This document shows, one piece after another, positions 1 through 64,000 of a DNA stretch of 64,000 bases. Every line of letters starts with the position of its first letter. The stretch's first letter is position 1. The stretch is from Bacteroidota bacterium (GTDB lineage: Bacteria; Bacteroidota; Ignavibacteria; UBA10030). Position numbers and translations under genes: made by a program. Below the pieces are notes generated by a model. That model had not been told where the DNA came from. It did not search any database and saw nothing but the letters and a program-made list of their open reading frames with translations. Location of the stretch: contig JALONQ010000001.1 in NCBI GenBank assembly GCA_025454835.1, positions 186,001-250,000 of the forward strand. Reading direction: 5' to 3'.

Positions 1-2322
1 ATGCGCTTTGAGATACGCGGTCTGGTAGGCGAGGACGGAATACGCGACCGAGTGCGACTTGTTGAAGCCGTACGACGCAAACTTTTCGATCAAGTCGTAG
101 ATCTCGCCGGCGATCTTTCCGTCGATGGCGTGTTCCGAAGCGCTCTTCACGAACTTCGCCTTCTGCTCCTCCATCAGCTTCTTGTCCTTCTTCCCCATCG
201 CGCGCCGCAGGAGGTCGGCTTGCGCCAGCGAGAACCCGGCGATCTCGCTCGCGATCTTCATCACCTGTTCCTGATACACGATGACGCCGTACGTATCCCG
301 CAGGATCGGCTCGAGCTTCGGGTGCAGATACGTGATCGACTGCCGCCCGTGCTTGCGATCGATGAAGTTCGGGATGTTCTCCATCGGACCCGGCCGGTAC
401 AAGGCGTTCATGGCCACGAGATCGTGGATCGTGTTCGGCTTCAGCTTGCGCAAGTAGTCCTGCATCCCGGAACTTTCGAACTGGAAGATGGCCACGGTCT
501 GCCCCTTCCCGAACAGATCGAACGTCTTCGGGTCCGGATGCGGAAGGCGGTCGAGGTCGAGGTCGACGCCATGACCTTCTTTTACCATCGCCACCGCGTC
601 ATCGATCACCGTCAGCGTCCGAAGGCCGAGGAAGTCCATCTTCAGCAGGCCCGCATCCTCGAGGTCCTTCATGTTGTACTGCGTCATGAGGTCCGTTTGC
701 GGTGTCTTGTACATCGGCACGTAGTCGCTCACTTGTCCCGGCGCAATGACGACCCCGGCCGCGTGCGTCGACACGTTACGATTCATCCCCTCCAGCACCT
801 TCGCCGTCTTGATGAGCAGGCGGATCTTCTCGTCCGTACTCTCCTTCACCCACTTCAGGTCCGGTATGGTCTCGAGCGCCTCCGCGATCGGCGTCACCTT
901 CCCTTGAATGACCGGTATCTGCTTCGTGATCGAGTCGATCGTGCCGAGCGGGATGCCGAGCACCCGGCCGATGTCTTTGAGGACGGCGCGAGCCGAGAGC
1001 GTGCCGAACGTGATGATCTGCGCGACCGACTGATCGCCGTATTTCTGCCGGACGTACTCAATGACCCTGTCACGTTTGTCGTCGGCAAAGTCGATATCGA
1101 TGTCGGGCATCGATACTCGCTCGGGGTTCAGGAAGCGCTCGAACAGCAGGTCGTACAGAAGCGGGTCGACGTTCGTGATGCCCAGCGCGTACGACACGAT
1201 GCTGCCGGCCGCGCTGCCTCGTCCCGGACCGACACGCACGCCCATTCCACGAGCCGCCGCGATGAAGTCCTGCACGATCAAGAAATAGCCCGCGTAGCCC
1301 ATCCGCTGGATCGTCTCGATCTCGAGGTCGATGCGAGCCTTCATTTCAGGCGTCACGGCAGCGTAGCGCTTCTGGAGGCCCTGGCGGGCGAGCTGTTCAA
1401 AGTAGGCGTTCGGATCCTTGACCCCCGCTTCGGAGGGAATGGGAAACGCCGGCATATGGTTCGTCTTGAGGTCGAGCTCGACGTTGCATTGCTCGGCGAT
1501 CTCGAGCGTGCTGCGGAGCGCCTCCGGCTGGTCTCTGAAGAGCTTGTGCATCTCCGCCGCCGACTTGAAGTAGAGCTGGTCGGTGCCATAGCGGAGCTTG
1601 GAGATGTCCGGTGTGTAGGCCGCCGTGGCGTCGGGGATCGCCAGCATGATGTTGTGCGGCATGGCGTGGTCCGGCGCCACGTAGTGACAGTCGTTCGTGG
1701 CCACCAACTTCAGCCCGAGTTCTTTCGCGAGCCTGGGCGCGTCCCGCAGGATCGGGACCTCCACATCCATCCCATGGTTCTGGATCTCGATGTAGAAGTC
1801 GTTGCCGAAGATCTCTTTGTAGACGCCGGCGTACTCCCGGGCATCATCGTAGCGCCCCTCCTTCAGGTGCGCCCCCACCACGCCTCCAGGACACGCTGAC
1901 GTGCAGATGATCCCGGCACGATAGCGGTTCAGGACCTCGGCGTCGATGCGGGGCTTGGAGTAGAAGCCTTCGGTGTGGCCGATCGTGCAGAGCTTCATCA
2001 AATTGTGATAGCCCTGCAGGTCCTTGGCCAGCAGGAGGAGATGGTGATACTTCCCCGAACTGCCTCCACCCCGCTCCGTTCCCTCTCGCGCGAACCGGCT
2101 GCCTTTGGTGACGACATACGCCTCGCACCCGATGATCGGCTTGACCCCCGCCTTCTTGGCCTTCTTGTAGAACTCAACGGCGCCGAACATGACGCCATGG
2201 TCCGACAACGCCACCGACGGCATCTTGTTCTCAACAGCGGCATGCACCAATCCCTCGACCGTGGCAGCACCGTCGAGGAGGCTGTAGTGGGTGTGATTGT
2301 GGAGATGGATGAATTCAGGCAT
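1..2322 (-). CDS. dnaE: DNA polymerase III alpha subunit, N-terminal 774 residues (3' end outside window)
   Basis: Catalytic subunit of the replicative polymerase (C-family). The frame opens with an ATG at 2320-2322 and stays open to the window edge, giving 774 of the usual 1,100-1,200 residues. Residues 6-17 form an HxH-type PHP motif (HLHNHTHYSLLD), so the PHP domain looks metal-binding as in Thermus rather than degenerate as in E. coli. The palm is recognisable by GPGRGSAAGS and by PDIDIDF near residue 404, which carries the first two catalytic aspartates. The visible part ends in the conserved NKSHSVAYS...AYQTAYLKAH segment of the fingers/thumb region. Upstream, on the minus strand, a TTTG lies 20 bases before TATTCGTG, a weak match to the promoter pattern seen elsewhere in this window. 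The ALDH gene upstream appears to end in its own hairpin. Confidence 0.97.
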   Translation of the reverse strand, partial: MPEFIHLHNHTHYSLLDGAATVEGLVHAAVENKMPSVALSDHGVMFGAVEFYKKAKKAGVKPIIGCEAYVVTKGSRFAREGTERGGGSSGKYHHLLLLAKDLQGYHNLMKLCTIGHTEGFYSKPRIDAEVLNRYRAGIICTSACPGGVVGAHLKEGRYDDAREYAGVYKEIFGNDFYIEIQNHGMDVEVPILRDAPRLAKELGLKLVATNDCHYVAPDHAMPHNIMLAIPDATAAYTPDISKLRYGTDQLYFKSAAEMHKLFRDQPEALRSTLEIAEQCNVELDLKTNHMPAFPIPSEAGVKDPNAYFEQLARQGLQKRYAAVTPEMKARIDLEIETIQRMGYAGYFLIVQDFIAAARGMGVRVGPGRGSAAGSIVSYALGITNVDPLLYDLLFERFLNPERVSMPDIDIDFADDKRDRVIEYVRQKYGDQSVAQIITFGTLSARAVLKDIGRVLGIPLGTIDSITKQIPVIQGKVTPIAEALETIPDLKWVKESTDEKIRLLIKTAKVLEGMNRNVSTHAAGVVIAPGQVSDYVPMYKTPQTDLMTQYNMKDLEDAGLLKMDFLGLRTLTVIDDAVAMVKEGHGVDLDLDRLPHPDPKTFDLFGKGQTVAIFQFESSGMQDYLRKLKPNTIHDLVAMNALYRPGPMENIPNFIDRKHGRQSITYLHPKLEPILRDTYGVIVYQEQVMKIASEIAGFSLAQADLLRRAMGKKDKKLMEEQKAKFVKSASEHAIDGKIAGEIYDLIEKFASYGFNKSHSVAYSVLAYQTAYLKAH

Positions 2323-2372
2323 CAGAGCGGCAAGCACGAATATTGAAATACGAAATGCGAAACAAATTCGAA

Positions 2373-2397
2373 AGCCTTGGAGCAGAAGCCCAAGGCT
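2373..2397 (-). terminator. Possible intrinsic terminator after the aldehyde dehydrogenase gene
   Basis: Perfect 8-bp stem (AGCCTTGG/CCAAGGCT) with a 9-base loop, 36 bases beyond the ALDH stop. It is followed on the minus strand by a T-rich stretch (TTCGAATTTGTTT). It would separate ALDH from dnaE. Confidence 0.5.
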
Positions 2398-2432
2398 CCA
2401 ACATCAGTGAACACTGCGTTTGTGCGCAAATC

Positions 2433-3860
2433 TCAAGAGGTTCTAAGGGCGAACAGGCGCGGCTCGGTCATGGACTCGATCGCATACCGCACCCCTTCGC
2501 GTCCGAACCCGGATTCCTTGACCCCGCCATACGGCATATGGTCGATACGATACGAGGAGGCGTCGTTCACGATGACCCCGCCGACCTGGAGTTCCTCGAA
2601 CGCCTTCCACGCGTGGCTCAGGTCATTGGTGAAGATGCCGGCCTGCAATCCGAATGCGGACCGGTTGACCTCGCGGACACCATCCTCGAAGCTGTCGAAG
2701 GGTTCGAGCGTGACAACGGGTCCGAACACTTCCTCACAAACCACCTTGGAGGCGGGCGCCGCATTCGTCAACACCATGGGGGGCACAACGCGCCCCGACC
2801 GCTTGCGGGTGGTGAGCACTCTGGCCCCCTCCGCAACGGCCTCATCCACCCACGTCTCAACACGCATGGCATTAGCCTCATCGATCATCGGCCCGACGAC
2901 GACATTCGGATCCATCGGGTCGCCGACCGGGAGCGCATCCGCAGCGGAAGCGAATGTCTCGATGAAGCGCTCATACACCGAGCGATGCACCAGGATGCGT
3001 TGCGTCTTGATACATACCTGACCGGAGTATGCAAACGCCGCCGAGACCAGCCGGGGAATCGCGTCAGAAAGGTCCGCCGATGCATCGACGATCACGCCCG
3101 CATTCCCGCCCAGCTCGAGGACGACCTTCTTCCTCCCCGCCTTGGCCTTGAGGGCCCAGCCCACGGGAGCGCTCCCGGTGAAGGTCAAGACCCCGACGCG
3201 TTCGTCGGTGGCCAGCCGCTCCGCGCTTCGCCCGGGAGCCGGGACCACGTTCACCGATTCCTTCGGATACCCGGCCTCGACGATCAGCGATCCCAGTGCA
3301 AGAGCGGTCAGAGATGCCGTCGACGCCGGTTTGAGCACGAACGCGTTCCCGGCCGCCATGGCCGGCGCCAGCTTGTGAGCGACCAGGTTCAGGGGGAAGT
3401 TGAACGGGCTGATCGCGGCGACCACGCCGATCGGAAAGCGCCGGACGAGGCCGACGCGTCCGCGCGAGGCCTCATTCAGGTCAAGCGGGAGGATCTCACC
3501 GCCGATCCGCTTCGCTTCTTCGGAGGCGATCGTGAACGTCGCGATCGCCCGCTGCACCTCGACGCGGGCGAACTTCAGCGGCTTGCCAACCTCGCGCGCG
3601 ATGATCGTGGAGAACCATTCGGCGTTCGCTTCCAGCAGTCCGCCCACGCGCCGCAGAATGTCATAACGCTCGAACGATGCAAGATCCCGCGTTGCCTTGA
3701 ACCCGTGCACGGCCGACGCGATCGCAGCATCGATGTGCATTTCGCCGCAGATCCCGTGCTGACCAACCGTGGAGCCGTCCCACGGACTGATGGAGGGGGC
3801 CGACGGTAGGTCGGTTCGAGCCGTACCGGAAATGAGAGCGAGTGGAATGGCAGGAATCAT
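2433..3860 (-). CDS. NAD(P)-dependent aldehyde dehydrogenase, lactaldehyde/GAPN-like
   Basis: A 475-residue member of the aldehyde dehydrogenase superfamily, which oxidises an aldehyde to the acid with NAD(P). The catalytic set is intact: N154 in SPFNFPLN, K177 in LKPAS, the FTGS glycine motif near 227-230, E249 in LELGG and nucleophile C283 in SGQVC. The C-terminal half has the expected EEVFGPV motif. The text most resembles the lactaldehyde/non-phosphorylating glyceraldehyde-3-phosphate branch, but the substrate cannot be read from sequence. I chose the ATG at 3858-3860. A longer frame begins at 3998, but its first 46 residues are arginine-rich and unlike the family and would overlap the proS end. 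It lies 141 bases downstream of proS on the same strand and has a candidate terminator behind it. Confidence 0.9.
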   Translation of the reverse strand: MIPAIPLALISGTARTDLPSAPSISPWDGSTVGQHGICGEMHIDAAIASAVHGFKATRDLASFERYDILRRVGGLLEANAEWFSTIIAREVGKPLKFARVEVQRAIATFTIASEEAKRIGGEILPLDLNEASRGRVGLVRRFPIGVVAAISPFNFPLNLVAHKLAPAMAAGNAFVLKPASTASLTALALGSLIVEAGYPKESVNVVPAPGRSAERLATDERVGVLTFTGSAPVGWALKAKAGRKKVVLELGGNAGVIVDASADLSDAIPRLVSAAFAYSGQVCIKTQRILVHRSVYERFIETFASAADALPVGDPMDPNVVVGPMIDEANAMRVETWVDEAVAEGARVLTTRKRSGRVVPPMVLTNAAPASKVVCEEVFGPVVTLEPFDSFEDGVREVNRSAFGLQAGIFTNDLSHAWKAFEELQVGGVIVNDASSYRIDHMPYGGVKESGFGREGVRYAIESMTEPRLFALRTS

Positions 3861-4001
3861 ACCGAGCGACCCGAGATTGGAAGCATGACGAGCGAAACCC
3901 GCCGGACGCAAGACGTGCCACGTGAATACGGCGGCATGTCGCAAGAAATGCGAGCCGGTCGGCCGGACGTATCCGCGCCGACCGGCCGGGAGAGCCAACC
4001 G

Positions 4002-5696
4002 TTACAGCGACTTGAGCAGATCCTGGACTCCGGCCACGACTCCGTCGACGGGAACCATGGAACGTTCTCCCCTCTTGCGCACCTTCAGCTCCAGTTGGCC
4101 GTTCTTCAGCCCCTTCTCGCCGACGATCACCTGCACCGGCATGCCGAGCAGGTCCGCATCCTTGAACTTGAACCCTGGCGAGACGCTCGACCGGTCATCG
4201 AGCAGCACCGTGAGCCCGGCCTGCTGGAGCTGCCGGTAAGTCTGATGGGCGTGCAGCACGATGTCGGAATTGTTCATGTTGACGGCCACGACATGCACAT
4301 CAAACGGCGCGAGCGCCGCCGGCCACACGATCCCGTTCTCGTCGTGCCCCTGCTCAATGGCGCAGGCGAGAATTCGCTCGAGCCCGATGCCATACGAGCC
4401 CATGATGACCAGCTGCGACTGCCCGCTTTCGTCCAGATAGCGGATGTTCAGCGCCTCCGAGTACTTGGTCCCGAGCTTGAAAATATGGCCGAGCTCGATC
4501 GCATTCGTGACCCGTAGGGCCTGACCGCAGGAAGGACACGGCTCGCCGTTCTCGACCGATCGGACGTCGGCGTACTCCAGCTTCGGCACGTCTCGCGTCA
4601 GGTCGATGTTCCTGAGATGAAGGTCGTTGACGTTCGCTCCGCTGATAAGGCCGTTGGCATTCTTCAATCGCAGGTCGGCAATGATCCGGCCTTTGAACCC
4701 GATCGGACCGATCGATCCGGCGTCCGCTCCCGTCGTCGCACGCAGGTCCTCGGGACTGGCCGCACGGTACTCGCCGCCCCCCAGCGCCGCCCCCAGCTTC
4801 GTTTCGTTCACCTGGTCGTTGCCGACCGTGAGGATCAGGACCGGCTTGCTGTCGTGCAGATAGATCCGCGATTTCGCGAGCCGTTCGTGCGGGACATTCA
4901 GGAAGGCGGCTAGCTCATCGATCGTCTTCACATTCGGCGTGTCGATCTTCTCCGGAGCGCCATGGTCCGTTGCGCGGCCGACTGCCGAGAGGCCTGACGT
5001 CGCGATCTCCAGATTGGCCGCGTAGTCGCATGCCGGGCACTTGGCAACCGTGTCCTCGCCATGCTCCGATTCGACCATGAACTCCTGGGAACCCGTCCCT
5101 CCCATCGCCCCGCTCGATGCCCCAACGACAAAGAACTTCAGGCCGCACCGGGAGAAGATCTTGCGGTAGGCTTCGGCATGGAGATCGTAGCCTGTGTCGA
5201 GGTCTTCCCAGGTCCGGTCGAGCGTGTACGAATCCTTCATCGTGAATTGTCGTCCGCGAAGTACACCCGACCGGGGACGCGGCTCGTTCCGGAACTTCGT
5301 CTGGATCTGATACCAGATCTGCGGAAGGTCCTTGTACGACTGGATGTGCATCGCCCCGAGCCAGCCGATCACTTCTTCGTGCGTCGGAGCCAGTACGAGG
5401 TCGCGTTCCTTCACGCTCAAGATGAAATTCGGGATGTTTCGGCGGCCGGTCTGCACCCACAGCGATTCAGGGTTGAGCGCCGGCAGCAGGAATTCCTGCC
5501 CGCCGATGGCGTTCATCTCCTCTCGGATGATGCGCTCCGCCTTGTGCAATGCGCGCACCATCATCGGCAGATACGCGTAGACTCCGCCCGTCAACTGACG
5601 CATGAGCCCCGCGCGAAGCATCAGTCGGTGACTGGGAATGGTCGCGTCGGCGGGGATCTCTTTGAGAGTTGGGATGAACGATCGGGAGATTCTCAC
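4002..5696 (-). CDS. proS: Prolyl-tRNA synthetase, bacterial type with editing insertion
   Basis: Class II aminoacyl-tRNA synthetase charging tRNA-Pro. At 564 residues it has the usual length of the bacterial form. The N-terminus has the motif 1 context (PSHRLMLRAGLMRQLTGGVYAYLP). The inserted YbaK-like cis-editing domain, which removes mischarged Ala, spans about residues 235-385. Motif 3 is seen as GSYGIGLERILACAIEQ, and the C-terminal anticodon-binding domain follows from about residue 465. Two Cys pairs (CPAC near 215 and CPSC near 395) are present. It follows tRNA-Arg on the same strand by 117 bases. No good promoter match was seen in that gap, so it may be read through from the tRNA. 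Confidence 0.97.
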   Translation of the reverse strand: MRISRSFIPTLKEIPADATIPSHRLMLRAGLMRQLTGGVYAYLPMMVRALHKAERIIREEMNAIGGQEFLLPALNPESLWVQTGRRNIPNFILSVKERDLVLAPTHEEVIGWLGAMHIQSYKDLPQIWYQIQTKFRNEPRPRSGVLRGRQFTMKDSYTLDRTWEDLDTGYDLHAEAYRKIFSRCGLKFFVVGASSGAMGGTGSQEFMVESEHGEDTVAKCPACDYAANLEIATSGLSAVGRATDHGAPEKIDTPNVKTIDELAAFLNVPHERLAKSRIYLHDSKPVLILTVGNDQVNETKLGAALGGGEYRAASPEDLRATTGADAGSIGPIGFKGRIIADLRLKNANGLISGANVNDLHLRNIDLTRDVPKLEYADVRSVENGEPCPSCGQALRVTNAIELGHIFKLGTKYSEALNIRYLDESGQSQLVIMGSYGIGLERILACAIEQGHDENGIVWPAALAPFDVHVVAVNMNNSDIVLHAHQTYRQLQQAGLTVLLDDRSSVSPGFKFKDADLLGMPVQVIVGEKGLKNGQLELKVRKRGERSMVPVDGVVAGVQDLLKSL

Positions 5697-5813
5697 GATG
5701 GGAAGGCCGGAGAGAGTGACAGCAGGAACGGAATTGATGATTGTCGAATGCCGGTTGGCACCTGGCGGCTGAAGATCCTCCGAAAATGGCCAACCCTGGG
5801 GTCTTCCCCTGAG

Positions 5814-5888
5814 TACCCCCGAGAGGATTCGAACCTCCGACCAACGGTTTAGGAAACCGCTGCTCTATCCAATCTGAGCTACGGGGGC
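5814..5888 (-). tRNA. tRNA-Arg(CCU)
   Basis: A 75-base cloverleaf: acceptor GCCCCCG pairs with CGGGGGT (the first pair is G-U). The anticodon loop TTCCTAA sits on a 5-bp stem and gives anticodon CCU, decoding AGG. The T loop is TTCGAAT on a 5-bp stem and the discriminator is A. CCA is not encoded. It is preceded by a strong promoter match at 5914-5945. Confidence 0.95.
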
Positions 5889-5913
5889 GGGTATGCTGGG
5901 AGGCGAACCGGTG

Positions 5914-5945
5914 CAAAGATAAGAATTCGCGTGCGCGATTTCAAT
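5914..5945 (-). promoter_or_regulatory. Bacteroidetes-type promoter of tRNA-Arg
   Basis: On the minus strand the sequence reads ATTG, exactly 20 bases, then TATCTTTG, an exact match to the Bacteroidetes -7 consensus TAnnTTTG with a -33 TTG. Predicted transcription begins near 5907, about 19 bases before the mature tRNA 5' end. It lies between glgB (stop at 5976) and the tRNA. Confidence 0.75.
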
Positions 5946-5975
5946 CTCTTGCTTGTGATACTTGAGGGCGTCCCC

Positions 5976-8207
5976 CTACGCTGATGGTCGAAGATACAAG
6001 ACCCCCAGCGGCGGCAATGTCAGCACCAATGAGTTCGGCCGTCCGTGGAATGGCACCGCCTCCGTCCACGCTTCGCCCCCGTTGCCGATGTTCGAACCAG
6101 CGTAGGCGGTCGAATCGGTGTTGACCACCTCGGCATACCGTCCGTTGTACGGCGCCCCGACCCGATACCTTGGCCGGGGAACGGGTGTGAAGTTGCACAC
6201 GACGAGCACATGCTCTGACCGGTCATGATTCCAGCGCAGGAATGCGATGACGCTGTTGTGCGCGTCGTGAAAATCGACCCACTCGAAGCCCGTGTAGGAG
6301 AAGTCGACCTCGTGCAGCGGCGTCAGTGTCCGGTAACAGCGGTTGAGGTCGTCCGTCAGACGCTGCACACCGCGGTGAAGGTCGTACTGCAACACGAACC
6401 AATCGAGCTGACGGTCGTGGTCCCACTCGGCGCGCTGGCCGATCTCGCCTCCCATGAACAGCAGCTTCTTGCCGGGGAAGGCGTACATCAGGCCGTACAG
6501 CGAGCGCAAATTCGCGAACTGCTGCCATTCATCCCCGGGCATCTTTGAGAGAAGCGCTCCCTTGCCATGGACGACCTCGTCGTGCGAAAGCGGCAGCAGG
6601 AACCGTTCGGAAAATGCGTACAGCAGCGCAAAGGTCAGGTTTCCCTGGTGGTACGAGCGATGGACCGGATTCTTGGTGAAGTACTCGAGCGTATCGTGCA
6701 TCCAGCCCATATTCCACTTCATGCTGAACCCGAGACCTCCATGTGACAGATCTCCGGTCACCTGCGGCCAGGCGGTCGACTCTTCGGCGACGGTCAGGAC
6801 GCCCGGATAGTAGTGGTGGATGAGCCCATTGAGCGCCTTCACGAACGCGATCGCCTCAATATTCTCCCGGCCCCCATACTGGTTCGGGATCCACTCACCC
6901 GGCTTTCGCGAATAATCAAGATAGAGCATCGAGGCAACCGCATCGATACGGAGCCCGTCGATGTGGTATTTCTCAACCCAGAACAGCGCGTTGGAAAGAA
7001 GGAAGTTCTTGACCTCGCTTCGACCGTAGTTGAAAATGAGCGTTCCCCAATCCTGATGCTCCCCTTTCCGCGGGTCTTCGTGCTCATACAGCGCCGAGCC
7101 GTCGAAACGGCTGAGCGCGTGGTCGTCCTTCGGAAAATGAGCCGGGACCCAGTCGAGGATGACCCCGATCCCGTTCTGATGACAATGATCGACGAAGTAC
7201 ATGAAATCGTGTGGATGACCAAACCGGCTCGTCGGAGCATAATAGCCGGTCACCTGGTATCCCCACGAGCCGTCGAAGGGATGCTCCATCACGGGCATCA
7301 GCTCGATATGCGTGTAGCCGCGCGCCTTGACATGATCGACCAGGAGATGCGCCAATTCCCGATAGGTATGCCAACGGTTCTCGGCGTAGACGTTCCGCAT
7401 CCACGACCCCAAATGGACCTCGTAGACGCTCATTGGACGCCGCGCATCCTGCGTCTGAGGTCGTTCACGTATCCACGACCCGTCCTTCCAATCGTAGCCG
7501 TCGAGAGAATTGACGACCGACGCTGTCTTCGGGCGGATCTCCATCTCCGTCGCATACGGGTCGGTCTTGTCGAGCGACTCCTTATCGTTTCCGCGCACCT
7601 GGAACTTGTAGAGATCGCCATTTCCAAGGCCCGGGATGAACAGCTCCCAGATGCCTGAGTTACCCAGCACCCGCATTTGGTGGCGCCGCGGGTCCCACGT
7701 GTTGAAGCCGCCGATGACGCTGACGCTCCGGGCGTTCGGAGCCCAGACGGCGAACGAGACTCCGTCAACACCGTTGACGTTGCGCGGATGGGCACCGAGC
7801 TTCTCGTAGATCCGGTGATGATCGCCGGCATTGAACAGATATCGGTCCTCGTCCGTCAGGATCGGCAAGAACGAGTACGGATCTGCCGTCTCCCACTGGC
7901 CGCCGGCCTTCCAAGTGAACCGAAGCCGATACGCGAAGACCTCCTTGACGTTGGGGAACCAGGCTTCGAAGAAACCGTCGGGATGCGCCAGCACCATCGC
8001 CGACATCTTCGCCACCTTCGCGTCCGCCAAAACGTCGATGCCCGACGCGTCGGGGGCAAGGACCCGGATCGCCACCCCCTGCTCGTCCTTGCGCTTCACA
8101 GAATGCGCGCCCAGGATCGTGAATGGGTCGTGATGGTCCGTGGCCAGGAGGCGGCGGAGTTCGCCGTCTGGCACTGAACTCGTATTCGGGAAGGTCTTCT
8201 TACTCAT
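5976..8207 (-). CDS. glgB: 1,4-alpha-glucan branching enzyme
   Basis: Forms alpha-1,6 branches in glycogen (GH13). It has 743 residues, typical of the long form. An N-terminal beta-sandwich precedes the CBM48 domain at about 120-215. In the catalytic barrel, D422 in DGLRID is the nucleophile and E475 in TVAEEST the acid/base; HDEVVHGK is also present. The C-terminal all-beta domain ends in [11 protein letters not shown]. Its ATG overlaps the stop of nadD as ATGA (8204-8207), so it is the last gene of the long chain that carries the trp genes. No other glycogen gene lies nearby. Confidence 0.96.
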
Positions 8208-8827
8208 GGTCTGGACCTGCGATTGGCCGGCCGATAGAGACGGTGCTTTCGGAGATATGATTCCACGGCGGGTGGCACCAGGAACCGGATGGAGCGGGTC
8301 CGCCCCTGGAGGGCGCGGATGACAGTGGCGGAGATGTCAAGCGATCCGCCTTCCAGCACGACGACCGCCGTCCGACGCCTGACAGCAGCTGAGATCGGAA
8401 ATCCTGGTCGCCGGTATACCGCCAGGCGGCACATCTGCAGCAGAGCGTCCGGTTCTCGCCAAGAGTAGATCTCCCGGAAATTGTCGCTCCCGACGATCAA
8501 CCACAGCGCAGCCTTCGGGTGGGACCTTCGCAACTGCCTAAGGGTGTCGACAGTATACGAAACGCCGCCTCGCCGAACCTCAACATCCGACGCGCGAAAA
8601 CCTCGGTGGCCTCGAACGGCCAATCTCGTCATTGTGAGCCGGTGGAGTGGTGCCGTTGTTCCCCTCCCACGCTTGTGAGGGGCATGGGCGGCTGGCACGA
8701 AGATCACCCTTGAAAGTCCCAACTGTTCGCGGGCGCTCTCGGCGATGATCAAGTGACCCACGTGTGGGGGGTCAAACGTCCCTCCGAAGACACCGATCTT
8801 CTCCGCGATGCGCCGGGATGGCTTCAT
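8204..8827 (-). CDS. nadD: Nicotinate-nucleotide adenylyltransferase
   Basis: Converts nicotinate mononucleotide and ATP to deamido-NAD in NAD synthesis. It has 207 residues from the ATG at 8825-8827, which overlaps the glycosyltransferase stop as ATGA. The nucleotidyltransferase motif [12 protein letters not shown] (GxFxPxHxGH) is near residues 15-26, with VGSDNF in the middle and ISATVIR (ISSTxIR type) near the C-terminus. A 21-residue upstream extension is possible in frame but would run deep into the GT4 gene and lacks family resemblance. It is overlapped by glgB downstream. Confidence 0.95.
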
Positions 8828-9921
8828 AAGACCGACGAGTAGGCTTCCAGCGTTTGTTGCACAGTACGCTCCCAACGAAAACGCTGACAATGCAGTAGGC
8901 CTGCTTGTCGCAATGACGACCGCATGGCCTCATCTTGATCCAACGACAAGATCGCATCAGCCAGCCCGCCCGAATCGTCTGGCTCGACAAACGAAGCAGC
9001 TTTTCCGGCCACCTCGGGGAGCGACCCAGCCGTGGTGCAAACGACAGGAGTCCCGCAAGCCATGGCTTCCAGCACAGGAAGGCCAAATCCCTCCCAACGA
9101 GACGGCATGACCAGCATCCGGGCTGCACTCAGGATAACGGGAAGCTCCTCTTCAGGCAAGTGCCGCAGATGCATCATCTTGTCGGCAATCCCTGCCCTTG
9201 CCGCCATCTGCCGAATGGTCGCATCATCCGCCTCGGAACCACCTACGACAACCAGAGATAACTCCTTTGATTTGAACGAGTTCGCTCTAAAGGATTCCAT
9301 CAAAATATCGATGCCCTTGTGCGGTTTTGGATTACCCAAGAACACCGCATATCTATCAGGCAGCCCCCGCCTCTTGCGAACGGCGGCGATCGTTTCGGGG
9401 GTGGCAGGCTCGAATTCCTCGCCGACGCCCAATGGTATCACTCGGATCTTAGACTCCCTCACGCCGATCATCTCGACAAGGTCGCGCTTCGTGGCCTCTG
9501 CATCAGTCAGGACGAGTTCGGCGGTGCGGCAGGCATGTCCGACCATGAAGCGCGCATAGGTGCGTTGAGGCAGGCCAAAATACTCGGGAAACCGCAGGTG
9601 GATCAAATCATGCACCGTCACGACCGTTGGAACACCCGGAGCAAGCGGGGTTGTGTAGTGAGGGGTGTGGAACAGGCTTCGGCCGCTCTGGCGAACATCC
9701 CGCCCAAAGCGGACAAATTCCGCCACACTGTAGGGCTTGTAGGGGAGCGTCTGGATGCGCCATCTCGATGGAAATGGTGATCGCGGATGGAATTCAGGCC
9801 CCACGAACACGGTGCACTCAGGTCCGTCGTGTGATTGCGCGAAGCCCTTGAGCAAGCGCCGAACATACGTGCCGATGCCGTAGTCCTCATACTTCCGCGC
9901 GTCAAACGCGAGCTTGATCAT
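8824..9921 (-). CDS. Glycosyltransferase family 4 (GT-B fold)
   Basis: A 365-residue retaining glycosyltransferase. The N-terminal domain opens with [19 protein letters not shown], typical of the MtfB/WbaZ-like GT4 branch. The C-terminal nucleotide-sugar domain has GNPKPHKG and the [18 protein letters not shown] block that includes the E-x7-E motif. No signal peptide or membrane helix is visible, so it probably works at the inner face of the cytoplasmic membrane on glycan or lipid-linked acceptors. Donor and acceptor are unknown. It is joined by ATGA overlaps to trpB upstream and nadD downstream, so its linkage to tryptophan genes is probably transcriptional only. Confidence 0.88.
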
Positions 9922-11138
9922 ACCATGCCCAGTCGATCGATGACGGTCGCCAGGTCCTTATCGCCCCGACCCGAAAGATTGACGATTACGGTCCCGGTCA
10001 GCGTCCCCTTTTTTCCCTCCCGCACGACGTACGCGATGGCATGGGCCGTCTCCAGAGCGGGGATGATCCCCTCCGTCTTCGACAACAAGGACACGGCTTC
10101 CAACGCTTCCGCATCCGTGACCGAGTCATAATGAGCCAGGCCCTGTTCTTTCAAATACGAATGCTCCGGACCAACGCCCGGATAGTCCAGGCCGGCGGAA
10201 ACAGAGTGCGCCATCTGCACTTGTCCGTCAACGGTCTGAAGCAGGTACTGCATGGCACCGTGCAACACGCCCGGCGTTCCTTTGGTGAGGGAGGCGGCGT
10301 GACGGCCCGTCTCGAGGCCTTCACCCGCCGCCTCGACTCCGATCAATCTCACTCGATCTCCCGAACGAAGGAACGGCGCGAAAATGCCCATGGCATTCGA
10401 GCCCCCTCCCACGCAGGCGACAATGGCATCAGGTAACGTGCCTTCGGCCTTCAGGATCTGGTCCCTGGCTTCCTGACCGATCACGCTCTGGAAATCGCGC
10501 ACCATCATGGGGTACGGATGCATTCCGACGACTGACCCGATGATATAGAAGGTGTCTCGAACATTTGTGACCCAATCGCGGATCGCCTCGCTTGTGGCGT
10601 CCTTGAGTGTGCGGCTGCCCGAAGTAACGACGCGTACTTCGGCTCCCAGCAGCCGCATGCGAGCGACGTTGGGCGCCTGTCTTGCGACATCCTCTTCTCC
10701 CATGTACACGACGCAGGGAAGCCCCACGAGCGCGCACACGGTCGCTGTAGCCACACCATGCTGACCAGCACCCGTCTCCGCGATGATCCGACGCTTCCCC
10801 ATGCGTTGAGCGAGCAAGATCTGTCCCACGGTGTTGTTGATCTTGTGGGCTCCTGTGTGGCAGAGATCCTCTCGTTTGAGATAGATCTTCAATCCGCCCG
10901 CAGCGGCGCCGAGACGATCAGCCCGCCACAACGGCGTGGGCCGACCGACGAAATCGCGGAGCATCTTCTCAATGGCTGCCCTGAACGCGGGGTCTTGCTT
11001 GGCTTCGAGATACGCCGAGGTCAGCGCATCAGCCGCCGAGATCAGCGTCTCGGGGACATAGCGACCGCCGAAACGGCCGAAATGGCCCGTCGCATCGGGT
11101 AGGTCCCATCCCTTGTGCGTCTCTTCTTCTGCGCTCAT
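9918..11138 (-). CDS. trpB: Tryptophan synthase beta chain
   Basis: PLP enzyme condensing indole with serine to form tryptophan. It has 406 residues. The PLP lysine is K99 in HTGAHKINN, and the phosphate-binding loop is [10 protein letters not shown] near 240. [19 protein letters not shown] is also conserved. It overlaps trpF upstream (ATGA at 11135-11138) and GT4 downstream (ATGA). The alpha chain gene trpA, which normally follows trpB, is not in this cluster or elsewhere in the window. Confidence 0.98.
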
Positions 11139-11779
11139 AAAGTCTCAATGGACAGACTGGCATTACGCGCCTGCGCGACGAATTCCCGGACCAGCCGTTC
11201 GTCCTTCTTTCCGGGCCTCGCTTCGACGCCACTGCTGACATCCACACCATAGGGCCGAACAAATCGTACCGCGTCCCCGACATTTTCCGGGGTCAACCCG
11301 CCGGCCAAAATGACGCGTCCGAACGATTTTGCCTTCACGGCCAGATTCCAATCGAAGGTCTTCCCGGTTCCGCCGTAGGCCCCCTTCTTGTACGCATCGA
11401 GCAGGAAGGCATCAACGACGAAGTTCCGCATGGACTCCACGTCGAAGGATGGACGCACTTGGAAGACCTTGAAAACGCTCCACTCGTATCCGAACAGATC
11501 GTCGGGCCCTTCGTCCCCTACCAGCTGAACGGCGCTCAGGCCGACCGCCTTGGCCGTCTGGGCGATCTCCGGCCTGTCGGCATGAACGAACACACCGATC
11601 TTCGTCAGATGTCGCGGGAGGGCCGCACAGATGCTTTTCGCCCTTTCCGGGTCGATGTACCGCTCGCTGCCTTTGTGGAACACAAACCCCACCGCATTGG
11701 CTCCGACCTTCGCGGCCAGCTGCGCATCGGCAAGATTGGTGATCCCACAGATCTTAACGAAGAGGTCCTGCGCCTGCAT
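11135..11779 (-). CDS. trpF: Phosphoribosylanthranilate isomerase
   Basis: Third step of the chorismate-to-tryptophan pathway. It is a 214-residue TIM barrel opening with FVKICGITN, whose Cys is the catalytic base. GTGKTFDWN and [11 protein letters not shown] mark the middle and phosphate-binding ends, and DVSSGVE closes the barrel. The start ATG at 11777-11779 lies inside the end of trpC, a 26-base overlap, which suggests translational coupling. The C-terminal extension after FVAQARN is short. Confidence 0.96.
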
Positions 11780-12551
11780 GATCTTTCATTCTCCGGACCG
11801 CCATCGCCTTGTCCGGAGCCTTCACGACTCCTTCGCCGACCAGGATGGCGTCAAACCCTGCCTCGACCATGCGTTTGGCGTGCTCGGGCAGAAGAATGCC
11901 GCTTTCGCTCACGGTCGTCACACCCGCCGGGATCATCGGCCTGAGCCGTTCGGACCTGGCAAGGTCAACGACGAACGTGCTCAGGTCGCGGTTATTGACG
12001 CCGATCAACGACGCGCCAGCGTCGACGGCGCGGAGCACCTCGCGCTCGTCGTGCGTCTCGACCAGCACATCCATCCCGCATCCGGACGCCAACGCGTGAT
12101 ATGTTCGTAGCATCGTGTCGTCGAGCAGGCGCACGATGAGCAAGATCGCGTCAGCCCCCAGCGCGCGGGCCTCCAGGATCTGCAGGGGATCGATGATGAA
12201 ATCTTTCCGGAGCACGGGGACCGGGATCGCGTCACGCGCGGCCGCAAGATGATCGTTGGAACCGGCGAAGAACCGTCGGTCGGTCAGGACTGAGACGGCG
12301 TCGGCCCCTCCCCGGACGTAGTCGGCAGCAATGGCCGCTGGGTCGAATTCCGAAAGAAGCACACCGCGTGACGGAGAGGCCCGTTTCACCTCAGCGATCA
12401 CCGAGGGGCGTCCGCTCACGAGCGCAGACCGGAATCCCCGCGTTGGCGGAGCCAGCGCCGCCTCGCGGCTGAGCGACTCCTCGCCCTTCGAGCGACGGAG
12501 CGCATCCACCTCGCGCCGCTTTTCAGCGACGATCTCTTCGAGCCGGTTCAA
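11754..12551 (-). CDS. trpC: Indole-3-glycerol-phosphate synthase
   Basis: Closes the indole ring in tryptophan synthesis. It is a 265-residue TIM barrel. VIAEVKRASPSRG holds the catalytic lysine, followed by AVSVLTDRRFF, VLRKDFIID and ESGI. The start codon is TTG (12549-12551), overlapping the TGA of the upstream CBS-domain gene as TTGA. No ATG lies near the start and the family N-terminus (IVAEKRREV) begins right after the TTG, so the TTG looks genuine. TrpC and TrpF are separate genes here, not fused as in E. coli. Confidence 0.96.
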   Translation of the reverse strand: MNRLEEIVAEKRREVDALRRSKGEESLSREAALAPPTRGFRSALVSGRPSVIAEVKRASPSRGVLLSEFDPAAIAADYVRGGADAVSVLTDRRFFAGSNDHLAAARDAIPVPVLRKDFIIDPLQILEARALGADAILLIVRLLDDTMLRTYHALASGCGMDVLVETHDEREVLRAVDAGASLIGVNNRDLSTFVVDLARSERLRPMIPAGVTTVSESGILLPEHAKRMVEAGFDAILVGEGVVKAPDKAMAVRRMKDHAGAGPLR

Positions 12552-13396
12552 TCCGACTCCGGCGGGCTGACCGGAGGAGGGACCCTGGTCACTCGAACCT
12601 GACGGATGCGTCGCGCGCTCTTGCTGACGATCACGAAGATGAATTCCGCGTACCGGATCTCCTCATTCACGTCGGGCAGCTTGCCGGAGGTCTTCTGAAG
12701 GAAGCCAGCCAGTGTCTCATAGTCAGACGTCTCGGGGATCGTCGCGCCGAATTGCTCGTTGAACAACGCGATATTCATGGGTCCGTCGACGATGCTCACG
12801 CCCCCTGTCGTCGTGACCGGTCCCTTCTGGACCTCGTCATACTCGTCGTGGATCTCGCCGACGATCTCCTCGATGATGTCTTCGATCGTGACCAGTCCTT
12901 CGGTACCGCCAAACTCGTCCACCACGATCCCGAGATGCGTCTTCGACGCCTGGAACTCCCGGAGGAGGTGACTGATCTTCTTCGATTCGGGTACGAAGAG
13001 CGCTGGCCGAATGATGTCCTGCAGAATGATGAGATTCCGGTGTTCGAGGAGGCTCAGCAGGTCCTTGGTATATACGACCCCCACGATCGTGTCGATCGAA
13101 GCCCGATAGACCGGATACCTCGAGTATCCCTCCTCGATCACGCGGCGAATGAGCTGGTTCGGCGGGACCGAAATGTCCACCGCAGAGATGTCCGGCCTCG
13201 GCACCATGATCTCCTTGACCGTGATGTCGGAGAATTCCATGATGCTCCGGATGAGCTCATGCTCCGTCTTGTCGATCGCGCCGCTTTGCGTGCTGGCGTC
13301 GATGACGAGCTTCAGTTCTTCCTCCGACAGCCGCGCCTTGGAGATGCCACGCCGGAAGAGGAGACGTTTAACAAGTTGGGTGATGCGCTGGATCAT
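12548..13396 (-). CDS. CBS-domain protein of the CorC/HlyC (TlyC) family, lacking the membrane domain
   Basis: A 282-residue cytoplasmic protein. A short basic N-terminus and a helical segment (LSEEELKLVIDAST) are followed by a CBS pair at about 60-190 and the CorC_HlyC accessory domain at about 205-275. The upstream DUF21 transmembrane domain of full-length CorB/CNNM-like transporters is absent, as in CorC. The family is linked to Mg/Co efflux and to ligand-gated membrane functions, but the role is not readable. The start ATG (13394-13396) overlaps the trpD stop as ATGA, and the stop overlaps the trpC TTG. A longer frame to 13732 runs antisense to trpD codon usage and is rejected. It sits between two consecutive Trp-pathway genes, which is unusual. 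Confidence 0.9.
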   Translation of the reverse strand: MIQRITQLVKRLLFRRGISKARLSEEELKLVIDASTQSGAIDKTEHELIRSIMEFSDITVKEIMVPRPDISAVDISVPPNQLIRRVIEEGYSRYPVYRASIDTIVGVVYTKDLLSLLEHRNLIILQDIIRPALFVPESKKISHLLREFQASKTHLGIVVDEFGGTEGLVTIEDIIEEIVGEIHDEYDEVQKGPVTTTGGVSIVDGPMNIALFNEQFGATIPETSDYETLAGFLQKTSGKLPDVNEEIRYAEFIFVIVSKSARRIRQVRVTRVPPPVSPPESD

Positions 13397-14439
13397 ATCG
13401 CTGTTCGGGTTGCTTCGTTCCACAACTGCAACGTTCGGCGGGCGCGTCCGCTCTGGAGCGCATCGGAGGCGATGCGAACGCCCTCGGACAGATCGGACGC
13501 CACACCGGCCACCACGAGAGCAGCGCCGGCGTTCAGCACGACAACGTCCGTTCTTGGCCCGCGCGCACCGTCGAGCACACTCCGGATGATCGCGGCATTC
13601 GTGTCGGCGTCTCCACCTTGGAGCTCCGACAGCGGCGCCTCGGCAATCCCCACATCGCCTGGACGGATCTCCGTCGTCCGGACGACCCCATCCTTCCATT
13701 CGCTGACTCGCGTCGCGCCGGCGAGGGAGCACTCATCCAGTCCGCCCTCACCGTGGACCACCCAGGCATGCTCGGCCCCCAATGCCCCCAGGACCGCCGC
13801 CAACGGTTCCGTCAGCCGAGGGTCGTAGACTCCCAGCACCTGACGTCGGACCCCGGCCGGATTCGTCAGCGGACCGAGGAGATTGAAGACGGACCGCATC
13901 GCCAGTTCCTTCCGGACGCCGATGGCGTATTTCATGGCGGTGTGGACCGTCGGGGCGAAGATGAACGTGATGCCCACGTCTTCAAGCACCGCAGCCGCCT
14001 GGTCGGGCCTGAGATCGATGTTGAGGCCGAGCGAACGCAGTACGTCTGCGCTCCCCGCCCGGCTTGACACAGCACGGTTCCCGTGTTTGGCCACCCGCGC
14101 CCCCGACGCGGCAGCCACAATGGCCGCGGTCGTCGAGATGTTGAAGGTCCCGCTGTGGTCCCCTCCGGTACCGCACGTGTCGATCAGGCGATGCTGGTCG
14201 GCGGGGATCTGTACAGCCTTTGACCGCATCGCCTCAGCACAACCAGCGATCTCCTCGATCGTCTCCCCCTTCATTCTCAACGCCACCAGGAAAGCGGAGA
14301 TGAGGCTTTCACTGGCCAGACCCGACATGATCTGGTCCATGGCCGCCGCGCTCTGATGCCGTGTCAGATGGCGCCCATCCACCACCTGATGGAGCGCCTC
14401 CCTGACGGCGTTGTCGGATCGAGCCTCCGGCCCACTCAC
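13393..14439 (-). CDS. trpD: Anthranilate phosphoribosyltransferase
   Basis: Transfers phosphoribose from PRPP to anthranilate. It has 348 residues. DTCGTGGDHSGTFNIST (PRPP/anthranilate loop) is near 87-103, followed by VAKHGNRAVSSRAGSADVLRSLG and FNLLGPLTNPAG. The start is GTG (14437-14439), overlapping the protease stop as GTGA. No ATG is better placed. It is the first Trp-pathway gene of the cluster; trpE and trpG are not in the window. Confidence 0.96.
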   Translation of the reverse strand: MSGPEARSDNAVREALHQVVDGRHLTRHQSAAAMDQIMSGLASESLISAFLVALRMKGETIEEIAGCAEAMRSKAVQIPADQHRLIDTCGTGGDHSGTFNISTTAAIVAAASGARVAKHGNRAVSSRAGSADVLRSLGLNIDLRPDQAAAVLEDVGITFIFAPTVHTAMKYAIGVRKELAMRSVFNLLGPLTNPAGVRRQVLGVYDPRLTEPLAAVLGALGAEHAWVVHGEGGLDECSLAGATRVSEWKDGVVRTTEIRPGDVGIAEAPLSELQGGDADTNAAIIRSVLDGARGPRTDVVVLNAGAALVVAGVASDLSEGVRIASDALQSGRARRTLQLWNEATRTAI

Positions 14440-15263
14440 GGGAGCTTCGACTTGAATTCCTGGTAACGCTGGGCGAACAAGTTCGCTTCGGTCGGCGCAG
14501 GATCACCGATCTCCGCGAGCATCTTGTTGATATGGTCGAAGCGGTCCTGCGGAAACGGATGCGTTGACAGCAGCCGTTCGACGGACCCACCCCGCTGACC
14601 ACCGCTCTCCCCTTGGACCTTTTCGAAGAAGTACCGAATGGCGCCGGGATAGTAGGGCGTGGCTTGGAGATACTTGAACGAATACGTATCGGATTCCGTC
14701 TCGTCACCCCGGCTATTCTTCATCAGCGCCAGCCCCGTGAACAGGTTGCCCGCCAGCTGTGCCGCTTGCCCGGGCGCATCGCCAAGGACGACCGAGATGA
14801 GCATTTGATATCCCAACTGCGTCGTCATGCGGCGCGTGGCGTGGCGGCGTTCGGCATGAGCGATCTCGTGTCCAATGACCCCGGCGAGCGAGGCCTCGTT
14901 GTCCAGGAATTTCAGCAGGCCCGTATAGACATAGATGTAACCACCCGGCGTACAGAACGCGTTGATGGTCTTGTCGTCGTGAATGATCTCGAACTGGTAG
15001 GCAAACTGACCTTTCTTCTTGACCTCGGGGGAGGCGAGAATCGCCTGACCGATCGCTTCGACATACGCCTTGACGTCAGGCCGACCTTGAAGGATCGGGT
15101 ACTCCTGCGGTGATTTACGGATCTCGCCGTCGACCTGCCTTCCCAGTTCAACATCCTTCGAGTCAGGAAAGACATTGAACCCCACCGAGCCGCCGCTGCA
15201 GTTGCCGGCGAGCAACGCCCCGATCGCAACGACCGCACTTCGCATCCATGAACGCAACGACAT
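14436..15263 (-). CDS. M48-family zinc metalloprotease, exported
   Basis: A 275-residue peptidase of the Oma1/BepA/LoiP type, probably acting in periplasmic or outer-membrane protein quality control. The zinc site is HEIAH at 132-136, with the third ligand in ETESD at 188-192. The N-terminus has a signal peptide. C22 follows LLAGN, so a lipoprotein is possible, but Asn before Cys is not canonical. An AAGG lies about 10 bases before the ATG. Its stop overlaps the trpD GTG. truA lies 29 bases upstream. Confidence 0.9.
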   Translation of the reverse strand: MSLRSWMRSAVVAIGALLAGNCSGGSVGFNVFPDSKDVELGRQVDGEIRKSPQEYPILQGRPDVKAYVEAIGQAILASPEVKKKGQFAYQFEIIHDDKTINAFCTPGGYIYVYTGLLKFLDNEASLAGVIGHEIAHAERRHATRRMTTQLGYQMLISVVLGDAPGQAAQLAGNLFTGLALMKNSRGDETESDTYSFKYLQATPYYPGAIRYFFEKVQGESGGQRGGSVERLLSTHPFPQDRFDHINKMLAEIGDPAPTEANLFAQRYQEFKSKLP

Positions 15264-15292
15264 ACGCTACGAGCCTTTCTGATTGATCTGGG

Positions 15293-16021
15293 TCAATACT
15301 CGATCGAGACGAGGCACAAGCCGCACGCAGGTGCGGCCGTCCCGGCCTTCCGACGGTCGTTCGAGGCCATCATGGCATCCCAATCAGCCTCTTGCCGATA
15401 GCCCCGCGCCATGTCGACCATCGTTCCGACCAACGCCCGTACCATGCCATACAGGAATCGATTGGAACGGACCTGATACACCCACCGGCGGTCGGTCATC
15501 ACCCACACAGACCGGGTCACGATGCATCGTCCGTGTTCCACATCAGAGCCGACCTTCGCGAAGGACAGGAAGTCGTGCTCGCCCAACACCCTGTCCGCGC
15601 ACCTTCGGAGCACGTCGGCATCCAGTCGATAGGGACACGACCACGCCGTCCGCCGATCGATGGCTGTCGGTCCGACCGCGATCGTATACTCGTAGTTCCG
15701 GGCCACCGCGCTGAATCGCGCATGGAAACGGTCATCGATCAACGTTGCCTCGTGCACGACCACGTCTTCAGGCAGAACGCCGTTCAGAGCGCGCCGCAAT
15801 TCCTCGGGGGTCAGGGCCTTCTCGCACGAAAACGTGGCCACTTGTCCCCGTGCATGCACCCCGGCGTCGGTACGACCGCCCCCGGCCACACGCACCGCGG
15901 ACCCCGTGATCTGCTGGAGCGACCGTTCCAATTCCTGCTGGACCGTCCGGCCATTCGGCTGGAGTTGCCAGCCGCTGAAGTCGGTGCCGTCGTATTCGAG
16001 GACGATCTTCCAGTGGGCCAT
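15293..16021 (-). CDS. truA: tRNA pseudouridine synthase A (positions 38-40)
   Basis: Isomerises uridines 38-40 in the tRNA anticodon stem-loop. It has 242 residues. The N-terminus EYDGTDFSGWQLQP is diagnostic, and GGGRTDAGVHARGQVA places the catalytic aspartate at D52. RNRFLYGMVRALVGTM-type sequence is present as SNRFLYGMVRALVGT near 188-202. It lies 32 bases after the preceding hypothetical gene and 29 bases before the protease, consistent with one operon. Confidence 0.96.
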   Translation of the reverse strand: MAHWKIVLEYDGTDFSGWQLQPNGRTVQQELERSLQQITGSAVRVAGGGRTDAGVHARGQVATFSCEKALTPEELRRALNGVLPEDVVVHEATLIDDRFHARFSAVARNYEYTIAVGPTAIDRRTAWSCPYRLDADVLRRCADRVLGEHDFLSFAKVGSDVEHGRCIVTRSVWVMTDRRWVYQVRSNRFLYGMVRALVGTMVDMARGYRQEADWDAMMASNDRRKAGTAAPACGLCLVSIEY

Positions 16022-16053
16022 GCCTCTACCGTCAGCAAGAACGGTCCTCCGCT

Positions 16054-16800
16054 TTACCAGCGGTGCTCAATGTTCAGCACCAATGCCGGCGCTCCGGCCT
16101 GATCGACGCCAGCGTTCATGCCAATGCCCCATTCGGCCCGGCGAGCAGCCCGATTCGCAGCCGCTGCACCTCTGCCGGCAGCGAAGGCCGAGATGATCCG
16201 GTTCACGACCAAACCTGCGACCGCGAACTTCGCCGCTTGGAAGATCCGGTCGCTCCGGATACGCTCCTCGCGAAAGCGGTTCCGGTCGGCGTCCGAGGTC
16301 CATGCCCACGCGTAGGCCGGGTCGGTGTAGAGCTTGCCGAATTCCCTGTTCCGCAACTTCGTGTCGTTGTATGCTTCGACGGTGAGGAAGTTGCCGATAT
16401 TTACTTCGAAGTCGCTGTCCTTTCCGTCGAACGAGACTCCGGCCATCTGCGTGCCGAACGTTCTCGCATCGGTGCGCACCCAGGAGCCGTGCAAATGGAA
16501 CCCAGCATAGGTGATCCACAAAGCCGCCTCAGCACCGAGCGAGTACTGACCAGATTCCTCAAAATTGCCTGCGTAGAACTCGCCGGCTCCGGGTAGGATC
16601 AAGGAAGCCGCCACGGCCACCAGCACGGAGCGTCGCCCGGCGGACGACCCGGTCGATACATCCTGCGGCATCACCCTCGACTTCATGAACGATGTCACGG
16701 TCGTCCCGCCTGCGACAGCCGGCGGATCCGCCTTCCACTGAGCCTGAGAGGAGGAGACCGCCAGCACAAGACTGAGTATCACGCCGAACTTACGCCGCAT
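16054..16800 (-). CDS. Hypothetical exported/membrane protein
   Basis: A 248-residue protein that I do not recognise with confidence. Residues 1-21 (MRRKFGVILSLVLAVSSSQAQ) look like a signal peptide. A hydrophobic segment about 55-75 carries LILPGAGEFYAGN, similar to the LIPGxGxxYxG motif of small membrane proteins common in Bacteroidota (DUF5683-like), and a second hydrophobic stretch near 195-215 follows. The rest is polar and tyrosine/aromatic-rich. I chose the ATG at 16798-16800 because the signal peptide starts there. The gene overlaps the last 11 bases of mtaB. Longer in-frame starts (16818, 16872) give an atypical polar leader. Confidence 0.65.
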   Translation of the reverse strand: MRRKFGVILSLVLAVSSSQAQWKADPPAVAGGTTVTSFMKSRVMPQDVSTGSSAGRRSVLVAVAASLILPGAGEFYAGNFEESGQYSLGAEAALWITYAGFHLHGSWVRTDARTFGTQMAGVSFDGKDSDFEVNIGNFLTVEAYNDTKLRNREFGKLYTDPAYAWAWTSDADRNRFREERIRSDRIFQAAKFAVAGLVVNRIISAFAAGRGAAAANRAARRAEWGIGMNAGVDQAGAPALVLNIEHRW

Positions 16801-18118
16801 AGGATGTTGCCCTTTCATCGCTTGTGTCGCGCCGCAGGAGCCGCCCGACGCACGTTTCTTCATTGGCCGCATCGATCATCACCTCCTGGAAGCCGGGAGC
16901 GCTCGCATCCTCCGACTCCCACTCCACGCGAACATAGTGCTCCGTGAGACCCGTGGCGCGTCCATGCTCCGTTCGCCCTTCAGCCAACACGGTCATCGTT
17001 CGACCCACGAACTGCTCGTGGAACAAGCGCCGCTTTCGCGCGCTCAGCTGGCGAAGGCATTCGCTCCGTGCCGCCCGCACATCCGCTGGAACCGGCGCCG
17101 CCATCTCGACCGCAGGCGTGCCCGGCCGTTCAGAATACGTGAACACATGAAGATACGACACGGGAAGTTCTTTCAGGAGGGATTCCGTCTCAGAATACTC
17201 CTCATCGGATTCGCCCGGAAAGCCCACGATCACATCGGCCCCGAGACAGGCGTCCGGGACCGCCCGGCGGATCTGCCGCACGCGGGCCGCATACCACTCC
17301 GCCCGGTACCGTCGTCGCATCCGCGCCAACACGCTGTTCGACCCCGATTGGAGCGGAATATGCCAGTGCTTGCACATCTTCGGGTTCCGCAGCCAGAAGT
17401 CCAGCAGATCGTCGTCGAGCAGGTTGGGCTCGATCGAGCTGACGCGGACCCTCTCAACGCCGTCGAGCGTCGTTAGCGCCTGCAAGACCTGCAGCAATGA
17501 CTTCCCCGCCTTTGTCCCATAGTCGCCGGTGTTGACGCCCGTGAGGACGATCTCGCGATAGCCTTCCGACACGAGACCTCGGGCTTCCTCCATCACCAAT
17601 TCGAACGGAACGCTTCGACTCAATCCACGCGCCGTCGGGATCGTGCAGAACGAGCACACATAATCGCAGCCATCCTGGATCTTCAGGAAGGCGCGCGTAC
17701 GGTCTGCCCCGGCTGACGTGGCCGCGATCGCGACGTCCGACGATGCCTCCGTCGTGACGACCCTCGGCAGAGCGGTCTTCGCGCCATCGCCGATCAGGTC
17801 CACGAGCTCGAACTTGCGTTCAGACCCGGCGACGAGGTCTACGCCCCCGATGGCGGCGATCTCCTGCGGACGCAACTGCGCGTAGCACCCGACCACCGCG
17901 ACGAACGCGCCGGGCGATCGGCGCAACGCCCGACGGACGATCTGACGGCATTCCTTGTCGGCCTTCTCCGTCACGCTGCACGTGTTCAGGACGACCACGT
18001 CGGCCGGTTCATCGAACGGCACGACCCGGTAGCCCACGCGCTCGAACGTGCGTCCGATCGTCGCGGTCTCAGCGTAGTTCAATTTGCAGCCCAACGTATG
18101 GAGGGCAACTCTGCGCAT
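16790..18118 (-). CDS. mtaB: tRNA threonylcarbamoyladenosine methylthiotransferase
   Basis: Radical-SAM enzyme that adds a methylthio group to t6A37 in ANN-decoding tRNAs. It has 442 residues. The N-terminal UPF0004 domain starts HTLGCKLNYAET, the form found in MtaB rather than MiaB, with further Cys in NTCSVT and VVGCYAQ. The radical-SAM cluster is CDYVCSFC near 147-154, and a TRAM domain occupies about the last 65 residues. The start is the ATG at 18116-18118; an in-frame extension of eight residues exists upstream. It lies downstream of the rpsA terminator, so it should have its own promoter, though no close match to the promoter pattern was seen. Confidence 0.93.
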   Translation of the reverse strand: MRRVALHTLGCKLNYAETATIGRTFERVGYRVVPFDEPADVVVLNTCSVTEKADKECRQIVRRALRRSPGAFVAVVGCYAQLRPQEIAAIGGVDLVAGSERKFELVDLIGDGAKTALPRVVTTEASSDVAIAATSAGADRTRAFLKIQDGCDYVCSFCTIPTARGLSRSVPFELVMEEARGLVSEGYREIVLTGVNTGDYGTKAGKSLLQVLQALTTLDGVERVRVSSIEPNLLDDDLLDFWLRNPKMCKHWHIPLQSGSNSVLARMRRRYRAEWYAARVRQIRRAVPDACLGADVIVGFPGESDEEYSETESLLKELPVSYLHVFTYSERPGTPAVEMAAPVPADVRAARSECLRQLSARKRRLFHEQFVGRTMTVLAEGRTEHGRATGLTEHYVRVEWESEDASAPGFQEVMIDAANEETCVGRLLRRDTSDERATSYAA

Positions 18119-18272
18119 AGAGTGAAGGAAGAGTACCGCCAAGAGCGTATGATGCTAACGTGCCCCGCAACTCCGCGGTGAAGAATGTTAACCGCCAAGA
18201 CGCGGAAACGCCACCGCCTTCAAGGCCTTCACGCCGCGACAGTGGGTCTTTTCTGCGGCGTCCGAGAATAGA
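18119..18272. other. Intergenic region between the rpsA terminator and mtaB
   Basis: About 150 bases without a gene. It contains a degenerate segment (18190-18212, ACCGCCAAGACGCGGAAACGCC) that resembles the CAAGACGC-type dispersed intergenic repeats found in many bacteria. No promoter with the pattern used elsewhere in the window was found, although mtaB should start from here. Confidence 0.4.
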
Positions 18273-18305
18273 AAAGAGTTGCCCGAACTCGTCGAACAAC
18301 TCTTT
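18273..18305 (-). terminator. Intrinsic terminator of rpsA
   Basis: A 9-bp perfect stem (AAAGAGTTG/CAACTCTTT) with a 15-base loop, 24 bases beyond the rpsA stop and followed on the minus strand by TCTATTCT. It separates rpsA from mtaB. Confidence 0.7.
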
Positions 18306-18329
18306 CCCGAATCTACCGCCTGATGTGGA

Positions 18330-20054
18330 TCAGTTCGACGAGCCGTCGGCGGCTGGCGGTGAAGCCAGCACATCCTTCATGGTCATCGGGGTCAGCTTGT
18401 GGCTGTTCACATAGTCATCCACCAGCTGCTGTTCCTTGCCCCGCAAGTACTCGAGGGCCGACAGGACGATCTTCTTGCCTTCCTTGTCGAACTCGATGAC
18501 CCGCAGCAGCAGGCTTTCGCCCGGCTCGAACGAATCGGCAATGTTCTTGACCGGGGTCTGCGACAGTTGCGAAAGAGGCACGAATCCGTCGACCCCGAGC
18601 GGCAGCTCAACGATGACGCCCTTTTCGATGATCCGGACGACCTTGCCTTCCACGTCCGTGCCGGTCTTGTAGGCGTTCTCGAAACTGTCCCAAGGGTTGT
18701 CCTGCAATTGCTTGTGACCCAGGGAGATACGGCGCTGGTCCACGTCGATCCCGAGGATCGTCACGTCCAGCTTGTCTCCCTTCTTCACGATCTCGCCCGG
18801 ATGCCGGATCTTCTTCGTCCACGACAGGTCGGAGATATGCACCAGTCCGTCCACACCCTCTTCGAGCTCGACGAAGACGCCGAAGTTCGTGAGGTTTCGC
18901 ACCGTGCCCGTATGACGGGTGCCGATCGGGTACTTCAGCATCAGGGTGGTCCAAGGATCGGGCTCGAGCTGCTTCATGCCGAGCGAGATCTTCTTCCCGT
19001 CCTTGTCGAGCGACAGAATGATCGCATCGATCATCTGGCCCATCGAGACCATTTGCGACGGGTGTTTCACATGCTGCGTCCAGCTCATCTCGGAGATATG
19101 GATAAGGCCTTCGATGCCCTTTTCGATCTCGACGAACGCGCCGTAATCCGTGAGCGAGACCACTTTGCCGGTGACCTTCGTACCCACCGGATACTTCTGG
19201 TCGATATTCTCCCACGGATGGGCCATGAGCTGCTTCATCCCGAGCGAGATGCGCTTCTTCTCGGCATCGTAGTCGAGCACGACAATGGTGACCGTCTGGT
19301 CGAGCTTCACGCACTCCGACGGATGGCCGACGCGGCCCCATGAGAGGTCGGTGATATGGACGAGGCCGTCCACGCCGCCGAGGTCGACGAACACACCGAA
19401 GTCCGTGATAGCCTTCACGTGGCCTTCGAGGATCTGGCCCTTTTCGAGCTTCTCGAGGATCGCTTTGCGCTGCGTCGCCAACTCCTCTTCCACGAGGACC
19501 TTGTGGCTCACGACGACGTTCTCGGAGGGATGATTGACCTTCACGACGCGGAAGTCCATCTCCTCGCCGATGAAGCGGTCGAAGTCACGCACGGGGCGCA
19601 CGTCGATCTGCGAGCCCGGGAGGAAGGCATCGAGGCCGAACAGGTCGACCACGAGGCCGCCCTTCGTGCGACGAACGCACCGGCCCCGGACCACTTCGCC
19701 GGTTTGGCTCGAGCGGACGACGCGCTCCCAAATGCGCATGAAGTCGGCCCGCTTGCGGGACAACACCAATTGACCGTCACGGTTCTCAACGCTTTCGAGG
19801 AAGACCTCAACCTCGTCGCCAACCCGCAGGTCCTTGAGGTTCGTGAATTCCGACGCGGCGATGGTGCCTTCGGACTTGAAGCCGATATCCACCGTCACTT
19901 TGTCGTCGGAGATGTGGACGACGCGGCCCTTGACGATCTCCTGCGCGGAGATCGAGCCCATCGTGCCGGAATACATCTTTGCGAGTTCCTGGTATTCGTT
20001 CTCGGAATACCCGCGGTCTTCCGCGTTGAAACCGCCCTTCTTTGCTGCTGCCAT
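18330..20054 (-). CDS. rpsA: 30S ribosomal protein S1
   Basis: RNA-binding ribosomal protein that helps recruit mRNA. It has 574 residues with six S1 (OB-fold) repeats. The first two are divergent (from about 45 and 125). The last four are canonical, each built around VDGLVHITDLSW or EGLIHISEMSW-type text and RISLGMKQL spacers. The start ATG (20052-20054) is supported by a GGAGGC Shine-Dalgarno six bases upstream on the minus strand. The extra 12 codons upstream lack such a site. It follows ispH by 98 bases and ends at a clear terminator. The cmk-ispH-rpsA order is a known neighbourhood for S1. Confidence 0.97.
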   Translation of the reverse strand: MAAAKKGGFNAEDRGYSENEYQELAKMYSGTMGSISAQEIVKGRVVHISDDKVTVDIGFKSEGTIAASEFTNLKDLRVGDEVEVFLESVENRDGQLVLSRKRADFMRIWERVVRSSQTGEVVRGRCVRRTKGGLVVDLFGLDAFLPGSQIDVRPVRDFDRFIGEEMDFRVVKVNHPSENVVVSHKVLVEEELATQRKAILEKLEKGQILEGHVKAITDFGVFVDLGGVDGLVHITDLSWGRVGHPSECVKLDQTVTIVVLDYDAEKKRISLGMKQLMAHPWENIDQKYPVGTKVTGKVVSLTDYGAFVEIEKGIEGLIHISEMSWTQHVKHPSQMVSMGQMIDAIILSLDKDGKKISLGMKQLEPDPWTTLMLKYPIGTRHTGTVRNLTNFGVFVELEEGVDGLVHISDLSWTKKIRHPGEIVKKGDKLDVTILGIDVDQRRISLGHKQLQDNPWDSFENAYKTGTDVEGKVVRIIEKGVIVELPLGVDGFVPLSQLSQTPVKNIADSFEPGESLLLRVIEFDKEGKKIVLSALEYLRGKEQQLVDDYVNSHKLTPMTMKDVLASPPAADGSSN

Positions 20055-20152
20055 ACTGCCTCCAAGTGACCCCAGGTCTCGGGGCGCCATCCGATCGCCG
20101 TCGCTCCGCGCCAGTCATCGACACGCGGTCCGCCGGCTGCCAGATGGGTACA

Positions 20153-21085
20153 TCAGGTTGAGTGATGAGGTGTCGTGATTGGGGATGACTGTTGACGTTC
20201 CATGGCCGGCGCAAAGCGCCGTTCGATCTCTTTTTTGACACGTTCCATGAGCCACTGCGGCGTTGACGTCGCGCCCGTGATGCCCACCGTCTGCACTCCG
20301 TCGAACCAGGCGACCTCCAGCTCCGGGAGATCTTCGATGAAATACGTTCGCGGATTCTCCGTCCGTACGATGTCGTACAGCACTTTGCCGTTCGAGCTGT
20401 GCCGGCCGGCAACGAAGACCACAACCTCATTGGCCAGGGCGAACTCCCGGATCTTCTTGTCCCGGCCCGATACCTGGCCGCAGATGGTGTCCTTGGCGTG
20501 GAAGTCGATCGCTTCGTCTTCCATCGTACCTACAACGAATTCCTTGATCTTTGCCGCCAACGCATCGCGGATGGCGTAGAAGGTCGGCTTGTCCATCGTC
20601 GTCTGCGAGAACAACACCGTCTTTCGGTCCATCGTCACCACGCCGATCTCGTCGAGAGCCTTGATGACGATCGCTTCGCCGTTCGTCTGACCGAGCAGAC
20701 CGATGACCTCGGCATGGTCCTTCTTGCCGAAGATGACGACCTGGTAACCTTCCAGGTAGAACTTTCTGATCCGCTCCTGCACCTTGGTGACGACGGGACA
20801 CGTCGCATCGACGATCGTGATGCCGAGCTCCATCGCCCTTTTGTACGTCGAAGGCGGCTCACCATGCGCACGTACAAGGACCGTACCGCCCTTGACCGCG
20901 TCGAGGTCCTTGACCTGGACGGTCTGGAGACCCTTCTCCCCGAGGCGCTTGATCTCCATCGGGTTGTGTATGATGTCTCCAAGCGAGTACAACTGACGCC
21001 CTTGGGCCAGCTCTTGCTCGGCGATCTCGATGGTGCGCACGACCCCCCAGCAGAATCCGGAGAATCGGTCGATCGTCACGTTCAT
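20153..21085 (-). CDS. ispH: 4-hydroxy-3-methylbut-2-enyl diphosphate reductase
   Basis: Last enzyme of the MEP isoprenoid pathway, a 4Fe-4S protein producing IPP and DMAPP. It has 310 residues. The three cluster cysteines are C12 (SGFCWGV), C96 (DATCPVV) and C202 (TICGQVSGRD). H74 is in RAHGEPP, the form common in Bacteroidota, and TGATSTPQWL lies near the end. About 20 polar residues at the C-terminus extend past the fold. The ATG overlaps the cmk stop as ATGA (21082-21085). Fe-S cluster supply probably comes from the Suf system at the right end of the window. Confidence 0.96.
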   Translation of the reverse strand: MNVTIDRFSGFCWGVVRTIEIAEQELAQGRQLYSLGDIIHNPMEIKRLGEKGLQTVQVKDLDAVKGGTVLVRAHGEPPSTYKRAMELGITIVDATCPVVTKVQERIRKFYLEGYQVVIFGKKDHAEVIGLLGQTNGEAIVIKALDEIGVVTMDRKTVLFSQTTMDKPTFYAIRDALAAKIKEFVVGTMEDEAIDFHAKDTICGQVSGRDKKIREFALANEVVVFVAGRHSSNGKVLYDIVRTENPRTYFIEDLPELEVAWFDGVQTVGITGATSTPQWLMERVKKEIERRFAPAMERQQSSPITTPHHST

Positions 21086-21762
21086 GCTCGTCCCTTCAAG
21101 ATCGCGTTTGCCTTCTGCACGATCAACTGGACCTGTTGTTCGATGGTCAAGTCAGAGGTATCAACCTCCATCGCGTCCGGCGCCTTGCGCAGCGGGCTCG
21201 CCAAACGCGTCGAGTCTTTCCGGTCGCGTTCCTGAATGTCATGCACGAGCGCAGTCTCGTCGGCATCGATCCCGGCAGCCGCCAGGTCTCGTTGACGTCG
21301 CTGTGCCCTCGCCGACACGTTGGCGACCATGTAGATCTTCAGATCGGCCTGAGGAAGCACGACCGTTCCGATGTCTCGTCCCTCCAACACGGCGCCGCCA
21401 CCGGCAGAAAGCCGTCGCTGTAGATCGACCATCAGGTCGCGTACCGGCTGGTAGCTGCTGACCGCACTCACGTTCGCCGTCACCTCCGGCTTCCGGATCG
21501 CGGACGAGACCTCTTCCCCGTCCAACAAGACATGAGAACCGTCCGGCGCCGGTATCAGCTCAACCCTCACACTCTGCGCCACTTGAACGACCGCATCGGC
21601 CGAGGAGGGATCGACCCCGCGCCGCAAGACCGCCAACGTCACAGCCCGATACATGGCTCCCGTGTCAATATGGAGGTAGCCAAGCGCGTTCGCGACCAGT
21701 CGGGCCGTGGTGCTCTTGCCGGAAGCTGCCGGTCCGTCGATGGCGATAACGAGCGGTCTCAA
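21082..21762 (-). CDS. cmk: Cytidylate kinase
   Basis: Phosphorylates CMP/dCMP. It has 226 residues with P-loop IDGPAASGKSTTARLVA, GYLHIDTGAMYRAVTL (CMP-binding) and EGRDIGTVVLPQADLKIYM. The family N-terminus begins directly at a TTG codon (21760-21762), and no ATG or GTG fits better. A promoter match at 21785-21816 puts the transcript start only about 16 bases upstream, which supports this short leader. It is the first gene of the cmk-ispH-rpsA unit and is divergent from the SpoU methyltransferase. Confidence 0.94.
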   Translation of the reverse strand: MRPLVIAIDGPAASGKSTTARLVANALGYLHIDTGAMYRAVTLAVLRRGVDPSSADAVVQVAQSVRVELIPAPDGSHVLLDGEEVSSAIRKPEVTANVSAVSSYQPVRDLMVDLQRRLSAGGGAVLEGRDIGTVVLPQADLKIYMVANVSARAQRRQRDLAAAGIDADETALVHDIQERDRKDSTRLASPLRKAPDAMEVDTSDLTIEQQVQLIVQKANAILKGRA

Positions 21763-21784
21763 GGGCGTATTTGGAGACGGATTA

Positions 21785-21816
21785 TAAATATAGACCTTTT
21801 TCCCTCCCGGAGCAAT
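21785..21816 (-). promoter_or_regulatory. Bacteroidetes-type promoter of cmk-ispH-rpsA
   Basis: Minus strand: ATTG, 20 bases, then TATATTTA (7 of 8 to TAnnTTTG). Spacing is identical to the tRNA-Arg, der and cyclase promoters. Predicted transcript start is near 21778, 16 bases before the cmk TTG. Confidence 0.65.
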
Positions 21817-21870
21817 CCAATAGCTTATCGGCGGGCGTTACGCTGCCCCAAAATTCGCGTATCTTGCAGC

Positions 21871-22410
21871 ATGCGTAAGCTCACGTTCGACGAGATCCAA
21901 CACCGCCGACGGCCTTCTGAAGCGGGACTCAAACCCCGACTGCCGGTGCGCGCCATTCTGAACAATGTGCGCAGCATCTACAACGTTGGGTCGATCTTCA
22001 GATCCGCAGATGCCTTCTGGCTCGAGGAACTCATACTGACAGGCTACACGCCGCGTCCGCCCCGTCGAGAGATCGACAAGACGGCGCTTGGAGCCACCAA
22101 GACCGTCCCCTGGAGCTACATACAAGATCCGTCGGAGGCCGTAAGGCGTTGTCGCGTGGAGGGTTGGGAGGTGTGGGCCGTTGAGCAGACCACGCATTCC
22201 GTGCCCCTGCCGGTGGAGATCTCGTCAGGACGTAAGATCGCGTTGGTCTTCGGCAATGAGGTAAGCGGTATCGACGGCGCCGTGCTCGAATCGTGTGATC
22301 GAGCCGTCGAGATCCCCATGCACGGAACCAAACACAGCCTGAATGTCGCGGTGGCGTTCGGCATCGCGCTGCAATTGGTCTGCGCCGAGCTCCGAGCCGG
22401 CGAACGCTAA
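21871..22410 (+). CDS. TrmH/SpoU-family RNA 2'-O-methyltransferase
   Basis: A 179-residue SPOUT enzyme. VRAILNNVRSIYNVGSIFRSADAF is motif 1, LVFGNEVSGID motif 2 and IPMHGTKHSLNVAVAFGIAL motif 3, forming the knotted SAM site. There is no N-terminal substrate-binding domain, so it resembles the short TrmL/TrmH-like group, and the target nucleotide is unknown. The start ATG is at 21871; a longer open frame upstream runs antisense through cmk and is rejected. It is transcribed alone, divergent from cmk and convergent with the AlbA_2 gene. Confidence 0.92.
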   Translation: MRKLTFDEIQHRRRPSEAGLKPRLPVRAILNNVRSIYNVGSIFRSADAFWLEELILTGYTPRPPRREIDKTALGATKTVPWSYIQDPSEAVRRCRVEGWEVWAVEQTTHSVPLPVEISSGRKIALVFGNEVSGIDGAVLESCDRAVEIPMHGTKHSLNVAVAFGIALQLVCAELRAGER

Positions 22411-22550
22411 TGCGACCTTTCGAAAAGGAATCCTGCGCTGGAAACGGCGCTTGCCACCGGGGACACAAAGAGCACTGCGTCCCGACACGTACCATCCCTT
22501 GTTCTTCGTGATCTCCGCGCTCTTTGTGGTGGTTCCTCTCCCGCCGGCAA
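22411..22550. repeat. Convergent intergenic spacer with imperfect palindromic CACAAAGA repeat
   Basis: A 140-base gap between convergent genes. Around 22460-22476 it carries GGGACACAAAGAGCAC and around 22518-22536 its rough inverse GCGCTCTTTGTGGTGG, with a GTTCTTCGTGATC segment between. The same words occur in the sufB-sufC gap (63165-63285), so this looks like a dispersed intergenic palindromic repeat. It may also act as a two-way terminator. Confidence 0.5.
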
Positions 22551-23201
22551 CTAGTCGAACGCGCGCGTGAAGAAGTCCTCCTTCTCATGCGTATGGACGC
22601 GGAGCATACCGGCGCGGACCAATTGAATCAGGGCTCGTGACGCACGCCGGTCGGAGATGTTCACCATCTTGCTGAACTCTTTGACCGTGATCCGTTCCTC
22701 GTGGTCGAGGTATTCCAGCAGCCGCCGCTCATGGTCGCCGATCGCAATGCGCAGCGGGGGCGCATCTGGCCGCTCCGACCTCAGGATCCTGACCACCTCT
22801 TTGCTGGCTGCGACCGTCTTGTCGTTCACCCTGATGTACACCCGGGTCTCGCCTTCGTGCGAGTCGTCTCGGACCAGCTCGTGGGGCTTCTTGTCGCTTT
22901 GCGGGATGGTGACGACGATGACGTCCATTCCCCGGTAGGGAACGATGTCGATCTCCGGATCGATCGGCGGATCGATATACAGCGACCCGGCCATCCGTAT
23001 CATCTCCACCTCTTCCTTCTCGCTGTTCACCCCGACGACGGTCTTGTCGTCATCGACCCCGAACAGGACGGTGCCACCACGGGTGTTGGCAAACGCCATC
23101 AACGTGCGCGCGATCTTTTCCGGGCGCGACACCTTGCGCTTGAATTCGACCTCGAACCCTTCACCTCTTTCGATCAACGCATCAACGTCGCGGTAGTTCA
23201 T
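22551..23201 (-). CDS. AlbA_2-domain putative ATP-binding/DNA-binding regulator
   Basis: A 216-residue protein. Residues about 10-130 form an AlbA_2 (Schlafen-like, divergent AAA_4) domain, recognised by GEGFEVEFKRKVSRPEKIARTL, the AFANTRGGTVLFGVDDD motif and a later YIRVNDKTVAASKEVV. The C-terminal 65 residues (ERRLLEYLDHEERITVKEFSKMVNISDRRASRALIQLV) form a winged helix. The family is widespread and poorly characterised; transcriptional control or nucleic-acid binding is likely but unproven. The ATG overlaps the mtgA stop as ATGA (23198-23201). It is the last gene of the der-rel operon. Confidence 0.8.
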   Translation of the reverse strand: MNYRDVDALIERGEGFEVEFKRKVSRPEKIARTLMAFANTRGGTVLFGVDDDKTVVGVNSEKEEVEMIRMAGSLYIDPPIDPEIDIVPYRGMDVIVVTIPQSDKKPHELVRDDSHEGETRVYIRVNDKTVAASKEVVRILRSERPDAPPLRIAIGDHERRLLEYLDHEERITVKEFSKMVNISDRRASRALIQLVRAGMLRVHTHEKEDFFTRAFD

Positions 23202-24049
23202 GGCCTGTCATTGAGGGTGTCACTCGGCATCTCGTCGGCCTCAGGTTCCGCCGGCAGGTCTTCCACGCGTCCTCGCACACGATCCTTAGCCTCCAGTCGA
23301 CGCAACACTGTCGCCACGCGTCGCTCCACGCTTTTCGACCCGGACAACGGATGGAATCGGACCGGGTTCGGGATGACCGCCGCGAGCCGGGCCGCCTGCT
23401 CACGCGTCAATTCCGACGCACTCACGCCGAAGTACCGCCTCGACGCCGCCTCAGCGCCATAGAGGCCGCGGCCCCACTCGATCTCGTTCAGATAGAGCTC
23501 GAGGATCCGTCGCTTCGTCAAGGTCCGTTCGGCGTACCACGTCAACAGCCACTCATGATACTTGCGGAGTGGGTTCTTGGACGGAGACAAGAAGAGGTTC
23601 TTGATCAGTTGCTGCGTGATCGTGCTGGCTCCGCGAGCCGCCCGCTGTTCTTTGATGTTTCGGACGAGTGATTCCTTCAGCTCGAACCAATCAAACCCTT
23701 CATGGCTCCAGAATGTTCCGTCCTCTGCCACGATCACCGCGGCGACGAGGTTCTCGGAGATGCGGTCGATCGACCTCCAATGCTTTGTGACCGTCCCTTT
23801 CCGCTTTTCCGCCCGTTCCCGGTCGATGAACGACTGCTGGAAAGCGGTGAGCGCGGGGTTCTTCTTCTGGAGGGATGTGAGGGCACTCCACGGCAGGAGC
23901 ATGAAGTCGACCAGAAAGACCGTCGTCACGAACGCGCCCGCTGTCAGGATCGGGCGTCGTCGCACGCATGCCCACACGCCTCCGATGAGGGTCTTCCAAC
24001 GATACCCGGAGGACGGATCAACAGACGCGGGAGTGCTTGGTGCTGTCAA
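23198..24049 (-). CDS. mtgA: Monofunctional peptidoglycan glycosyltransferase
   Basis: Polymerises lipid II into glycan strands (GT51). It has 283 residues. A membrane anchor is at about 33-54. The catalytic base E109 is in AEDGTFWSHEGFD, followed by RGASTITQQLIKNLFLSP and YLNEIEWGRGLYGAEAASRRYFG. There is no transpeptidase domain. An acidic, proline-rich tail of about 30 residues follows the fold. Its start lies 32 bases inside ruvX, and its stop overlaps the next gene. Confidence 0.95.
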   Translation of the reverse strand: MTAPSTPASVDPSSGYRWKTLIGGVWACVRRRPILTAGAFVTTVFLVDFMLLPWSALTSLQKKNPALTAFQQSFIDRERAEKRKGTVTKHWRSIDRISENLVAAVIVAEDGTFWSHEGFDWFELKESLVRNIKEQRAARGASTITQQLIKNLFLSPSKNPLRKYHEWLLTWYAERTLTKRRILELYLNEIEWGRGLYGAEAASRRYFGVSASELTREQAARLAAVIPNPVRFHPLSGSKSVERRVATVLRRLEAKDRVRGRVEDLPAEPEADEMPSDTLNDRP

Positions 24050-24464
24050 GGTAGCTCTGCAAAAGGATCGCGGCCGCCATCGAGTCGAGCGAACCGTCCC
24101 GCTTCTCGCGCCGCTTCTTGGTTGCCGCGTCGCGCATGGTTCGTTGGGCCATCGTCGTCGTGAATCGCTCGTCCCATTCCAGGACCTCGACGCCCGTCGT
24201 CGCCTTCAGCCGGACGATAAAGGCAGACATGACCTCCACGGCCTTCCCTCGTTCTCCCTTCAGGTTCAGCGGGAGGCCGACGACCACGAGACGAACCGAT
24301 TCGCGCGCGATCAGCTCCGCCAGGGCCTTCCATCCGGCATCCGTTGGCTCGACGGCGCTGATCGGCTGTGCCGTAATGCCCAGCAGATCGCTCAGCGCCA
24401 GCCCGATTCGTCGCGTGCCGACGTCAACTCCAAGGATGCGTTCCAGAGGTCCGGCCGGGGTCAT
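24018..24464 (-). CDS. ruvX: Putative pre-16S rRNA nuclease / Holliday junction resolvase-like (YqgF)
   Basis: A 148-residue RNase H-fold protein of the YqgF/RuvX family, involved in 16S rRNA 5' maturation in E. coli. Motifs are ILGVDVGTRRIGLALSD with the first acidic residue, VVGLPLNLKGERG, EWDERFTT and a C-terminal KRDGSLDSMAAAILLQSYL with the last catalytic Asp. The start is the ATG at 24462-24464, overlapping the rel stop as ATGA. The longer frame to 24857 is out-of-frame rel sequence. Confidence 0.93.
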   Translation of the reverse strand: MTPAGPLERILGVDVGTRRIGLALSDLLGITAQPISAVEPTDAGWKALAELIARESVRLVVVGLPLNLKGERGKAVEVMSAFIVRLKATTGVEVLEWDERFTTTMAQRTMRDAATKKRREKRDGSLDSMAAAILLQSYLDSTKHSRVC

Positions 24465-26647
24465 GCGACAAACCGCTCCACTTCCATGATGCCGGGCACC
24501 TTCCGGACCTTGTCGAGCACCCGGTGCAGGTGCTCTGTGTCCCGCACCTGGAGAATGATCTGTCCGTCGAAGATCGGACCCCTTGAATCCATGTTGACGC
24601 TGCGGATGTTGGTGTTCTGGAACGTCGAGATCGCATGCGTGACATCGCTCAGGAGCCCGGGACGGTCTTTCCCCGAGATCCGCACGGCGGCGATGAACTC
24701 CGCTTCCGAGGCCGCCGGCCAGCTGACCTCGACGATGCGGGCGCTCTCGGCGAGCCGGAGCGAAACGATGTTCCGACAGTCCTTGCGGTGGATCTTGATC
24801 CCTTCGCCCGTCGTGATGAATCCGACGATCGCATCGCCCGGGATCGGGTTGCAGCACTTCGCATACTGGTGCATGAAGTTGTCGCCCGCCCCGAACATGC
24901 TGATGCCCGTGGCGATCTCACGCGCGCTCGTCAGGAACTTGTTGAAGAGCGTCTCGGCCTGCTCGGGCGCGCCCTTCTGTTCCGCCATGGGGCGTTTCTG
25001 GCGCAGTTCCAGCTGTTCGATCAGCGCATCCACTTCCACCCGTCCGGCACCCACCTCACGGTAGAAATGGCCGAGGTTCTCGTACCGGAGCGTATGGATG
25101 AACTTCGCCAGCTCATCCTCATTCACATGGAGCTTGGCCCGTTTCAACTTGCGGTCGAAGAGCTCGCGTCCCGTCTCCGCCTGCTTGCGGATCTCCTCCC
25201 GCACCCATCGCCGGATGGCCGATTTCGCCTTGTGGGTAACGACGATCTGCTCCCAATCCGGATTGGGCTTCTGATTCTTGCTCGTAATGATCTCCACCTG
25301 ATCGCCTGAGCGAAGCTGCGTGTTGAGGGGAACGATGCGGCCATTCACTTTGGCGCCGATGCAATGGAAGCCGACGTTGGAGTGGATCTCGAAGGCAAAG
25401 TCGATCGGGGTGGCATTCCGCGGAAGGATCTTGAGGTCGCCTTTGGGCGTGAACAGATAGATCTCGTCCTGGTACAGGTTGAGACGAAAGCTCTCGATGA
25501 GCTCCCTCGGCGTCTGTTCGTCCTTCTGCTCGAACAGTTCGCGCACCCAGTTGACCCAGCTCTCGAGCTCCTTGTCGAGCGTGGCCTTACCTTCCTTGTA
25601 CATCCAGTGGGCCGCGACGCCGCGTTCGGCGACATCATGCATTCCCCGCGTTCGGATCTGCACTTCCACAAGCCGGCCCTCCGGCCCCACGACCGTGGTG
25701 TGGATCGACTGATAGCCGTTCTTCTTGGGAACGGAGATGTAGTCCTTGAACCGTTCCGGGATCGGTTTGTACACCTCGGTGACGATCCCGTAGGCCAGGA
25801 AGCAATCGTTGCTATCCTTGGTATCGAGGATGATGCGGACCGCGAACAGGTCGTAGATCTCGTCGATGGGCTTGGCACGGCGCTGCATCTTGTTGTAGAT
25901 GCTGAGCAGATGCTTCGGCCGTCCCTCGATCTCGAAGGCCACCTGCTCGGCGTCGAGCCGCTTGCGGACCGGCTGCACGAACTGGGTGATATAGTGCTCG
26001 CGCTGCCTGCGGGTCGCTTTCAGCTGTCGGACGATCAGTTCGTAGTCCGTCGGGTGCAGATGCTTGAAGGCGAGGTCTTCCAACTCCCACTTGATCTTGG
26101 CGAGGCCGAAGCGGTGAGCAAAGGGGGCGTAGATCTCGAGCGTCTCGCGGGCCAGGCGCTCTTGCTTGTCCGAAGGGAGGTACTCAAGCGTCCGCATGTT
26201 GTGCAGACGGTCAGCGAACTTGATCAGCATGACCCGGATGTCATTCACCATCGACAGAAGGAGCTTCCGGTAGCTCTCGGCCTGCCGAACTTCGTGGCTT
26301 TCGAAGATGTCCGTGATCTTGGTCGCGCCGTCCACGATCTCAGCCACGGTGTCGCCGAATTCGGCGCGGATGTCCTTCAGCTCGAAGCGCGTGTCCTCCA
26401 CGACGTCGTGAAGCAACGCCGCCGCCACGGAGACGTCGTCGAGCGAGATCTCCTTGGCCACGACCAGGGCCACTTCATACGGATGAAGAAAATACGGCTC
26501 ACCCGAGGCGCGAAGGTCATGCTTGTGCGCCTCGACCGACATGGCGAAGGCACGCCGGATGAGGTCTTCGTTCACCGTCCGCAGGTGTTTTCGGCATGCG
26601 GCGAGAAGATCTTCGAGCTTCTTGGGATATGGACCGTTGTTCAACAA
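24461..26647 (-). CDS. Bifunctional (p)ppGpp synthetase/hydrolase
   Basis: RelA/SpoT-homologue controlling the stringent response. It has 728 residues. The HD hydrolase domain is at about 40-190 with HDVVEDT intact. The synthetase domain is at about 235-350 (GYQSIHTTVVGPEGRLVEVQIRT), TGS is at about 395-455 (TPKGDLKILPRNATPIDFAFEIHS), followed by helical/zinc-finger-like linkers and a C-terminal ACT domain from about 650. Both catalytic domains look complete, so it is a Rel/SpoT-type enzyme, not a synthetase-only RelA. The start codon is TTG (26645-26647); a stop lies in frame shortly upstream and no ATG fits the family N-terminus. It is followed by ruvX with ATGA overlap. Confidence 0.95.
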   Translation of the reverse strand: MLNNGPYPKKLEDLLAACRKHLRTVNEDLIRRAFAMSVEAHKHDLRASGEPYFLHPYEVALVVAKEISLDDVSVAAALLHDVVEDTRFELKDIRAEFGDTVAEIVDGATKITDIFESHEVRQAESYRKLLLSMVNDIRVMLIKFADRLHNMRTLEYLPSDKQERLARETLEIYAPFAHRFGLAKIKWELEDLAFKHLHPTDYELIVRQLKATRRQREHYITQFVQPVRKRLDAEQVAFEIEGRPKHLLSIYNKMQRRAKPIDEIYDLFAVRIILDTKDSNDCFLAYGIVTEVYKPIPERFKDYISVPKKNGYQSIHTTVVGPEGRLVEVQIRTRGMHDVAERGVAAHWMYKEGKATLDKELESWVNWVRELFEQKDEQTPRELIESFRLNLYQDEIYLFTPKGDLKILPRNATPIDFAFEIHSNVGFHCIGAKVNGRIVPLNTQLRSGDQVEIITSKNQKPNPDWEQIVVTHKAKSAIRRWVREEIRKQAETGRELFDRKLKRAKLHVNEDELAKFIHTLRYENLGHFYREVGAGRVEVDALIEQLELRQKRPMAEQKGAPEQAETLFNKFLTSAREIATGISMFGAGDNFMHQYAKCCNPIPGDAIVGFITTGEGIKIHRKDCRNIVSLRLAESARIVEVSWPAASEAEFIAAVRISGKDRPGLLSDVTHAISTFQNTNIRSVNMDSRGPIFDGQIILQVRDTEHLHRVLDKVRKVPGIMEVERFVA

Positions 26648-26669
26648 GGGAGGTCACGTCGATCTGAGC

Positions 26670-27719
26670 CTATCGGCCGCCGTTCAGAGTTGCCGCGGGA
26701 TCTGTTTCTGCGGCCAGAGCGGTCCGGAGCTCTTCATATTCCTTCGTCTTGGCGGCAAGCCGCTGCACGATCCAGTCAGGCACCTCTCGCGGTGCTGGCG
26801 GGACGACGGCCAGGAGGACCTTCACAGCGGCCGAAGGATCCCCACCCATGCGGAGACAACGCGCCTCGTTGACGACCGCCGAGAAGAGAGCATATCGACC
26901 GGCCGCCGGGTCTTGCCTCAGCGATGCGGCGATCGATCGCCACGCGTTCGCCGCTTCACCGTATTGGGCGCGCGATTCGAGGACCTTCGCCGAACCCGCG
27001 AGATAGGTGCGATTCCGAGGATAGGCCGTCAATCCGGTGCGAGCCCACGACTCGGCGCGTCCCAGCTCTTGTGCGTCGTGGAGGATCCAGATCAGGCTGC
27101 TGATCGCCGCCCATTTGTGGAATTTCCCCTCCCGAGCGCACCGCTCGAGCAGCCGTATCCCTTCCTCGCGATCATCGGGGATGAACGGAAGCCACTGAAG
27201 CGCCTCCGTCTTGCGCGAACGCCAATACAGGTAGTTGCCCATCGGAAGGCCTGCGTCGGCGACGTCAGGAACCTGGCCCAGCGACGAGCGCGCCTCAGAG
27301 GCCGATGCCAGCGCATCCCGTATCGCCGCCATCCATTGACCCGATCGCGATTCGACGACCGAGAGCATTCCGCGGGCCGTGGCGCGCCACATCATACGGT
27401 CTGTCGGTGGCGTTCCTCGGCCCGACGTGGCCCGAACCTCGGCCAACGTGAGCAACGAATCGAACGCACGCCGGTCGAACGGAACGCTCAGGTCTTCGGC
27501 AGACTGGTACAGGAGGCCGGCTAACAACACCACCCCCGCAGGGTCTTCGGGAGCCGATCTCGCCGCCCCGTCGAATGATGCGCGGGCATCGGCATAGTCG
27601 TGCTCCAATGCGGCATGCAGACCCCTCACTAGGAGCGCTTCAGCTTCGCCCGAGCGTTGCGCGTGCACGGCGGCGGATCCGACCGTCACCGCGAGCAGGA
27701 AGCAGATCCAGCGGCTCAT
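26670..27719 (-). CDS. Hypothetical exported protein with TPR-like helical repeats
   Basis: A 349-residue protein starting with a signal peptide (about 1-20, ending AAVHAQ). The mature part is alanine-rich and helical, with repeated TPR-like spacing such as LLVRGLHAALEHDYADARASFDGA, EEGIRLLERCAREG and ARTGLTAYPRNRTYLAGSAKVLE. No catalytic motif was seen. It probably acts as a periplasmic scaffold, but the role is unknown. Its ATG overlaps the upp stop as ATGA and it ends 22 bases before rel, so it is embedded in the der-upp-rel operon. Confidence 0.7.
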   Translation of the reverse strand: MSRWICFLLAVTVGSAAVHAQRSGEAEALLVRGLHAALEHDYADARASFDGAARSAPEDPAGVVLLAGLLYQSAEDLSVPFDRRAFDSLLTLAEVRATSGRGTPPTDRMMWRATARGMLSVVESRSGQWMAAIRDALASASEARSSLGQVPDVADAGLPMGNYLYWRSRKTEALQWLPFIPDDREEGIRLLERCAREGKFHKWAAISSLIWILHDAQELGRAESWARTGLTAYPRNRTYLAGSAKVLESRAQYGEAANAWRSIAASLRQDPAAGRYALFSAVVNEARCLRMGGDPSAAVKVLLAVVPPAPREVPDWIVQRLAAKTKEYEELRTALAAETDPAATLNGGR

Positions 27720-28345
27720 TCCGTTCCGAAGATCCGGTCGCCGGCATCGCCGAGGCCGGGAAGGATGTATCCGTGGTCGTTCAGGGTCCGGTCAAGCGCA
27801 CACGTATAGATCTCCACATCTGGATGGGCCTTGCGCAGCGTGCGGACCCCATGGGGAGCTGCAACGACGGAGACGAATCGGATAGAACGCGCTCCTTTTC
27901 CTTTGAGAAAGGTGATCGCCGCTGCCGCGCTTCCTCCGGTTGCGAGCATCGGGTCGAGAACGATCACGAAGGCCTTGCCCAAGTGCTTTGGCACCTTGAA
28001 GTAGTAGTCGACGGGCTGGAGCGTCTCTTCGTCCCGATAGAGACCGATGTGGCCCACGCGGGCGTCGGGGATGACCTCCACGAATCCCCCGACCATTCCC
28101 AATCCTGCCCGCAGGATCGGCACGAGGACGATCGCCGGCTTCACCGCTGTCCCTTCGGTCTTCTCCAGCGGTGTACGAACGGGCAGACGCCGCACCGGGA
28201 GGTCCTTCGTCACCTCATAGGCCATGAGTGTGGCGGTACGACGCAGGACCGACCGAAACAACGGACTCGACGTGCGACGGTCGCGGAGGATCGTGACGTC
28301 GCGTTGAACGAACGGGTGACGGATCACATGGACGTGCGAAGGCAT
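27716..28345 (-). CDS. upp: Uracil phosphoribosyltransferase
   Basis: Salvages uracil to UMP with PRPP. It has 209 residues from the ATG at 28343-28345. The PRPP-binding loop is VIVLDPMLATGGSAAAAI near 125-142. PILRAGLGM and the C-terminal uracil-binding YILPGLGDAGDRIFGT are present. A 49-residue in-frame extension upstream is low-complexity Ser/Arg and overlaps the end of der, so it is rejected. It lies 22 bases after der. Confidence 0.95.
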   Translation of the reverse strand: MPSHVHVIRHPFVQRDVTILRDRRTSSPLFRSVLRRTATLMAYEVTKDLPVRRLPVRTPLEKTEGTAVKPAIVLVPILRAGLGMVGGFVEVIPDARVGHIGLYRDEETLQPVDYYFKVPKHLGKAFVIVLDPMLATGGSAAAAITFLKGKGARSIRFVSVVAAPHGVRTLRKAHPDVEIYTCALDRTLNDHGYILPGLGDAGDRIFGTE

Positions 28346-28367
28346 GGGATCGATCGTGGGTGACGGT

Positions 28368-29687
28368 TCATTTGGGCCGGAACGTGAGGCCGATCGGGAC
28401 GCCGGCGAAGCCGAAATGATGGCGGAGGCGGTTCTCGAGGAAGCGACGGTAGTTCTCCGGAACGAGCTTCGGCTCGTTGCAGAAGAAGGCAAACAGCGGA
28501 GGGGCGGTCTTTACCTGCGTGATGTACTTGATGCGGATCTCTTTGGGTCCCTTCGCCGACGGAGGCGTGGCCTCGATGTCGGCCATCAGCAGCTTGTTGA
28601 GCTTGCTCGTCGTGATCTTGCGACGCTGTTCGGCGTCGACGATTCGGGCCTGTTCGATCACGTTTGTCACCCGCTGCCGGGTGAGCGCCGACACAAAGAC
28701 CATCGGAAAGTGCTCATGCAGCCCAAGCCGGGACCGGATCGCCCTTTCGTACTGTAGCGCGGTATTGGTCTCTTTCTCGACGAGGTCCCACTTGTTGACG
28801 GCGATGACCGCCGAACGATGCCGTTCGACCACCTCATCGACGATGTGGACATCCTGCTTGTCGACCCCCTGGGACCCATCCAGAATGATGATGGCCACAT
28901 CGCACCGATCGAGCGCCTTCAGCGTGCGGAGAGCGCTGTAGAACTCGATGCTTTCTTCGATCTTCGAGCGCTTCCGCAGACCGGCGGTATCGACGAGTAC
29001 CACCTCCTCCCCCTGAAAGTTCAGGATCGCATCGATCGGGTCGCGTGTCGTGCCGGGGACATCCGTCACCACCTGACGGCGCTTGCCGAGCAGGGCATTT
29101 ACGAGGGAGGATTTCCCGACGTTCGGCTTTCCCACGACGGCAAGTTTCAGCCGCTTGTCCCTGGGGATGCGGGCCTTCTTGGCAAATCCATCGGTGATGA
29201 CGTCGAGAAAATCTCCGATGGCCCGGCCTCCCAGCGCCGCGATCGAATGGGGCTCTCCCAGACCCAGGCGATAGAACTCAGGTTGCCCCTGCTGCCGATA
29301 CTCCGAATCCACCTTATTCACCGCCAGATGTATAGGTTTTTCGGATGTTCGCAGAATGTCCGAGAGTTCCTTGTCCAGCGGCGTCAACCCTGTGATCGCG
29401 TCGACCACGAAGACAACGGCATCGGCCTCCTCGATGGCCAAATGGGCCTGTTCCCGGATGGCCTCTTCGAACACGTCGTCCGAACGGGGAACGTAGCCGC
29501 CAGTGTCGATGACGGTGAATGTGCGACCTGCCCATTCAACGGTGCCGTACTTCCGGTCGCGGGTGACGCCCGGTGTGTCGAACACGATGGCATCGCGCTC
29601 TCCCACCAAGCGGTTGAAGAGCGTGGATTTGCCCACATTGGGGCGGCCAACGATCGCAACGATCGGAATTCGGGGGTCGGTCAGCAT
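28368..29687 (-). CDS. der: Ribosome-assembly GTPase Der (EngA)
   Basis: Essential GTPase for 50S maturation. It has 439 residues with two tandem G domains. The first has VGRPNVGKSTLFN at about 13-25, DTPGVTRD and NKVD. The second has VGKPNVGKSSLVN near 185, DVPGTTRD, DTAGLRKR and NKWD. The C-terminal KH-like domain ends GVPIGLTFRPK. A promoter match at 29710-29741 predicts a leader of about 16 bases. It is the first gene of the operon that continues through upp, rel, ruvX, mtgA and the AlbA_2 gene. Confidence 0.97.
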   Translation of the reverse strand: MLTDPRIPIVAIVGRPNVGKSTLFNRLVGERDAIVFDTPGVTRDRKYGTVEWAGRTFTVIDTGGYVPRSDDVFEEAIREQAHLAIEEADAVVFVVDAITGLTPLDKELSDILRTSEKPIHLAVNKVDSEYRQQGQPEFYRLGLGEPHSIAALGGRAIGDFLDVITDGFAKKARIPRDKRLKLAVVGKPNVGKSSLVNALLGKRRQVVTDVPGTTRDPIDAILNFQGEEVVLVDTAGLRKRSKIEESIEFYSALRTLKALDRCDVAIIILDGSQGVDKQDVHIVDEVVERHRSAVIAVNKWDLVEKETNTALQYERAIRSRLGLHEHFPMVFVSALTRQRVTNVIEQARIVDAEQRRKITTSKLNKLLMADIEATPPSAKGPKEIRIKYITQVKTAPPLFAFFCNEPKLVPENYRRFLENRLRHHFGFAGVPIGLTFRPK

Positions 29688-29709
29688 CGGTCGGAGTCAC
29701 CTCTATGAC

Positions 29710-29741
29710 CCAATGTAGCCAAATCGCGAAGGAGTTACAAT
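29710..29741 (-). promoter_or_regulatory. Bacteroidetes-type promoter of the der operon
   Basis: Minus strand: ATTG, 20 bases, then TACATTGG (7 of 8 to TAnnTTTG). Predicted start near 29703, about 16 bases before the der ATG. It sits between der and the terminator of the giant-protein operon. Confidence 0.65.
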
Positions 29742-29754
29742 TTGTCCGTACAGC

Positions 29755-29780
29755 CGAAAGCCCGCCGAGGCGGGCTTTCG
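29755..29780 (-). terminator. Terminator of the giant-protein operon
   Basis: A perfect 12-bp palindrome (CGAAAGCCCGCC/GGCGGGCTTTCG) with a 2-base centre, 28 bases beyond the last gene of the operon. The T-run after it is weak, but the stem is very stable. The same AAAGCCCG...CGGGCTTT design is used after the cyclase gene (53809-53836). Confidence 0.75.
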
Positions 29781-29808
29781 ATGTGGCGCACGTCGAAACA
29801 GAAGGCGC

Positions 29809-32313
29809 TTACTCCTTCCAGTAGAGATACTCCTTGATGCTGGCGATCTGCGTCGGATCGGCCCCCCGCCTTCCCCCGAAGACGAACCGGTTCTGTTCGT
29901 TCTTGTATTTCGCGCGCACCCGATAGGCCTGCGTGGACGTTTGCTTCTTGTCGGGCAGGCTTTTCAATGATTGATTCAGGAGGTCGAAGAGCTCATTCTT
30001 CGAGACTTGCCGAGTACCTTGTTGCGCGCCGCGCATGCCGAGCGCCTGTTGGATCTTGTCCAAGCCCAGGACCTCCAATGCCTTCTCCGGCGTTTCGAAC
30101 TTCGACATGGCCACCTGGAACGATTCGACGGCGTCTTCCGTCGAGCCCGATAGATATCGCGCCAGGCCGAAGTTCATGTACACCCCTCCGTCCGCATCGC
30201 TGAGCGCCAAGCTCTTCTGGAACTGCTCCTGCGCGACCGGGAGTTCGTTCCGCAGCATGTGGACGTTGCCCAGCGTGTTCAGCGCCTCCGGCGTATTGAG
30301 ACCCTGGAGCAGCGCGATGGCGGCGTCGTATTCACCGGCCTTCGCTTGGAAGATCGCGGCCTTGTTTTTCCCCGCCGGCGAAGTGTCGGCGGCGAGGTTC
30401 GCCGCCTGCTGGCCTACGTACTGGCTCTGTTGGTATTCGTAGTCCGCCAGATCCTGCACCGCCAGTGTGGCGATCCGGTCGGCAGGCGGAGTGCTGACCG
30501 GCTTTCCCGCCGGGAGGTTCGCCGGAGGGAAGGCTGCCTGGGCTTTTCGTGTATCGATGATCTCAAGCTTCCCCTCGCCACCCGACGCATTGGCGTAGTA
30601 TTCCTCTGCCCCCGTCTTCCACGCCTCCATGAACGGCTTGGTGATCATCGTTGTCTCCAGAGGGACCCAGACGGTGCCCTCGTGGATCACGTAATCCTTC
30701 TCGTTCTGACTCACCATGAACCCGTTCTTTGCCACAAGGTCCGTATCGAACATGATGAAGATGTGGTCGTTCGTCGCCAAGAACTTCGTTCGCACGCCGA
30801 TGTTCTCCAGGCATGCCGCGAGGAGCACGGAAGAATCGTCGCAGTCACCGGTCTTCGACGCCAGCGTTTCGCGCGGGTATTGGATCAGGTCGAGGATGTC
30901 GCCCTCGGCCTGTTTCCAGGGGTCGCTCACATACGCGATTCCATGGGCCCGGATACCGTTCCAGACCGCCATCGCGTTGACCATGTTCCGCGGCAGCTTT
31001 GACTGCAACTTCTCGTTGCCCGAGAGCGATCCGACGACGAACCGAGAAAAGTTGACCACGGCCTCGTCCGCTTCGGTCACGAAGGCGCCAACCGACTCAC
31101 CGCGCCTCCAAGAGATGGTGTTCCGGCTATAGATCGTGACCGGCTTGACGAGGCTTCGCGTTTGGGGCTGGTTGCCGGCGACATACGTCAATTCGACCTT
31201 GACCTGTGCCGCCGTGTTGGCGTTGAGGTCGAACAACTGCTTCGCGTCAAGGGTCGCTGCCAGCTTGAACGACTGCTTGGCGCCCGCATCCACCGAGGGG
31301 ACGATCTGCTCCGAGGGAAGCGACATGTAACCGGGCAGGAGGATCGAGACCTTGACATTCTTCACCGCGGTCTTGCTCGAATTCTCGATGGTGATCGTGG
31401 CGAGCGGATTGTACGCGTAGTAATTGACCTGAGACGGGAAGATATTCTCGACGACGAGGTCGGTGATCTCGAGCGGACTTGTGGCGACCGACGATCCTTT
31501 CGCCCGTTCGACGTTCTCCTTGGTGCTCAGGTCGATCCTGGTCCCCGTCACGCCAATAATGACGAGGTCATCCCGCTGCGCGAGTTCCGACCGAAGATCG
31601 TCGAGCGAACCGACGATCGTCGCCTCGTAGACCGCGCCGTCCTTCTCCATGTATCGGAGGCGAAGTGATTCGATCCTTGTCATATCCGCCGGCAGAGAGC
31701 GCTCGAGGGCGCTCAGGAGCTTCGCGTCGATGCCGAGCAGCGCGATCTGAACGATCCTCGTCGATTTCGATTCGTCGAGGATCTTCAACCGCGTCTTCAC
31801 ATAGAGGTCCGGAGCCATCGCCTCGGCCAGCGCCTGGAACGCCAGCGTTCCTGCGGTCGAACGGCCGCTGGCAGATTTCTTGGAATTCTTCGCGCTGACG
31901 GCGATCAACTCACCGGTGTCGGTGATGATGACCTTGGCATCGCCCTTCGACGCATACTCGATGCTCTTGACCCCGTAGAATTCCTTCTCCCCTTCCATCA
32001 TCGCTGAGGCTTTGCCCACGATGATCAGCTCGGCCCCGTACCGCATGCCGATCTCTTTGGCTCTCGCCGGATTCCCTTCGGCCAGGGCGATATCGCGGAC
32101 TGTGACGTTCTCGAACTGCGACTTGTCGACGAGACGAAACCCCTTCTCGAGGAAGAGTTCCTCGATGCGGGCCGCCACGACACGTCCGTCCGATGGCTGG
32201 CCGTCCAGCCGCTCGTCGAAGATGACCATGATCCGAGGCCAGTCACGCCGGTCCTGGCCGAATGCGACGGCGGCCATGCCCATCACGGCTACGAGCATCA
32301 TCCATCGTTTCAT
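29809..32313 (-). CDS. Exported protein with CsgG/TolB-like N-domain, transglutaminase-like domain and TPR-like C-terminus
   Basis: An 834-residue protein that I cannot assign to a named gene. Signal peptide about 1-19. Residues about 25-135 (PRIMVIFDERLDGQ, FRLVDKSQFENVTV, AELIIVGKASA) resemble the CsgG/FlgT/TolB-like domain of the two small proteins upstream. A beta-rich region with an Ig-like conserved segment near 275-390 follows. Residues about 430-560 look transglutaminase-like: C491 in KTGDCDDSSVLLAACLENIG, H517 in NDHIFIMFD, and D523 or E553 (WVPLETT) as possible third residue. TPR-like repeats are near 660-735 (EALNTLGNVHMLRNELPVAQEQFQKSLAL). A strong AAGGAG lies six bases before the ATG. 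It starts 28 bases after the giant gene, so it is almost certainly co-transcribed. A role in processing or anchoring the giant is inference. Confidence 0.75.
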   Translation of the reverse strand: MKRWMMLVAVMGMAAVAFGQDRRDWPRIMVIFDERLDGQPSDGRVVAARIEELFLEKGFRLVDKSQFENVTVRDIALAEGNPARAKEIGMRYGAELIIVGKASAMMEGEKEFYGVKSIEYASKGDAKVIITDTGELIAVSAKNSKKSASGRSTAGTLAFQALAEAMAPDLYVKTRLKILDESKSTRIVQIALLGIDAKLLSALERSLPADMTRIESLRLRYMEKDGAVYEATIVGSLDDLRSELAQRDDLVIIGVTGTRIDLSTKENVERAKGSSVATSPLEITDLVVENIFPSQVNYYAYNPLATITIENSSKTAVKNVKVSILLPGYMSLPSEQIVPSVDAGAKQSFKLAATLDAKQLFDLNANTAAQVKVELTYVAGNQPQTRSLVKPVTIYSRNTISWRRGESVGAFVTEADEAVVNFSRFVVGSLSGNEKLQSKLPRNMVNAMAVWNGIRAHGIAYVSDPWKQAEGDILDLIQYPRETLASKTGDCDDSSVLLAACLENIGVRTKFLATNDHIFIMFDTDLVAKNGFMVSQNEKDYVIHEGTVWVPLETTMITKPFMEAWKTGAEEYYANASGGEGKLEIIDTRKAQAAFPPANLPAGKPVSTPPADRIATLAVQDLADYEYQQSQYVGQQAANLAADTSPAGKNKAAIFQAKAGEYDAAIALLQGLNTPEALNTLGNVHMLRNELPVAQEQFQKSLALSDADGGVYMNFGLARYLSGSTEDAVESFQVAMSKFETPEKALEVLGLDKIQQALGMRGAQQGTRQVSKNELFDLLNQSLKSLPDKKQTSTQAYRVRAKYKNEQNRFVFGGRRGADPTQIASIKEYLYWKE

Positions 32314-32340
32314 GAGAAACTCCTTGGTCGAAATCGAGTG

Positions 32341-35300
32341 TTATTTGATCAGCGCCATCTTCTGGATTCGGGCAAACAGAGCGCGTCCGGTCTCATCGGA
32401 GACCTGCAAACGGTAGAAGTACGGACCGCTGCTCAGGCCCGCACCGTTGAACGGCACCTCGTAGTAGCCCGCCGACTGTTCACGGTCCACCAGCGTTGCG
32501 ACCTCACGACCCAGCATGTCATAGACACGCAAGGTCACCGACAACCTCTGACCACGCTCCGCCAATGTATACCGGATCATCGTCACCGGGTTGAAGGGGT
32601 TCGGATAGTTGGCGAAGACCTGGAACTCCTTCGGATAGAGGTCCACTCCCGCGCTTTGCTCGACAATGAAGTCCTTGCGGCCGACCACCACGCGGAAATT
32701 GCGCCTCCCATTCATTGAATTGACCATGATCTCCGAGGTTGTGCGCAGGTCGTAGGCCATTTTCTGATCGAGATCGACCAGGAACGCCTCGAACGACGGG
32801 TCAGGCAGCGCGACCGGGCCGCCCGTGGAGACCCTGATCATCGCCCCTTCATCCCCCGTCACGACCTTCATCTCCCAGACGCCGCCCCGCACGCTCAACG
32901 GACGGATATCTTGCATCATGGCCTCGCCTTCGTTCTCGAAGAAGAGAGCCACGTTCCTCGTACCAACGAACGGCGGCTGGAAGTGATCGAAGCGATCGGG
33001 GCCGTCTTCGGCGCCGGCAGCCATGCCGATGGCGTCGCCGAGGTCCAGCATATCATTGTCGGTGCGGTACGCCCCGAACGGGATGAACCAGCTCTGTCCG
33101 ACACCCTCTCCGCTCGCCACCGCTTCCGCCACGCTCAGGCGGCCAACCGGAAGGTCGGGATCCGCGAGGCCCGGCTGTGAGCCGATCGTCCGGAACAACA
33201 GCCGGGTCGGCGCGCTCACACGGACGGCAAGACCTTCCCACTGTTTGAGGACAAGCGGATTCATGTCCCACCCGCTCGTCGTCCCACTACCCGTGAACGC
33301 CGCACGCTGCTGGATCGTGGCACCACTCGCCACCTGGAGACTGTCGATGGCGATGTCACGGAGCAAAGGATTGCCTATCAGGTTCCAGCCCAAGCGGAGG
33401 TCGATCCCGACGTCATTCATGTCCTGCGCGTTCACGACGCTGCCGGAGCCAACCGTGATCCGTTTGTTGTTCGAACGGACGATCAGGAAGAACGCAGAAC
33501 CGGGCGTCAAAGCCTGCTGGTCCTTGAATGCCTCGTAGTCCTCTTTCACTCCGCCGTTGAAACGCTGCAATCGCCAGTTGGCGTAGGCCACTCCGTCCTG
33601 TGCATGAGGACCGAGGTTCGTCGAAAGCGGAAAGATCTGGCTTGGACGCTTGTCGGCCAGGTTGTATGGCACCGAGAACAACCGGTAGGCCTTCACGAGG
33701 TCGGTGCCCGGGGCCAACGCGGCCACCGAGACGAGCGGTGTCGGCTGCGGCGGCGGCGCATCGATCGACTTCACACGGATCGAATAGACCCTCGTCGCCA
33801 CACGGTTGTCGGCGGAGTCGATCGCAATCAACCGGTAGTCGACGCCGACCGGTCCACCGTTCAGCACGAACGTCGCGGCCGGGATCTGCGTCGAGCCTCC
33901 GTTCATCGACAGCGCCGTGTAGCTTGGGTCGGTCACGCGGCGGTACTCCAACGTGAACGACTTGATCCCCGACGCGCCTCCGAGCTGGTCCGTCGCCTGC
34001 GCCGTGATGGTCACCGGGCCGGAGGCAACGCCCGACTGGATGGTCACCTCCGGAACCGATGCCGTATCGTGCGCGATCACGGGGTCCGCCGCGTCGTACT
34101 TGTAGGAGGCGACGTACCGCCGGTTCAGGTCCTTGTTGCCCGCGCCGTCTTCAAAATAGAAGTACACGAAGACCACGCCGTGCTGTACCGGGGTTGGAAC
34201 CGTGAACGACTGGTTCGTCAATGCCGTCCGCGTTCCCGGGTTGGAAACGCTCGGGACCATGCCCGGAGAGATCCACACGTGCGTCACGCCAGAGACGTCC
34301 GTCACCTGCGGAGACCACGACAACGTGATCGGAAGAGAACGTGTCCACGACGAGGGATTTGCCGAGGCCGTCACCGCAGCGTTATACGGCGGCGTGTTGT
34401 CCGTGGCGAATCCGCTCAAGGTGTCGACGAGCCCGCCCGAGTATCGCGGGTCGTTGCTCTGAACGACGAGCGTCGCCTGTCGCGCACCTCGGGAATTCGG
34501 CTGGAACCGCACCGTGATCTGTCGGGTCGCGCCAGGATTGAGCGAGAATGATCCGGTACCTGTCGTGATGGCGAATGAAGCGGCGTCGGTGCCAGACAGC
34601 GTCACCGAATTCACGTTCAACGACACGCCGCCCGAATTCGACAACGTGATGATCTGGTCTGCCGTGGCGAGGCCGGCCTCGACTGACCCGAAGTCCACCG
34701 GCGATGGCGAGAGCGATGCCAGCGGAACCGCAGGCGCTGTACGGAGACTGCGAATCGCCGACCACGGACCGCTACCTCCCGCGTTCTTGGCGCGAACGCG
34801 CCAGTAGTACGTCGTCTCGAACGCCAGGGAGGTCGGCGAAATTGTCAACGCCGTCAACGTCGAGTCTTCGTGGCTCACGCTGGTGAAGGTGTTCCCGGTC
34901 GCGATCTGGAAGTGATAATGCGCAGCACCGGAGACCGCATTCCAGGCATACGATGTCGTGGGGAGCACTCCCTGCGCGTTGTCCGCCGGAGAAGCGAGCG
35001 TCGGCGCCGACGTCGGAGCCGCGACCACGGTCCGGAAGGACCTCACCGTTGAGTAGCCCCCGCCCCCCGCTTCATTCTCCGCCTGGACGCGCCAGTAGTA
35101 GGTGGTATTATGCGCGAGACTTGGCATCAACTGCGACGTGCCACTCAGACTGGCGAACTCCTGCACCGCACTCACAAAGGTGGGATCCGTCGATACTTGC
35201 AGACGGTACGATGACGCCCGAAGCGCCGACGACCAGGCGAGTGAAACCGTTGTCCACACGTCCTGCGCACCGTCGGCTGGACTGACCAGCGTGGGCACGG

Positions 35301-38300
35301 CCGGCAGCGCCATGATCGTTCGGAAGCGCCATACCGGCGAAAAAGCCGTCGTCCCGCCGCTGTTGGATGCGCTGATGCGCCAGAAGTAGTCCGTATCGTT
35401 GGCCAGCGGACCGACGTTCACCGTGGTGTCGAGGTGGGCCGCCAGGTTGGTGACCGTTGTCGAGAAGTTTGAATTGGCCGAGACCTGCACACGATAGCTG
35501 GCTGCGCGCGGCACTGATCGCCAGATGAGTTGCGCATTGACGGCGATGCTCCTCGCCGCGCTGTCGGGCGATACGAGCCCGGGCACCTCGGGCAGCTGCA
35601 CCACCGTGATAAACCCTTGCGTGGGCGAATATGGTCCGGATCCTCCGGCATTGCGCGCCCGGACGCGCCAATAGTACGTGGTCCCATACGACAGGGTCAC
35701 CTGTCGCGTCGTCGTCGTGATCATTGAATCGACGAAAAACAGGGGTGTCACGGTTGGCTGCGTAGAGACTTCAAGCCGATAGTGCTCGGCGCGCGCAACG
35801 GCGTTCCACGAAAAGGTGACGGTGACCGGCTGGTCGCCGGCACCGGAAGCGGGTGCCACCAGCGATGGAGCATCCGGGGTCGCGACGATGGTTCGGAAGC
35901 GCCATGGAGGCGTGTACGAGGTCGTCCCTCCCGCGTTCGAAGCATTGACCCTCCAGAAATACTCAGTGTCGTTCTGGAGCGGTCCCAGGGCGTAGACAGT
36001 ATCGGTCAACCCGGCCGGACTCGTGACCGTCGTCGAGAAGTTGGCGACTGTTGAGACCTGCAGCTGATAGCTGGCCGCTCGGGGCGCCCCGCGCCACCTC
36101 AATTCCACGTTCACTGGGGTCCCTGTGACCGCGCTGTCGGGAGCGATCAACTCTGGCAGACCCGGCTGTTGCACGATGGTCGTGAAGGATTGCGTCGGCG
36201 AATACGCTCCGCTGCCGCCGGCATTCCGCGCACTGACCCGCCAGTAGTATTCAGTAGCGTACGACAGGGCCACTTGACGCGTCGTCGTGGTGATCAACGA
36301 GTCGACGAAGACGAGCGGCGAGAATGACAGCTGGGTCGAGACCTCGAGACGATACTGCGCAGCACGCGCCACCGCATTCCAAGCGAAGTTCACCGTCACC
36401 GGCTGATTTCCCGCCCCTGACGAAGGAGTGACCAGCGTCGGTGCATCCGGGACCGCCATGATGGTGCGGAACCGCCATGTCGGGGTGTACGACGTCGTTC
36501 CGCCCGCGTTCGACGCATTGACCCTCCAGAAGTACTCCGTGTCGTTCTGGAGCGGGCCCAGGGCGTAGACGGTATCGGTCAACCCGGGTTGATTGGTGAC
36601 CGTCGTCGAGAAGTTGGCGACCGTCGATACCTGCAGTTGATAACTGGTCGCTCGGGGCGCCCCGCGCCACCTCAATTCCACGTTCACCGGAATCCCCGTG
36701 ACCGCGCTGTCAGGAGCGATCAGCGCCGGAACACCCGGCTGTTGAACGACGGTCGTGAAGGATTGCGTCGGCGAAAACGCGCCGCTGCCGCCGGCGTTCC
36801 GCGCACTGACGCGCCAGTAGTATTCGGTCGCGTACGACAGGGCCACTTGACGCGTCGTCGTGGTAATCAATGAGTCGACGAAGGTGAGCGGCGAGAACGA
36901 CGGCTGGGTCGAGACCTCGAGACGATACTGCGCAGCACGCGCCGCCGCATTCCACGCAAAGTTCACCGTCACCGGCTGATTTCCGGCACCTGATGCAGGA
37001 GTGACCAGCGTCGGGGCATCCGGGACCGCCACGATCGTCCGGAAGCGCCAGATCGGTGAGTTCGCGGTCGTGCCGCCCGCGTTCGATGCATTGAGGCGCC
37101 AGAAGTACTCCGTGTCGTTCTGGAGCGGTCCAACCTGCAACGCGGTGTCCGTCACGCCGGCGACATTCGCCACGGTCGTCGAGAAGTTCGAAATGAGCGA
37201 GACCTGCACCTGGTAGCTCGCCGCCCTCGGTGCGCTCCTCCACTGTAACTGGACCGTGGTCGGCTGTCCGGTCGATCCGCTGTCGGGCGCCACCTGCACG
37301 GGGACCGTGGGCGCTTGAATGATCGTCACGAACTTCCAGGTCGACGAATACGACCCCGGCCCGCCGGCACTCTGGGCACGGACGCGCCAGAAGTATTCGG
37401 TCAGGTAGTTCAGCGTGACGTTTCGAGACGTACCCGTGATCGTGGAATCGAGGAAGAAGAACGTCGAGAAATCGCCCGATGTCGACACCTCAAGACGATA
37501 CGACGTTGCGCCACTGACCGGGCTCCACGAGAAGGTCATCCCGATCGGCTGATTTCCCGTCCCGTCCATCGGAGCGGCCAGCGACGGCGTATTCGGAGCC
37601 GGCACAATGGTCCGGAATTTCCACGGCGCGGAGAAGGCCGAAGTGCCCCCCGCATTCGAAGCCGACACCCGCCAATAGTAGGTCGTGTCGTTCATCAGCG
37701 GGCCGACCGTCTGCACCGTATCCGTCAGGCCGGACTGATCGTACATGATGACGCCAAAATTCTGGAACAGCGAGACCTGCAGTCGGTATGAAGCCGCACG
37801 GACCGCGCTCCGCCACCTCAACGTGGCCAGCGTCGGTACATTGGTCAACGTCGTGTCGGGCGAGACGTGCACCGGCACGGCCGGCGGTTCGAGGATCGTC
37901 CGGAATGTGCGGACGGCGGAGTACGCGCTGGCGCCTCCCGCGTTCTGAGACCGGACACGCCAGTAGAATCGTGTATTGAAGGCCAGCGGGCCGACGCCTT
38001 TCGAGGTCGCCGTCATCGTTGAGTCGACATGCGCCAGCGACGTGAAGGACGCATCCGTCGAGATCTCCAACCGATACGTCGACGCCCGCAGCGCCGCCGT
38101 CCAGGACAACGACAACGTCACCGGCTGATCGACGACAGAGTCGGCCGGAGCGTCGAGCGTGGGCACCTCCGGCAGCGCCACAACGGTCCGGAAAGTCCAC
38201 GTCGGCGAGTAAACGCTCGCGCCGCCGGTGTTCATCGAACGGACGCGCCAGAAGTACGAGGCATCATTCGAGAGGCCGCCCAGCGCTCGGGCGGTATCGG

Positions 38301-41300
38301 TCACCGTACTGTCGTTCACGAGGGTCGACGCGAAGCTGCTCGTGGTCGAGAGCTGCACGTGGTACCGCTCGGCGCGCGCAGCCGGGAGCCAGATGGCGGT
38401 GACAGACAGCGGTTGGTTGATCGCGCCGCTGTCGGGACCGGCGAGGGTCGGCGTCGTCGGAGCACCGATGATGGTCGTGAATCGCCTCGCGGGCGCGTAG
38501 GCCGTCGTGCCGCCGACGTTCTTCGCGCGAACCCGCCAGTGATACGTCGTCGCGTTGGTGAGAGACGAGACCACCCGTGACGTCGCCACGAGGGTGCTGT
38601 CATCCACGACCAGCGGTGAGAACGACTCGCTCGTCGACACTTGGAGATGGTACGTCGATGCCCTGGCCGCCGCCGTCCATGTCAAGGTCAGCGTCGTCGG
38701 TTGCTGTGCGGCGCTGTCGGCCGGCAAGGTGAGGCCGGGGTCCGAAGGCACGGCAATGATCGTCGTGAACTGCCGGATGGTTGAGAACGAACTGACGCCC
38801 CCGGCGTTCTTGGCATTCACGCGCCAGTAGTACGTGGTCAGATTGGCCAGGCCCGAGACGGTTGCCGAGGTCCCGTTCAGCGTGCTGTCGTCATACGAAA
38901 GCACTCCGAACGTATTGCTCGCCGAGACCTGCAACCGATACGTCGTCGCCCGGGCCGACGCGTTCCACGACAGCGACAACGAGACCGGCCGATCGGTGGC
39001 GGAGTTCGCCGGACCGGCGAGGGTGGGCACGTCGGGCGTGTCGACGATAGTGCGGAAGAAGCGCGTCGGAGTGTAGGCGCTGGCCCCCGTGACGTTCTCG
39101 GATCGGACGCGCCAGTAGTACACGGTGTCATGCAGCAGCGGAGCGGACAGCGTCGCGCTCAAGGTCGAGATGGCCGAGTCCTGAGCGATCAGCGAAGGGA
39201 AGTTCGACGCGAACGAGACCTGGAGTCGGTACGTCTGCGCGTTGAGACCCGCCGTCCACGCCAGCGTGGGCTGGATCGTGACGCCCGTCGCGGCGCTGTC
39301 GGGCGAGGTCAACGTCGGTGTCCCGGGTGCCGGCAGCGAGGTGGTGAAGGTCCGGTTGGTACCGAACGTCGTCCCCGACTCGTTCGACGCCACCAGGCGG
39401 TAATGGTACGTGGTGTTCGCCGACAGACTGCTGACGGCCAGCGACCGTTGGAGGAACAGCGCCCCCAGGCCCAGCGAAACGGGAGAACTTTGCGTGCCGT
39501 AGGCGTTCGAGGTTCCGTATTCGAAGTAGTACGTCGTGCTCAGCCCATTCGGGTTGCCAAATCCGACAAGGGTGGCGCTCGTCGCGGTCACCGTCGTCGC
39601 GTCGGCCGTGAACACCGACGGCACGTAGTTCGTCACAACACGCCGTATGCGATGATTGTTGCGATCGGCTACCAGGAGGGTCGACGTCGGATCGACGGCC
39701 AGTCCGGCGGGAGCGCTGAAGCGTGCCGTCGTGCCAAGGTCGTCGACCCAGCCCGACGCGAGCGCTGAGCCGGCGATCGTGCTGACAACGCTCGCCGGCG
39801 AGATACGACGGATGGTCTGGTTGCCGCGATCGGCCACGAAGATGTTCCCGGCCTGGTCCACCGCCACACCCGTCGGACCGTTGAATCGTGCCACCGAGGC
39901 AAGACCGTCGGTCGAGCCGGCCGTGGTGTCGAGTCCGGAGATCATTGAGACCGAAACGCTGCCTCCGGTCCCCACGGTCAGCCGACGGATCGAGTTGGTC
40001 CCGGCATCCGCGAGGACGAAGCTTCCGGCCGGTTCGAGGGCCAGACCCGACGGCGATCGGAACCGAGCCGTCGTCCCAGTGCCGTTCGCAAATCCCGCGG
40101 CACCCGTCGCGCTGCCCGTGACCAATTCGACGAAACGCAGCGGAGAGATACGACGGATCACGTTGTTGCCCCGGTCGGCGACATACAAGCTACCGCTGCG
40201 ATCGAACGCGATTCCTGCCGGTGCGTTGAATTCCGCCTCGGTACTGTCTCCGTCAGCCATGCCGACATTGCCGCTTCCGGCGTACGTACTCTTGGCACCC
40301 GTGTGCGAGATCCGATAGATCTTGTGATGGGTCGACGAGGCCACAAACACGTTGCCGACCGAATCGACGGCTACGCCGGCCACCGTTCCCATGGCGGTCG
40401 CCAGCGTCGTGACCACCCGGAGAGGCGTGATCTTTCTGAGGCTTCCGTTCCCCGCATCGGCGACGTAGAGATTGCCAAGAGCATCGAAGGCCGCCCCTTC
40501 GGGCAGATCGAACTGCGCCAATTCACCCGACGCGTCGAAGTTGCCCGCCGAACTTCCGGCGAACGGTGACACGGTCGCCTGTTGCGGAGCCGAAGAGGTC
40601 ATCGCCGATGCGGCGTAGCTCCTCGGAGATTCCGTTCCTGTCACGTCGACGGCTGTGACCCGGTAGAAATATTGCGTCGCCAGATCGAGGTCCGTGTTCG
40701 AATAGGTCGTTGCCGTCGCGGAGTCGATCGCGACCATTGAGGTCGAATCGGCCCCACGGTAGATCCGGTATCTCGCGAGCGGTGACGCCCCTCCCCCGTT
40801 CTGCCAGCTCAGGTTGATCGTCGTGCCTGCGACCGAGGCTGCCAGCGAGCGCGGCGTCAGCTGTACGTTGAACTCCAACGGCGATCGGGCCACCTTCGAC
40901 AACCGCACCTCGTCGACGGAGCCCGTGTAGTATGAGGTCGCTGGCAACGTCGGCATCGCCCCGATCGCAAGGAACTGCGTACCGATCGACAGCGGCCCCG
41001 CAACGGCCGTACTGCCCGCCAGGAGACCGTTCACATAGAGCTCGATGGTCGATCCAGTGAAAACGCCGGCCAGGTGCGTCCATTGTCCGGCCGCGATCGG
41101 AGTACTCCCTTGCACGCTCGCCGCCGGCTGCATGACCTGGAACGTCGGCAGCCCTGTGGGCGACAACACCAACGCGTATCCACTCGAGACCGCGGTATCC
41201 TTCCGAACGATCGTTCCAGCGCCGACAGCGGCTGGGTTCACCCACGCCTCGATCGTGAACGGACCCGTCGGGGCGTAGTAGTCCCGTCCCTGGAATCGGA

Positions 41301-44300
41301 GGTACTGACCACCCGAGAGACTTCGCGCGAGCCCGAATTTGCCGGGAACGGAGGTGTGCCCACCCACGGCAACGCCAGATTGGCCATTGGGGGTGGCATC
41401 GATGTTGTAGATCACGCCGCTTCGTTCCGCGAACGGCAGAAGGAGCACCGTCGACGTGTCATTCGAAGCATACTCGCCCGCTTGGCGGGCATGCGGCGTC
41501 GCCCAACGAGAGAACGAATTGGGACCCTCATTCCCCGCGAGGTCGACCGCACGGATCACGTACTGATACGCGGTGCTGTCGGTCACGCTCATGTCGACGT
41601 ATGACGTCGTCCCCGCCGCAACGCTGTCTTGCCGTGTCAGGCCGAGAGGGGGCGTCGCCCGCAGGATCACGTACCGCGTCACGTCGGGTTCTGGGTTCGC
41701 CGTCCACTGCAGGATCACCCGTCCGCTCGTTTCGCTGATCAGAGGTTCCAGGACCTGCGCGGGAGGCGAATTGTCGACGTTGTTCCTGAGCACCGAAACG
41801 AGGGCTGAATTCTGGTTCCCCGCGACGAGGTCAAGGTCACCGTCGGCATCCAGATCGCCGCCGACCAGACCCCAGGGATTCGTTCCGACCGGCGTGGACG
41901 AGAGTTCGGTGTAGCCACCGCTGCCGTTGTTGCCCAGCACGCGCACCGTGTTCGTGGCGTGATCCGTTACCGCCGCATCGGTCAGCCCGTCTCCGTTGAA
42001 GTCTCCGACCACGACGCCGCGAATATCGGTGCCGACGGTGAAGCTGGAGGTGCCGGCGACCGTTCCCTGCGCATTCAGGCGATCGATGCGCAGATTATTC
42101 GTGGTTACGCTCAGGCCGGTGATCAGATCGTTGATCCCGTCGCCGTTCATATCGGCTACCGCAAGACCGTACGCGCCGCCTCCCAGGGAAATGGCATGGA
42201 AGAGACTGAAGACGCCGCCCGCATTTCGATAGTGACGTACCACGCCGTCGCTCGTCGCCGAAACGACGATGTCAAGCTGGTCGTCTCGGTTCAGGTCGGC
42301 CAGCGCGACCGCCGTCGGTTGCGTTCCAACGGGTCCGTACGTGAGAGTAGTGAAATTCCCCGCTCCGTTGTTCGTCAGCACCGTGAAGGAGGAACTTCCG
42401 CTGTTGGCGACCACAAGGTCGGGGTCGCCGTCACCATCGATGTCGCCGGCTGCGATGCCATGGGGAGCCGTGCCAACGGTGATCGACAAAGGACTGCTGA
42501 AGTTGCCGCCGCCGGTGTTCAGCCATCTCGTCACGGAGCCGGCGCTGCTATTCGTCACGGCCAGGTCCGTCCACCCGTCGTTGTTCAAGTCCGACAGGAC
42601 GATGCCGAGCGGCCCGCCCGACTGCGGCAGCGTGTTGGCAACGGAGAGGGCGCCTCGTCCGTCGTTCCGGAAGACCGTGAGGGTGTTCGAAGAAGCGTTC
42701 GCCGTGACGATATCGGCGTCGCCGTCCCTGTCGATATCTCCCGCCGCAAGCAAGGCCGGACCGCCGGTTCCCGTGTTCGCGGAGACAGCCGTCATGACGC
42801 CCGTCCCCCCCGTCGTTCCGATCCGGAATCGGAAGATCGCCGGCGCGATGAGGCTGTCGCCGTTGATGTTACGGACCGATCGTAGGACCACGACCTCGAC
42901 TTCGTCGCCCCGGATGAACGCGGAGTCCAGGACCACATCCACATAGCGGAGCTCCGTATCGTAGAGCAGCTGCGCCACGTGCCGTCTGCCGCTCAACCGG
43001 CCCGACACGCGAACGGCCGACGTCGCGAGACTCGTGGTATCAAGGTCCGTGTTGAAGGAAAGCCGCACGACGTTCGAGGATGAAGCGAATTGAGCATTAC
43101 GCGTCGGCGACGAACTCAGGAGCGCCGGCAGCGGTAGTGGGGTCCCGCGCATGGCGGTCGTCGGCCGGCCTTCGAATCCGCTGACGTCGACGGGAGCGAT
43201 GCGATAATAGTAGAGGGCGCCATTGACCGCCGTCGTGTCGGTATACTCAGTGATTGAATTGCTCACGCTGTCGATCGGCGCCATCGCCGTGCTGTCCGAC
43301 CCGCGGTAGACTCGGTAACGCATCACCGGAAGCCCGGCCAGGGAACTCGTCCAGACGATCCGGACGCGTCCATTGCCGGACTGCGCCGAGGCGAACGATG
43401 GCGGCAAGGGCAGGTAGAACTCGGACGGACTGACCAGCCGGCGCGAGATCCGAACTTCGTCGATGGTACCCCGGTACACACCGAGGCCCGGTCCTCCCCC
43501 GATGAAGGCCTGGCTGAAGGTCGCGCCGGTGGTGAACCCGACGCCCAACGCCGATTCCATGACCTTCTGACCGTCGATGAATCCGCGCAGGATCTTGCCG
43601 GTGGCGTCGTACTGCATTGCCAGGTGTACCCACCGATCCAGTTCCACGGGCCGTGACGACGAATCGGTCACCATCGTGCCGCCGCCATTCCTGATGCCGG
43701 CCCGCAAGCGTCCGGTGGTGCTCAAGCCGATGAAAGCGTCGTAGATGCCGCCGGAATAGACTGCCGCCCCGTTCGACGACGGGTACTGGTCGAGCTTCGT
43801 CCACAATTCGATCGTGAATGAGTACGACGGACCCAACGGCACCAGGATCCCGCGCTCCAGCGTCATGCCGATACCTGGCTGTCCGGGGAAGTACCTCGCG
43901 CGTCCGTGACGGCCGTCCACCATGACGGGACCGTTGTAGCTCCCATGGTTCGACTGTGGCGACTGGTCCACCGCCAGCGGGCCCGAGACTCCCCACACAA
44001 CGTTGCTGAGCGTGTCTTCATCCAAGTGGTAGAGTCCGAGCGTGTTCACGTCACGGTCATACTGTCCCGTCAATTGCACGAACTGTTCAGCGCGGTCGTC
44101 AAAGACATGCCAATACCCGCTGCTGCCGCGCATCAATTCTGCGGTGCGGTTGGTGACCATCGCTCGTTCCCAGAGGTCGTACCCGCGATGCCGGATCACG
44201 AACTTGTATTCGAGAAGCCCCGGGTCGGGCGTCGAGAAGGAGGCCTGGTAGATCGAGTCGGTCACCCCGGACCACAGATCGGTCAGGATCTGATTGAATC

Positions 44301-47300
44301 CGGTCCACGCCAATGGTGCGCGGCTTCCGCGCAACGCCAGGGTGTCGATGGCTGGATTGAAGAGTCCCGACCGGATCGCCGAGCGCATGTCGACGGACAT
44401 GGTGACATTCGCCGGGCGCGTATCGCGGACGAAGATCGTTCCGAACTCGCCAACGAGATGCACCAGCTCGGGAAGTTCCGGCTGCGCCGCGTACAGGAAT
44501 CCTTGGTAACCTGAGAACGATGGTTGCCAGGTCGCCCCCTGGTCCGTCGAGACGAACACCGTTCCTTCCAGCGAGACGAGATACCCGACACCTGACGACC
44601 GGTGGATGGCGCCTCGTCGAATGCCCGTGGTCGCGGGCAGTGGAAGCGTGATGGGATTCCAGGAGAAGCCGCCGTCGACCGTGCGGTAGATGGTGTTTTC
44701 CGCCGGCGATCCGACCACCCCGACCATGTCGTTGAAGAAGACGATCGCCTCCTTGCGACCGGTCGTGCCGACAGATCGCGTCTGCCACGTCAGTCCAGCG
44801 TCTGCGGAGATGGAGACAGACCCGGATGTGTTACCGGTGACGTACTTCGTGGGGCTCACCATCTGGATGGCCCGAACCGATTGCCCGGGAATCGGGGCCA
44901 GCGACGTCCACGAATCGCCCGCATCGGTCGTTCTCATGACGATGTTCGCGCCGGCCACAAGCCCTTCAAGATCGTTGAGGAATGAGAGGTCGAGCCATGA
45001 CGGTCCAGTGGTCGGGTACGGTGTGGCAGGTTGATACCAGCTCTGACCGTAATCGACAGTCCTTCGAATCGTGTTGCCCGAGCCGATGACCACGGCAGCG
45101 CCGTACCAAGGCACGTGAACACCATAGAGCGTTTGCGTCGTGAACGCCGCGACGGAATCCCATGAACGGCCGCCATCGAAGGTGCGTCGGATGTTCCCTC
45201 CTGCCCCGGACGCGAAGCCGAAGCCAGATTCACCGGCGAAGTCGACGCTCAGCAGTGCGGTCTGCGTGCCCGAGGGTAGAAGCTCCCAACCATTTGCCGG
45301 GGGCGGGGTGGTGAACTGAAAGAGTGAGTCGGTCGTCGCCGAACCGTATTCATTCTGCGCGAACGGGCGATAGTAGTAGACGGTCGAAGGTGACAAGCCG
45401 GCGATCGGGGCCCGAGGCACGACGGCGTTCACGCCGGTGATTGGGGCACCTTCGAAGGCAACCGTTGATCCCAGTGCGGGAGTCGTGCCGTACGCGATGC
45501 CACCCGTGGTGCTACCGGCATACGGCAGCACTGACGCGCGCAGCGTGATCCGATCGCTGAACAGTCCCTGAAACCCGACAGCGAAGACACGCGGGGCAGC
45601 AACCGGAGCGCGTCGGAGCGTTAAGCGATACTTGGCACCGGGAGATGCCCCCAATGTCCCCCGGTTGTCGATCACCCGAATGTGATACGTCCCGGTGGCC
45701 TGAAGTACGCGTACGAGCCGCGATTCATAGCCTTGGTTTGGGATCGTGGCGCTCCAGTCTCGGAAGGTCAGCGCGCCGAACGGGTCGCGGAGCGCGAAGG
45801 AAGGCGAGAACGTTCCGAACAGATCGGAGGTGGTCGGAGTGAACGTGGAGATCTCGATCGTGTCGCCGGCCGCACCTTCGAACCGATACCAATCGTACTC
45901 GCGCATCGGGTCGAGGGCGGCTTCGACTTCAGCATTGTACTGTATCGTGGAAGCCGTCGACAGCGTATCGTTGGGTTCTGCCTCGAACTGAAGCCCGCGG
46001 CGCAAGACGGTGCCCCGATCGCCGACGATCATGTCCGTCGTCCCGTTGCTCGAGACGTCTACCAGGTAGAGCACCGTCCCACTCTTCTCCGAGGTCGCGG
46101 TCAGCCAGCCGTCTGTCGTGCGATAGACTCGACCATCGTAACCGACGGCCAGTCCCTGTTCGGTGTCGGACATGCCGACGGACACGATGTTATAGACATC
46201 CGTACTTCGAGGCAGCCATGTCGCACCTCCGTCAGTCGTACTATAGATCCCAGCCCAGGCCGCAGCGTATCCTGTCGTAGAATTCGCAAAGTCGATCGAG
46301 TAGATCGGATGCGGTATGTTTGCGACTCCGGTCCACGTTGCACCACCATCCGTGGTGCGGTAGAACCAGCGGTCGTCGCCGGCCGCAACGGCGACGCCCG
46401 GCGAGACGAAGTCGACGGACACGAGTGCGTATGGGCCCGGGACCGTCGTGGTAGACCAACTTGCGCCGTAGTCCGTCGAAGCGATCACCGCACCGCCATA
46501 TCCAACGCCGATGATGTACTGTCCCGTTGGATCCACAGCGATATCGCGAAGATCTGCGTAGGCACCGGTGTAAGTCGAGGACCACGTCGTACCAGTGTCG
46601 TTCGTCTTCACCACCGGATAGTAGCCGTAGCCTGCGCTGAAACCTACGCCGGAACTCGAGAAGTCAATGGCACGGCTGTAGTGAGGGTATGTGTAGAGCG
46701 GACTGACGTCCTGCCAGGTGGTGCCGCCATTTGTCGTTCGAAAGAGGTACGACCCCGCCGCGAAGGCGACCCGATCATCGAGGACCTTGGATCCAACGAG
46801 ATAGTGTCCTCCCCCCGGAGTCAACTCCTGACGCGTCCACTTCCCGCTCCGCTCAGGGGTCGAGAACGTGAAATCCGGTCCGTACGAAGTACCCAACGAT
46901 CCCGTCGCCCTGAAACGGGCGTGATACGTCGTCGCCGGCTGAAGGCCGGGGATCTGGGTCGAGGGAGAATACGCCCATGGGGCGTGGAAGATGTCAACGA
47001 AGTGGACCTGTCCGTAGGCCGTCGACGTGCCGTATTCCACTTCCACCGAGACGTTGAGTTCGCCGGGATAGAGGAACTGATAGACGTACGCGAGGTTTTC
47101 GCGCATGCCGTCAGCGCCACGATATCCCAACCGGGTGAGCATCGGGGCGAACCTTCGCACGAGGATGGAGTAGCTACCCGATGTGTCTTGTGGCGCCAAC
47201 ACGCGCGTGCGGAGCGCCCGTTCCTTCGCCATGCTTTCGAGTTGTTCCTCCTTCGAGCCCTTAATGAACGGTCGCTTCGAAGGATAGTTGGCGGCGTAGT

Positions 47301-49485
47301 TGTAGAAGTGGAGCACACGTAGCGAATATGTGTCAGGATTCAGAACCAGGGACATGAATTGGTCCTGGTCTGCCATGAGGTACCAGGAACTGCCATGGAC
47401 CATGTTGCCGCTGCTGTTGTACAGCTCAAACTTGTATCGGACATTCGAACCCGCTCCCAGCGCCCCGACAAACTGAACCGTATCCTCCGTCGTCAGCGTG
47501 AACTGGTAGTAGTCGACGTCCGCCTGATAGTCGATCGCTCCCTCGATCTTCGTCCCCAACGTGATGAGGTTTGGCGTAAAGGCGGTCCCATTCGGCTCGA
47601 CCTCTGTCAACGTCGGCGATGCGTCGACCGTCGTAGGATCGCTGACGATCTGTTTCGCCCTGGCCGCTGAAGCGCGCAATTGGTCAATGTTTGGCGCCCC
47701 AAGGTAGACCACCGTCAGATGCATCGTGTCGCCGACACCGGCGCTGTACGGTCCGACCGAGATCTGCCCGCGCACGTCGGACGGGTCCGTCACGAACGGC
47801 GTGTAGGTTTGCAGATTCTCGCGATTGCGCACATAGAGATTGTCGTCGGCGTTCCAGACCGCCATGCCCGACGGCCGCCGGTTGTCTCCCACGACCTGGA
47901 TGCCGTACGCTGCTCCGTTGGTGGCTCCCCCTGATTCGACCGCATACACCAATCCCAACGCTGTGTCGTAGGCCGCTAGGTTGTATGTCGGCACGCCAAC
48001 GTCAAAGTCCGCCGTGACCTGAAGAAAGATGTCGTCGAGCGGAGCACCCGATTCGTTGACGAACTGATAGTCGACGACGGTGTACTGATGATCCGGTATG
48101 CCCAACTTAATGTAGGAGGTTTGGATCACTCGCAGACCGATACGGGTGGCCGCGGCCTCCCACGCATCAGTGAAGGAGGTCCGAAGTGCGGAATACCCGA
48201 TCGCCATGCTCGGGACCGCGGTGAAGCCATCGGCCGGCGCGAAGCTGTTGGCGGCCGTGTACAGCCCGCCCGCGAACCTGCCGTCGTTCCGGTCGACAAC
48301 GCTGACGTCGGCCGTGTAGATCCCGTTCTTTCCGTTGACGACGATCCCCTTGCCATATCGCCCAAACGTGCCGAGCTTTCCTCTGTTGGTCAGGTCGAAT
48401 CTCGTATCGTTCTCGATCGATCGCACGAGTTCCGCATACACGAAGATCGTGTCACGGAGGCTTCCGGCGGCGTTCACGGCATCGAGAATCACCATCTGAT
48501 TTCCGAACTGGAAATCCTGCGGAGTCCACCGGAGCGAGTCTCCGTCGAGGACCATGCCGACGGGTCCAGAGACGAGCGAATGCACCGGTGCCGGCCATCC
48601 GTTCGATACCACGGCGGCAGCGAAGGGCACGTCTGTCACGGCCGACAACAACGTGGCGCCGATGTTCGTCGCCGCGAACTGAACCAACGACCCCGCCGGG
48701 AATGAGACGAGCCGGGCATTCTGTACCTGCAGATCATTGCTGTTCGCCGTCAGATCCGGCGTCCAGATCGTAGTGCCCGACGGCAGCGTCGAATCGAACT
48801 GCCAGCAGCCAGCCAAGCCGCTCTCGTTCCCCGTGAGCGCAGAACTCATAGCGCCCGAGATCTCCGCGCCGCTTCGCGTAACATTCCACAAGCGTACTTC
48901 GTCGATCAGGCCGCGGAAGTTGTCGGCCGATGTCCCGCCCACGTAGAACCCGGTGCTGCCCGCCCCCACCGCGAAACTCGCCGGAACGCTCGCCGCCTCC
49001 GTGCCGTTGACGTACAATCGAGCCGTGGTCCCGTCATAGCTGCCGGCCACATGCACCCACGCCCCCATCGGCATCGTGCTGGCATCGACGACGGCCACTT
49101 CGTTGCCGCCGCCAATCGGGGTCACGCCGTCGGAGATCGCAAACATCAGGTGAGTCGTGAGACTCACGGAATCCGTCCTCACCAAGAGCCCATAGGTCTG
49201 GAACGGATCGACGACGAAGCCGTTGTTGGCCGGGCGAGCCACGATCGTGTATTGCCCTCCGGGAACGGGTGGCGCGAACATGTAAACCCACGCCTCAACC
49301 GTCAGCGAAGTGCCGCCGACGGCCAACGCTGAGGCCGTGCGCGGGAGCAGGACGGTGTTCACGTCGGTCACGCGCACGCGGTCTGGCGTTCCATTGAAGG
49401 AGATCGAGCCAGTGTTCTGGGCAAGGGTAGGTAGGCCCCCGATGAACAACGTCAGGAGCGTGAGAACGGAGCGGCGGAGAGTCAT
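32341..49485 (-). CDS. Giant secreted mosaic protein with T9SS C-terminal sorting domain (5,714 residues)
   Basis: Signal peptide 1-22. Domains in order, approximate residues: LamG 23-260; Ig/cadherin-like 265-350; unassigned beta-rich region 355-615; PPC 626-730; Fn3-like 780-878; BNR/YCF48-type propeller 880-1135 (repeated TTDGGATW); PPC 1166-1280; Fn3-like 1300-1395; second BNR propeller 1399-1690; CBM20-like sandwich 1694-1800; LamG 1819-2022; Fn3; Big_5-like; seven-bladed FG-GAP propeller 2229-2570 (seven DxNxDGxxD loops); Fn3; LamG 2669-2875; Fn3; NHL propeller 2969-3283; Fn3; 16 tandem Fn3 domains 3385-4915; ASH-like domain 4922-5032; beta-rich region; T9SS type A domain 5615-5714 (NYPNPFNPVT). 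Only one Cys (C227) was seen. The start ATG (49483-49485) has AAGG nine bases upstream; an ATG three codons earlier is possible. Surface display with adhesin or matrix function is inferred from domain types. Confidence 0.88.
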   Translation of the reverse strand: MTLRRSVLTLLTLFIGGLPTLAQNTGSISFNGTPDRVRVTDVNTVLLPRTASALAVGGTSLTVEAWVYMFAPPVPGGQYTIVARPANNGFVVDPFQTYGLLVRTDSVSLTTHLMFAISDGVTPIGGGNEVAVVDASTMPMGAWVHVAGSYDGTTARLYVNGTEAASVPASFAVGAGSTGFYVGGTSADNFRGLIDEVRLWNVTRSGAEISGAMSSALTGNESGLAGCWQFDSTLPSGTTIWTPDLTANSNDLQVQNARLVSFPAGSLVQFAATNIGATLLSAVTDVPFAAAVVSNGWPAPVHSLVSGPVGMVLDGDSLRWTPQDFQFGNQMVILDAVNAAGSLRDTIFVYAELVRSIENDTRFDLTNRGKLGTFGRYGKGIVVNGKNGIYTADVSVVDRNDGRFAGGLYTAANSFAPADGFTAVPSMAIGYSALRTSFTDAWEAAATRIGLRVIQTSYIKLGIPDHQYTVVDYQFVNESGAPLDDIFLQVTADFDVGVPTYNLAAYDTALGLVYAVESGGATNGAAYGIQVVGDNRRPSGMAVWNADDNLYVRNRENLQTYTPFVTDPSDVRGQISVGPYSAGVGDTMHLTVVYLGAPNIDQLRASAARAKQIVSDPTTVDASPTLTEVEPNGTAFTPNLITLGTKIEGAIDYQADVDYYQFTLTTEDTVQFVGALGAGSNVRYKFELYNSSGNMVHGSSWYLMADQDQFMSLVLNPDTYSLRVLHFYNYAANYPSKRPFIKGSKEEQLESMAKERALRTRVLAPQDTSGSYSILVRRFAPMLTRLGYRGADGMRENLAYVYQFLYPGELNVSVEVEYGTSTAYGQVHFVDIFHAPWAYSPSTQIPGLQPATTYHARFRATGSLGTSYGPDFTFSTPERSGKWTRQELTPGGGHYLVGSKVLDDRVAFAAGSYLFRTTNGGTTWQDVSPLYTYPHYSRAIDFSSSGVGFSAGYGYYPVVKTNDTGTTWSSTYTGAYADLRDIAVDPTGQYIIGVGYGGAVIASTDYGASWSTTTVPGPYALVSVDFVSPGVAVAAGDDRWFYRTTDGGATWTGVANIPHPIYSIDFANSTTGYAAAWAGIYSTTDGGATWLPRSTDVYNIVSVGMSDTEQGLAVGYDGRVYRTTDGWLTATSEKSGTVLYLVDVSSNGTTDMIVGDRGTVLRRGLQFEAEPNDTLSTASTIQYNAEVEAALDPMREYDWYRFEGAAGDTIEISTFTPTTSDLFGTFSPSFALRDPFGALTFRDWSATIPNQGYESRLVRVLQATGTYHIRVIDNRGTLGASPGAKYRLTLRRAPVAAPRVFAVGFQGLFSDRITLRASVLPYAGSTTGGIAYGTTPALGSTVAFEGAPITGVNAVVPRAPIAGLSPSTVYYYRPFAQNEYGSATTDSLFQFTTPPPANGWELLPSGTQTALLSVDFAGESGFGFASGAGGNIRRTFDGGRSWDSVAAFTTQTLYGVHVPWYGAAVVIGSGNTIRRTVDYGQSWYQPATPYPTTGPSWLDLSFLNDLEGLVAGANIVMRTTDAGDSWTSLAPIPGQSVRAIQMVSPTKYVTGNTSGSVSISADAGLTWQTRSVGTTGRKEAIVFFNDMVGVVGSPAENTIYRTVDGGFSWNPITLPLPATTGIRRGAIHRSSGVGYLVSLEGTVFVSTDQGATWQPSFSGYQGFLYAAQPELPELVHLVGEFGTIFVRDTRPANVTMSVDMRSAIRSGLFNPAIDTLALRGSRAPLAWTGFNQILTDLWSGVTDSIYQASFSTPDPGLLEYKFVIRHRGYDLWERAMVTNRTAELMRGSSGYWHVFDDRAEQFVQLTGQYDRDVNTLGLYHLDEDTLSNVVWGVSGPLAVDQSPQSNHGSYNGPVMVDGRHGRARYFPGQPGIGMTLERGILVPLGPSYSFTIELWTKLDQYPSSNGAAVYSGGIYDAFIGLSTTGRLRAGIRNGGGTMVTDSSSRPVELDRWVHLAMQYDATGKILRGFIDGQKVMESALGVGFTTGATFSQAFIGGGPGLGVYRGTIDEVRISRRLVSPSEFYLPLPPSFASAQSGNGRVRIVWTSSLAGLPVMRYRVYRGSDSTAMAPIDSVSNSITEYTDTTAVNGALYYYRIAPVDVSGFEGRPTTAMRGTPLPLPALLSSSPTRNAQFASSSNVVRLSFNTDLDTTSLATSAVRVSGRLSGRRHVAQLLYDTELRYVDVVLDSAFIRGDEVEVVVLRSVRNINGDSLIAPAIFRFRIGTTGGTGVMTAVSANTGTGGPALLAAGDIDRDGDADIVTANASSNTLTVFRNDGRGALSVANTLPQSGGPLGIVLSDLNNDGWTDLAVTNSSAGSVTRWLNTGGGNFSSPLSITVGTAPHGIAAGDIDGDGDPDLVVANSGSSSFTVLTNNGAGNFTTLTYGPVGTQPTAVALADLNRDDQLDIVVSATSDGVVRHYRNAGGVFSLFHAISLGGGAYGLAVADMNGDGINDLITGLSVTTNNLRIDRLNAQGTVAGTSSFTVGTDIRGVVVGDFNGDGLTDAAVTDHATNTVRVLGNNGSGGYTELSSTPVGTNPWGLVGGDLDADGDLDLVAGNQNSALVSVLRNNVDNSPPAQVLEPLISETSGRVILQWTANPEPDVTRYVILRATPPLGLTRQDSVAAGTTSYVDMSVTDSTAYQYVIRAVDLAGNEGPNSFSRWATPHARQAGEYASNDTSTVLLLPFAERSGVIYNIDATPNGQSGVAVGGHTSVPGKFGLARSLSGGQYLRFQGRDYYAPTGPFTIEAWVNPAAVGAGTIVRKDTAVSSGYALVLSPTGLPTFQVMQPAASVQGSTPIAAGQWTHLAGVFTGSTIELYVNGLLAGSTAVAGPLSIGTQFLAIGAMPTLPATSYYTGSVDEVRLSKVARSPLEFNVQLTPRSLAASVAGTTINLSWQNGGGASPLARYRIYRGADSTSMVAIDSATATTYSNTDLDLATQYFYRVTAVDVTGTESPRSYAASAMTSSAPQQATVSPFAGSSAGNFDASGELAQFDLPEGAAFDALGNLYVADAGNGSLRKITPLRVVTTLATAMGTVAGVAVDSVGNVFVASSTHHKIYRISHTGAKSTYAGSGNVGMADGDSTEAEFNAPAGIAFDRSGSLYVADRGNNVIRRISPLRFVELVTGSATGAAGFANGTGTTARFRSPSGLALEPAGSFVLADAGTNSIRRLTVGTGGSVSVSMISGLDTTAGSTDGLASVARFNGPTGVAVDQAGNIFVADRGNQTIRRISPASVVSTIAGSALASGWVDDLGTTARFSAPAGLAVDPTSTLLVADRNNHRIRRVVTNYVPSVFTADATTVTATSATLVGFGNPNGLSTTYYFEYGTSNAYGTQSSPVSLGLGALFLQRSLAVSSLSANTTYHYRLVASNESGTTFGTNRTFTTSLPAPGTPTLTSPDSAATGVTIQPTLAWTAGLNAQTYRLQVSFASNFPSLIAQDSAISTLSATLSAPLLHDTVYYWRVRSENVTGASAYTPTRFFRTIVDTPDVPTLAGPANSATDRPVSLSLSWNASARATTYRLQVSASNTFGVLSYDDSTLNGTSATVSGLANLTTYYWRVNAKNAGGVSSFSTIRQFTTIIAVPSDPGLTLPADSAAQQPTTLTLTWTAAARASTYHLQVSTSESFSPLVVDDSTLVATSRVVSSLTNATTYHWRVRAKNVGGTTAYAPARRFTTIIGAPTTPTLAGPDSGAINQPLSVTAIWLPAARAERYHVQLSTTSSFASTLVNDSTVTDTARALGGLSNDASYFWRVRSMNTGGASVYSPTWTFRTVVALPEVPTLDAPADSVVDQPVTLSLSWTAALRASTYRLEISTDASFTSLAHVDSTMTATSKGVGPLAFNTRFYWRVRSQNAGGASAYSAVRTFRTILEPPAVPVHVSPDTTLTNVPTLATLRWRSAVRAASYRLQVSLFQNFGVIMYDQSGLTDTVQTVGPLMNDTTYYWRVSASNAGGTSAFSAPWKFRTIVPAPNTPSLAAPMDGTGNQPIGMTFSWSPVSGATSYRLEVSTSGDFSTFFFLDSTITGTSRNVTLNYLTEYFWRVRAQSAGGPGSYSSTWKFVTIIQAPTVPVQVAPDSGSTGQPTTVQLQWRSAPRAASYQVQVSLISNFSTTVANVAGVTDTALQVGPLQNDTEYFWRLNASNAGGTTANSPIWRFRTIVAVPDAPTLVTPASGAGNQPVTVNFAWNAAARAAQYRLEVSTQPSFSPLTFVDSLITTTTRQVALSYATEYYWRVSARNAGGSGAFSPTQSFTTVVQQPGVPALIAPDSAVTGIPVNVELRWRGAPRATSYQLQVSTVANFSTTVTNQPGLTDTVYALGPLQNDTEYFWRVNASNAGGTTSYTPTWRFRTIMAVPDAPTLVTPSSGAGNQPVTVNFAWNAVARAAQYRLEVSTQLSFSPLVFVDSLITTTTRQVALSYATEYYWRVSARNAGGSGAYSPTQSFTTIVQQPGLPELIAPDSAVTGTPVNVELRWRGAPRAASYQLQVSTVANFSTTVTSPAGLTDTVYALGPLQNDTEYFWRVNASNAGGTTSYTPPWRFRTIVATPDAPSLVAPASGAGDQPVTVTFSWNAVARAEHYRLEVSTQPTVTPLFFVDSMITTTTRQVTLSYGTTYYWRVRARNAGGSGPYSPTQGFITVVQLPEVPGLVSPDSAARSIAVNAQLIWRSVPRAASYRVQVSANSNFSTTVTNLAAHLDTTVNVGPLANDTDYFWRISASNSGGTTAFSPVWRFRTIMALPAVPTLVSPADGAQDVWTTVSLAWSSALRASSYRLQVSTDPTFVSAVQEFASLSGTSQLMPSLAHNTTYYWRVQAENEAGGGGYSTVRSFRTVVAAPTSAPTLASPADNAQGVLPTTSYAWNAVSGAAHYHFQIATGNTFTSVSHEDSTLTALTISPTSLAFETTYYWRVRAKNAGGSGPWSAIRSLRTAPAVPLASLSPSPVDFGSVEAGLATADQIITLSNSGGVSLNVNSVTLSGTDAASFAITTGTGSFSLNPGATRQITVRFQPNSRGARQATLVVQSNDPRYSGGLVDTLSGFATDNTPPYNAAVTASANPSSWTRSLPITLSWSPQVTDVSGVTHVWISPGMVPSVSNPGTRTALTNQSFTVPTPVQHGVVFVYFYFEDGAGNKDLNRRYVASYKYDAADPVIAHDTASVPEVTIQSGVASGPVTITAQATDQLGGASGIKSFTLEYRRVTDPSYTALSMNGGSTQIPAATFVLNGGPVGVDYRLIAIDSADNRVATRVYSIRVKSIDAPPPQPTPLVSVAALAPGTDLVKAYRLFSVPYNLADKRPSQIFPLSTNLGPHAQDGVAYANWRLQRFNGGVKEDYEAFKDQQALTPGSAFFLIVRSNNKRITVGSGSVVNAQDMNDVGIDLRLGWNLIGNPLLRDIAIDSLQVASGATIQQRAAFTGSGTTSGWDMNPLVLKQWEGLAVRVSAPTRLLFRTIGSQPGLADPDLPVGRLSVAEAVASGEGVGQSWFIPFGAYRTDNDMLDLGDAIGMAAGAEDGPDRFDHFQPPFVGTRNVALFFENEGEAMMQDIRPLSVRGGVWEMKVVTGDEGAMIRVSTGGPVALPDPSFEAFLVDLDQKMAYDLRTTSEIMVNSMNGRRNFRVVVGRKDFIVEQSAGVDLYPKEFQVFANYPNPFNPVTMIRYTLAERGQRLSVTLRVYDMLGREVATLVDREQSAGYYEVPFNGAGLSSGPYFYRLQVSDETGRALFARIQKMALIK
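35314..37032 (-). repeat. Three direct 573-bp repeats (Fn3 B-A pairs) inside the giant gene
   Basis: Fn3 domains 9-14 of the array form three copies of a two-domain unit of 95+96 residues. Unit borders fall exactly 573 bases apart: 37032, 36459 and 35886. Domains 9 and 11 differ at about 7 of 95 residues and domains 10 and 12 at about 8 of 96, and long stretches are identical at the DNA level. This is a recent in-frame tandem duplication. Confidence 0.85.
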
Positions 49486-49556
49486 GGCGAACATCCTTGG
49501 TGTCAACGCTGATCGTAGGCGATGCTGTGAGACGGGGCTCACGATGGCCTCGAGCG

Positions 49557-50246
49557 CTACGGGAGATCCGGTGACGGCGGGAGGGCCTCCACACTCGTGC
49601 CCCCCTCTTCTTTCTTCGGCTTCAGCAAGATCGCGGCGGCCGCGCCGCCGCCCAATACAACAGCACCCGCGGCATACCACAGCCACCCGCCCCCTCCGCC
49701 GACGGCATCAAACTGCTTGCCCACCATCTCCCCCGCCATCTGTCTGGCCATGTTCGGGATGATCTCAGACAGAAGGTCTTCGATATCCCCCCGATGCTGG
49801 CGCGACTTGTTGGAGATGATCTGAGCTGTGGCGATATCGATGACTTGAATGTTGACGTTGAAGAGCGAGCCGACCTTGCCGATCGTGCCGGCGAACATCC
49901 GCTCCACCTTCAGTATCTTCCCGGCTTCAACGATGCACTCGACCTGCGAACAGGCCTCGGACTGTTGGAACCCTTGTTCCTGAAGGATCTGACGGATGCG
50001 TTGGCGGTCGACAACGGTGAATTCTCCGACGGAGACGATCTCTGTCTGGAAGGCATCGGACAAGGTTGCCGCCTCTTCCTTCGAGAGGCCACCCCTCGCG
50101 TCGAAATCGAGTACGGCGACGTTGAGTTTCTTCGGCGGCGTGGCTTGCGGGCGCTGGGTTCGTTGCTGCGCGAAGGTTCCCAGTGTGAGGATACAGGTCA
50201 GGTAGGCCACAATGGCGGGGCGGGCCGCCTGAATGGTGCGGGACAT
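49557..50246 (-). CDS. CsgG-like protein with C-terminal membrane helix
   Basis: A 229-residue protein. Signal peptide about 1-26 (ending GTFAQQ), then a CsgG/TolB-like alpha/beta domain about 40-185: NVAVLDFDARGGLSKEEAATLSD, FTVVDRQRIRQILQEQGF and MFAGTIGKVGSLFNVNIQVID. Two cysteines in EACSQVEC could bond to each other. A glycine-rich linker and a hydrophobic helix (WYAAGAVVLGGGAAAAILL) follow, then a short polar tail. CsgG is the outer-membrane curli secretion channel; this protein lacks the full channel insertion segments, so it is better called CsgG-like. The ATG at 50244-50246 was chosen; a GTG three codons upstream has GGAG eight bases before it and is an alternative. It lies 71 bases before the giant gene. 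Confidence 0.75.
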   Translation of the reverse strand: MSRTIQAARPAIVAYLTCILTLGTFAQQRTQRPQATPPKKLNVAVLDFDARGGLSKEEAATLSDAFQTEIVSVGEFTVVDRQRIRQILQEQGFQQSEACSQVECIVEAGKILKVERMFAGTIGKVGSLFNVNIQVIDIATAQIISNKSRQHRGDIEDLLSEIIPNMARQMAGEMVGKQFDAVGGGGGWLWYAAGAVVLGGGAAAAILLKPKKEEGGTSVEALPPSPDLP

Positions 50247-50310
50247 GAGAGTCACAGGGAGGACTCCTCTGCTCGTGGGGTGAGGTCGATGGAAAGAACG
50301 GAACGAACGG

Positions 50311-50814
50311 CTACTTCTTCTGTACGCCGTCCACGGCGGCAACGATCTCGCTGACGATCTCCGGAAGGAACTCGTCCATGATGTCCTCGAGATCGTCGTC
50401 GTATGTACGCGAGATCGAGAGGTCGATGCCGGAGGTTTCGACATCGGTGATCTTGACGCTGAAAATGTAGTTCTCGCCCAGCTTCCCGAGGGAGCCGGTG
50501 ACGAATTTCCGGACTGCCAGGACGCTGGCCGCCTGGCCGAGTCCGGCGTTCGGATTCTGGGCGGCTTGGAAACTCTGTTCCTGAAGGACCGCCTGGATCT
50601 GCTTCCGGTCGACGACATTGAACCGGGCGGTCTGGGTGAGGAGTGAGGCGAGCGCGTCGCCGACCGATTGCGCTTCCGGAGCTTGGACGCCGGCCCGGGC
50701 TTCGAAGTCCATGATCGAAATATTGATCTTTGGTTTCGCGATCTGCGGTTTGGAGCCGCCGCAGCCGATCAGGAGGAGAACGAGGGGAAGAAGTGAGTAG
50801 CAACGTGTGCGCAT
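50311..50814 (-). CDS. CsgG-like lipoprotein
   Basis: A 167-residue protein with a lipoprotein signal (LLLIGC, lipid-modified C18). The mature domain (about 30-165) parallels the next gene: NISIMDFEARAGVQAPEAQSVGD, FNVVDRKQIQAVLQEQSFQ and VTGSLGKLGENYIFSVKITDVETS. The end is acidic (DDDLEDIMDEFLPEIVSEIV). It is a paralogue of the downstream CsgG-like protein, without the Cys pair and the C-terminal helix. An outer-membrane location is expected from the signal. It starts 26 bases after the TlpA-like gene and ends 64 bases before its paralogue. Confidence 0.78.
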   Translation of the reverse strand: MRTRCYSLLPLVLLLIGCGGSKPQIAKPKINISIMDFEARAGVQAPEAQSVGDALASLLTQTARFNVVDRKQIQAVLQEQSFQAAQNPNAGLGQAASVLAVRKFVTGSLGKLGENYIFSVKITDVETSGIDLSISRTYDDDLEDIMDEFLPEIVSEIVAAVDGVQKK

Positions 50815-50840
50815 CGACGCTCCCGAATGTGTGGGATGCT

Positions 50841-51440
50841 TCAGTTCATGCGTTGTGCCGTCAGCAACTCATTGAGCATATTTCTGATCTCAAGATGAAA
50901 ATTCTCATGGAAACCTCTGTTGACCTTCCTCACAATTCCGTCCTGGTCGACGACGACGATCATCGGCAATCCGCGGACCGTGTAGTTCCTCGCAAATCGA
51001 CCCGAGGCGTCGATGAGGCACTGAAGGCTGTATCCCCGGGCTTTGTAGACCGACCTGACCGTGTCCTCCGTCACATCGGCCATTTCCTGCGTATTGACGA
51101 GAAAGAACTTCACGGGCTTTCCGGAAAACTCCTTCTCAAGCTCCGTCAGCAGCGGGATCTCGACCTTGCACGGCTGACACCACGTCGCCCAGAAACTGAG
51201 TACGACGATGTGCGGCTGCGGGATCTTGGACTCGCGCCGACGGGGCTTGCCGACGTAGTCCCTCAGGAAGGTGGGATTGTCCGTCAGAAGGTCGCGCATG
51301 ACGAAGACCGGGGCCGGTTCCCCAGGGTGGAGCGTATCACCCTTGGCAGCGATGGCAAGGGCATGCGGCTCCTTTGCGCTCATCGCCATGAAGCCCAACG
51401 AGACGAGCAGAAGGAGCGAGACGGGAGTGGAACGATACAC
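50841..51440 (-). CDS. TlpA/ResA-like periplasmic thiol-disulfide oxidoreductase
   Basis: A 199-residue thioredoxin-fold protein. Signal peptide about 1-22. The active site is WATWCQPC near 83-90, followed by IPLLTELEKEFSGKPVKFFLVN and GLPMIVVVDQDG, where the cis-Pro is preceded by Leu. The start codon is GTG (51438-51440); an upstream -7-like CATATTTG is present, but without the usual TTG 20 bases before it. It is the first gene of the giant-protein operon. As the giant has essentially no cysteines, its target may be the Cys pair of the CsgG-like protein or an unrelated protein. Confidence 0.85.
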   Translation of the reverse strand: MYRSTPVSLLLLVSLGFMAMSAKEPHALAIAAKGDTLHPGEPAPVFVMRDLLTDNPTFLRDYVGKPRRRESKIPQPHIVVLSFWATWCQPCKVEIPLLTELEKEFSGKPVKFFLVNTQEMADVTEDTVRSVYKARGYSLQCLIDASGRFARNYTVRGLPMIVVVDQDGIVRKVNRGFHENFHLEIRNMLNELLTAQRMN

Positions 51441-51611
51441 GATGGTCTCAGAGAAGAAGTGAGATGGAATAGCGAAAAAACCTACACAAATATGGACCCG
51501 TTGTCAACCAAGGGTTGAAGGGAATGGCACAAGTCCTTACGCAATTGTAACGATTGCATCTGGCAATGGTCGCGCGTACATTTGCATGCCCTCAACCCCT
51601 CCTATCGACCC
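51441..51611. promoter_or_regulatory. Divergent regulatory region between the giant-protein operon and the cyclase
   Basis: 171 bases between divergent starts. It is A+T-richer than its surroundings. The plus-strand promoter is clear (51553-51584). For the minus strand only a partial -7 (CATATTTG near 51485) is present. An imperfect inverted pair TTGTCAACC/GGGTTGAAG at 51510-51528 could be an operator, but this is weak. Confidence 0.45.
51553..51584 (+). promoter_or_regulatory. Bacteroidetes-type promoter of the adenylate cyclase gene
   Basis: ATTG (51553-51556), 20 bases, then TACATTTG (51577-51584), an exact TAnnTTTG. Predicted transcription starts near 51591, about 21 bases before the ATG. 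Confidence 0.75.
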
Positions 51612-53786
51612 ATGAAGACCTCGCTTAAGCGGCTGACAGGCGTCTGGTTCGCCCTTCTCAGTTTTGTTCTGGCCCTGCTTCTGTTCGAATCACCCTTGCT
51701 TCATGTGACCATCGGGTCGGACATCTTCCGAAAACTCGAGCGGACGGCGCAGGATGTCGTCCTCAGGGCGCGCGGAACCCGTGAGTGGACGAACCGCATC
51801 ATGATGGTGCGGATCGACGATTTCACCGACAGCAATCTGGGTTGGCCGATCCCCCGCGATCAGTATGGCGCCGTCATGACGCTCCTGAGTAATTCCGGCG
51901 CATTGGCTGTCGGCCTGGATGTGCCGCTGCCACCGCGAGAGCGCGGCGATTCGACGGAAGAGGTCCGCATGATCCAGTACCTGGCGAATGCCCAGGGCAT
52001 TATCCAGGTCATCGGCCCGTTCATTCCTTCGCTGACTCCTTCCAATCGGGTGGATCCACGCGAGGTCGACAACTCCCTGGATTCGGTCATCGGACAATTC
52101 GGGATCCCCGCTCCGCGCGGCCATCGCTTTCCCAAAGCTCCGTATCTGAACGACTATCCGTTCCCGGAACTCGCATACGCGAGCACAGGGGTGGGCCACA
52201 TCAGTCTGATCCCTGACACACTGGATGGAGTGATACGATCAGCGCCGCTCTTCATTGACTACGCCGGCAAGCTCTATCCGACACTGGGGCTGGCGCTCGC
52301 CATCCAGGAACAGGGCTGGACGGCGAAAGACTTTCGGTTCGAGATGACCGAGGACGGGATGATCATTCGCGTCGGCACCCTCGAGATCCCGACGGGCGAC
52401 GTTGGTGAGATCAATATCAACTATGTCGGCACGCCCGACGTGTTCCCTTCGGTCAGCTTCTACGATATTCTGCTGGCCGCCCGCGACCGGAATGCGGCGT
52501 TCTTTGAACAATTCCGGGACAAGGTGTGCATCATCGGGCCGACCGTTCGCTCGCTGAGTGATTTCTACGCCACGCCCGTGTCGGAAAGCACCCCGGGCTT
52601 CATCACGCACGCCAACATTTACGATATGATCGCGAGCGGGCACTTTGCCCAACACGCACCCCGTGCCCTGACGATCCTCGTCCTTCTCGCCCTGACGATC
52701 CTGGTCGGCGCCGTCGCTCACCAGTCGTCGATGCGCCTGGGCGTTGTGGCCTTGATCAGCACTCTCATCCTGTACCTCATCGTGGCGTATTTCGCCTTCT
52801 CCGAAGCCGGGATGATCCTGCCCGTCGTCGAGGCGATCTTCAGCCTTTCGTTTGCGTTCGTCACGACCGTCTCCTATCGGGCCGCGACGGAGGGGCGCCA
52901 GAAGCGGATGATCACGGACATGTTCGGAAAGTATGTTGACAGCACCGTCGTTCGAATGATGGTCGACAACCCGAACCTTTTCAAGCTCGGCGGAGAGAAG
53001 AAAGAGATCACCCTGCTCTTTACCGACCTGAAGGGGTTCTCGGGCATCTCTGAGAAGATGGAGGATGAGGTCCTCGTCAAGCTCCTCAATACCTATTTCA
53101 CCGAGATGACGAAGGTCATCACGAGCACGCGAGGGACTGTCGACAAGTACATCGGAGATGCGATCATGGCCTTCTGGGGCGCACCGGTAGCCGACCAGGA
53201 CGCGCCGTTGCACGCCTGTTTGGCGGCCCTAGAGATGCAACGGCGCCTGGCGAAGATCAACCCGAAGATCAAGCAGATCGCCGGCGTCGAGCTCAAGCAA
53301 CGGGTCGGCGTCAACACCGGCATCTGCACCGTCGGCAACATGGGCTCGATCACCAAGGTCAACTACACGGCCATCGGCGATCCTGTCAACCTCGCCTCAC
53401 GGCTGGAGGGAGTGAACAAGCAATACGGCACGGCCATCCTCATCAGCGAGATGACACATCAGAAGGTGGCCGGCAAGGTTCTGACGCGCGAGGTTGACCG
53501 TGTGGTCGTCGCCGGAAAGAGCGAACCCGTCCGGATCTTTGAATTGCTGGACGTGGCAGAACGATCGGTGCCCGAGAAGACGAAGATGTTCCTCGGGGTC
53601 TATCAGGATGGATTGAAGGCCTATACCGAACGCCGGTGGGATGAAGGCATCGCCTACATGGAACACGCCATGACCTACTGGCCCGAGGACCCGGTCTGCA
53701 ATCTCTATATCGAACGGATGCGCCTGTACCAGATCCATCCGCCCAAGCCGGAATGGAACGGCGTGTTTGTGCTTGAATCGAAGTGA
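51612..53786 (+). CDS. Class III adenylate cyclase with CHASE2 sensor
   Basis: A 724-residue membrane sensor. An N-terminal helix (about 12-32) leads into a periplasmic CHASE2 domain (about 35-335). Three transmembrane helices follow at about 352-430, then a cytoplasmic class III cyclase domain at about 460-630. Metal aspartates are D472 (LLFTDLKGFS) and D516 (DKYIGDAIMAFWG). YTAIGDPVNLASRLEG holds the nucleotide-binding Asp/Asn region. This suggests ATP as substrate, though guanylate activity cannot be excluded. A C-terminal helical tail with a TPR-like segment ends the protein. The ATG at 51612 was chosen; a TTG 10 codons upstream overlaps the promoter -7 element and is unlikely. It is divergent from the giant-protein operon. 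Confidence 0.92.
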   Translation: MKTSLKRLTGVWFALLSFVLALLLFESPLLHVTIGSDIFRKLERTAQDVVLRARGTREWTNRIMMVRIDDFTDSNLGWPIPRDQYGAVMTLLSNSGALAVGLDVPLPPRERGDSTEEVRMIQYLANAQGIIQVIGPFIPSLTPSNRVDPREVDNSLDSVIGQFGIPAPRGHRFPKAPYLNDYPFPELAYASTGVGHISLIPDTLDGVIRSAPLFIDYAGKLYPTLGLALAIQEQGWTAKDFRFEMTEDGMIIRVGTLEIPTGDVGEININYVGTPDVFPSVSFYDILLAARDRNAAFFEQFRDKVCIIGPTVRSLSDFYATPVSESTPGFITHANIYDMIASGHFAQHAPRALTILVLLALTILVGAVAHQSSMRLGVVALISTLILYLIVAYFAFSEAGMILPVVEAIFSLSFAFVTTVSYRAATEGRQKRMITDMFGKYVDSTVVRMMVDNPNLFKLGGEKKEITLLFTDLKGFSGISEKMEDEVLVKLLNTYFTEMTKVITSTRGTVDKYIGDAIMAFWGAPVADQDAPLHACLAALEMQRRLAKINPKIKQIAGVELKQRVGVNTGICTVGNMGSITKVNYTAIGDPVNLASRLEGVNKQYGTAILISEMTHQKVAGKVLTREVDRVVVAGKSEPVRIFELLDVAERSVPEKTKMFLGVYQDGLKAYTERRWDEGIAYMEHAMTYWPEDPVCNLYIERMRLYQIHPPKPEWNGVFVLESK

Positions 53787-53808
53787 TCTCAGGAGACCGA
53801 TGCAGAGA

Positions 53809-53836
53809 CGAAAGCCCGGAGCGACCCGGGCTTTCG
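53809..53836 (+). terminator. Intrinsic terminator of the adenylate cyclase gene
   Basis: A perfect 11-bp stem (CGAAAGCCCGG/CCGGGCTTTCG) with a 6-base loop, 22 bases after the cyclase stop, followed by TTGTGATG. Confidence 0.8.
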
Positions 53837-54084
53837 TTGTGATGAGGGCATGTCGATACTGGAAGCGGTATCGCTCTCGCGGTAAGGCTTCCGCTCTGCT
53901 TGCGACCGCCTCGACATGAACCACTCGCCACGGTCGATAGGCCTTCATCGACCGCACGTTACCACGCTCATGCTGCGAATGGCGACGATCAACGTCCTCT
54001 GTAACACAGACGCAGACACGGCCAGTCCGAATGGTCACCAGCACATAGAGATACTAGAGGCCGTCCATATCCCCCCAGAAACGC

Positions 54085-54115
54085 AAAGGGCATCCCCCGG
54101 TGGGGGGATGCCTTT
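54085..54115 (-). terminator. Terminator downstream of tRNA-Pro
   Basis: A long, nearly perfect hairpin (AAAGGCATCCCCC with GGGGGATGCCCTTT, one bulge), 9 bases beyond the tRNA 3' end on the minus strand and followed by a short T-containing tract. It could also stop plus-strand transcripts. Confidence 0.65.
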
Positions 54116-54124
54116 GTGATGTCG

Positions 54125-54199
54125 TCGGGGCGGCGAGATTCGAACTCGCGACCTCTTGGTCCCGAACCAAGCGCGCTAGCCAGGCTGCGCCACGCCCCG
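54125..54199 (-). tRNA. tRNA-Pro(CGG)
   Basis: A 75-base cloverleaf. Acceptor CGGGGCG pairs with CGCCCCG. The anticodon loop TTCGGGA on stem CTTGG/CCAAG gives anticodon CGG, decoding CCG. The T loop is TTCGAAT and the discriminator A. CCA is not encoded. A weak promoter candidate is 54320-54351 on the minus strand (GTTG, 20 bases, TATCTTTT). Confidence 0.95.
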
Positions 54200-54203
54200 A
54201 AAC

Positions 54204-54240
54204 AAGTAAGAAGTAGGAAGTACAAAGTACGAAGTATGGA
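54204..54240. repeat. Degenerate 6-7 base tandem repeat (AAGTANG type)
   Basis: Immediately upstream of tRNA-Pro the sequence repeats units such as AAGTAAG, AAGTAGG, AAGTACAA, AAGTACG, AAGTATGG. Similar short A-rich tandem words (GAAATAC, GAAATGC) occur upstream of dnaE at 2339-2372. Confidence 0.5.
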
Positions 54241-54358
54241 GTCAGACGTGATGGAGGATGATCTGCATCTGCCCGTCACGTCAACGAAAAACTGGAACGA
54301 ACCGCGTCCCAGTCAGAAGAAAAGATACGACAACACGCGGAGAAGTTCAACCACAATT

Positions 54359-55306
54359 TCAGGCACCGATCGCTGAAGTGATATCGGATGCAAGCTCGCC
54401 CGGCGGACGTCGATCTACATCGTCAAGCCAACGAATGCGTCCGTCCGCCCGGAACCAGGTCATTTGGCGCTTGGCATACTGACGCGTGTGGTCCTGGATC
54501 CTGCGCACCATGGTGGATTCGTCCGTGACGCCTTCGAGCATGTCGAACACCTCCCGATATCCTACCGTGTTCAGGGCGTTCATCCTCCTGTCGAATCCTC
54601 GCGCGATCAGTCCGCGTACCTCGCCGACCAGTCCTTGCTCGACCATCGAAATGACCCGGAGGTCGATCCGACGGTAGAGTTCCTCCCGCGACGGCATGAT
54701 GCCCATCCACCGTACATCGAATTCGACGACACGATCCTGCCTCCGGTGATGTTCGCTCAGAGGCACGCCCGTGAGCGCATGCACTTCAAGCGCCCGGATG
54801 AGTCGTCGCGGCTTCCCTCTTTCAATACGGGCCTCCGTCCCGGGATCGACCGCCCGCAACTCCTCACGCAGGGCCGCCTCCCCCCTTTCAGCAAATAATG
54901 CTTCAAGACGGGTCCGGAACCCCGGGTCGGCGTGCGGGCCGTAGAACAACCCGTCGAGAGCGGCCCGTAGATACAGCCCTGAACCTCCGACCATGACAGG
55001 CAGACGCCCGCGTGCGAGCACATCCCTCATCGCCGAACGGGCATCCTCCGCAAATCGACCGGCGTTATAGTCTGCGTTCGGCTCGAGGATATCGACGAGG
55101 TGATGCGGGACCCTGCTTCGGTCCATGGCGCTCGGTTTGGCCGTTCCGATGTCCATGTATCGGTAGACCTGCCTGGCGTCGGCCGAAATGATCTCGCCCT
55201 TCGTCCGGAGGGCCATCTCCAAAGCAACGGCCGACTTTCCCGCCGCCGTCGGTCCGACAACAGCCACCACCGTCGCGCGGGCGGGCTTCACGACTACTTC
55301 TCCCAT
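54359..55306 (-). CDS. miaA: tRNA dimethylallyltransferase
   Basis: Adds the isopentenyl group to A37 of UNN-decoding tRNAs. It has 315 residues. P-loop VGPTAAGKSAVALEMA is at about 17-32, then ISADARQVYRYMDIGTAKP, VGGSGLYLRAALDGL, and the C-terminal QYAKRQMTWFR. It overlaps the pcm stop by 13 bases (start ATG at 55304-55306). DMAPP for this reaction comes from the IspH step, also encoded in the window. Confidence 0.96.
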   Translation of the reverse strand: MGEVVVKPARATVVAVVGPTAAGKSAVALEMALRTKGEIISADARQVYRYMDIGTAKPSAMDRSRVPHHLVDILEPNADYNAGRFAEDARSAMRDVLARGRLPVMVGGSGLYLRAALDGLFYGPHADPGFRTRLEALFAERGEAALREELRAVDPGTEARIERGKPRRLIRALEVHALTGVPLSEHHRRQDRVVEFDVRWMGIMPSREELYRRIDLRVISMVEQGLVGEVRGLIARGFDRRMNALNTVGYREVFDMLEGVTDESTMVRRIQDHTRQYAKRQMTWFRADGRIRWLDDVDRRPPGELASDITSAIGA

Positions 55307-55935
55307 CCCATTTTTCCGATCAGCGGAACGAACTTGAATCCTTCCACATCCTTCTGGACATACTCATCGCCGGCGCGCGTGACGACGCGGATGCTCTGTT
55401 CCGCCTGACCACCGACGGGAATGACCAGGCGACCGCCATCGGCGAGTTGCTTGATGAGAGGATCCGGCACGGAAGGGGCCGCCGCTGTCACGATGATGCC
55501 GTCGTACGGAGCATACTCTGACCAGCCGACAGTCCCGTCGCCGGAACGCGTTGCGACGCGATAGCCGAGTGATTGCAGCAATTTCCGCGACTGCAGATGC
55601 AGCGCCATGTGCCGTTCGATCGTAAACACCCGGCAACCCATCTCAGCCAGAACGGCCGCCTGATAGCCTGAACCGGTCCCGATCTCGAGCACCTTCGCTC
55701 CCTCCGACACCTCCAGCGCCTGGCTCATGAACGCGACCGTGTAAGGCTGTGAGATCGTTTGACCGTCGCTGATCGGCAAGGCCTGATCCAGATAGGACGA
55801 GTCGACGAAGGTCGGCATGACAAATCGATGGCGTTCCACCTTCATCATCGCTCCGAGCACTCGCTCATTCTTGATCCCTCTCGACCGGAGCAGGTCGATC
55901 AGCTCGCGTCGTTCTTCGACGAATCGGGGCATCAT
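55294..55935 (-). CDS. pcm: Protein-L-isoaspartate O-methyltransferase
   Basis: Repairs isoaspartyl residues using SAM. It has 213 residues. The substrate/SAM motifs are DQALPISDGQTISQPYTVAFM and VLEIGTGSGYQAAVLAEMG, with DGIIVTAAAPSVPDPL and GGRLVIPVG downstream. The ATG overlaps the GT2 stop as ATGA (55932-55935), and it overlaps miaA at its end. Confidence 0.95.
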   Translation of the reverse strand: MMPRFVEERRELIDLLRSRGIKNERVLGAMMKVERHRFVMPTFVDSSYLDQALPISDGQTISQPYTVAFMSQALEVSEGAKVLEIGTGSGYQAAVLAEMGCRVFTIERHMALHLQSRKLLQSLGYRVATRSGDGTVGWSEYAPYDGIIVTAAAPSVPDPLIKQLADGGRLVIPVGGQAEQSIRVVTRAGDEYVQKDVEGFKFVPLIGKMGWEK

Positions 55936-56612
55936 ACCTCCTTGAACAGCGTTCGAACGAACGCCTTGGTCGTCTTCCAGTATGTCATCGAGCTTCGCTC
56001 ACCGGCATAGATGGTCCGGATCGGGGCCGAACTGAACCGCAGATGCAACTCCGCGGCACGCAGAAGGAACTCCGTCTCCGCCTCAAACCCGTCCGATGCT
56101 GTGACGACCAATTCTACAGCGCGACGGCTGTGCAGACGCAGGCCGCATTGCGAATCGGCTATGGTCTCCCCGGTCCGCCATGACACGAGCGCCGACGTGA
56201 TCCGATTGGACAGCTGGCGTTCCCACGGCATGCCGACGCCGCTGAAGCGTCGCGAACCAAGCACAACGTCGGCGCCGGTGCGTGACCATTGCGCGATCAA
56301 CGCCGGCAGGTCTTCAGGAGCATGCTGACCGTCGGCGTCCAGGGTCACGAGCGCTTCCCAGTCCGCTCGATCCTTCCACCATGACATGCCACGCCGAAGC
56401 GCCGATCCTTTGCCCCGGTTTGGCTCTTGTCGCACCACCATCACGCCAAATGCACGGGCAACGCCCGAAGTATCATCGGTGGAGCCGTCGTCGACCACAA
56501 GCGTCCGGGCGGGCTGAATGTGGACGGCGAGGCGCGTCAGGACGGACGGCAGCGTCGAAGCCGCCTGGAAGGCCGGCACGACGGCGACGCAGCCGGTAGA
56601 GGGATCGCTCAC
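55932..56612 (-). CDS. Family 2 glycosyltransferase (dolichyl-phosphate mannose synthase-like)
   Basis: A 226-residue GT-A glycosyltransferase without a membrane domain. AVVPAFQAASTLPSVL, LVVDDGSTDDTSGVA and LVTLDADGQHAPEDL (DxD-type) are typical of GT2 enzymes that use polyprenyl-phosphate acceptors. The substrate is unknown. I chose the GTG at 56610-56612, which overlaps the folP stop as GTGA; an upstream in-frame ATG at 56651 would lie deep in folP. It is followed by pcm with ATGA overlap. Confidence 0.88.
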   Translation of the reverse strand: MSDPSTGCVAVVPAFQAASTLPSVLTRLAVHIQPARTLVVDDGSTDDTSGVARAFGVMVVRQEPNRGKGSALRRGMSWWKDRADWEALVTLDADGQHAPEDLPALIAQWSRTGADVVLGSRRFSGVGMPWERQLSNRITSALVSWRTGETIADSQCGLRLHSRRAVELVVTASDGFEAETEFLLRAAELHLRFSSAPIRTIYAGERSSMTYWKTTKAFVRTLFKEV

Positions 56613-57454
56613 GACCCGGAGAGCAAGGAAAGAGGCTTCAGCGCATCGCACACGGCCGCCACGCGCTTCATGGCTCTGACATCATGTACGCGAACGAGAT
56701 GCGCGCCGGCGAAAATGCATGCGGCGACGGCGGCGGCCGTTCCCTCAAGACGTTCTTCGACCGGTACGTCGAGGATCATCCCGATGAAGGACTTCCTCGA
56801 CGGACCGACGAGGACGGGATAGCCCGTGCTGACCAAGACCGGGATATCCCGGATGATGCGGATGTTGTGCTCCAACGTCTTGCCGAAACCGATGCCGGGG
56901 TCGATAATGACCTGGCTGATGCCTTCCCGTTTCGCCGTCAGCGCCCGGTCGATGAGGAACCTGGTCACCTCAAGCACGACGTCGCTGTACGTCGGCGCTT
57001 CCTGCATCGTCCTCGGCGTACCGCGCATGTGCATCGCCACGTAGGCCACGCCAGCGCGAGCCACATAGGGGAGCATGGCCGGGTCGGCCGTGCCGGCGCT
57101 AATGTCGTTGACCATGGTCGCCCCCGCGTCGACCGCAGCCCGAGCGACATCGGATTTGGTCGTGTCGATCGAAATGGCAGCATCTGTCTCCCGCGAAAGA
57201 CGTTCGATGACGGGGATCACGCGACGAAGCTCCACTTCGACGGGAACGGGCACAGAACCCGGACGGGACGATTCGCCCCCAACGTCTACAATGTCAGCCC
57301 CATCCCGGGCCAACTGCACGCCATGCCGGAATGCCTCGTCGGTTGAGCGGAAGGCCCCGCCGTCCGAGAACGAATCAGGCGTCACGTTCAGCACGCCCAT
57401 GAGATGCGTGCGCGCAGCAAGGTCACATCGTCGAGAACCAAGGGTGAGCACCAT
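56609..57454 (-). CDS. folP: Dihydropteroate synthase
   Basis: Condenses p-aminobenzoate with the pterin in folate synthesis. It has 281 residues. GVLNVTPDSFSDGG (pterin loop) is at about 20-33, DIVDVGGESSRPGS follows, then ISIDTTKSDVARAAVDAGATMVND, IDPGIGFGKTLEHN and VGPSRKSFIG. The family fold is complete. It is preceded by the zinc-ribbon gene (60-base gap) and overlaps GT2. Confidence 0.96.
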   Translation of the reverse strand: MVLTLGSRRCDLAARTHLMGVLNVTPDSFSDGGAFRSTDEAFRHGVQLARDGADIVDVGGESSRPGSVPVPVEVELRRVIPVIERLSRETDAAISIDTTKSDVARAAVDAGATMVNDISAGTADPAMLPYVARAGVAYVAMHMRGTPRTMQEAPTYSDVVLEVTRFLIDRALTAKREGISQVIIDPGIGFGKTLEHNIRIIRDIPVLVSTGYPVLVGPSRKSFIGMILDVPVEERLEGTAAAVAACIFAGAHLVRVHDVRAMKRVAAVCDALKPLSLLSGS

Positions 57455-57514
57455 GATCGGTCGGCGGGATCGGGAGGGACTGAGGAAAGCGAGGTCAGAT
57501 GCTTGAGCAACTGA

Positions 57515-57682
57515 TCACGGCTCGCTGCAGGAATGGTAGAAACCGCACGTGTGGCAGATGAGCTTGCACTTGCGACTGTCGAGCAGCGTACCGCAATTCA
57601 CGCAGTACATCCAATAATGCGGCTCGGCCGCCGGAGGCCGTTGGATCTCTTCGAGATTCCGCAGATCGTCCTTCTTCTCCAT
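57515..57682 (-). CDS. Small zinc-ribbon protein, 55 residues
   Basis: A short gene read by eye: ATG at 57680-57682, TGA at 57515-57517. An acidic N-terminus (EKKDDLRNLEEIQRPP) is followed by a two-knuckle zinc ribbon: C27 and C30 in YCVNCG, and C43 and C46 in ICHTCG, ending YHSCSEP. A strong GGAGG lies five bases before the ATG, and the gene fits the 282-base gap between PuuD-like and folP genes in the same direction. Small proteins with a HCxxCGYxxSCS-type ending are common in Bacteroidota; function unknown. Confidence 0.8.
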   Translation of the reverse strand: MEKKDDLRNLEEIQRPPAAEPHYWMYCVNCGTLLDSRKCKLICHTCGFYHSCSEP

Positions 57683-57736
57683 CGCAGCCTCCGTCGAGCG
57701 TAAAGTAGCGATTCAGGGGACGCGTTGCAAGAACCG

Positions 57737-58501
57737 TCAGGCGGCGGGCCGGACCGTCGTGCGAGACTCCAGGAGGGCCACCAGACCCCAGCCCACGATG
57801 ATCACGCCGTAGAACCAGAGCGGGCTCAGGGCTCCCGGAATGACCGTGTGCTGGGCGAGCATCGTCCACAGCAGCGGAACGGAAAGATAGGCGTTGTGCC
57901 GGCTGCACTGCGCGGCGACAGCCAACCGGGCGGTGTCGGCCTCCCGCCCGTTCTGCCATGCGGCCAGCGCCTCTCGCTGCGCGGGCCAGATGCGCATCCA
58001 GACGTTCGCCGTCATGATCGTGCCATACATGGTGCCGATGTGAATCAAGACGGCCGAATATCCCATGCCGGCGGGTCCGCTCATGAGTTCCACCATGGCG
58101 ATCGTGACAAGCAGTCCGAGGAGTCCCAGTCGCCGAAGGTCCGAGAAAAAGGAATGACGGGCGAGTGCGTCATAGACGCTGAACAACAGGAAGACCAGAA
58201 GGACCGCGATCCCGGCGGCGGCATTCCATCCCGACGACGCGTTGTCGAACATCCGTCCGCCCGAATGATACAGCATACCGAGCATGACGACGCCGGAAGC
58301 CCACGCGATGAGCGACCCCCACCGGACGAAGGCGAACAACCGCCGATGCAGCGACAGAGCGAACGTGCGCTTGAGCTCCGCGCCGACGGCCGCGGATGCG
58401 GGGAGCAGAACGAAGACAAAGACGTAGGCGAATCCGAGCCACACGACGCCGCTGATGACATGCGACCAGCGAAGGAAGGAAAGGACGATCTCTTGGGCCA
58501 T
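57737..58501 (-). CDS. PuuD-like (urate hydroxylase N-terminal) integral membrane protein
   Basis: A 254-residue polytopic protein with about seven hydrophobic segments (near 5-35, 60-80, 95-115, 125-145, 155-175, 205-220 and 225-245). FLRWSHVISGVVWLGFAYVFVFV, SGVVMLGMLY and HIGTMYGTIMTANVWMRIWPAQR match the urate-oxidase N-terminal (PF06181) family, whose conserved histidines suggest heme or redox binding. There is no cytochrome c domain. In this group the family is rarely tied to purine breakdown, so the name is a family label. It lies 27 bases after sufT. Confidence 0.75.
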   Translation of the reverse strand: MAQEIVLSFLRWSHVISGVVWLGFAYVFVFVLLPASAAVGAELKRTFALSLHRRLFAFVRWGSLIAWASGVVMLGMLYHSGGRMFDNASSGWNAAAGIAVLLVFLLFSVYDALARHSFFSDLRRLGLLGLLVTIAMVELMSGPAGMGYSAVLIHIGTMYGTIMTANVWMRIWPAQREALAAWQNGREADTARLAVAAQCSRHNAYLSVPLLWTMLAQHTVIPGALSPLWFYGVIIVGWGLVALLESRTTVRPAA

Positions 58502-58528
58502 GTCGGGCTCGCGGAAGGCAGTGGTGGG

Positions 58529-58930
58529 TCAGGGTAGGTTCAACATCAGGCGCGCCCCTTCGGACATCAGGGAGGTTGTCCAGGGAGGGTCGAACGTCAG
58601 GTCGACCAAGACATTGCGGACCCCTTCAACCGTTTGAACGCGGCGCTTGACATCGGCGGCGATCAGCGGGCCCATCCCGCATCCCGGGGCCGTCAGCGTC
58701 ATGCGGACGATGACGTTCGCCTCCCCTGGGATCGAGTCGTCAAGCTTCATCTCATACACAAGCCCGAGGTCGACGATATTCACGGGGATCTCGGGGTCGT
58801 AGCATTGACGTAACGCCTCCCACACCTGAAAGGACAGGGGCGAACGTATCTCGACCTCGCGGCTCCCGACCTGGATGGTTGTGGGGAACGACAGAGGCGC
58901 GGCCATGGGACCGTCGGCGGACATGGTCAC
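58529..58930 (-). CDS. sufT: SufT / MIP18-family (DUF59) Fe-S maturation protein
   Basis: A 133-residue member of the DUF59/MIP18 family, needed for Fe-S protein maturation under high demand in Staphylococcus. [20 protein letters not shown] and [13 protein letters not shown] (C84) are the key motifs, and [15 protein letters not shown] is the conserved end. The start is GTG (58928-58930), overlapping the stop of the HesB/IscA gene as GTGA. An ATG two codons on is the alternative. Confidence 0.9.
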
Positions 58931-59292
58931 ACTCCGAAGGAACTACCGCAACCGCACGTGCGGGCCGCGTTCGGGTTGTTGAACACGAACCCGTGGCCGT
59001 TGAGCCCGTCGGAAAAATCAAGCGTCGTGCCCGAAAGATAGAACAAGCTCTTGGGATCCACCTTGACGGTCACATCCTCGAAGCGGAACTCGGTGTCGCC
59101 TTCCCGACGGCCGTCATCAAACGCCAGCACATACGACAGGCCGGAACAGCCCCCTCCCTTCACGCCCAACCGCAGCGCGTGGGTCTCTGGAATGCTGTTC
59201 TCGGCCCGGATCTTCCGCACCTCCTGGATCGCACGGGGCGTGATCAGGACCTCTTCCGTCATCTCGGGTCGCAGCTGGGTCTCCGTCGACAT
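58927..59292 (-). CDS. HesB/IscA-type Fe-S carrier (SufA-like)
   Basis: A 121-residue A-type carrier that passes Fe-S clusters to targets. The three ligands are C49 (GGGCSGLSY), C113 and C115 (TCGCG). The N-terminal extension of about 13 residues is variable. It lies 12 bases after sufU. SufA versus ErpA cannot be told from sequence alone; the position in the suf operon favours SufA. Confidence 0.93.
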
Positions 59293-59304
59293 CGTGTCCC
59301 TCCG

Positions 59305-59763
59305 TTATTCAGTTGAGATCGTGCTGGCGGCCGGATCCTGCAAGGCGCTCTTCATCGTGTGCCACGCCAGGATGGCGCACTTGACGCGGGCCGGAAATTC
59401 ATTGACGCCTGAGAAGGCGGCAAGCTTCCCGTAACTCTCCGGATCCTCATCGGCGCCGAGCCCTTCGGTCACTAGATGATGGAAACGGCGGAACCACTCC
59501 TCGGCCTCCTGCCTGGTCTTTCCCTTCAACATCGTGCTCATGACGGAGGCAGAGGACTTCGAAATGGCACAGCCGGAGCCTTGGAACGTGATCTCACGGA
59601 TCACGCCCTGTTCCAGGGAAAGGTAGATCGTATAGTGGTCGCCGCAAAGAGGATTGTACGCCTCCACCACGCGGTCGGCACCCTCGAGGACCCGGAAATT
59701 CCTCGGGTTCTTATTGTGATCGAGGATGATCTCTTGATACAGCGACCGCAGATCGTCCCTCAT
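59305..59763 (-). CDS. sufU: SufU/IscU-type Fe-S scaffold or sulfur-transfer protein
   Basis: A 152-residue NifU-N domain protein. Ligands are C40 (NPLCGD, with D42), C65 (GSGCAISKSSASVM) and C129 (VKCAILAWHTM). The insertion between C65 and C129 (about 85-120) is the SufU type, which partners SufS by zinc-dependent sulfur transfer. Its ATG overlaps sufS as ATGA (59760-59763). Confidence 0.93.
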   Translation of the reverse strand: MRDDLRSLYQEIILDHNKNPRNFRVLEGADRVVEAYNPLCGDHYTIYLSLEQGVIREITFQGSGCAISKSSASVMSTMLKGKTRQEAEEWFRRFHHLVTEGLGADEDPESYGKLAAFSGVNEFPARVKCAILAWHTMKSALQDPAASTISTE

Positions 59764-61022
59764 ACGCCCATCACTTCACGAACGCGCCGGACGCCCTCCA
59801 CGAGCGCATCGACCTCGGCCTTCGTGTTGTAGAAGGCGAATGACGCGCGGGCCGTGGCCGGGATGCCGAAGCGGATCATGACCGGCTGGGCGCAATGATG
59901 GCCGGTGCGAATGGCAATGCCTTCCTGGTCGAGGATCGTGCCTATGTCGTGAGGATGAACGTCCTGCAACACGAACGACAGCACGCCTACCTTCTCTTCA
60001 GCCGTTCCGATCAATCGGATACCCGGCACCGTCGAGATCTGCTCGGTGGCATATGACAAAAGGTCTCGCTCGTGGGCGCGGATTCCAGGCCAATCGAGCT
60101 TCCACAGATAGTCCAGCGCGGCTCCGAGTCCAATGCTCCCGGCGATGTTCGGCGTTCCCGCTTCGAACCGATACGGCAGGTCATTGTACACGGTCTTTTC
60201 GAACGTCACCGACCTGATCATGTCGCCGCCCCCCTGATAGGGAGGCAGCGAACCGAGCAGGGCCGATCGACCGTACAGGACACCGATGCCGGTGGGCCCG
60301 AACACCTTGTGGCCGGAGAAGGCGTAGAAGTCGCATTCCAATTCCCTCACATCGACCGGACCATGCGGCAGCGCTTGCGCGCCGTCCAGCAGGACCGGGA
60401 TCGACCGTGCGTGCGCCTTCGCGACGATCTCGCGAACCGGGTTGACCGTTCCGAGGGCGTTCGACACGTGATTGACGGCGACGATCTTTACGCGGTCTGT
60501 CAGCAATCGACCGAACTCGTCCATCCGAAGCTGGCCCCGGTCGTCGATCGGGATCACGGACAGGGTCGCGCCCCTTTCGGCGCAGACCATCTGCCACGGC
60601 ACAATGTTCGAATGGTGTTCGAGTCCCGAGATGAGAACAACGTCGCCCGGGGCAAGATGCGTCCGCCCGAACGTCGCGGCGACGAGGTTGATGGCCTCCG
60701 TCGTGCCGCGGACAAACACGATCTCTTGTGTACTCGCCGCGTTGAGGTAGCGTCGCACCGACTCCCGGCTCGCTTCGTAGGCCTCGGTCGCCTCCTCGCT
60801 CAGTCGATGGACTCCCCGGTGTACATTAGAGTTCAAAGTGCGGTAGTAGGAGTCCTCTGCCCTGAGCACCGGCAGCGGCTTCTGCGTCGTCGCAGCATTG
60901 TCAAGATAGACGAGCGGTCGACCGTGCACACGCCTTTCCAGGATCGGGAATTCCTCCCGGATCGCCTCCGCGTCGAAGACGCCGGCCACGGTCTGCTCGT
61001 TCGAGAGGGTGTTCGCAGGCAT
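59760..61022 (-). CDS. sufS: Cysteine desulfurase SufS
   Basis: PLP enzyme releasing sulfur from cysteine for Fe-S assembly. It has 420 residues from the ATG at 61020-61022, two bases after the sufD stop. The PLP lysine is K239 (FSGHKVFGPTG) and the persulfide cysteine C377 (RTGHHCAQP). YLDNAATTQKP is near 39-49. The longer frame to 61229 is out-of-frame sufD sequence. Confidence 0.96.
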   Translation of the reverse strand: MPANTLSNEQTVAGVFDAEAIREEFPILERRVHGRPLVYLDNAATTQKPLPVLRAEDSYYRTLNSNVHRGVHRLSEEATEAYEASRESVRRYLNAASTQEIVFVRGTTEAINLVAATFGRTHLAPGDVVLISGLEHHSNIVPWQMVCAERGATLSVIPIDDRGQLRMDEFGRLLTDRVKIVAVNHVSNALGTVNPVREIVAKAHARSIPVLLDGAQALPHGPVDVRELECDFYAFSGHKVFGPTGIGVLYGRSALLGSLPPYQGGGDMIRSVTFEKTVYNDLPYRFEAGTPNIAGSIGLGAALDYLWKLDWPGIRAHERDLLSYATEQISTVPGIRLIGTAEEKVGVLSFVLQDVHPHDIGTILDQEGIAIRTGHHCAQPVMIRFGIPATARASFAFYNTKAEVDALVEGVRRVREVMGV

Positions 61023-61024
61023 GG

Positions 61025-62338
61025 TCAAGCCACCCGGCCTTCGTCCAACCGGAGGTGAATGATCTGTTCCAGGCGGTCCCGGACGGCTTCGATGCTCACA
61101 TGGCCGACGACCTCGTCGGCGAAGGCGAAGGTCAGGATATCCCGAGCGTCGTCGGCGCCGATGCCTCGTGAGCGAAGATAGAAGACCTGTTGCTCGTCCA
61201 ACTGTCCGACGGTCGCGCCGTGCGTACACTTGACGTCGTCAGCGAAGATCTCCAGCTGCGGCTTCGTGTCGATCGTGGCCTCGTCGGAAAGCAGAAGCGT
61301 CTTGTTCGTCTGCTTCGCATCGGTTTTTTGCGCATCCTTGCGGACGAAGATCTTGCCGTTGAAGACGCCCCTGGCGCGCCCGGCCAGGACCGCTTTATAG
61401 ACCTCCCACGAATTGCAGTTCGGTTTTGCGTGGTCGATGGTCGTATGGTTGTCGATCAGCTGTTCGCCCGTGCCCAGCGAGAGGCCGTTCAAGGTGCACT
61501 CGCACCGTTCGTCATTCATGGCCGAGGTCAGTTCATTGCGGACCAACTTGCCGCCGAGCGCAAAGTTGTTCGAGCGATAGACGCTTTCCTTCGATTGTGC
61601 AACGTGCGTGACCGCCATGTGGAATGCCGACAGCGACTCGAACTGCACTTTGTCGTGCTCGAGCCGGGCCCTCTTGCCGAGCACCACTTCAGTGACGGCG
61701 TTCGTCAGGTAGCTGCCCCCATCGTTCGAAACGTAGAACTCGACGACCTTTGCCGCAGCGCGTTCTTCGAGAACGATGAGGTTACGGGGTTGGATCACCG
61801 TCTCGGCCGCCGACCGGTCAGCCACGTAGACGAGAACGATCGGTTCCGCGATCTCGACACCCGAGGGCACGTGCAGATACAGGCCGTCGAACAGAAAGGC
61901 CGTGTTGAGCGCCGTGAAGCCCGTCTCCGTTCCTTTCACGGAGTGCGCGAGATGTCTTTCGATCATCTGACGATCAGTCGACCTGGCCTCGGCGAGGCTG
62001 ATCGCCCTGACGTTGTTCGGCACTTTCACCGACGAAAGCCACGGCGCGTAGTGACCATTGATGAAGACGAAACGGTCCTGAGCCGGCACCGTCAGCTTCT
62101 CGATCTCGCTCGACGTGAGCGACGACGCCGGAGGCTGGATGCTGGGCGTGAACGACCGATTGGAGATCGGCTGCACATTCGTGAAGCGCCACTCCTCGTC
62201 CGCGGAAGTCGGAAACCCGACCTGTTGTAAGTGCCCCATAGCCGTCCGCCGCAGGGCGTGGACGGGAGAAGCGGCGTCGCCGTTGAGTGTGCGCTCAAAG
62301 GCGTTGAACTGTTCCTGGTAGTGCGATCGCTGGTCCAT
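61025..62338 (-). CDS. sufD: Fe-S cluster assembly protein SufD
   Basis: A 437-residue beta-helix partner of SufB in the SufBC2D scaffold. The N-terminal helical region is followed by DEEWRFTNVQPISN and the conserved C-terminal core: RCECTLNGLSLGTGEQLIDNHTTIDH, VFNGKIFVRKDAQKTDAKQTNKTLLLSD, ADDVKCTHGATVGQLDEQQVFYLRSRGI. It lies 52 bases after sufC and 2 before sufS. Confidence 0.96.
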   Translation of the reverse strand: MDQRSHYQEQFNAFERTLNGDAASPVHALRRTAMGHLQQVGFPTSADEEWRFTNVQPISNRSFTPSIQPPASSLTSSEIEKLTVPAQDRFVFINGHYAPWLSSVKVPNNVRAISLAEARSTDRQMIERHLAHSVKGTETGFTALNTAFLFDGLYLHVPSGVEIAEPIVLVYVADRSAAETVIQPRNLIVLEERAAAKVVEFYVSNDGGSYLTNAVTEVVLGKRARLEHDKVQFESLSAFHMAVTHVAQSKESVYRSNNFALGGKLVRNELTSAMNDERCECTLNGLSLGTGEQLIDNHTTIDHAKPNCNSWEVYKAVLAGRARGVFNGKIFVRKDAQKTDAKQTNKTLLLSDEATIDTKPQLEIFADDVKCTHGATVGQLDEQQVFYLRSRGIGADDARDILTFAFADEVVGHVSIEAVRDRLEQIIHLRLDEGRVA

Positions 62339-62390
62339 GTCTTCGTCTGAATTGCTCCGACGTGCGTTAGACGCCAGGGGCCTACGAATG

Positions 62391-63158
62391 TCAGCCCCGT
62401 CGGGCCGTGGTTTCTGAGCCTTCGCGCATCAATTCGTAGCCCTTGTCTTCAAGGTGCAGCGCAAGTTCCTTCCCGCCCGACCGCACGATCCTTCCGTCGA
62501 CGAGCACATGGACAAAATCGGGCACGATGTAGTTGAGCAGGCGCTGGTAGTGCGTGACCACGACCGTCGCGTTCTCCTTCCGGCGGAGCTTGTTGACACC
62601 GTCGGCGACAATACGGAGCGCGTCGATGTCGAGGCCCGAATCTGTCTCATCGAGAAGCGCGAGCTTCGGCTCCAGCACGGCCATGTGGAAGATCTCGTTC
62701 CGCTTCTTCTCGCCTCCCGAAAAGCCTTCGTTCACCGGGCGGTTCAGGAAGCTCTCCTCCATCTCCACCAGCTTCATCCGCTCCCGCACCATCTTCAGGA
62801 AATCGACGGCATCGAGCTCTTCCAGGCCCCGATGCTTTCGGATGGAATTGAGGGCGGTCTTCAGGAAATACGAGTTGGTGACGCCCGGGATCTCGACGGG
62901 ATACTGAAACGCGAGGAACACCCCCTCGCGAGCCCGTTCCTCGGGGTCCATCTCGAGAAGGTCCTGGCCATTGTAGAGGACCTGACCGTCGGTCACATCG
63001 TACACCTCGCGGCCGGCGAGGATCGAAGCGAGCGTGCTCTTGCCCGAGCCGTTCGGGCCCATGATCGCGTGCACTTCACCGGCGCTCACCTTCAGGTTGA
63101 CGCCGCGAAGGATCTCATTGCCGTTGATGCTGGCGTGGAGGTTCTTGATCTCAAGCAT
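62391..63158 (-). CDS. sufC: Fe-S assembly ATPase SufC
   Basis: ABC-type ATPase of the SufBCD complex. It has 255 residues. Walker A is GPNGSGKST near 36-44, the signature FSGGEKKRNEI, and Walker B LALLDETDSGLDIDAL. I chose the ATG at 63156-63158 (MLEIKNLHASI); an in-frame upstream start adds 11 residues from the repeat region. It is separated from sufB by a 129-base spacer with an inverted repeat. Confidence 0.96.
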   Translation of the reverse strand: MLEIKNLHASINGNEILRGVNLKVSAGEVHAIMGPNGSGKSTLASILAGREVYDVTDGQVLYNGQDLLEMDPEERAREGVFLAFQYPVEIPGVTNSYFLKTALNSIRKHRGLEELDAVDFLKMVRERMKLVEMEESFLNRPVNEGFSGGEKKRNEIFHMAVLEPKLALLDETDSGLDIDALRIVADGVNKLRRKENATVVVTHYQRLLNYIVPDFVHVLVDGRIVRSGGKELALHLEDKGYELMREGSETTARRG

Positions 63159-63287
63159 TGATCTTCCTAAGTAGTTGACCACAAAGGACACAAAGATCCC
63201 AAAGATCTGATCAAAGGTCCCTTGCGCACATCAGTTGGAAATACCTCTCTGCGTTCTTTGTGATCCTTGTGGTTACGACACTGGTCA
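63159..63287. repeat. Intergenic palindromic CACAAAGGA repeat between sufB and sufC
   Basis: The gap contains GACCACAAAGGACACAAAG near 63178-63196 and the rough inverse CTTTGTGATCCTTGTGGTTAC near 63258-63278, about 60 bases apart. The same words are found in the 22411-22550 gap. Downstream genes continue in the same direction, so this is probably not a full operon stop but could attenuate transcription. Confidence 0.55.
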
Positions 63288-64000
63288 TCAGCCGACACTA
63301 CCCTCAAGGCTCACGCCGAGAAGCTTCTGCGCTTCGACCGCGAATTCCATCGGCAGTTCCCGGAAGACCTCGCGGCAGAAACCGTTGACGATCATATTGA
63401 CGGCATCTTCGCGCGAAAGTCCGCGCTGGTTGCAGTAGAAGATCTGGTCCTCCCCGATCTTCGAGGTGGTCGCTTCGTGTTCGACGCGGGAAGAGGTGTT
63501 CTTGACCTCGATGTAAGGGAAGGTGTGCGCGCCGCACGTGTCGCCCAGCAGCAACGAATCGCACTGCGAAAAGTTGCGGGAATGGACCGCCCCCTTCTTG
63601 ATGGCCACGAGACCCCTGTAGGAATTCTGACCCTTGCCCGCCGAGATCCCCTTCGACACGATCGTGCTTTTCGTATTCTTGCCAATGTGGATCATCTTGG
63701 TGCCGGTGTCGGCTTGCTGGTAGTTGTTCACCACCGCCACCGAATAGAACTCGCCGACCGACTCATCGCCCTGCAGGATGACGCTGGGATACTTCCAGGT
63801 GATGGCCGAGCCGGTCTCCACCTGCGTCCACGAGATCTTCGAGCCGACGCCCACGCACTTGCCGCGCTTGGTCACGAAGTTGTAGATGCCCCCCTTGCCC
63901 TCTTTGTCGCCGGGGTACCAGTTCTGGACGGTGGAATACTTGATGCTGGCCCGATCGCCGGCGGCGACCAACTCGACGACGGCGGCGTGCAGCTGGTTCT
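63288..64000 (-). CDS. sufB: Fe-S cluster assembly scaffold SufB, C-terminal half (5' end outside window)
   Basis: Main scaffold of the Suf system. The visible 237 residues correspond to the C-terminal half of a protein of about 480. The first visible residues ([31 protein letters not shown]) continue a frame open past the window edge. [47 protein letters not shown] and the C-terminal [14 protein letters not shown] are conserved. Catalytic Cys and Glu equivalents lie in the core. A TTG near 63971 is internal and not a start. Confidence 0.96.

Follow-up and report, generated by a model that had tools for sequence, protein, structure and literature searches.

A T9SS surface protein gene, TolB-N-type neighbours and a divergent CHASE2 cyclase form a conserved cluster, possibly for envelope signalling, in Ignavibacteria-type Bacteroidota

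Within a window of 64,000 nucleotides (the whole stretch of DNA analysed here), we found a conserved gene cluster in which five minus-strand genes, one of them encoding a giant T9SS surface protein, lie next to a divergent gene for a CHASE2 nucleotide cyclase (Table 1). The linkage itself was observed directly. We infer from it, with about an even chance of being right, that the cluster is not an exporter and constitutes an envelope signalling unit, in which a variable T9SS surface protein is read via the cyclase. The original prediction was confined to 29809-51440 and missed the cyclase gene, which lies beyond these coordinates; its inclusion shifts the likely role of the cluster from export and assembly to envelope signalling. 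Since the cluster is regularly accompanied by a membrane enzyme whose predicted product is cAMP, sensing of the cell's own surface appears likelier than a new export machine. When we searched the literature on CHASE2 with CsgG, TolB or transglutaminase and on T9SS with Kapabacteria or Ignavibacteria, this cluster was not found described.

Table 1. Coordinates of the cluster features (positions in the window)
Feature	Position	Strand	Basis
Strong GC-rich hairpin 3' of the last gene, without T-tract	29755-29780	-	z -3.4
TG-TPR protein, 834 aa, last gene	29809-32313	-	Profiles, alignments, structure comparison
Giant T9SS surface protein, 5,714 aa	32341-49485	-	ATG start at 49485, 5,714 codons
T9SS type A C-terminal sorting domain of the giant, TIGR04183	32392-32607	-	27.4 bits versus cut-off 23
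Pre-CTD region of the giant, ~550 aa, conserved	32707-34341	-	Genome match, order-wide distribution, alignment
CsgG2, signal peptide and TolB-N-like domain, 232 aa	49557-50255	-	PF03783 3.1e-07, structure model, PDB matches, alignments
CsgG1, small lipoprotein, CsgG/TolB-N-like domain, 167 aa	50311-50814	-	PF03783 5.2e-09
TlpA/ResA-like periplasmic thioredoxin, 199 aa, WCQPC	50841-51440	-	AhpC-TSA 3.5e-15, Redoxin 7.8e-15 (Pfam)
Intergenic region, 141 bp, between the divergent TlpA-like and cyclase genes	51441-51581	.	
CHASE2 sensor and class III nucleotide cyclase, 734 aa as listed	51582-53786	+	Pfam

All five minus-strand reading frames were confirmed. They are co-directional with intergenic gaps of only 26, 55, 71, and 27 bp, and an SD-like sequence precedes most of the five start codons. 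The TlpA-like gene is the first of the operon (GTG start at 51440), and translation of CsgG2 may begin at GTG 50255 or ATG 50246. Signal peptides, which had been proposed for every product, are plausible in all five cases when judged by eye. The strong terminator assigned to the 3' end stands as a strong hairpin (-33.3 kcal/mol for an 83-nt stretch at 29780-29755), but it lacks a T-tract and was not picked up by the terminator scan, so that it is at most a candidate factor-independent terminator.

The giant is coding along its whole length, with GC3 values of 0.72-0.84 in each 500-codon block versus 0.48-0.61 at codon positions 1 and 2. It contains LamG, BNR-type, FG-GAP and NHL domains, at least 14 FN3-type units, a HYDIN-like Ig domain, the pre-CTD region and the CTD. 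The sorting domain postulated for it scored above the TIGR04183 cut-off and is one of about 75 type A T9SS sorting domains in this genome, which also encodes the translocon (SprA_N, PF14349, 6.1e-54, contig C15). Complete syntenic T9SS genes of relatives encode proteins of only 1,135-1,685 aa, and within the syntenic set only this genome has a giant. Judged from these comparisons, size is not a conserved trait; what is conserved is the pre-CTD region together with the neighbouring genes. In this genome, the region is restricted to two T9SS proteins, both encoded beside CsgG2 genes: the giant and a protein of 3,083 aa, which adjoins a CsgG2 paralogue and carries the only other full-length match.

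The two small partners had been described as CsgG-like proteins that aid export of the giant. CsgG1 (lipobox LLIGC) and CsgG2 share about 31% identity, and at the Pfam level the label holds, with PF03783 scores of 30.4 and 36.2 bits (cut-off 20.8) over about the first 100 of the 210 profile positions (5-104 in CsgG1). In the structure model of CsgG2, however, the pore hairpins of CsgG (transmembrane beta-hairpins) are absent. The modelled core (residues 42-180) has strands of about 10 residues and short turns, compared with about 225 residues in CsgG chains. Its best fold matches in the PDB comparison were TolB, FlgT and LpoB; the Z-score for LpoB was 12.1 (rmsd 2.4 over 110 residues) and that for TolB-N was higher (14.8). 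According to the model, CsgG2 is a compact protein of the TolB-N/FlgT/LpoB type, and the reading as a CsgG pore was rejected. Lacking the hairpins, it is unlikely to be a curli-type exporter, and none of the curli genes csgA/B/E/F was detected among the scanned operon proteins and direct neighbours. The presence of a T9SS with SprA explains export of the giant, and the proposed assistance by CsgG-like proteins was not borne out.

CsgG2 ends with a hydrophobic helix followed by an LPPSPDLP tail, a motif that we surveyed within the retrieved loci, and it carries a cysteine pair (Cys102/Cys107). An LpoB/PBP system was also considered, with the neighbour at 51582-53786 first taken as PBP1A, and was rejected when Pfam returned CHASE2 and cyclase domains; in place of a class A PBP, the conserved neighbour is the CHASE2 cyclase. 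The TlpA-like gene is kept in the clusters of one family (f1) and not in those of the other (f5). Its product is unlikely to be an oxidase of the giant, because the giant holds a single cysteine, and would rather act on the CsgG2 pair or on the active-site cysteine of the TG-TPR protein. A strict link to the CsgG2 pair is weakened by paralogues that keep the pair without an adjacent TlpA gene.

The TG-TPR protein combines a TolB-N/FlgT-like N-terminal part with a CARDB-type domain, a transglutaminase-like domain, TPRs and a conserved C-terminal motif. For its designation as transglutaminase-like, the Pfam profiles scored below their cut-offs (PF01841, 13.4 versus 23 bits; DUF553, 15.2 versus 20.5 bits), but the designation is supported by intact Cys-His-Asp/Glu catalytic residues: Cys491, His517 and Glu553 do not vary among the orthologues and align with the shorter homologues. 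The structural comparison barely tested the middle domains, as the list was filled by TPR matches.

For the divergent gene, both domain assignments were clear, with CHASE2 at 7.1e-40 (137.6 bits, cut-off 26.3) and Guanylate_cyc at 4.3e-22 (79 bits, cut-off 21.9). Its start is more likely the ATG at 51612. The cyclase retains both metal-binding Asp residues, the Lys/Asp substrate pair, the Asn and the Arg, as well as the motifs FTD, DKYIGD and GDPVNLASR with the metal, substrate and transition-state residues. Its product is probably cAMP.

We then compared the cluster across 98 genomes of the order. The TG-TPR protein and the CHASE2 cyclase occurred together in 24 of them; the exceptions were four genomes with TG-TPR only and two with the cyclase only, and all six involved contig ends. 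Fisher's test, computed ignoring genome kinship, gave p = 1e-16 for this co-occurrence and 4e-6 within f1 alone. The cyclase gene is divergent and upstream in f1 (7/7 readable loci, window included), and co-directional and directly downstream of the TG-TPR gene in f5 (18/18). Between the conserved genes sits a T9SS gene in all readable f1 loci and in 14 of 16 f5 loci; it is absent from that position in the remaining two readable f5 clusters. The TG-TPR protein is more closely tied to the cyclase, which is never missing where the contig extends far enough, than to the T9SS gene. Some CsgG2/T9SS pairs occur on their own, with neither TG-TPR nor cyclase (loci L080 and L098), and these pairs together with the two f5 clusters suggest that the T9SS protein may be accessory. 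An outer-membrane-like protein of the f5 clusters had no match in Pfam or NCBIfam. Taken together, the existence of a functional unit, as put forward in the original prediction, is strongly supported by a neighbourhood kept in two families and by recurrence of the CsgG-like/T9SS pair as a paralogous pair. Occurrence of the partners without a giant, which was to cast doubt on that unit, was indeed found, but for the most part they do not occur without a T9SS protein. Such conserved linkage may also mean co-regulation instead of contact.

A mechanism consistent with these data would begin with display of the surface protein by the T9SS. Its outer part (BNR, LamG, FN3, FG-GAP) would be freely remodelled, from about 1,100 to 5,714 aa, and the region next to the sorting domain would stay constant. 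CsgG1, CsgG2 and the N-terminal part of TG-TPR, as periplasmic or membrane-tethered TolB-N-fold proteins, may either monitor or act upon the T9SS protein or its attachment site, together with the transglutaminase-like domain. The periplasmic CHASE2 domain would read this state, and in response the cyclase would alter a cyclic nucleotide in the cytoplasm, probably cAMP. In this scheme, it is inferred that the parts touch one another, which way the signal runs, what the ligand is and how the transglutaminase-like domain acts. More tentatively still, and with the odds somewhat against us, the cluster may represent an undescribed class of outside-in signalling in Ignavibacteria-type Bacteroidota: a T9SS protein with interchangeable ectodomain and constant pre-CTD region would be read by TolB-N-fold and CARDB-transglutaminase proteins that gate a CHASE2 receptor, and sister versions would swap the output (cyclase or sigma54 activator).

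Three other explanations were weighed. The cluster could be an assembly or anchoring unit, with CsgG2 as chaperone or docking factor for pre-CTD T9SS proteins, TG-TPR crosslinking, trimming or anchoring them, and the cyclase only regulating the operon. This account is close to the original prediction. It draws on the association of CsgG2 with the pre-CTD region, which holds for stand-alone pairs as well, on the invariant catalytic residues of TG-TPR and on the T9SS machinery in the genome. We consider it unlikely, though the best of the three, as TG-TPR is tied closer to the cyclase than to the T9SS gene and about 70 other T9SS CTD genes of this genome have no CsgG neighbour. Less probable again is an envelope-stress sensor, in which TolB-N-type proteins, TG-TPR and the CHASE2 cyclase form the core, the state of peptidoglycan or outer membrane is sensed in the way that Tol, Lpo and FlgT-type proteins contact the wall, and the surface protein hitchhikes as a co-regulated output. 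The fold matches of CsgG2, the clusters without a T9SS gene, and an M23 peptidase and DUF4292/LolB-like protein in a sister CHASE2 operon would fit this explanation, but in both families the T9SS gene is flanked by conserved genes, and its pre-CTD region goes together with CsgG2. A defence module made of the CARDB-transglutaminase protein and the cyclase is highly improbable: the CARDB-transglutaminase stretch has a hit to the anti-phage ProA model of NCBIfam (1e-17), and the cyclase domain is similar to Pycsar cyclases, a similarity that any class III cyclase may show, but the ProA hit is limited to a single domain pair and scores 62.9 bits where the cut-off is 1500, PADLOC had no match for TG-TPR, both CsgG-like proteins or TlpA, and a Pycsar effector is absent from the operon genes.

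If the signalling reading is correct, the cluster supplies a candidate input for CHASE2, a sensor domain that is widespread but for which few inputs are known, and connects second-messenger signalling with the display of large surface proteins by the T9SS. For genome annotation, 'CsgG' beside T9SS genes can mean periplasmic TolB-N-type proteins and not curli exporters, and the pre-CTD region with a tailed neighbour may serve as a genomic marker for dedicated T9SS protein/partner pairs.

Several known systems resemble parts of the cluster. SprB-type adhesins are very large, repeat-rich T9SS surface proteins. The giant shares these features, but it has a type A and not a type B sorting domain, and its neighbours differ. 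With the CsgG curli exporter, the cluster shares a Pfam match over the N-terminal half and the core fold; CsgG2, however, is nearer to TolB-N, FlgT, PelC and LpoB, and curli genes are missing among the cluster's neighbours. In magnetotactic bacteria, the gene for MtxA, an Ig/TPR protein with signal peptide, lies just before a CHASE2-adenylate cyclase gene, and a periplasmic signalling role has been suggested (PMC4439547); no T9SS, CsgG-like or transglutaminase-like gene was described for that system, which belongs to another phylum. For PorA of Porphyromonas gingivalis, which also has a CTD, it has been proposed that a signal from the surface is passed on to PorXY-SigP (PMC7712824). MtxA and PorA are precedents for the signalling reading. 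In contrast to the giant, PorA is small with a FimH-like domain, and its output is a two-component system plus sigma factor in place of a CHASE2 cyclase. A related operon comes from the same order (L086-L090, L093, L094) and also speaks for the signalling reading: in all 7 loci read, the shorter CARDB-transglutaminase homologues share the Cys, His and Glu residues, and at a distance of about 2 kb there is another protein with a CHASE2 domain, which is a CHASE2-sigma54 activator in the loci scanned by Pfam. This operon differs from our cluster in its sigma54-activator output, in a PorV-like instead of a TolB-N-like N-terminal part and in its other partners.

The five minus-strand genes of the original prediction (TlpA-like, CsgG1, CsgG2, giant T9SS protein, TG-TPR) were confirmed, and they are separated by gaps of 26, 55, 71 and 27 bp. 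The prediction had overlooked a divergent partner gene, which encodes a CHASE2 sensor fused to a class III cyclase with all catalytic motifs present. Among 98 genomes of the order, the 834-aa transglutaminase-TPR protein (TG-TPR) was found in 28, the cluster-type cyclase in 26 and both in 24. All exceptions to this co-occurrence are sited at contig ends. In G085 and G095, truncated cyclases immediately follow TG-TPR (L057, L071); in G092 and G094, the TG-TPR matches stop at most 335 bases from the contig end on the downstream side; and in G013 and G023, TlpA and CsgG genes adjoin the cyclase before the contig ends. Fisher tests, which ignore kinship and overstate the evidence because the genomes are related, gave p-values of 1e-16 overall and 4e-6 within family f1 (the window's own) alone. 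The cyclase adjoins the cluster in 7/7 readable f1 loci (window included) and in 18/18 readable loci of a second family, f5, but at opposite cluster ends in the two families. The cluster cyclases and a paralogue in the window's genome share a PPxxWNGVF motif C-terminal to the catalytic domain.

Full-length TG-TPR orthologues, called by sequence and synteny, were found in these two families, and the relatives with the cluster, Bacteroidota assemblies from metagenomes, carry the titles Ignavibacteria, Ignavibacteriales, Ignavibacteriae or Bacteroidetes. The f1 order is that of the window, with the cyclase divergent from TlpA; CsgG1 was not seen in the cluster of G004. In f5, all genes lie on the same strand in the order CsgG-TPR lipoprotein, T9SS protein, outer-membrane-like protein of about 390 aa, small CsgG-like protein, TG-TPR and cyclase, and the next gene after the T9SS gene encodes the outer-membrane-like protein in 14 of 16 readable loci. 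Complete T9SS genes encode 1,135-1,623 aa in f5 and 1,158-1,685 aa in f1 (at least 2,330 aa for a contig-cut f1 gene); the 5,714 aa of the window's giant are the extreme. Neither TG-TPR nor the cluster-type cyclase was found in G001, which belongs to the same genus as the window; thus, the cluster is patchy within f1. In G007, two additional genes separate the large T9SS gene from TG-TPR: one encodes an unclassified 374-aa protein, the other a 231-aa protein bearing a T9SS C-terminal domain (CTD).

The giant is coding throughout, since its frame is uninterrupted and each 500-codon block shows strong codon-position GC bias. It contains LamG, BNR/YCF48/sortilin-like, FG-GAP, NHL, HYDIN-like Ig and at least 14 evenly spaced FN3-type units, and its predicted T9SS CTD scored above the cut-off as type A sorting domain. 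Its only Cys is at position 227, although a thioredoxin-like gene heads the operon. The strong terminator proposed for the operon was supported only in part: a stable hairpin (z -3.4) lies 3' of the last gene and lacks a T-tract. Visual inspection or hydropathy served to assign signal peptides and the hydrophobic helix of CsgG2. All three apparent signal-peptidase-I proteins carry Gln at or beside the likely cleavage site (FGQ, LAQ, FAQ), which matches the Bacteroidetes Q-rule (PMC5837995); Q20 of TG-TPR is nearly invariant.

The prediction had also assigned export of the giant to this operon. The surrounding assembly (3.2 Mb, 47 contigs, estimated 100% complete) encodes SprA and yields 75 TIGR04183 matches, the majority above cut-off, and therefore export requires no CsgG channel. 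The CsgG2 structure model (mean pLDDT 78.7, core largely above 90) best matched the TolB N-terminal domain (Z 14.8, rmsd 2.3 over 125 residues), followed by FlgT (13.4), PelC (13.0) and LpoB (12.1). CsgG itself scored 8.5-11.5 (rmsd 3.5-6.0), and in contrast to this exporter the model lacks pore-forming hairpins. CsgG1 comprises only 167 aa and is about 31% identical to CsgG2.

CsgG2 also travels with the conserved region ahead of the CTD. The C-terminal 666 residues of the giant gave a near-full-length match to only one other protein of its genome, a 3,083-aa T9SS protein on contig C16, directly downstream of a CsgG2 paralogue (72-75% identity); the remaining 45 matches lie in or close to the CTD. 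At E<=1e-20, the pre-CTD region occurs in 12/98 genomes, and in f1 CsgG2 lies upstream in every case the contig permits (G000, the window's genome, twice; G004, G009, G021, G026, G028). G009 has such pairs on C10 and, divided between two contigs, on C1/C11; one of its pairs (L098) resembles that on C16 and has a T9SS partner of 4,103 aa. In the f5 T9SS proteins, the second half of this region is conserved at 26-28% identity. In f1, the gene preceding the T9SS gene encodes a C-terminal tail of LPxxPxLP type; in f5, the tail is of PLPxPPxPP type. In 1.2 Mb of fetched DNA such tails were almost confined to this position. They are common to neighbours with unlike periplasmic domains (TolB-N, TPR, TPR plus CsgG lipoprotein).

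Coordinates of the features (L, fetched loci; C, contigs; unprefixed positions refer to the window)
Feature	Location	Remark
Giant T9SS gene	32341-49485 (-)	5,714 codons
CHASE2 cyclase	51582-53786 (+)	divergent
Genes with Gln at cleavage site	32313, 49485, 50255	gene starts
Tail (LPxxPx[LF]P or PLPxPPxPP)	49557-49600	CsgG2 C-terminus
Tail, same types	in L097:4708-5388	
Tail, same types	in L104:7636-8286	
Tail, same types	in L038:9581-10918	
CsgG2 paralogue with 3,083-aa T9SS gene	L080:3702-13689	C16
Additional genes of G007	L031:13866-15682	two genes
Cyclase paralogue	G000:C37:96423-98114	PPxxWNGVF motif
Sister operon	L086:310-11534	also L087-L090, L093, L094

For TG-TPR, encoded at 29809-32313, the model (mean pLDDT 76) and its matches give an N part like TolB-N/FlgT, then a CARDB-type beta domain, a transglutaminase-like domain and TPRs. 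C491, H517, E553 and residues of a C-terminal motif are invariant. Residues 301-592 (CARDB-transglutaminase) match the NCBIfam anti-phage ProA model at 1e-17, far below its cut-off. Shorter CARDB-transglutaminase homologues (about 675 aa) are widespread across the order and have the catalytic Cys, His and Glu in common with TG-TPR; in the one put through an NCBIfam scan, the N part is PorV/PorQ-like (1.3e-6, below cut-off). A CHASE2-like gene lay about 2 kb away in 7/7 loci read (L086-L090, L093, L094). In L086 it encodes a CHASE2-sigma54 activator, preceded by M23 peptidase, DUF4292 and TPR proteins. Together with the TG-TPR/cyclase linkage, these loci indicate two contexts, with differing outputs, in which a CARDB-transglutaminase protein is paired with a CHASE2 receptor. 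The sister operon reads TPR, DUF4292, M23 peptidase, CHASE2-sigma54 activator and PorV-like/CARDB/transglutaminase protein; no published description was found in the partial literature covered.

The chief alternative, in which the genes form a set dedicated to assembly or anchoring and the cyclase regulates it, is still plausible because CsgG2/T9SS pairs also occur alone. The tight cyclase linkage, the parallel CHASE2/transglutaminase pairing and the non-pore fold of CsgG2 favor a surface-to-cytoplasm relay, to which we give about an even chance. Published precedents point the same way: a signal-peptide protein is encoded together with a CHASE2 cyclase (PMC4439547), and for a CTD protein, signaling to the cytoplasm has been proposed (PMC7712824).
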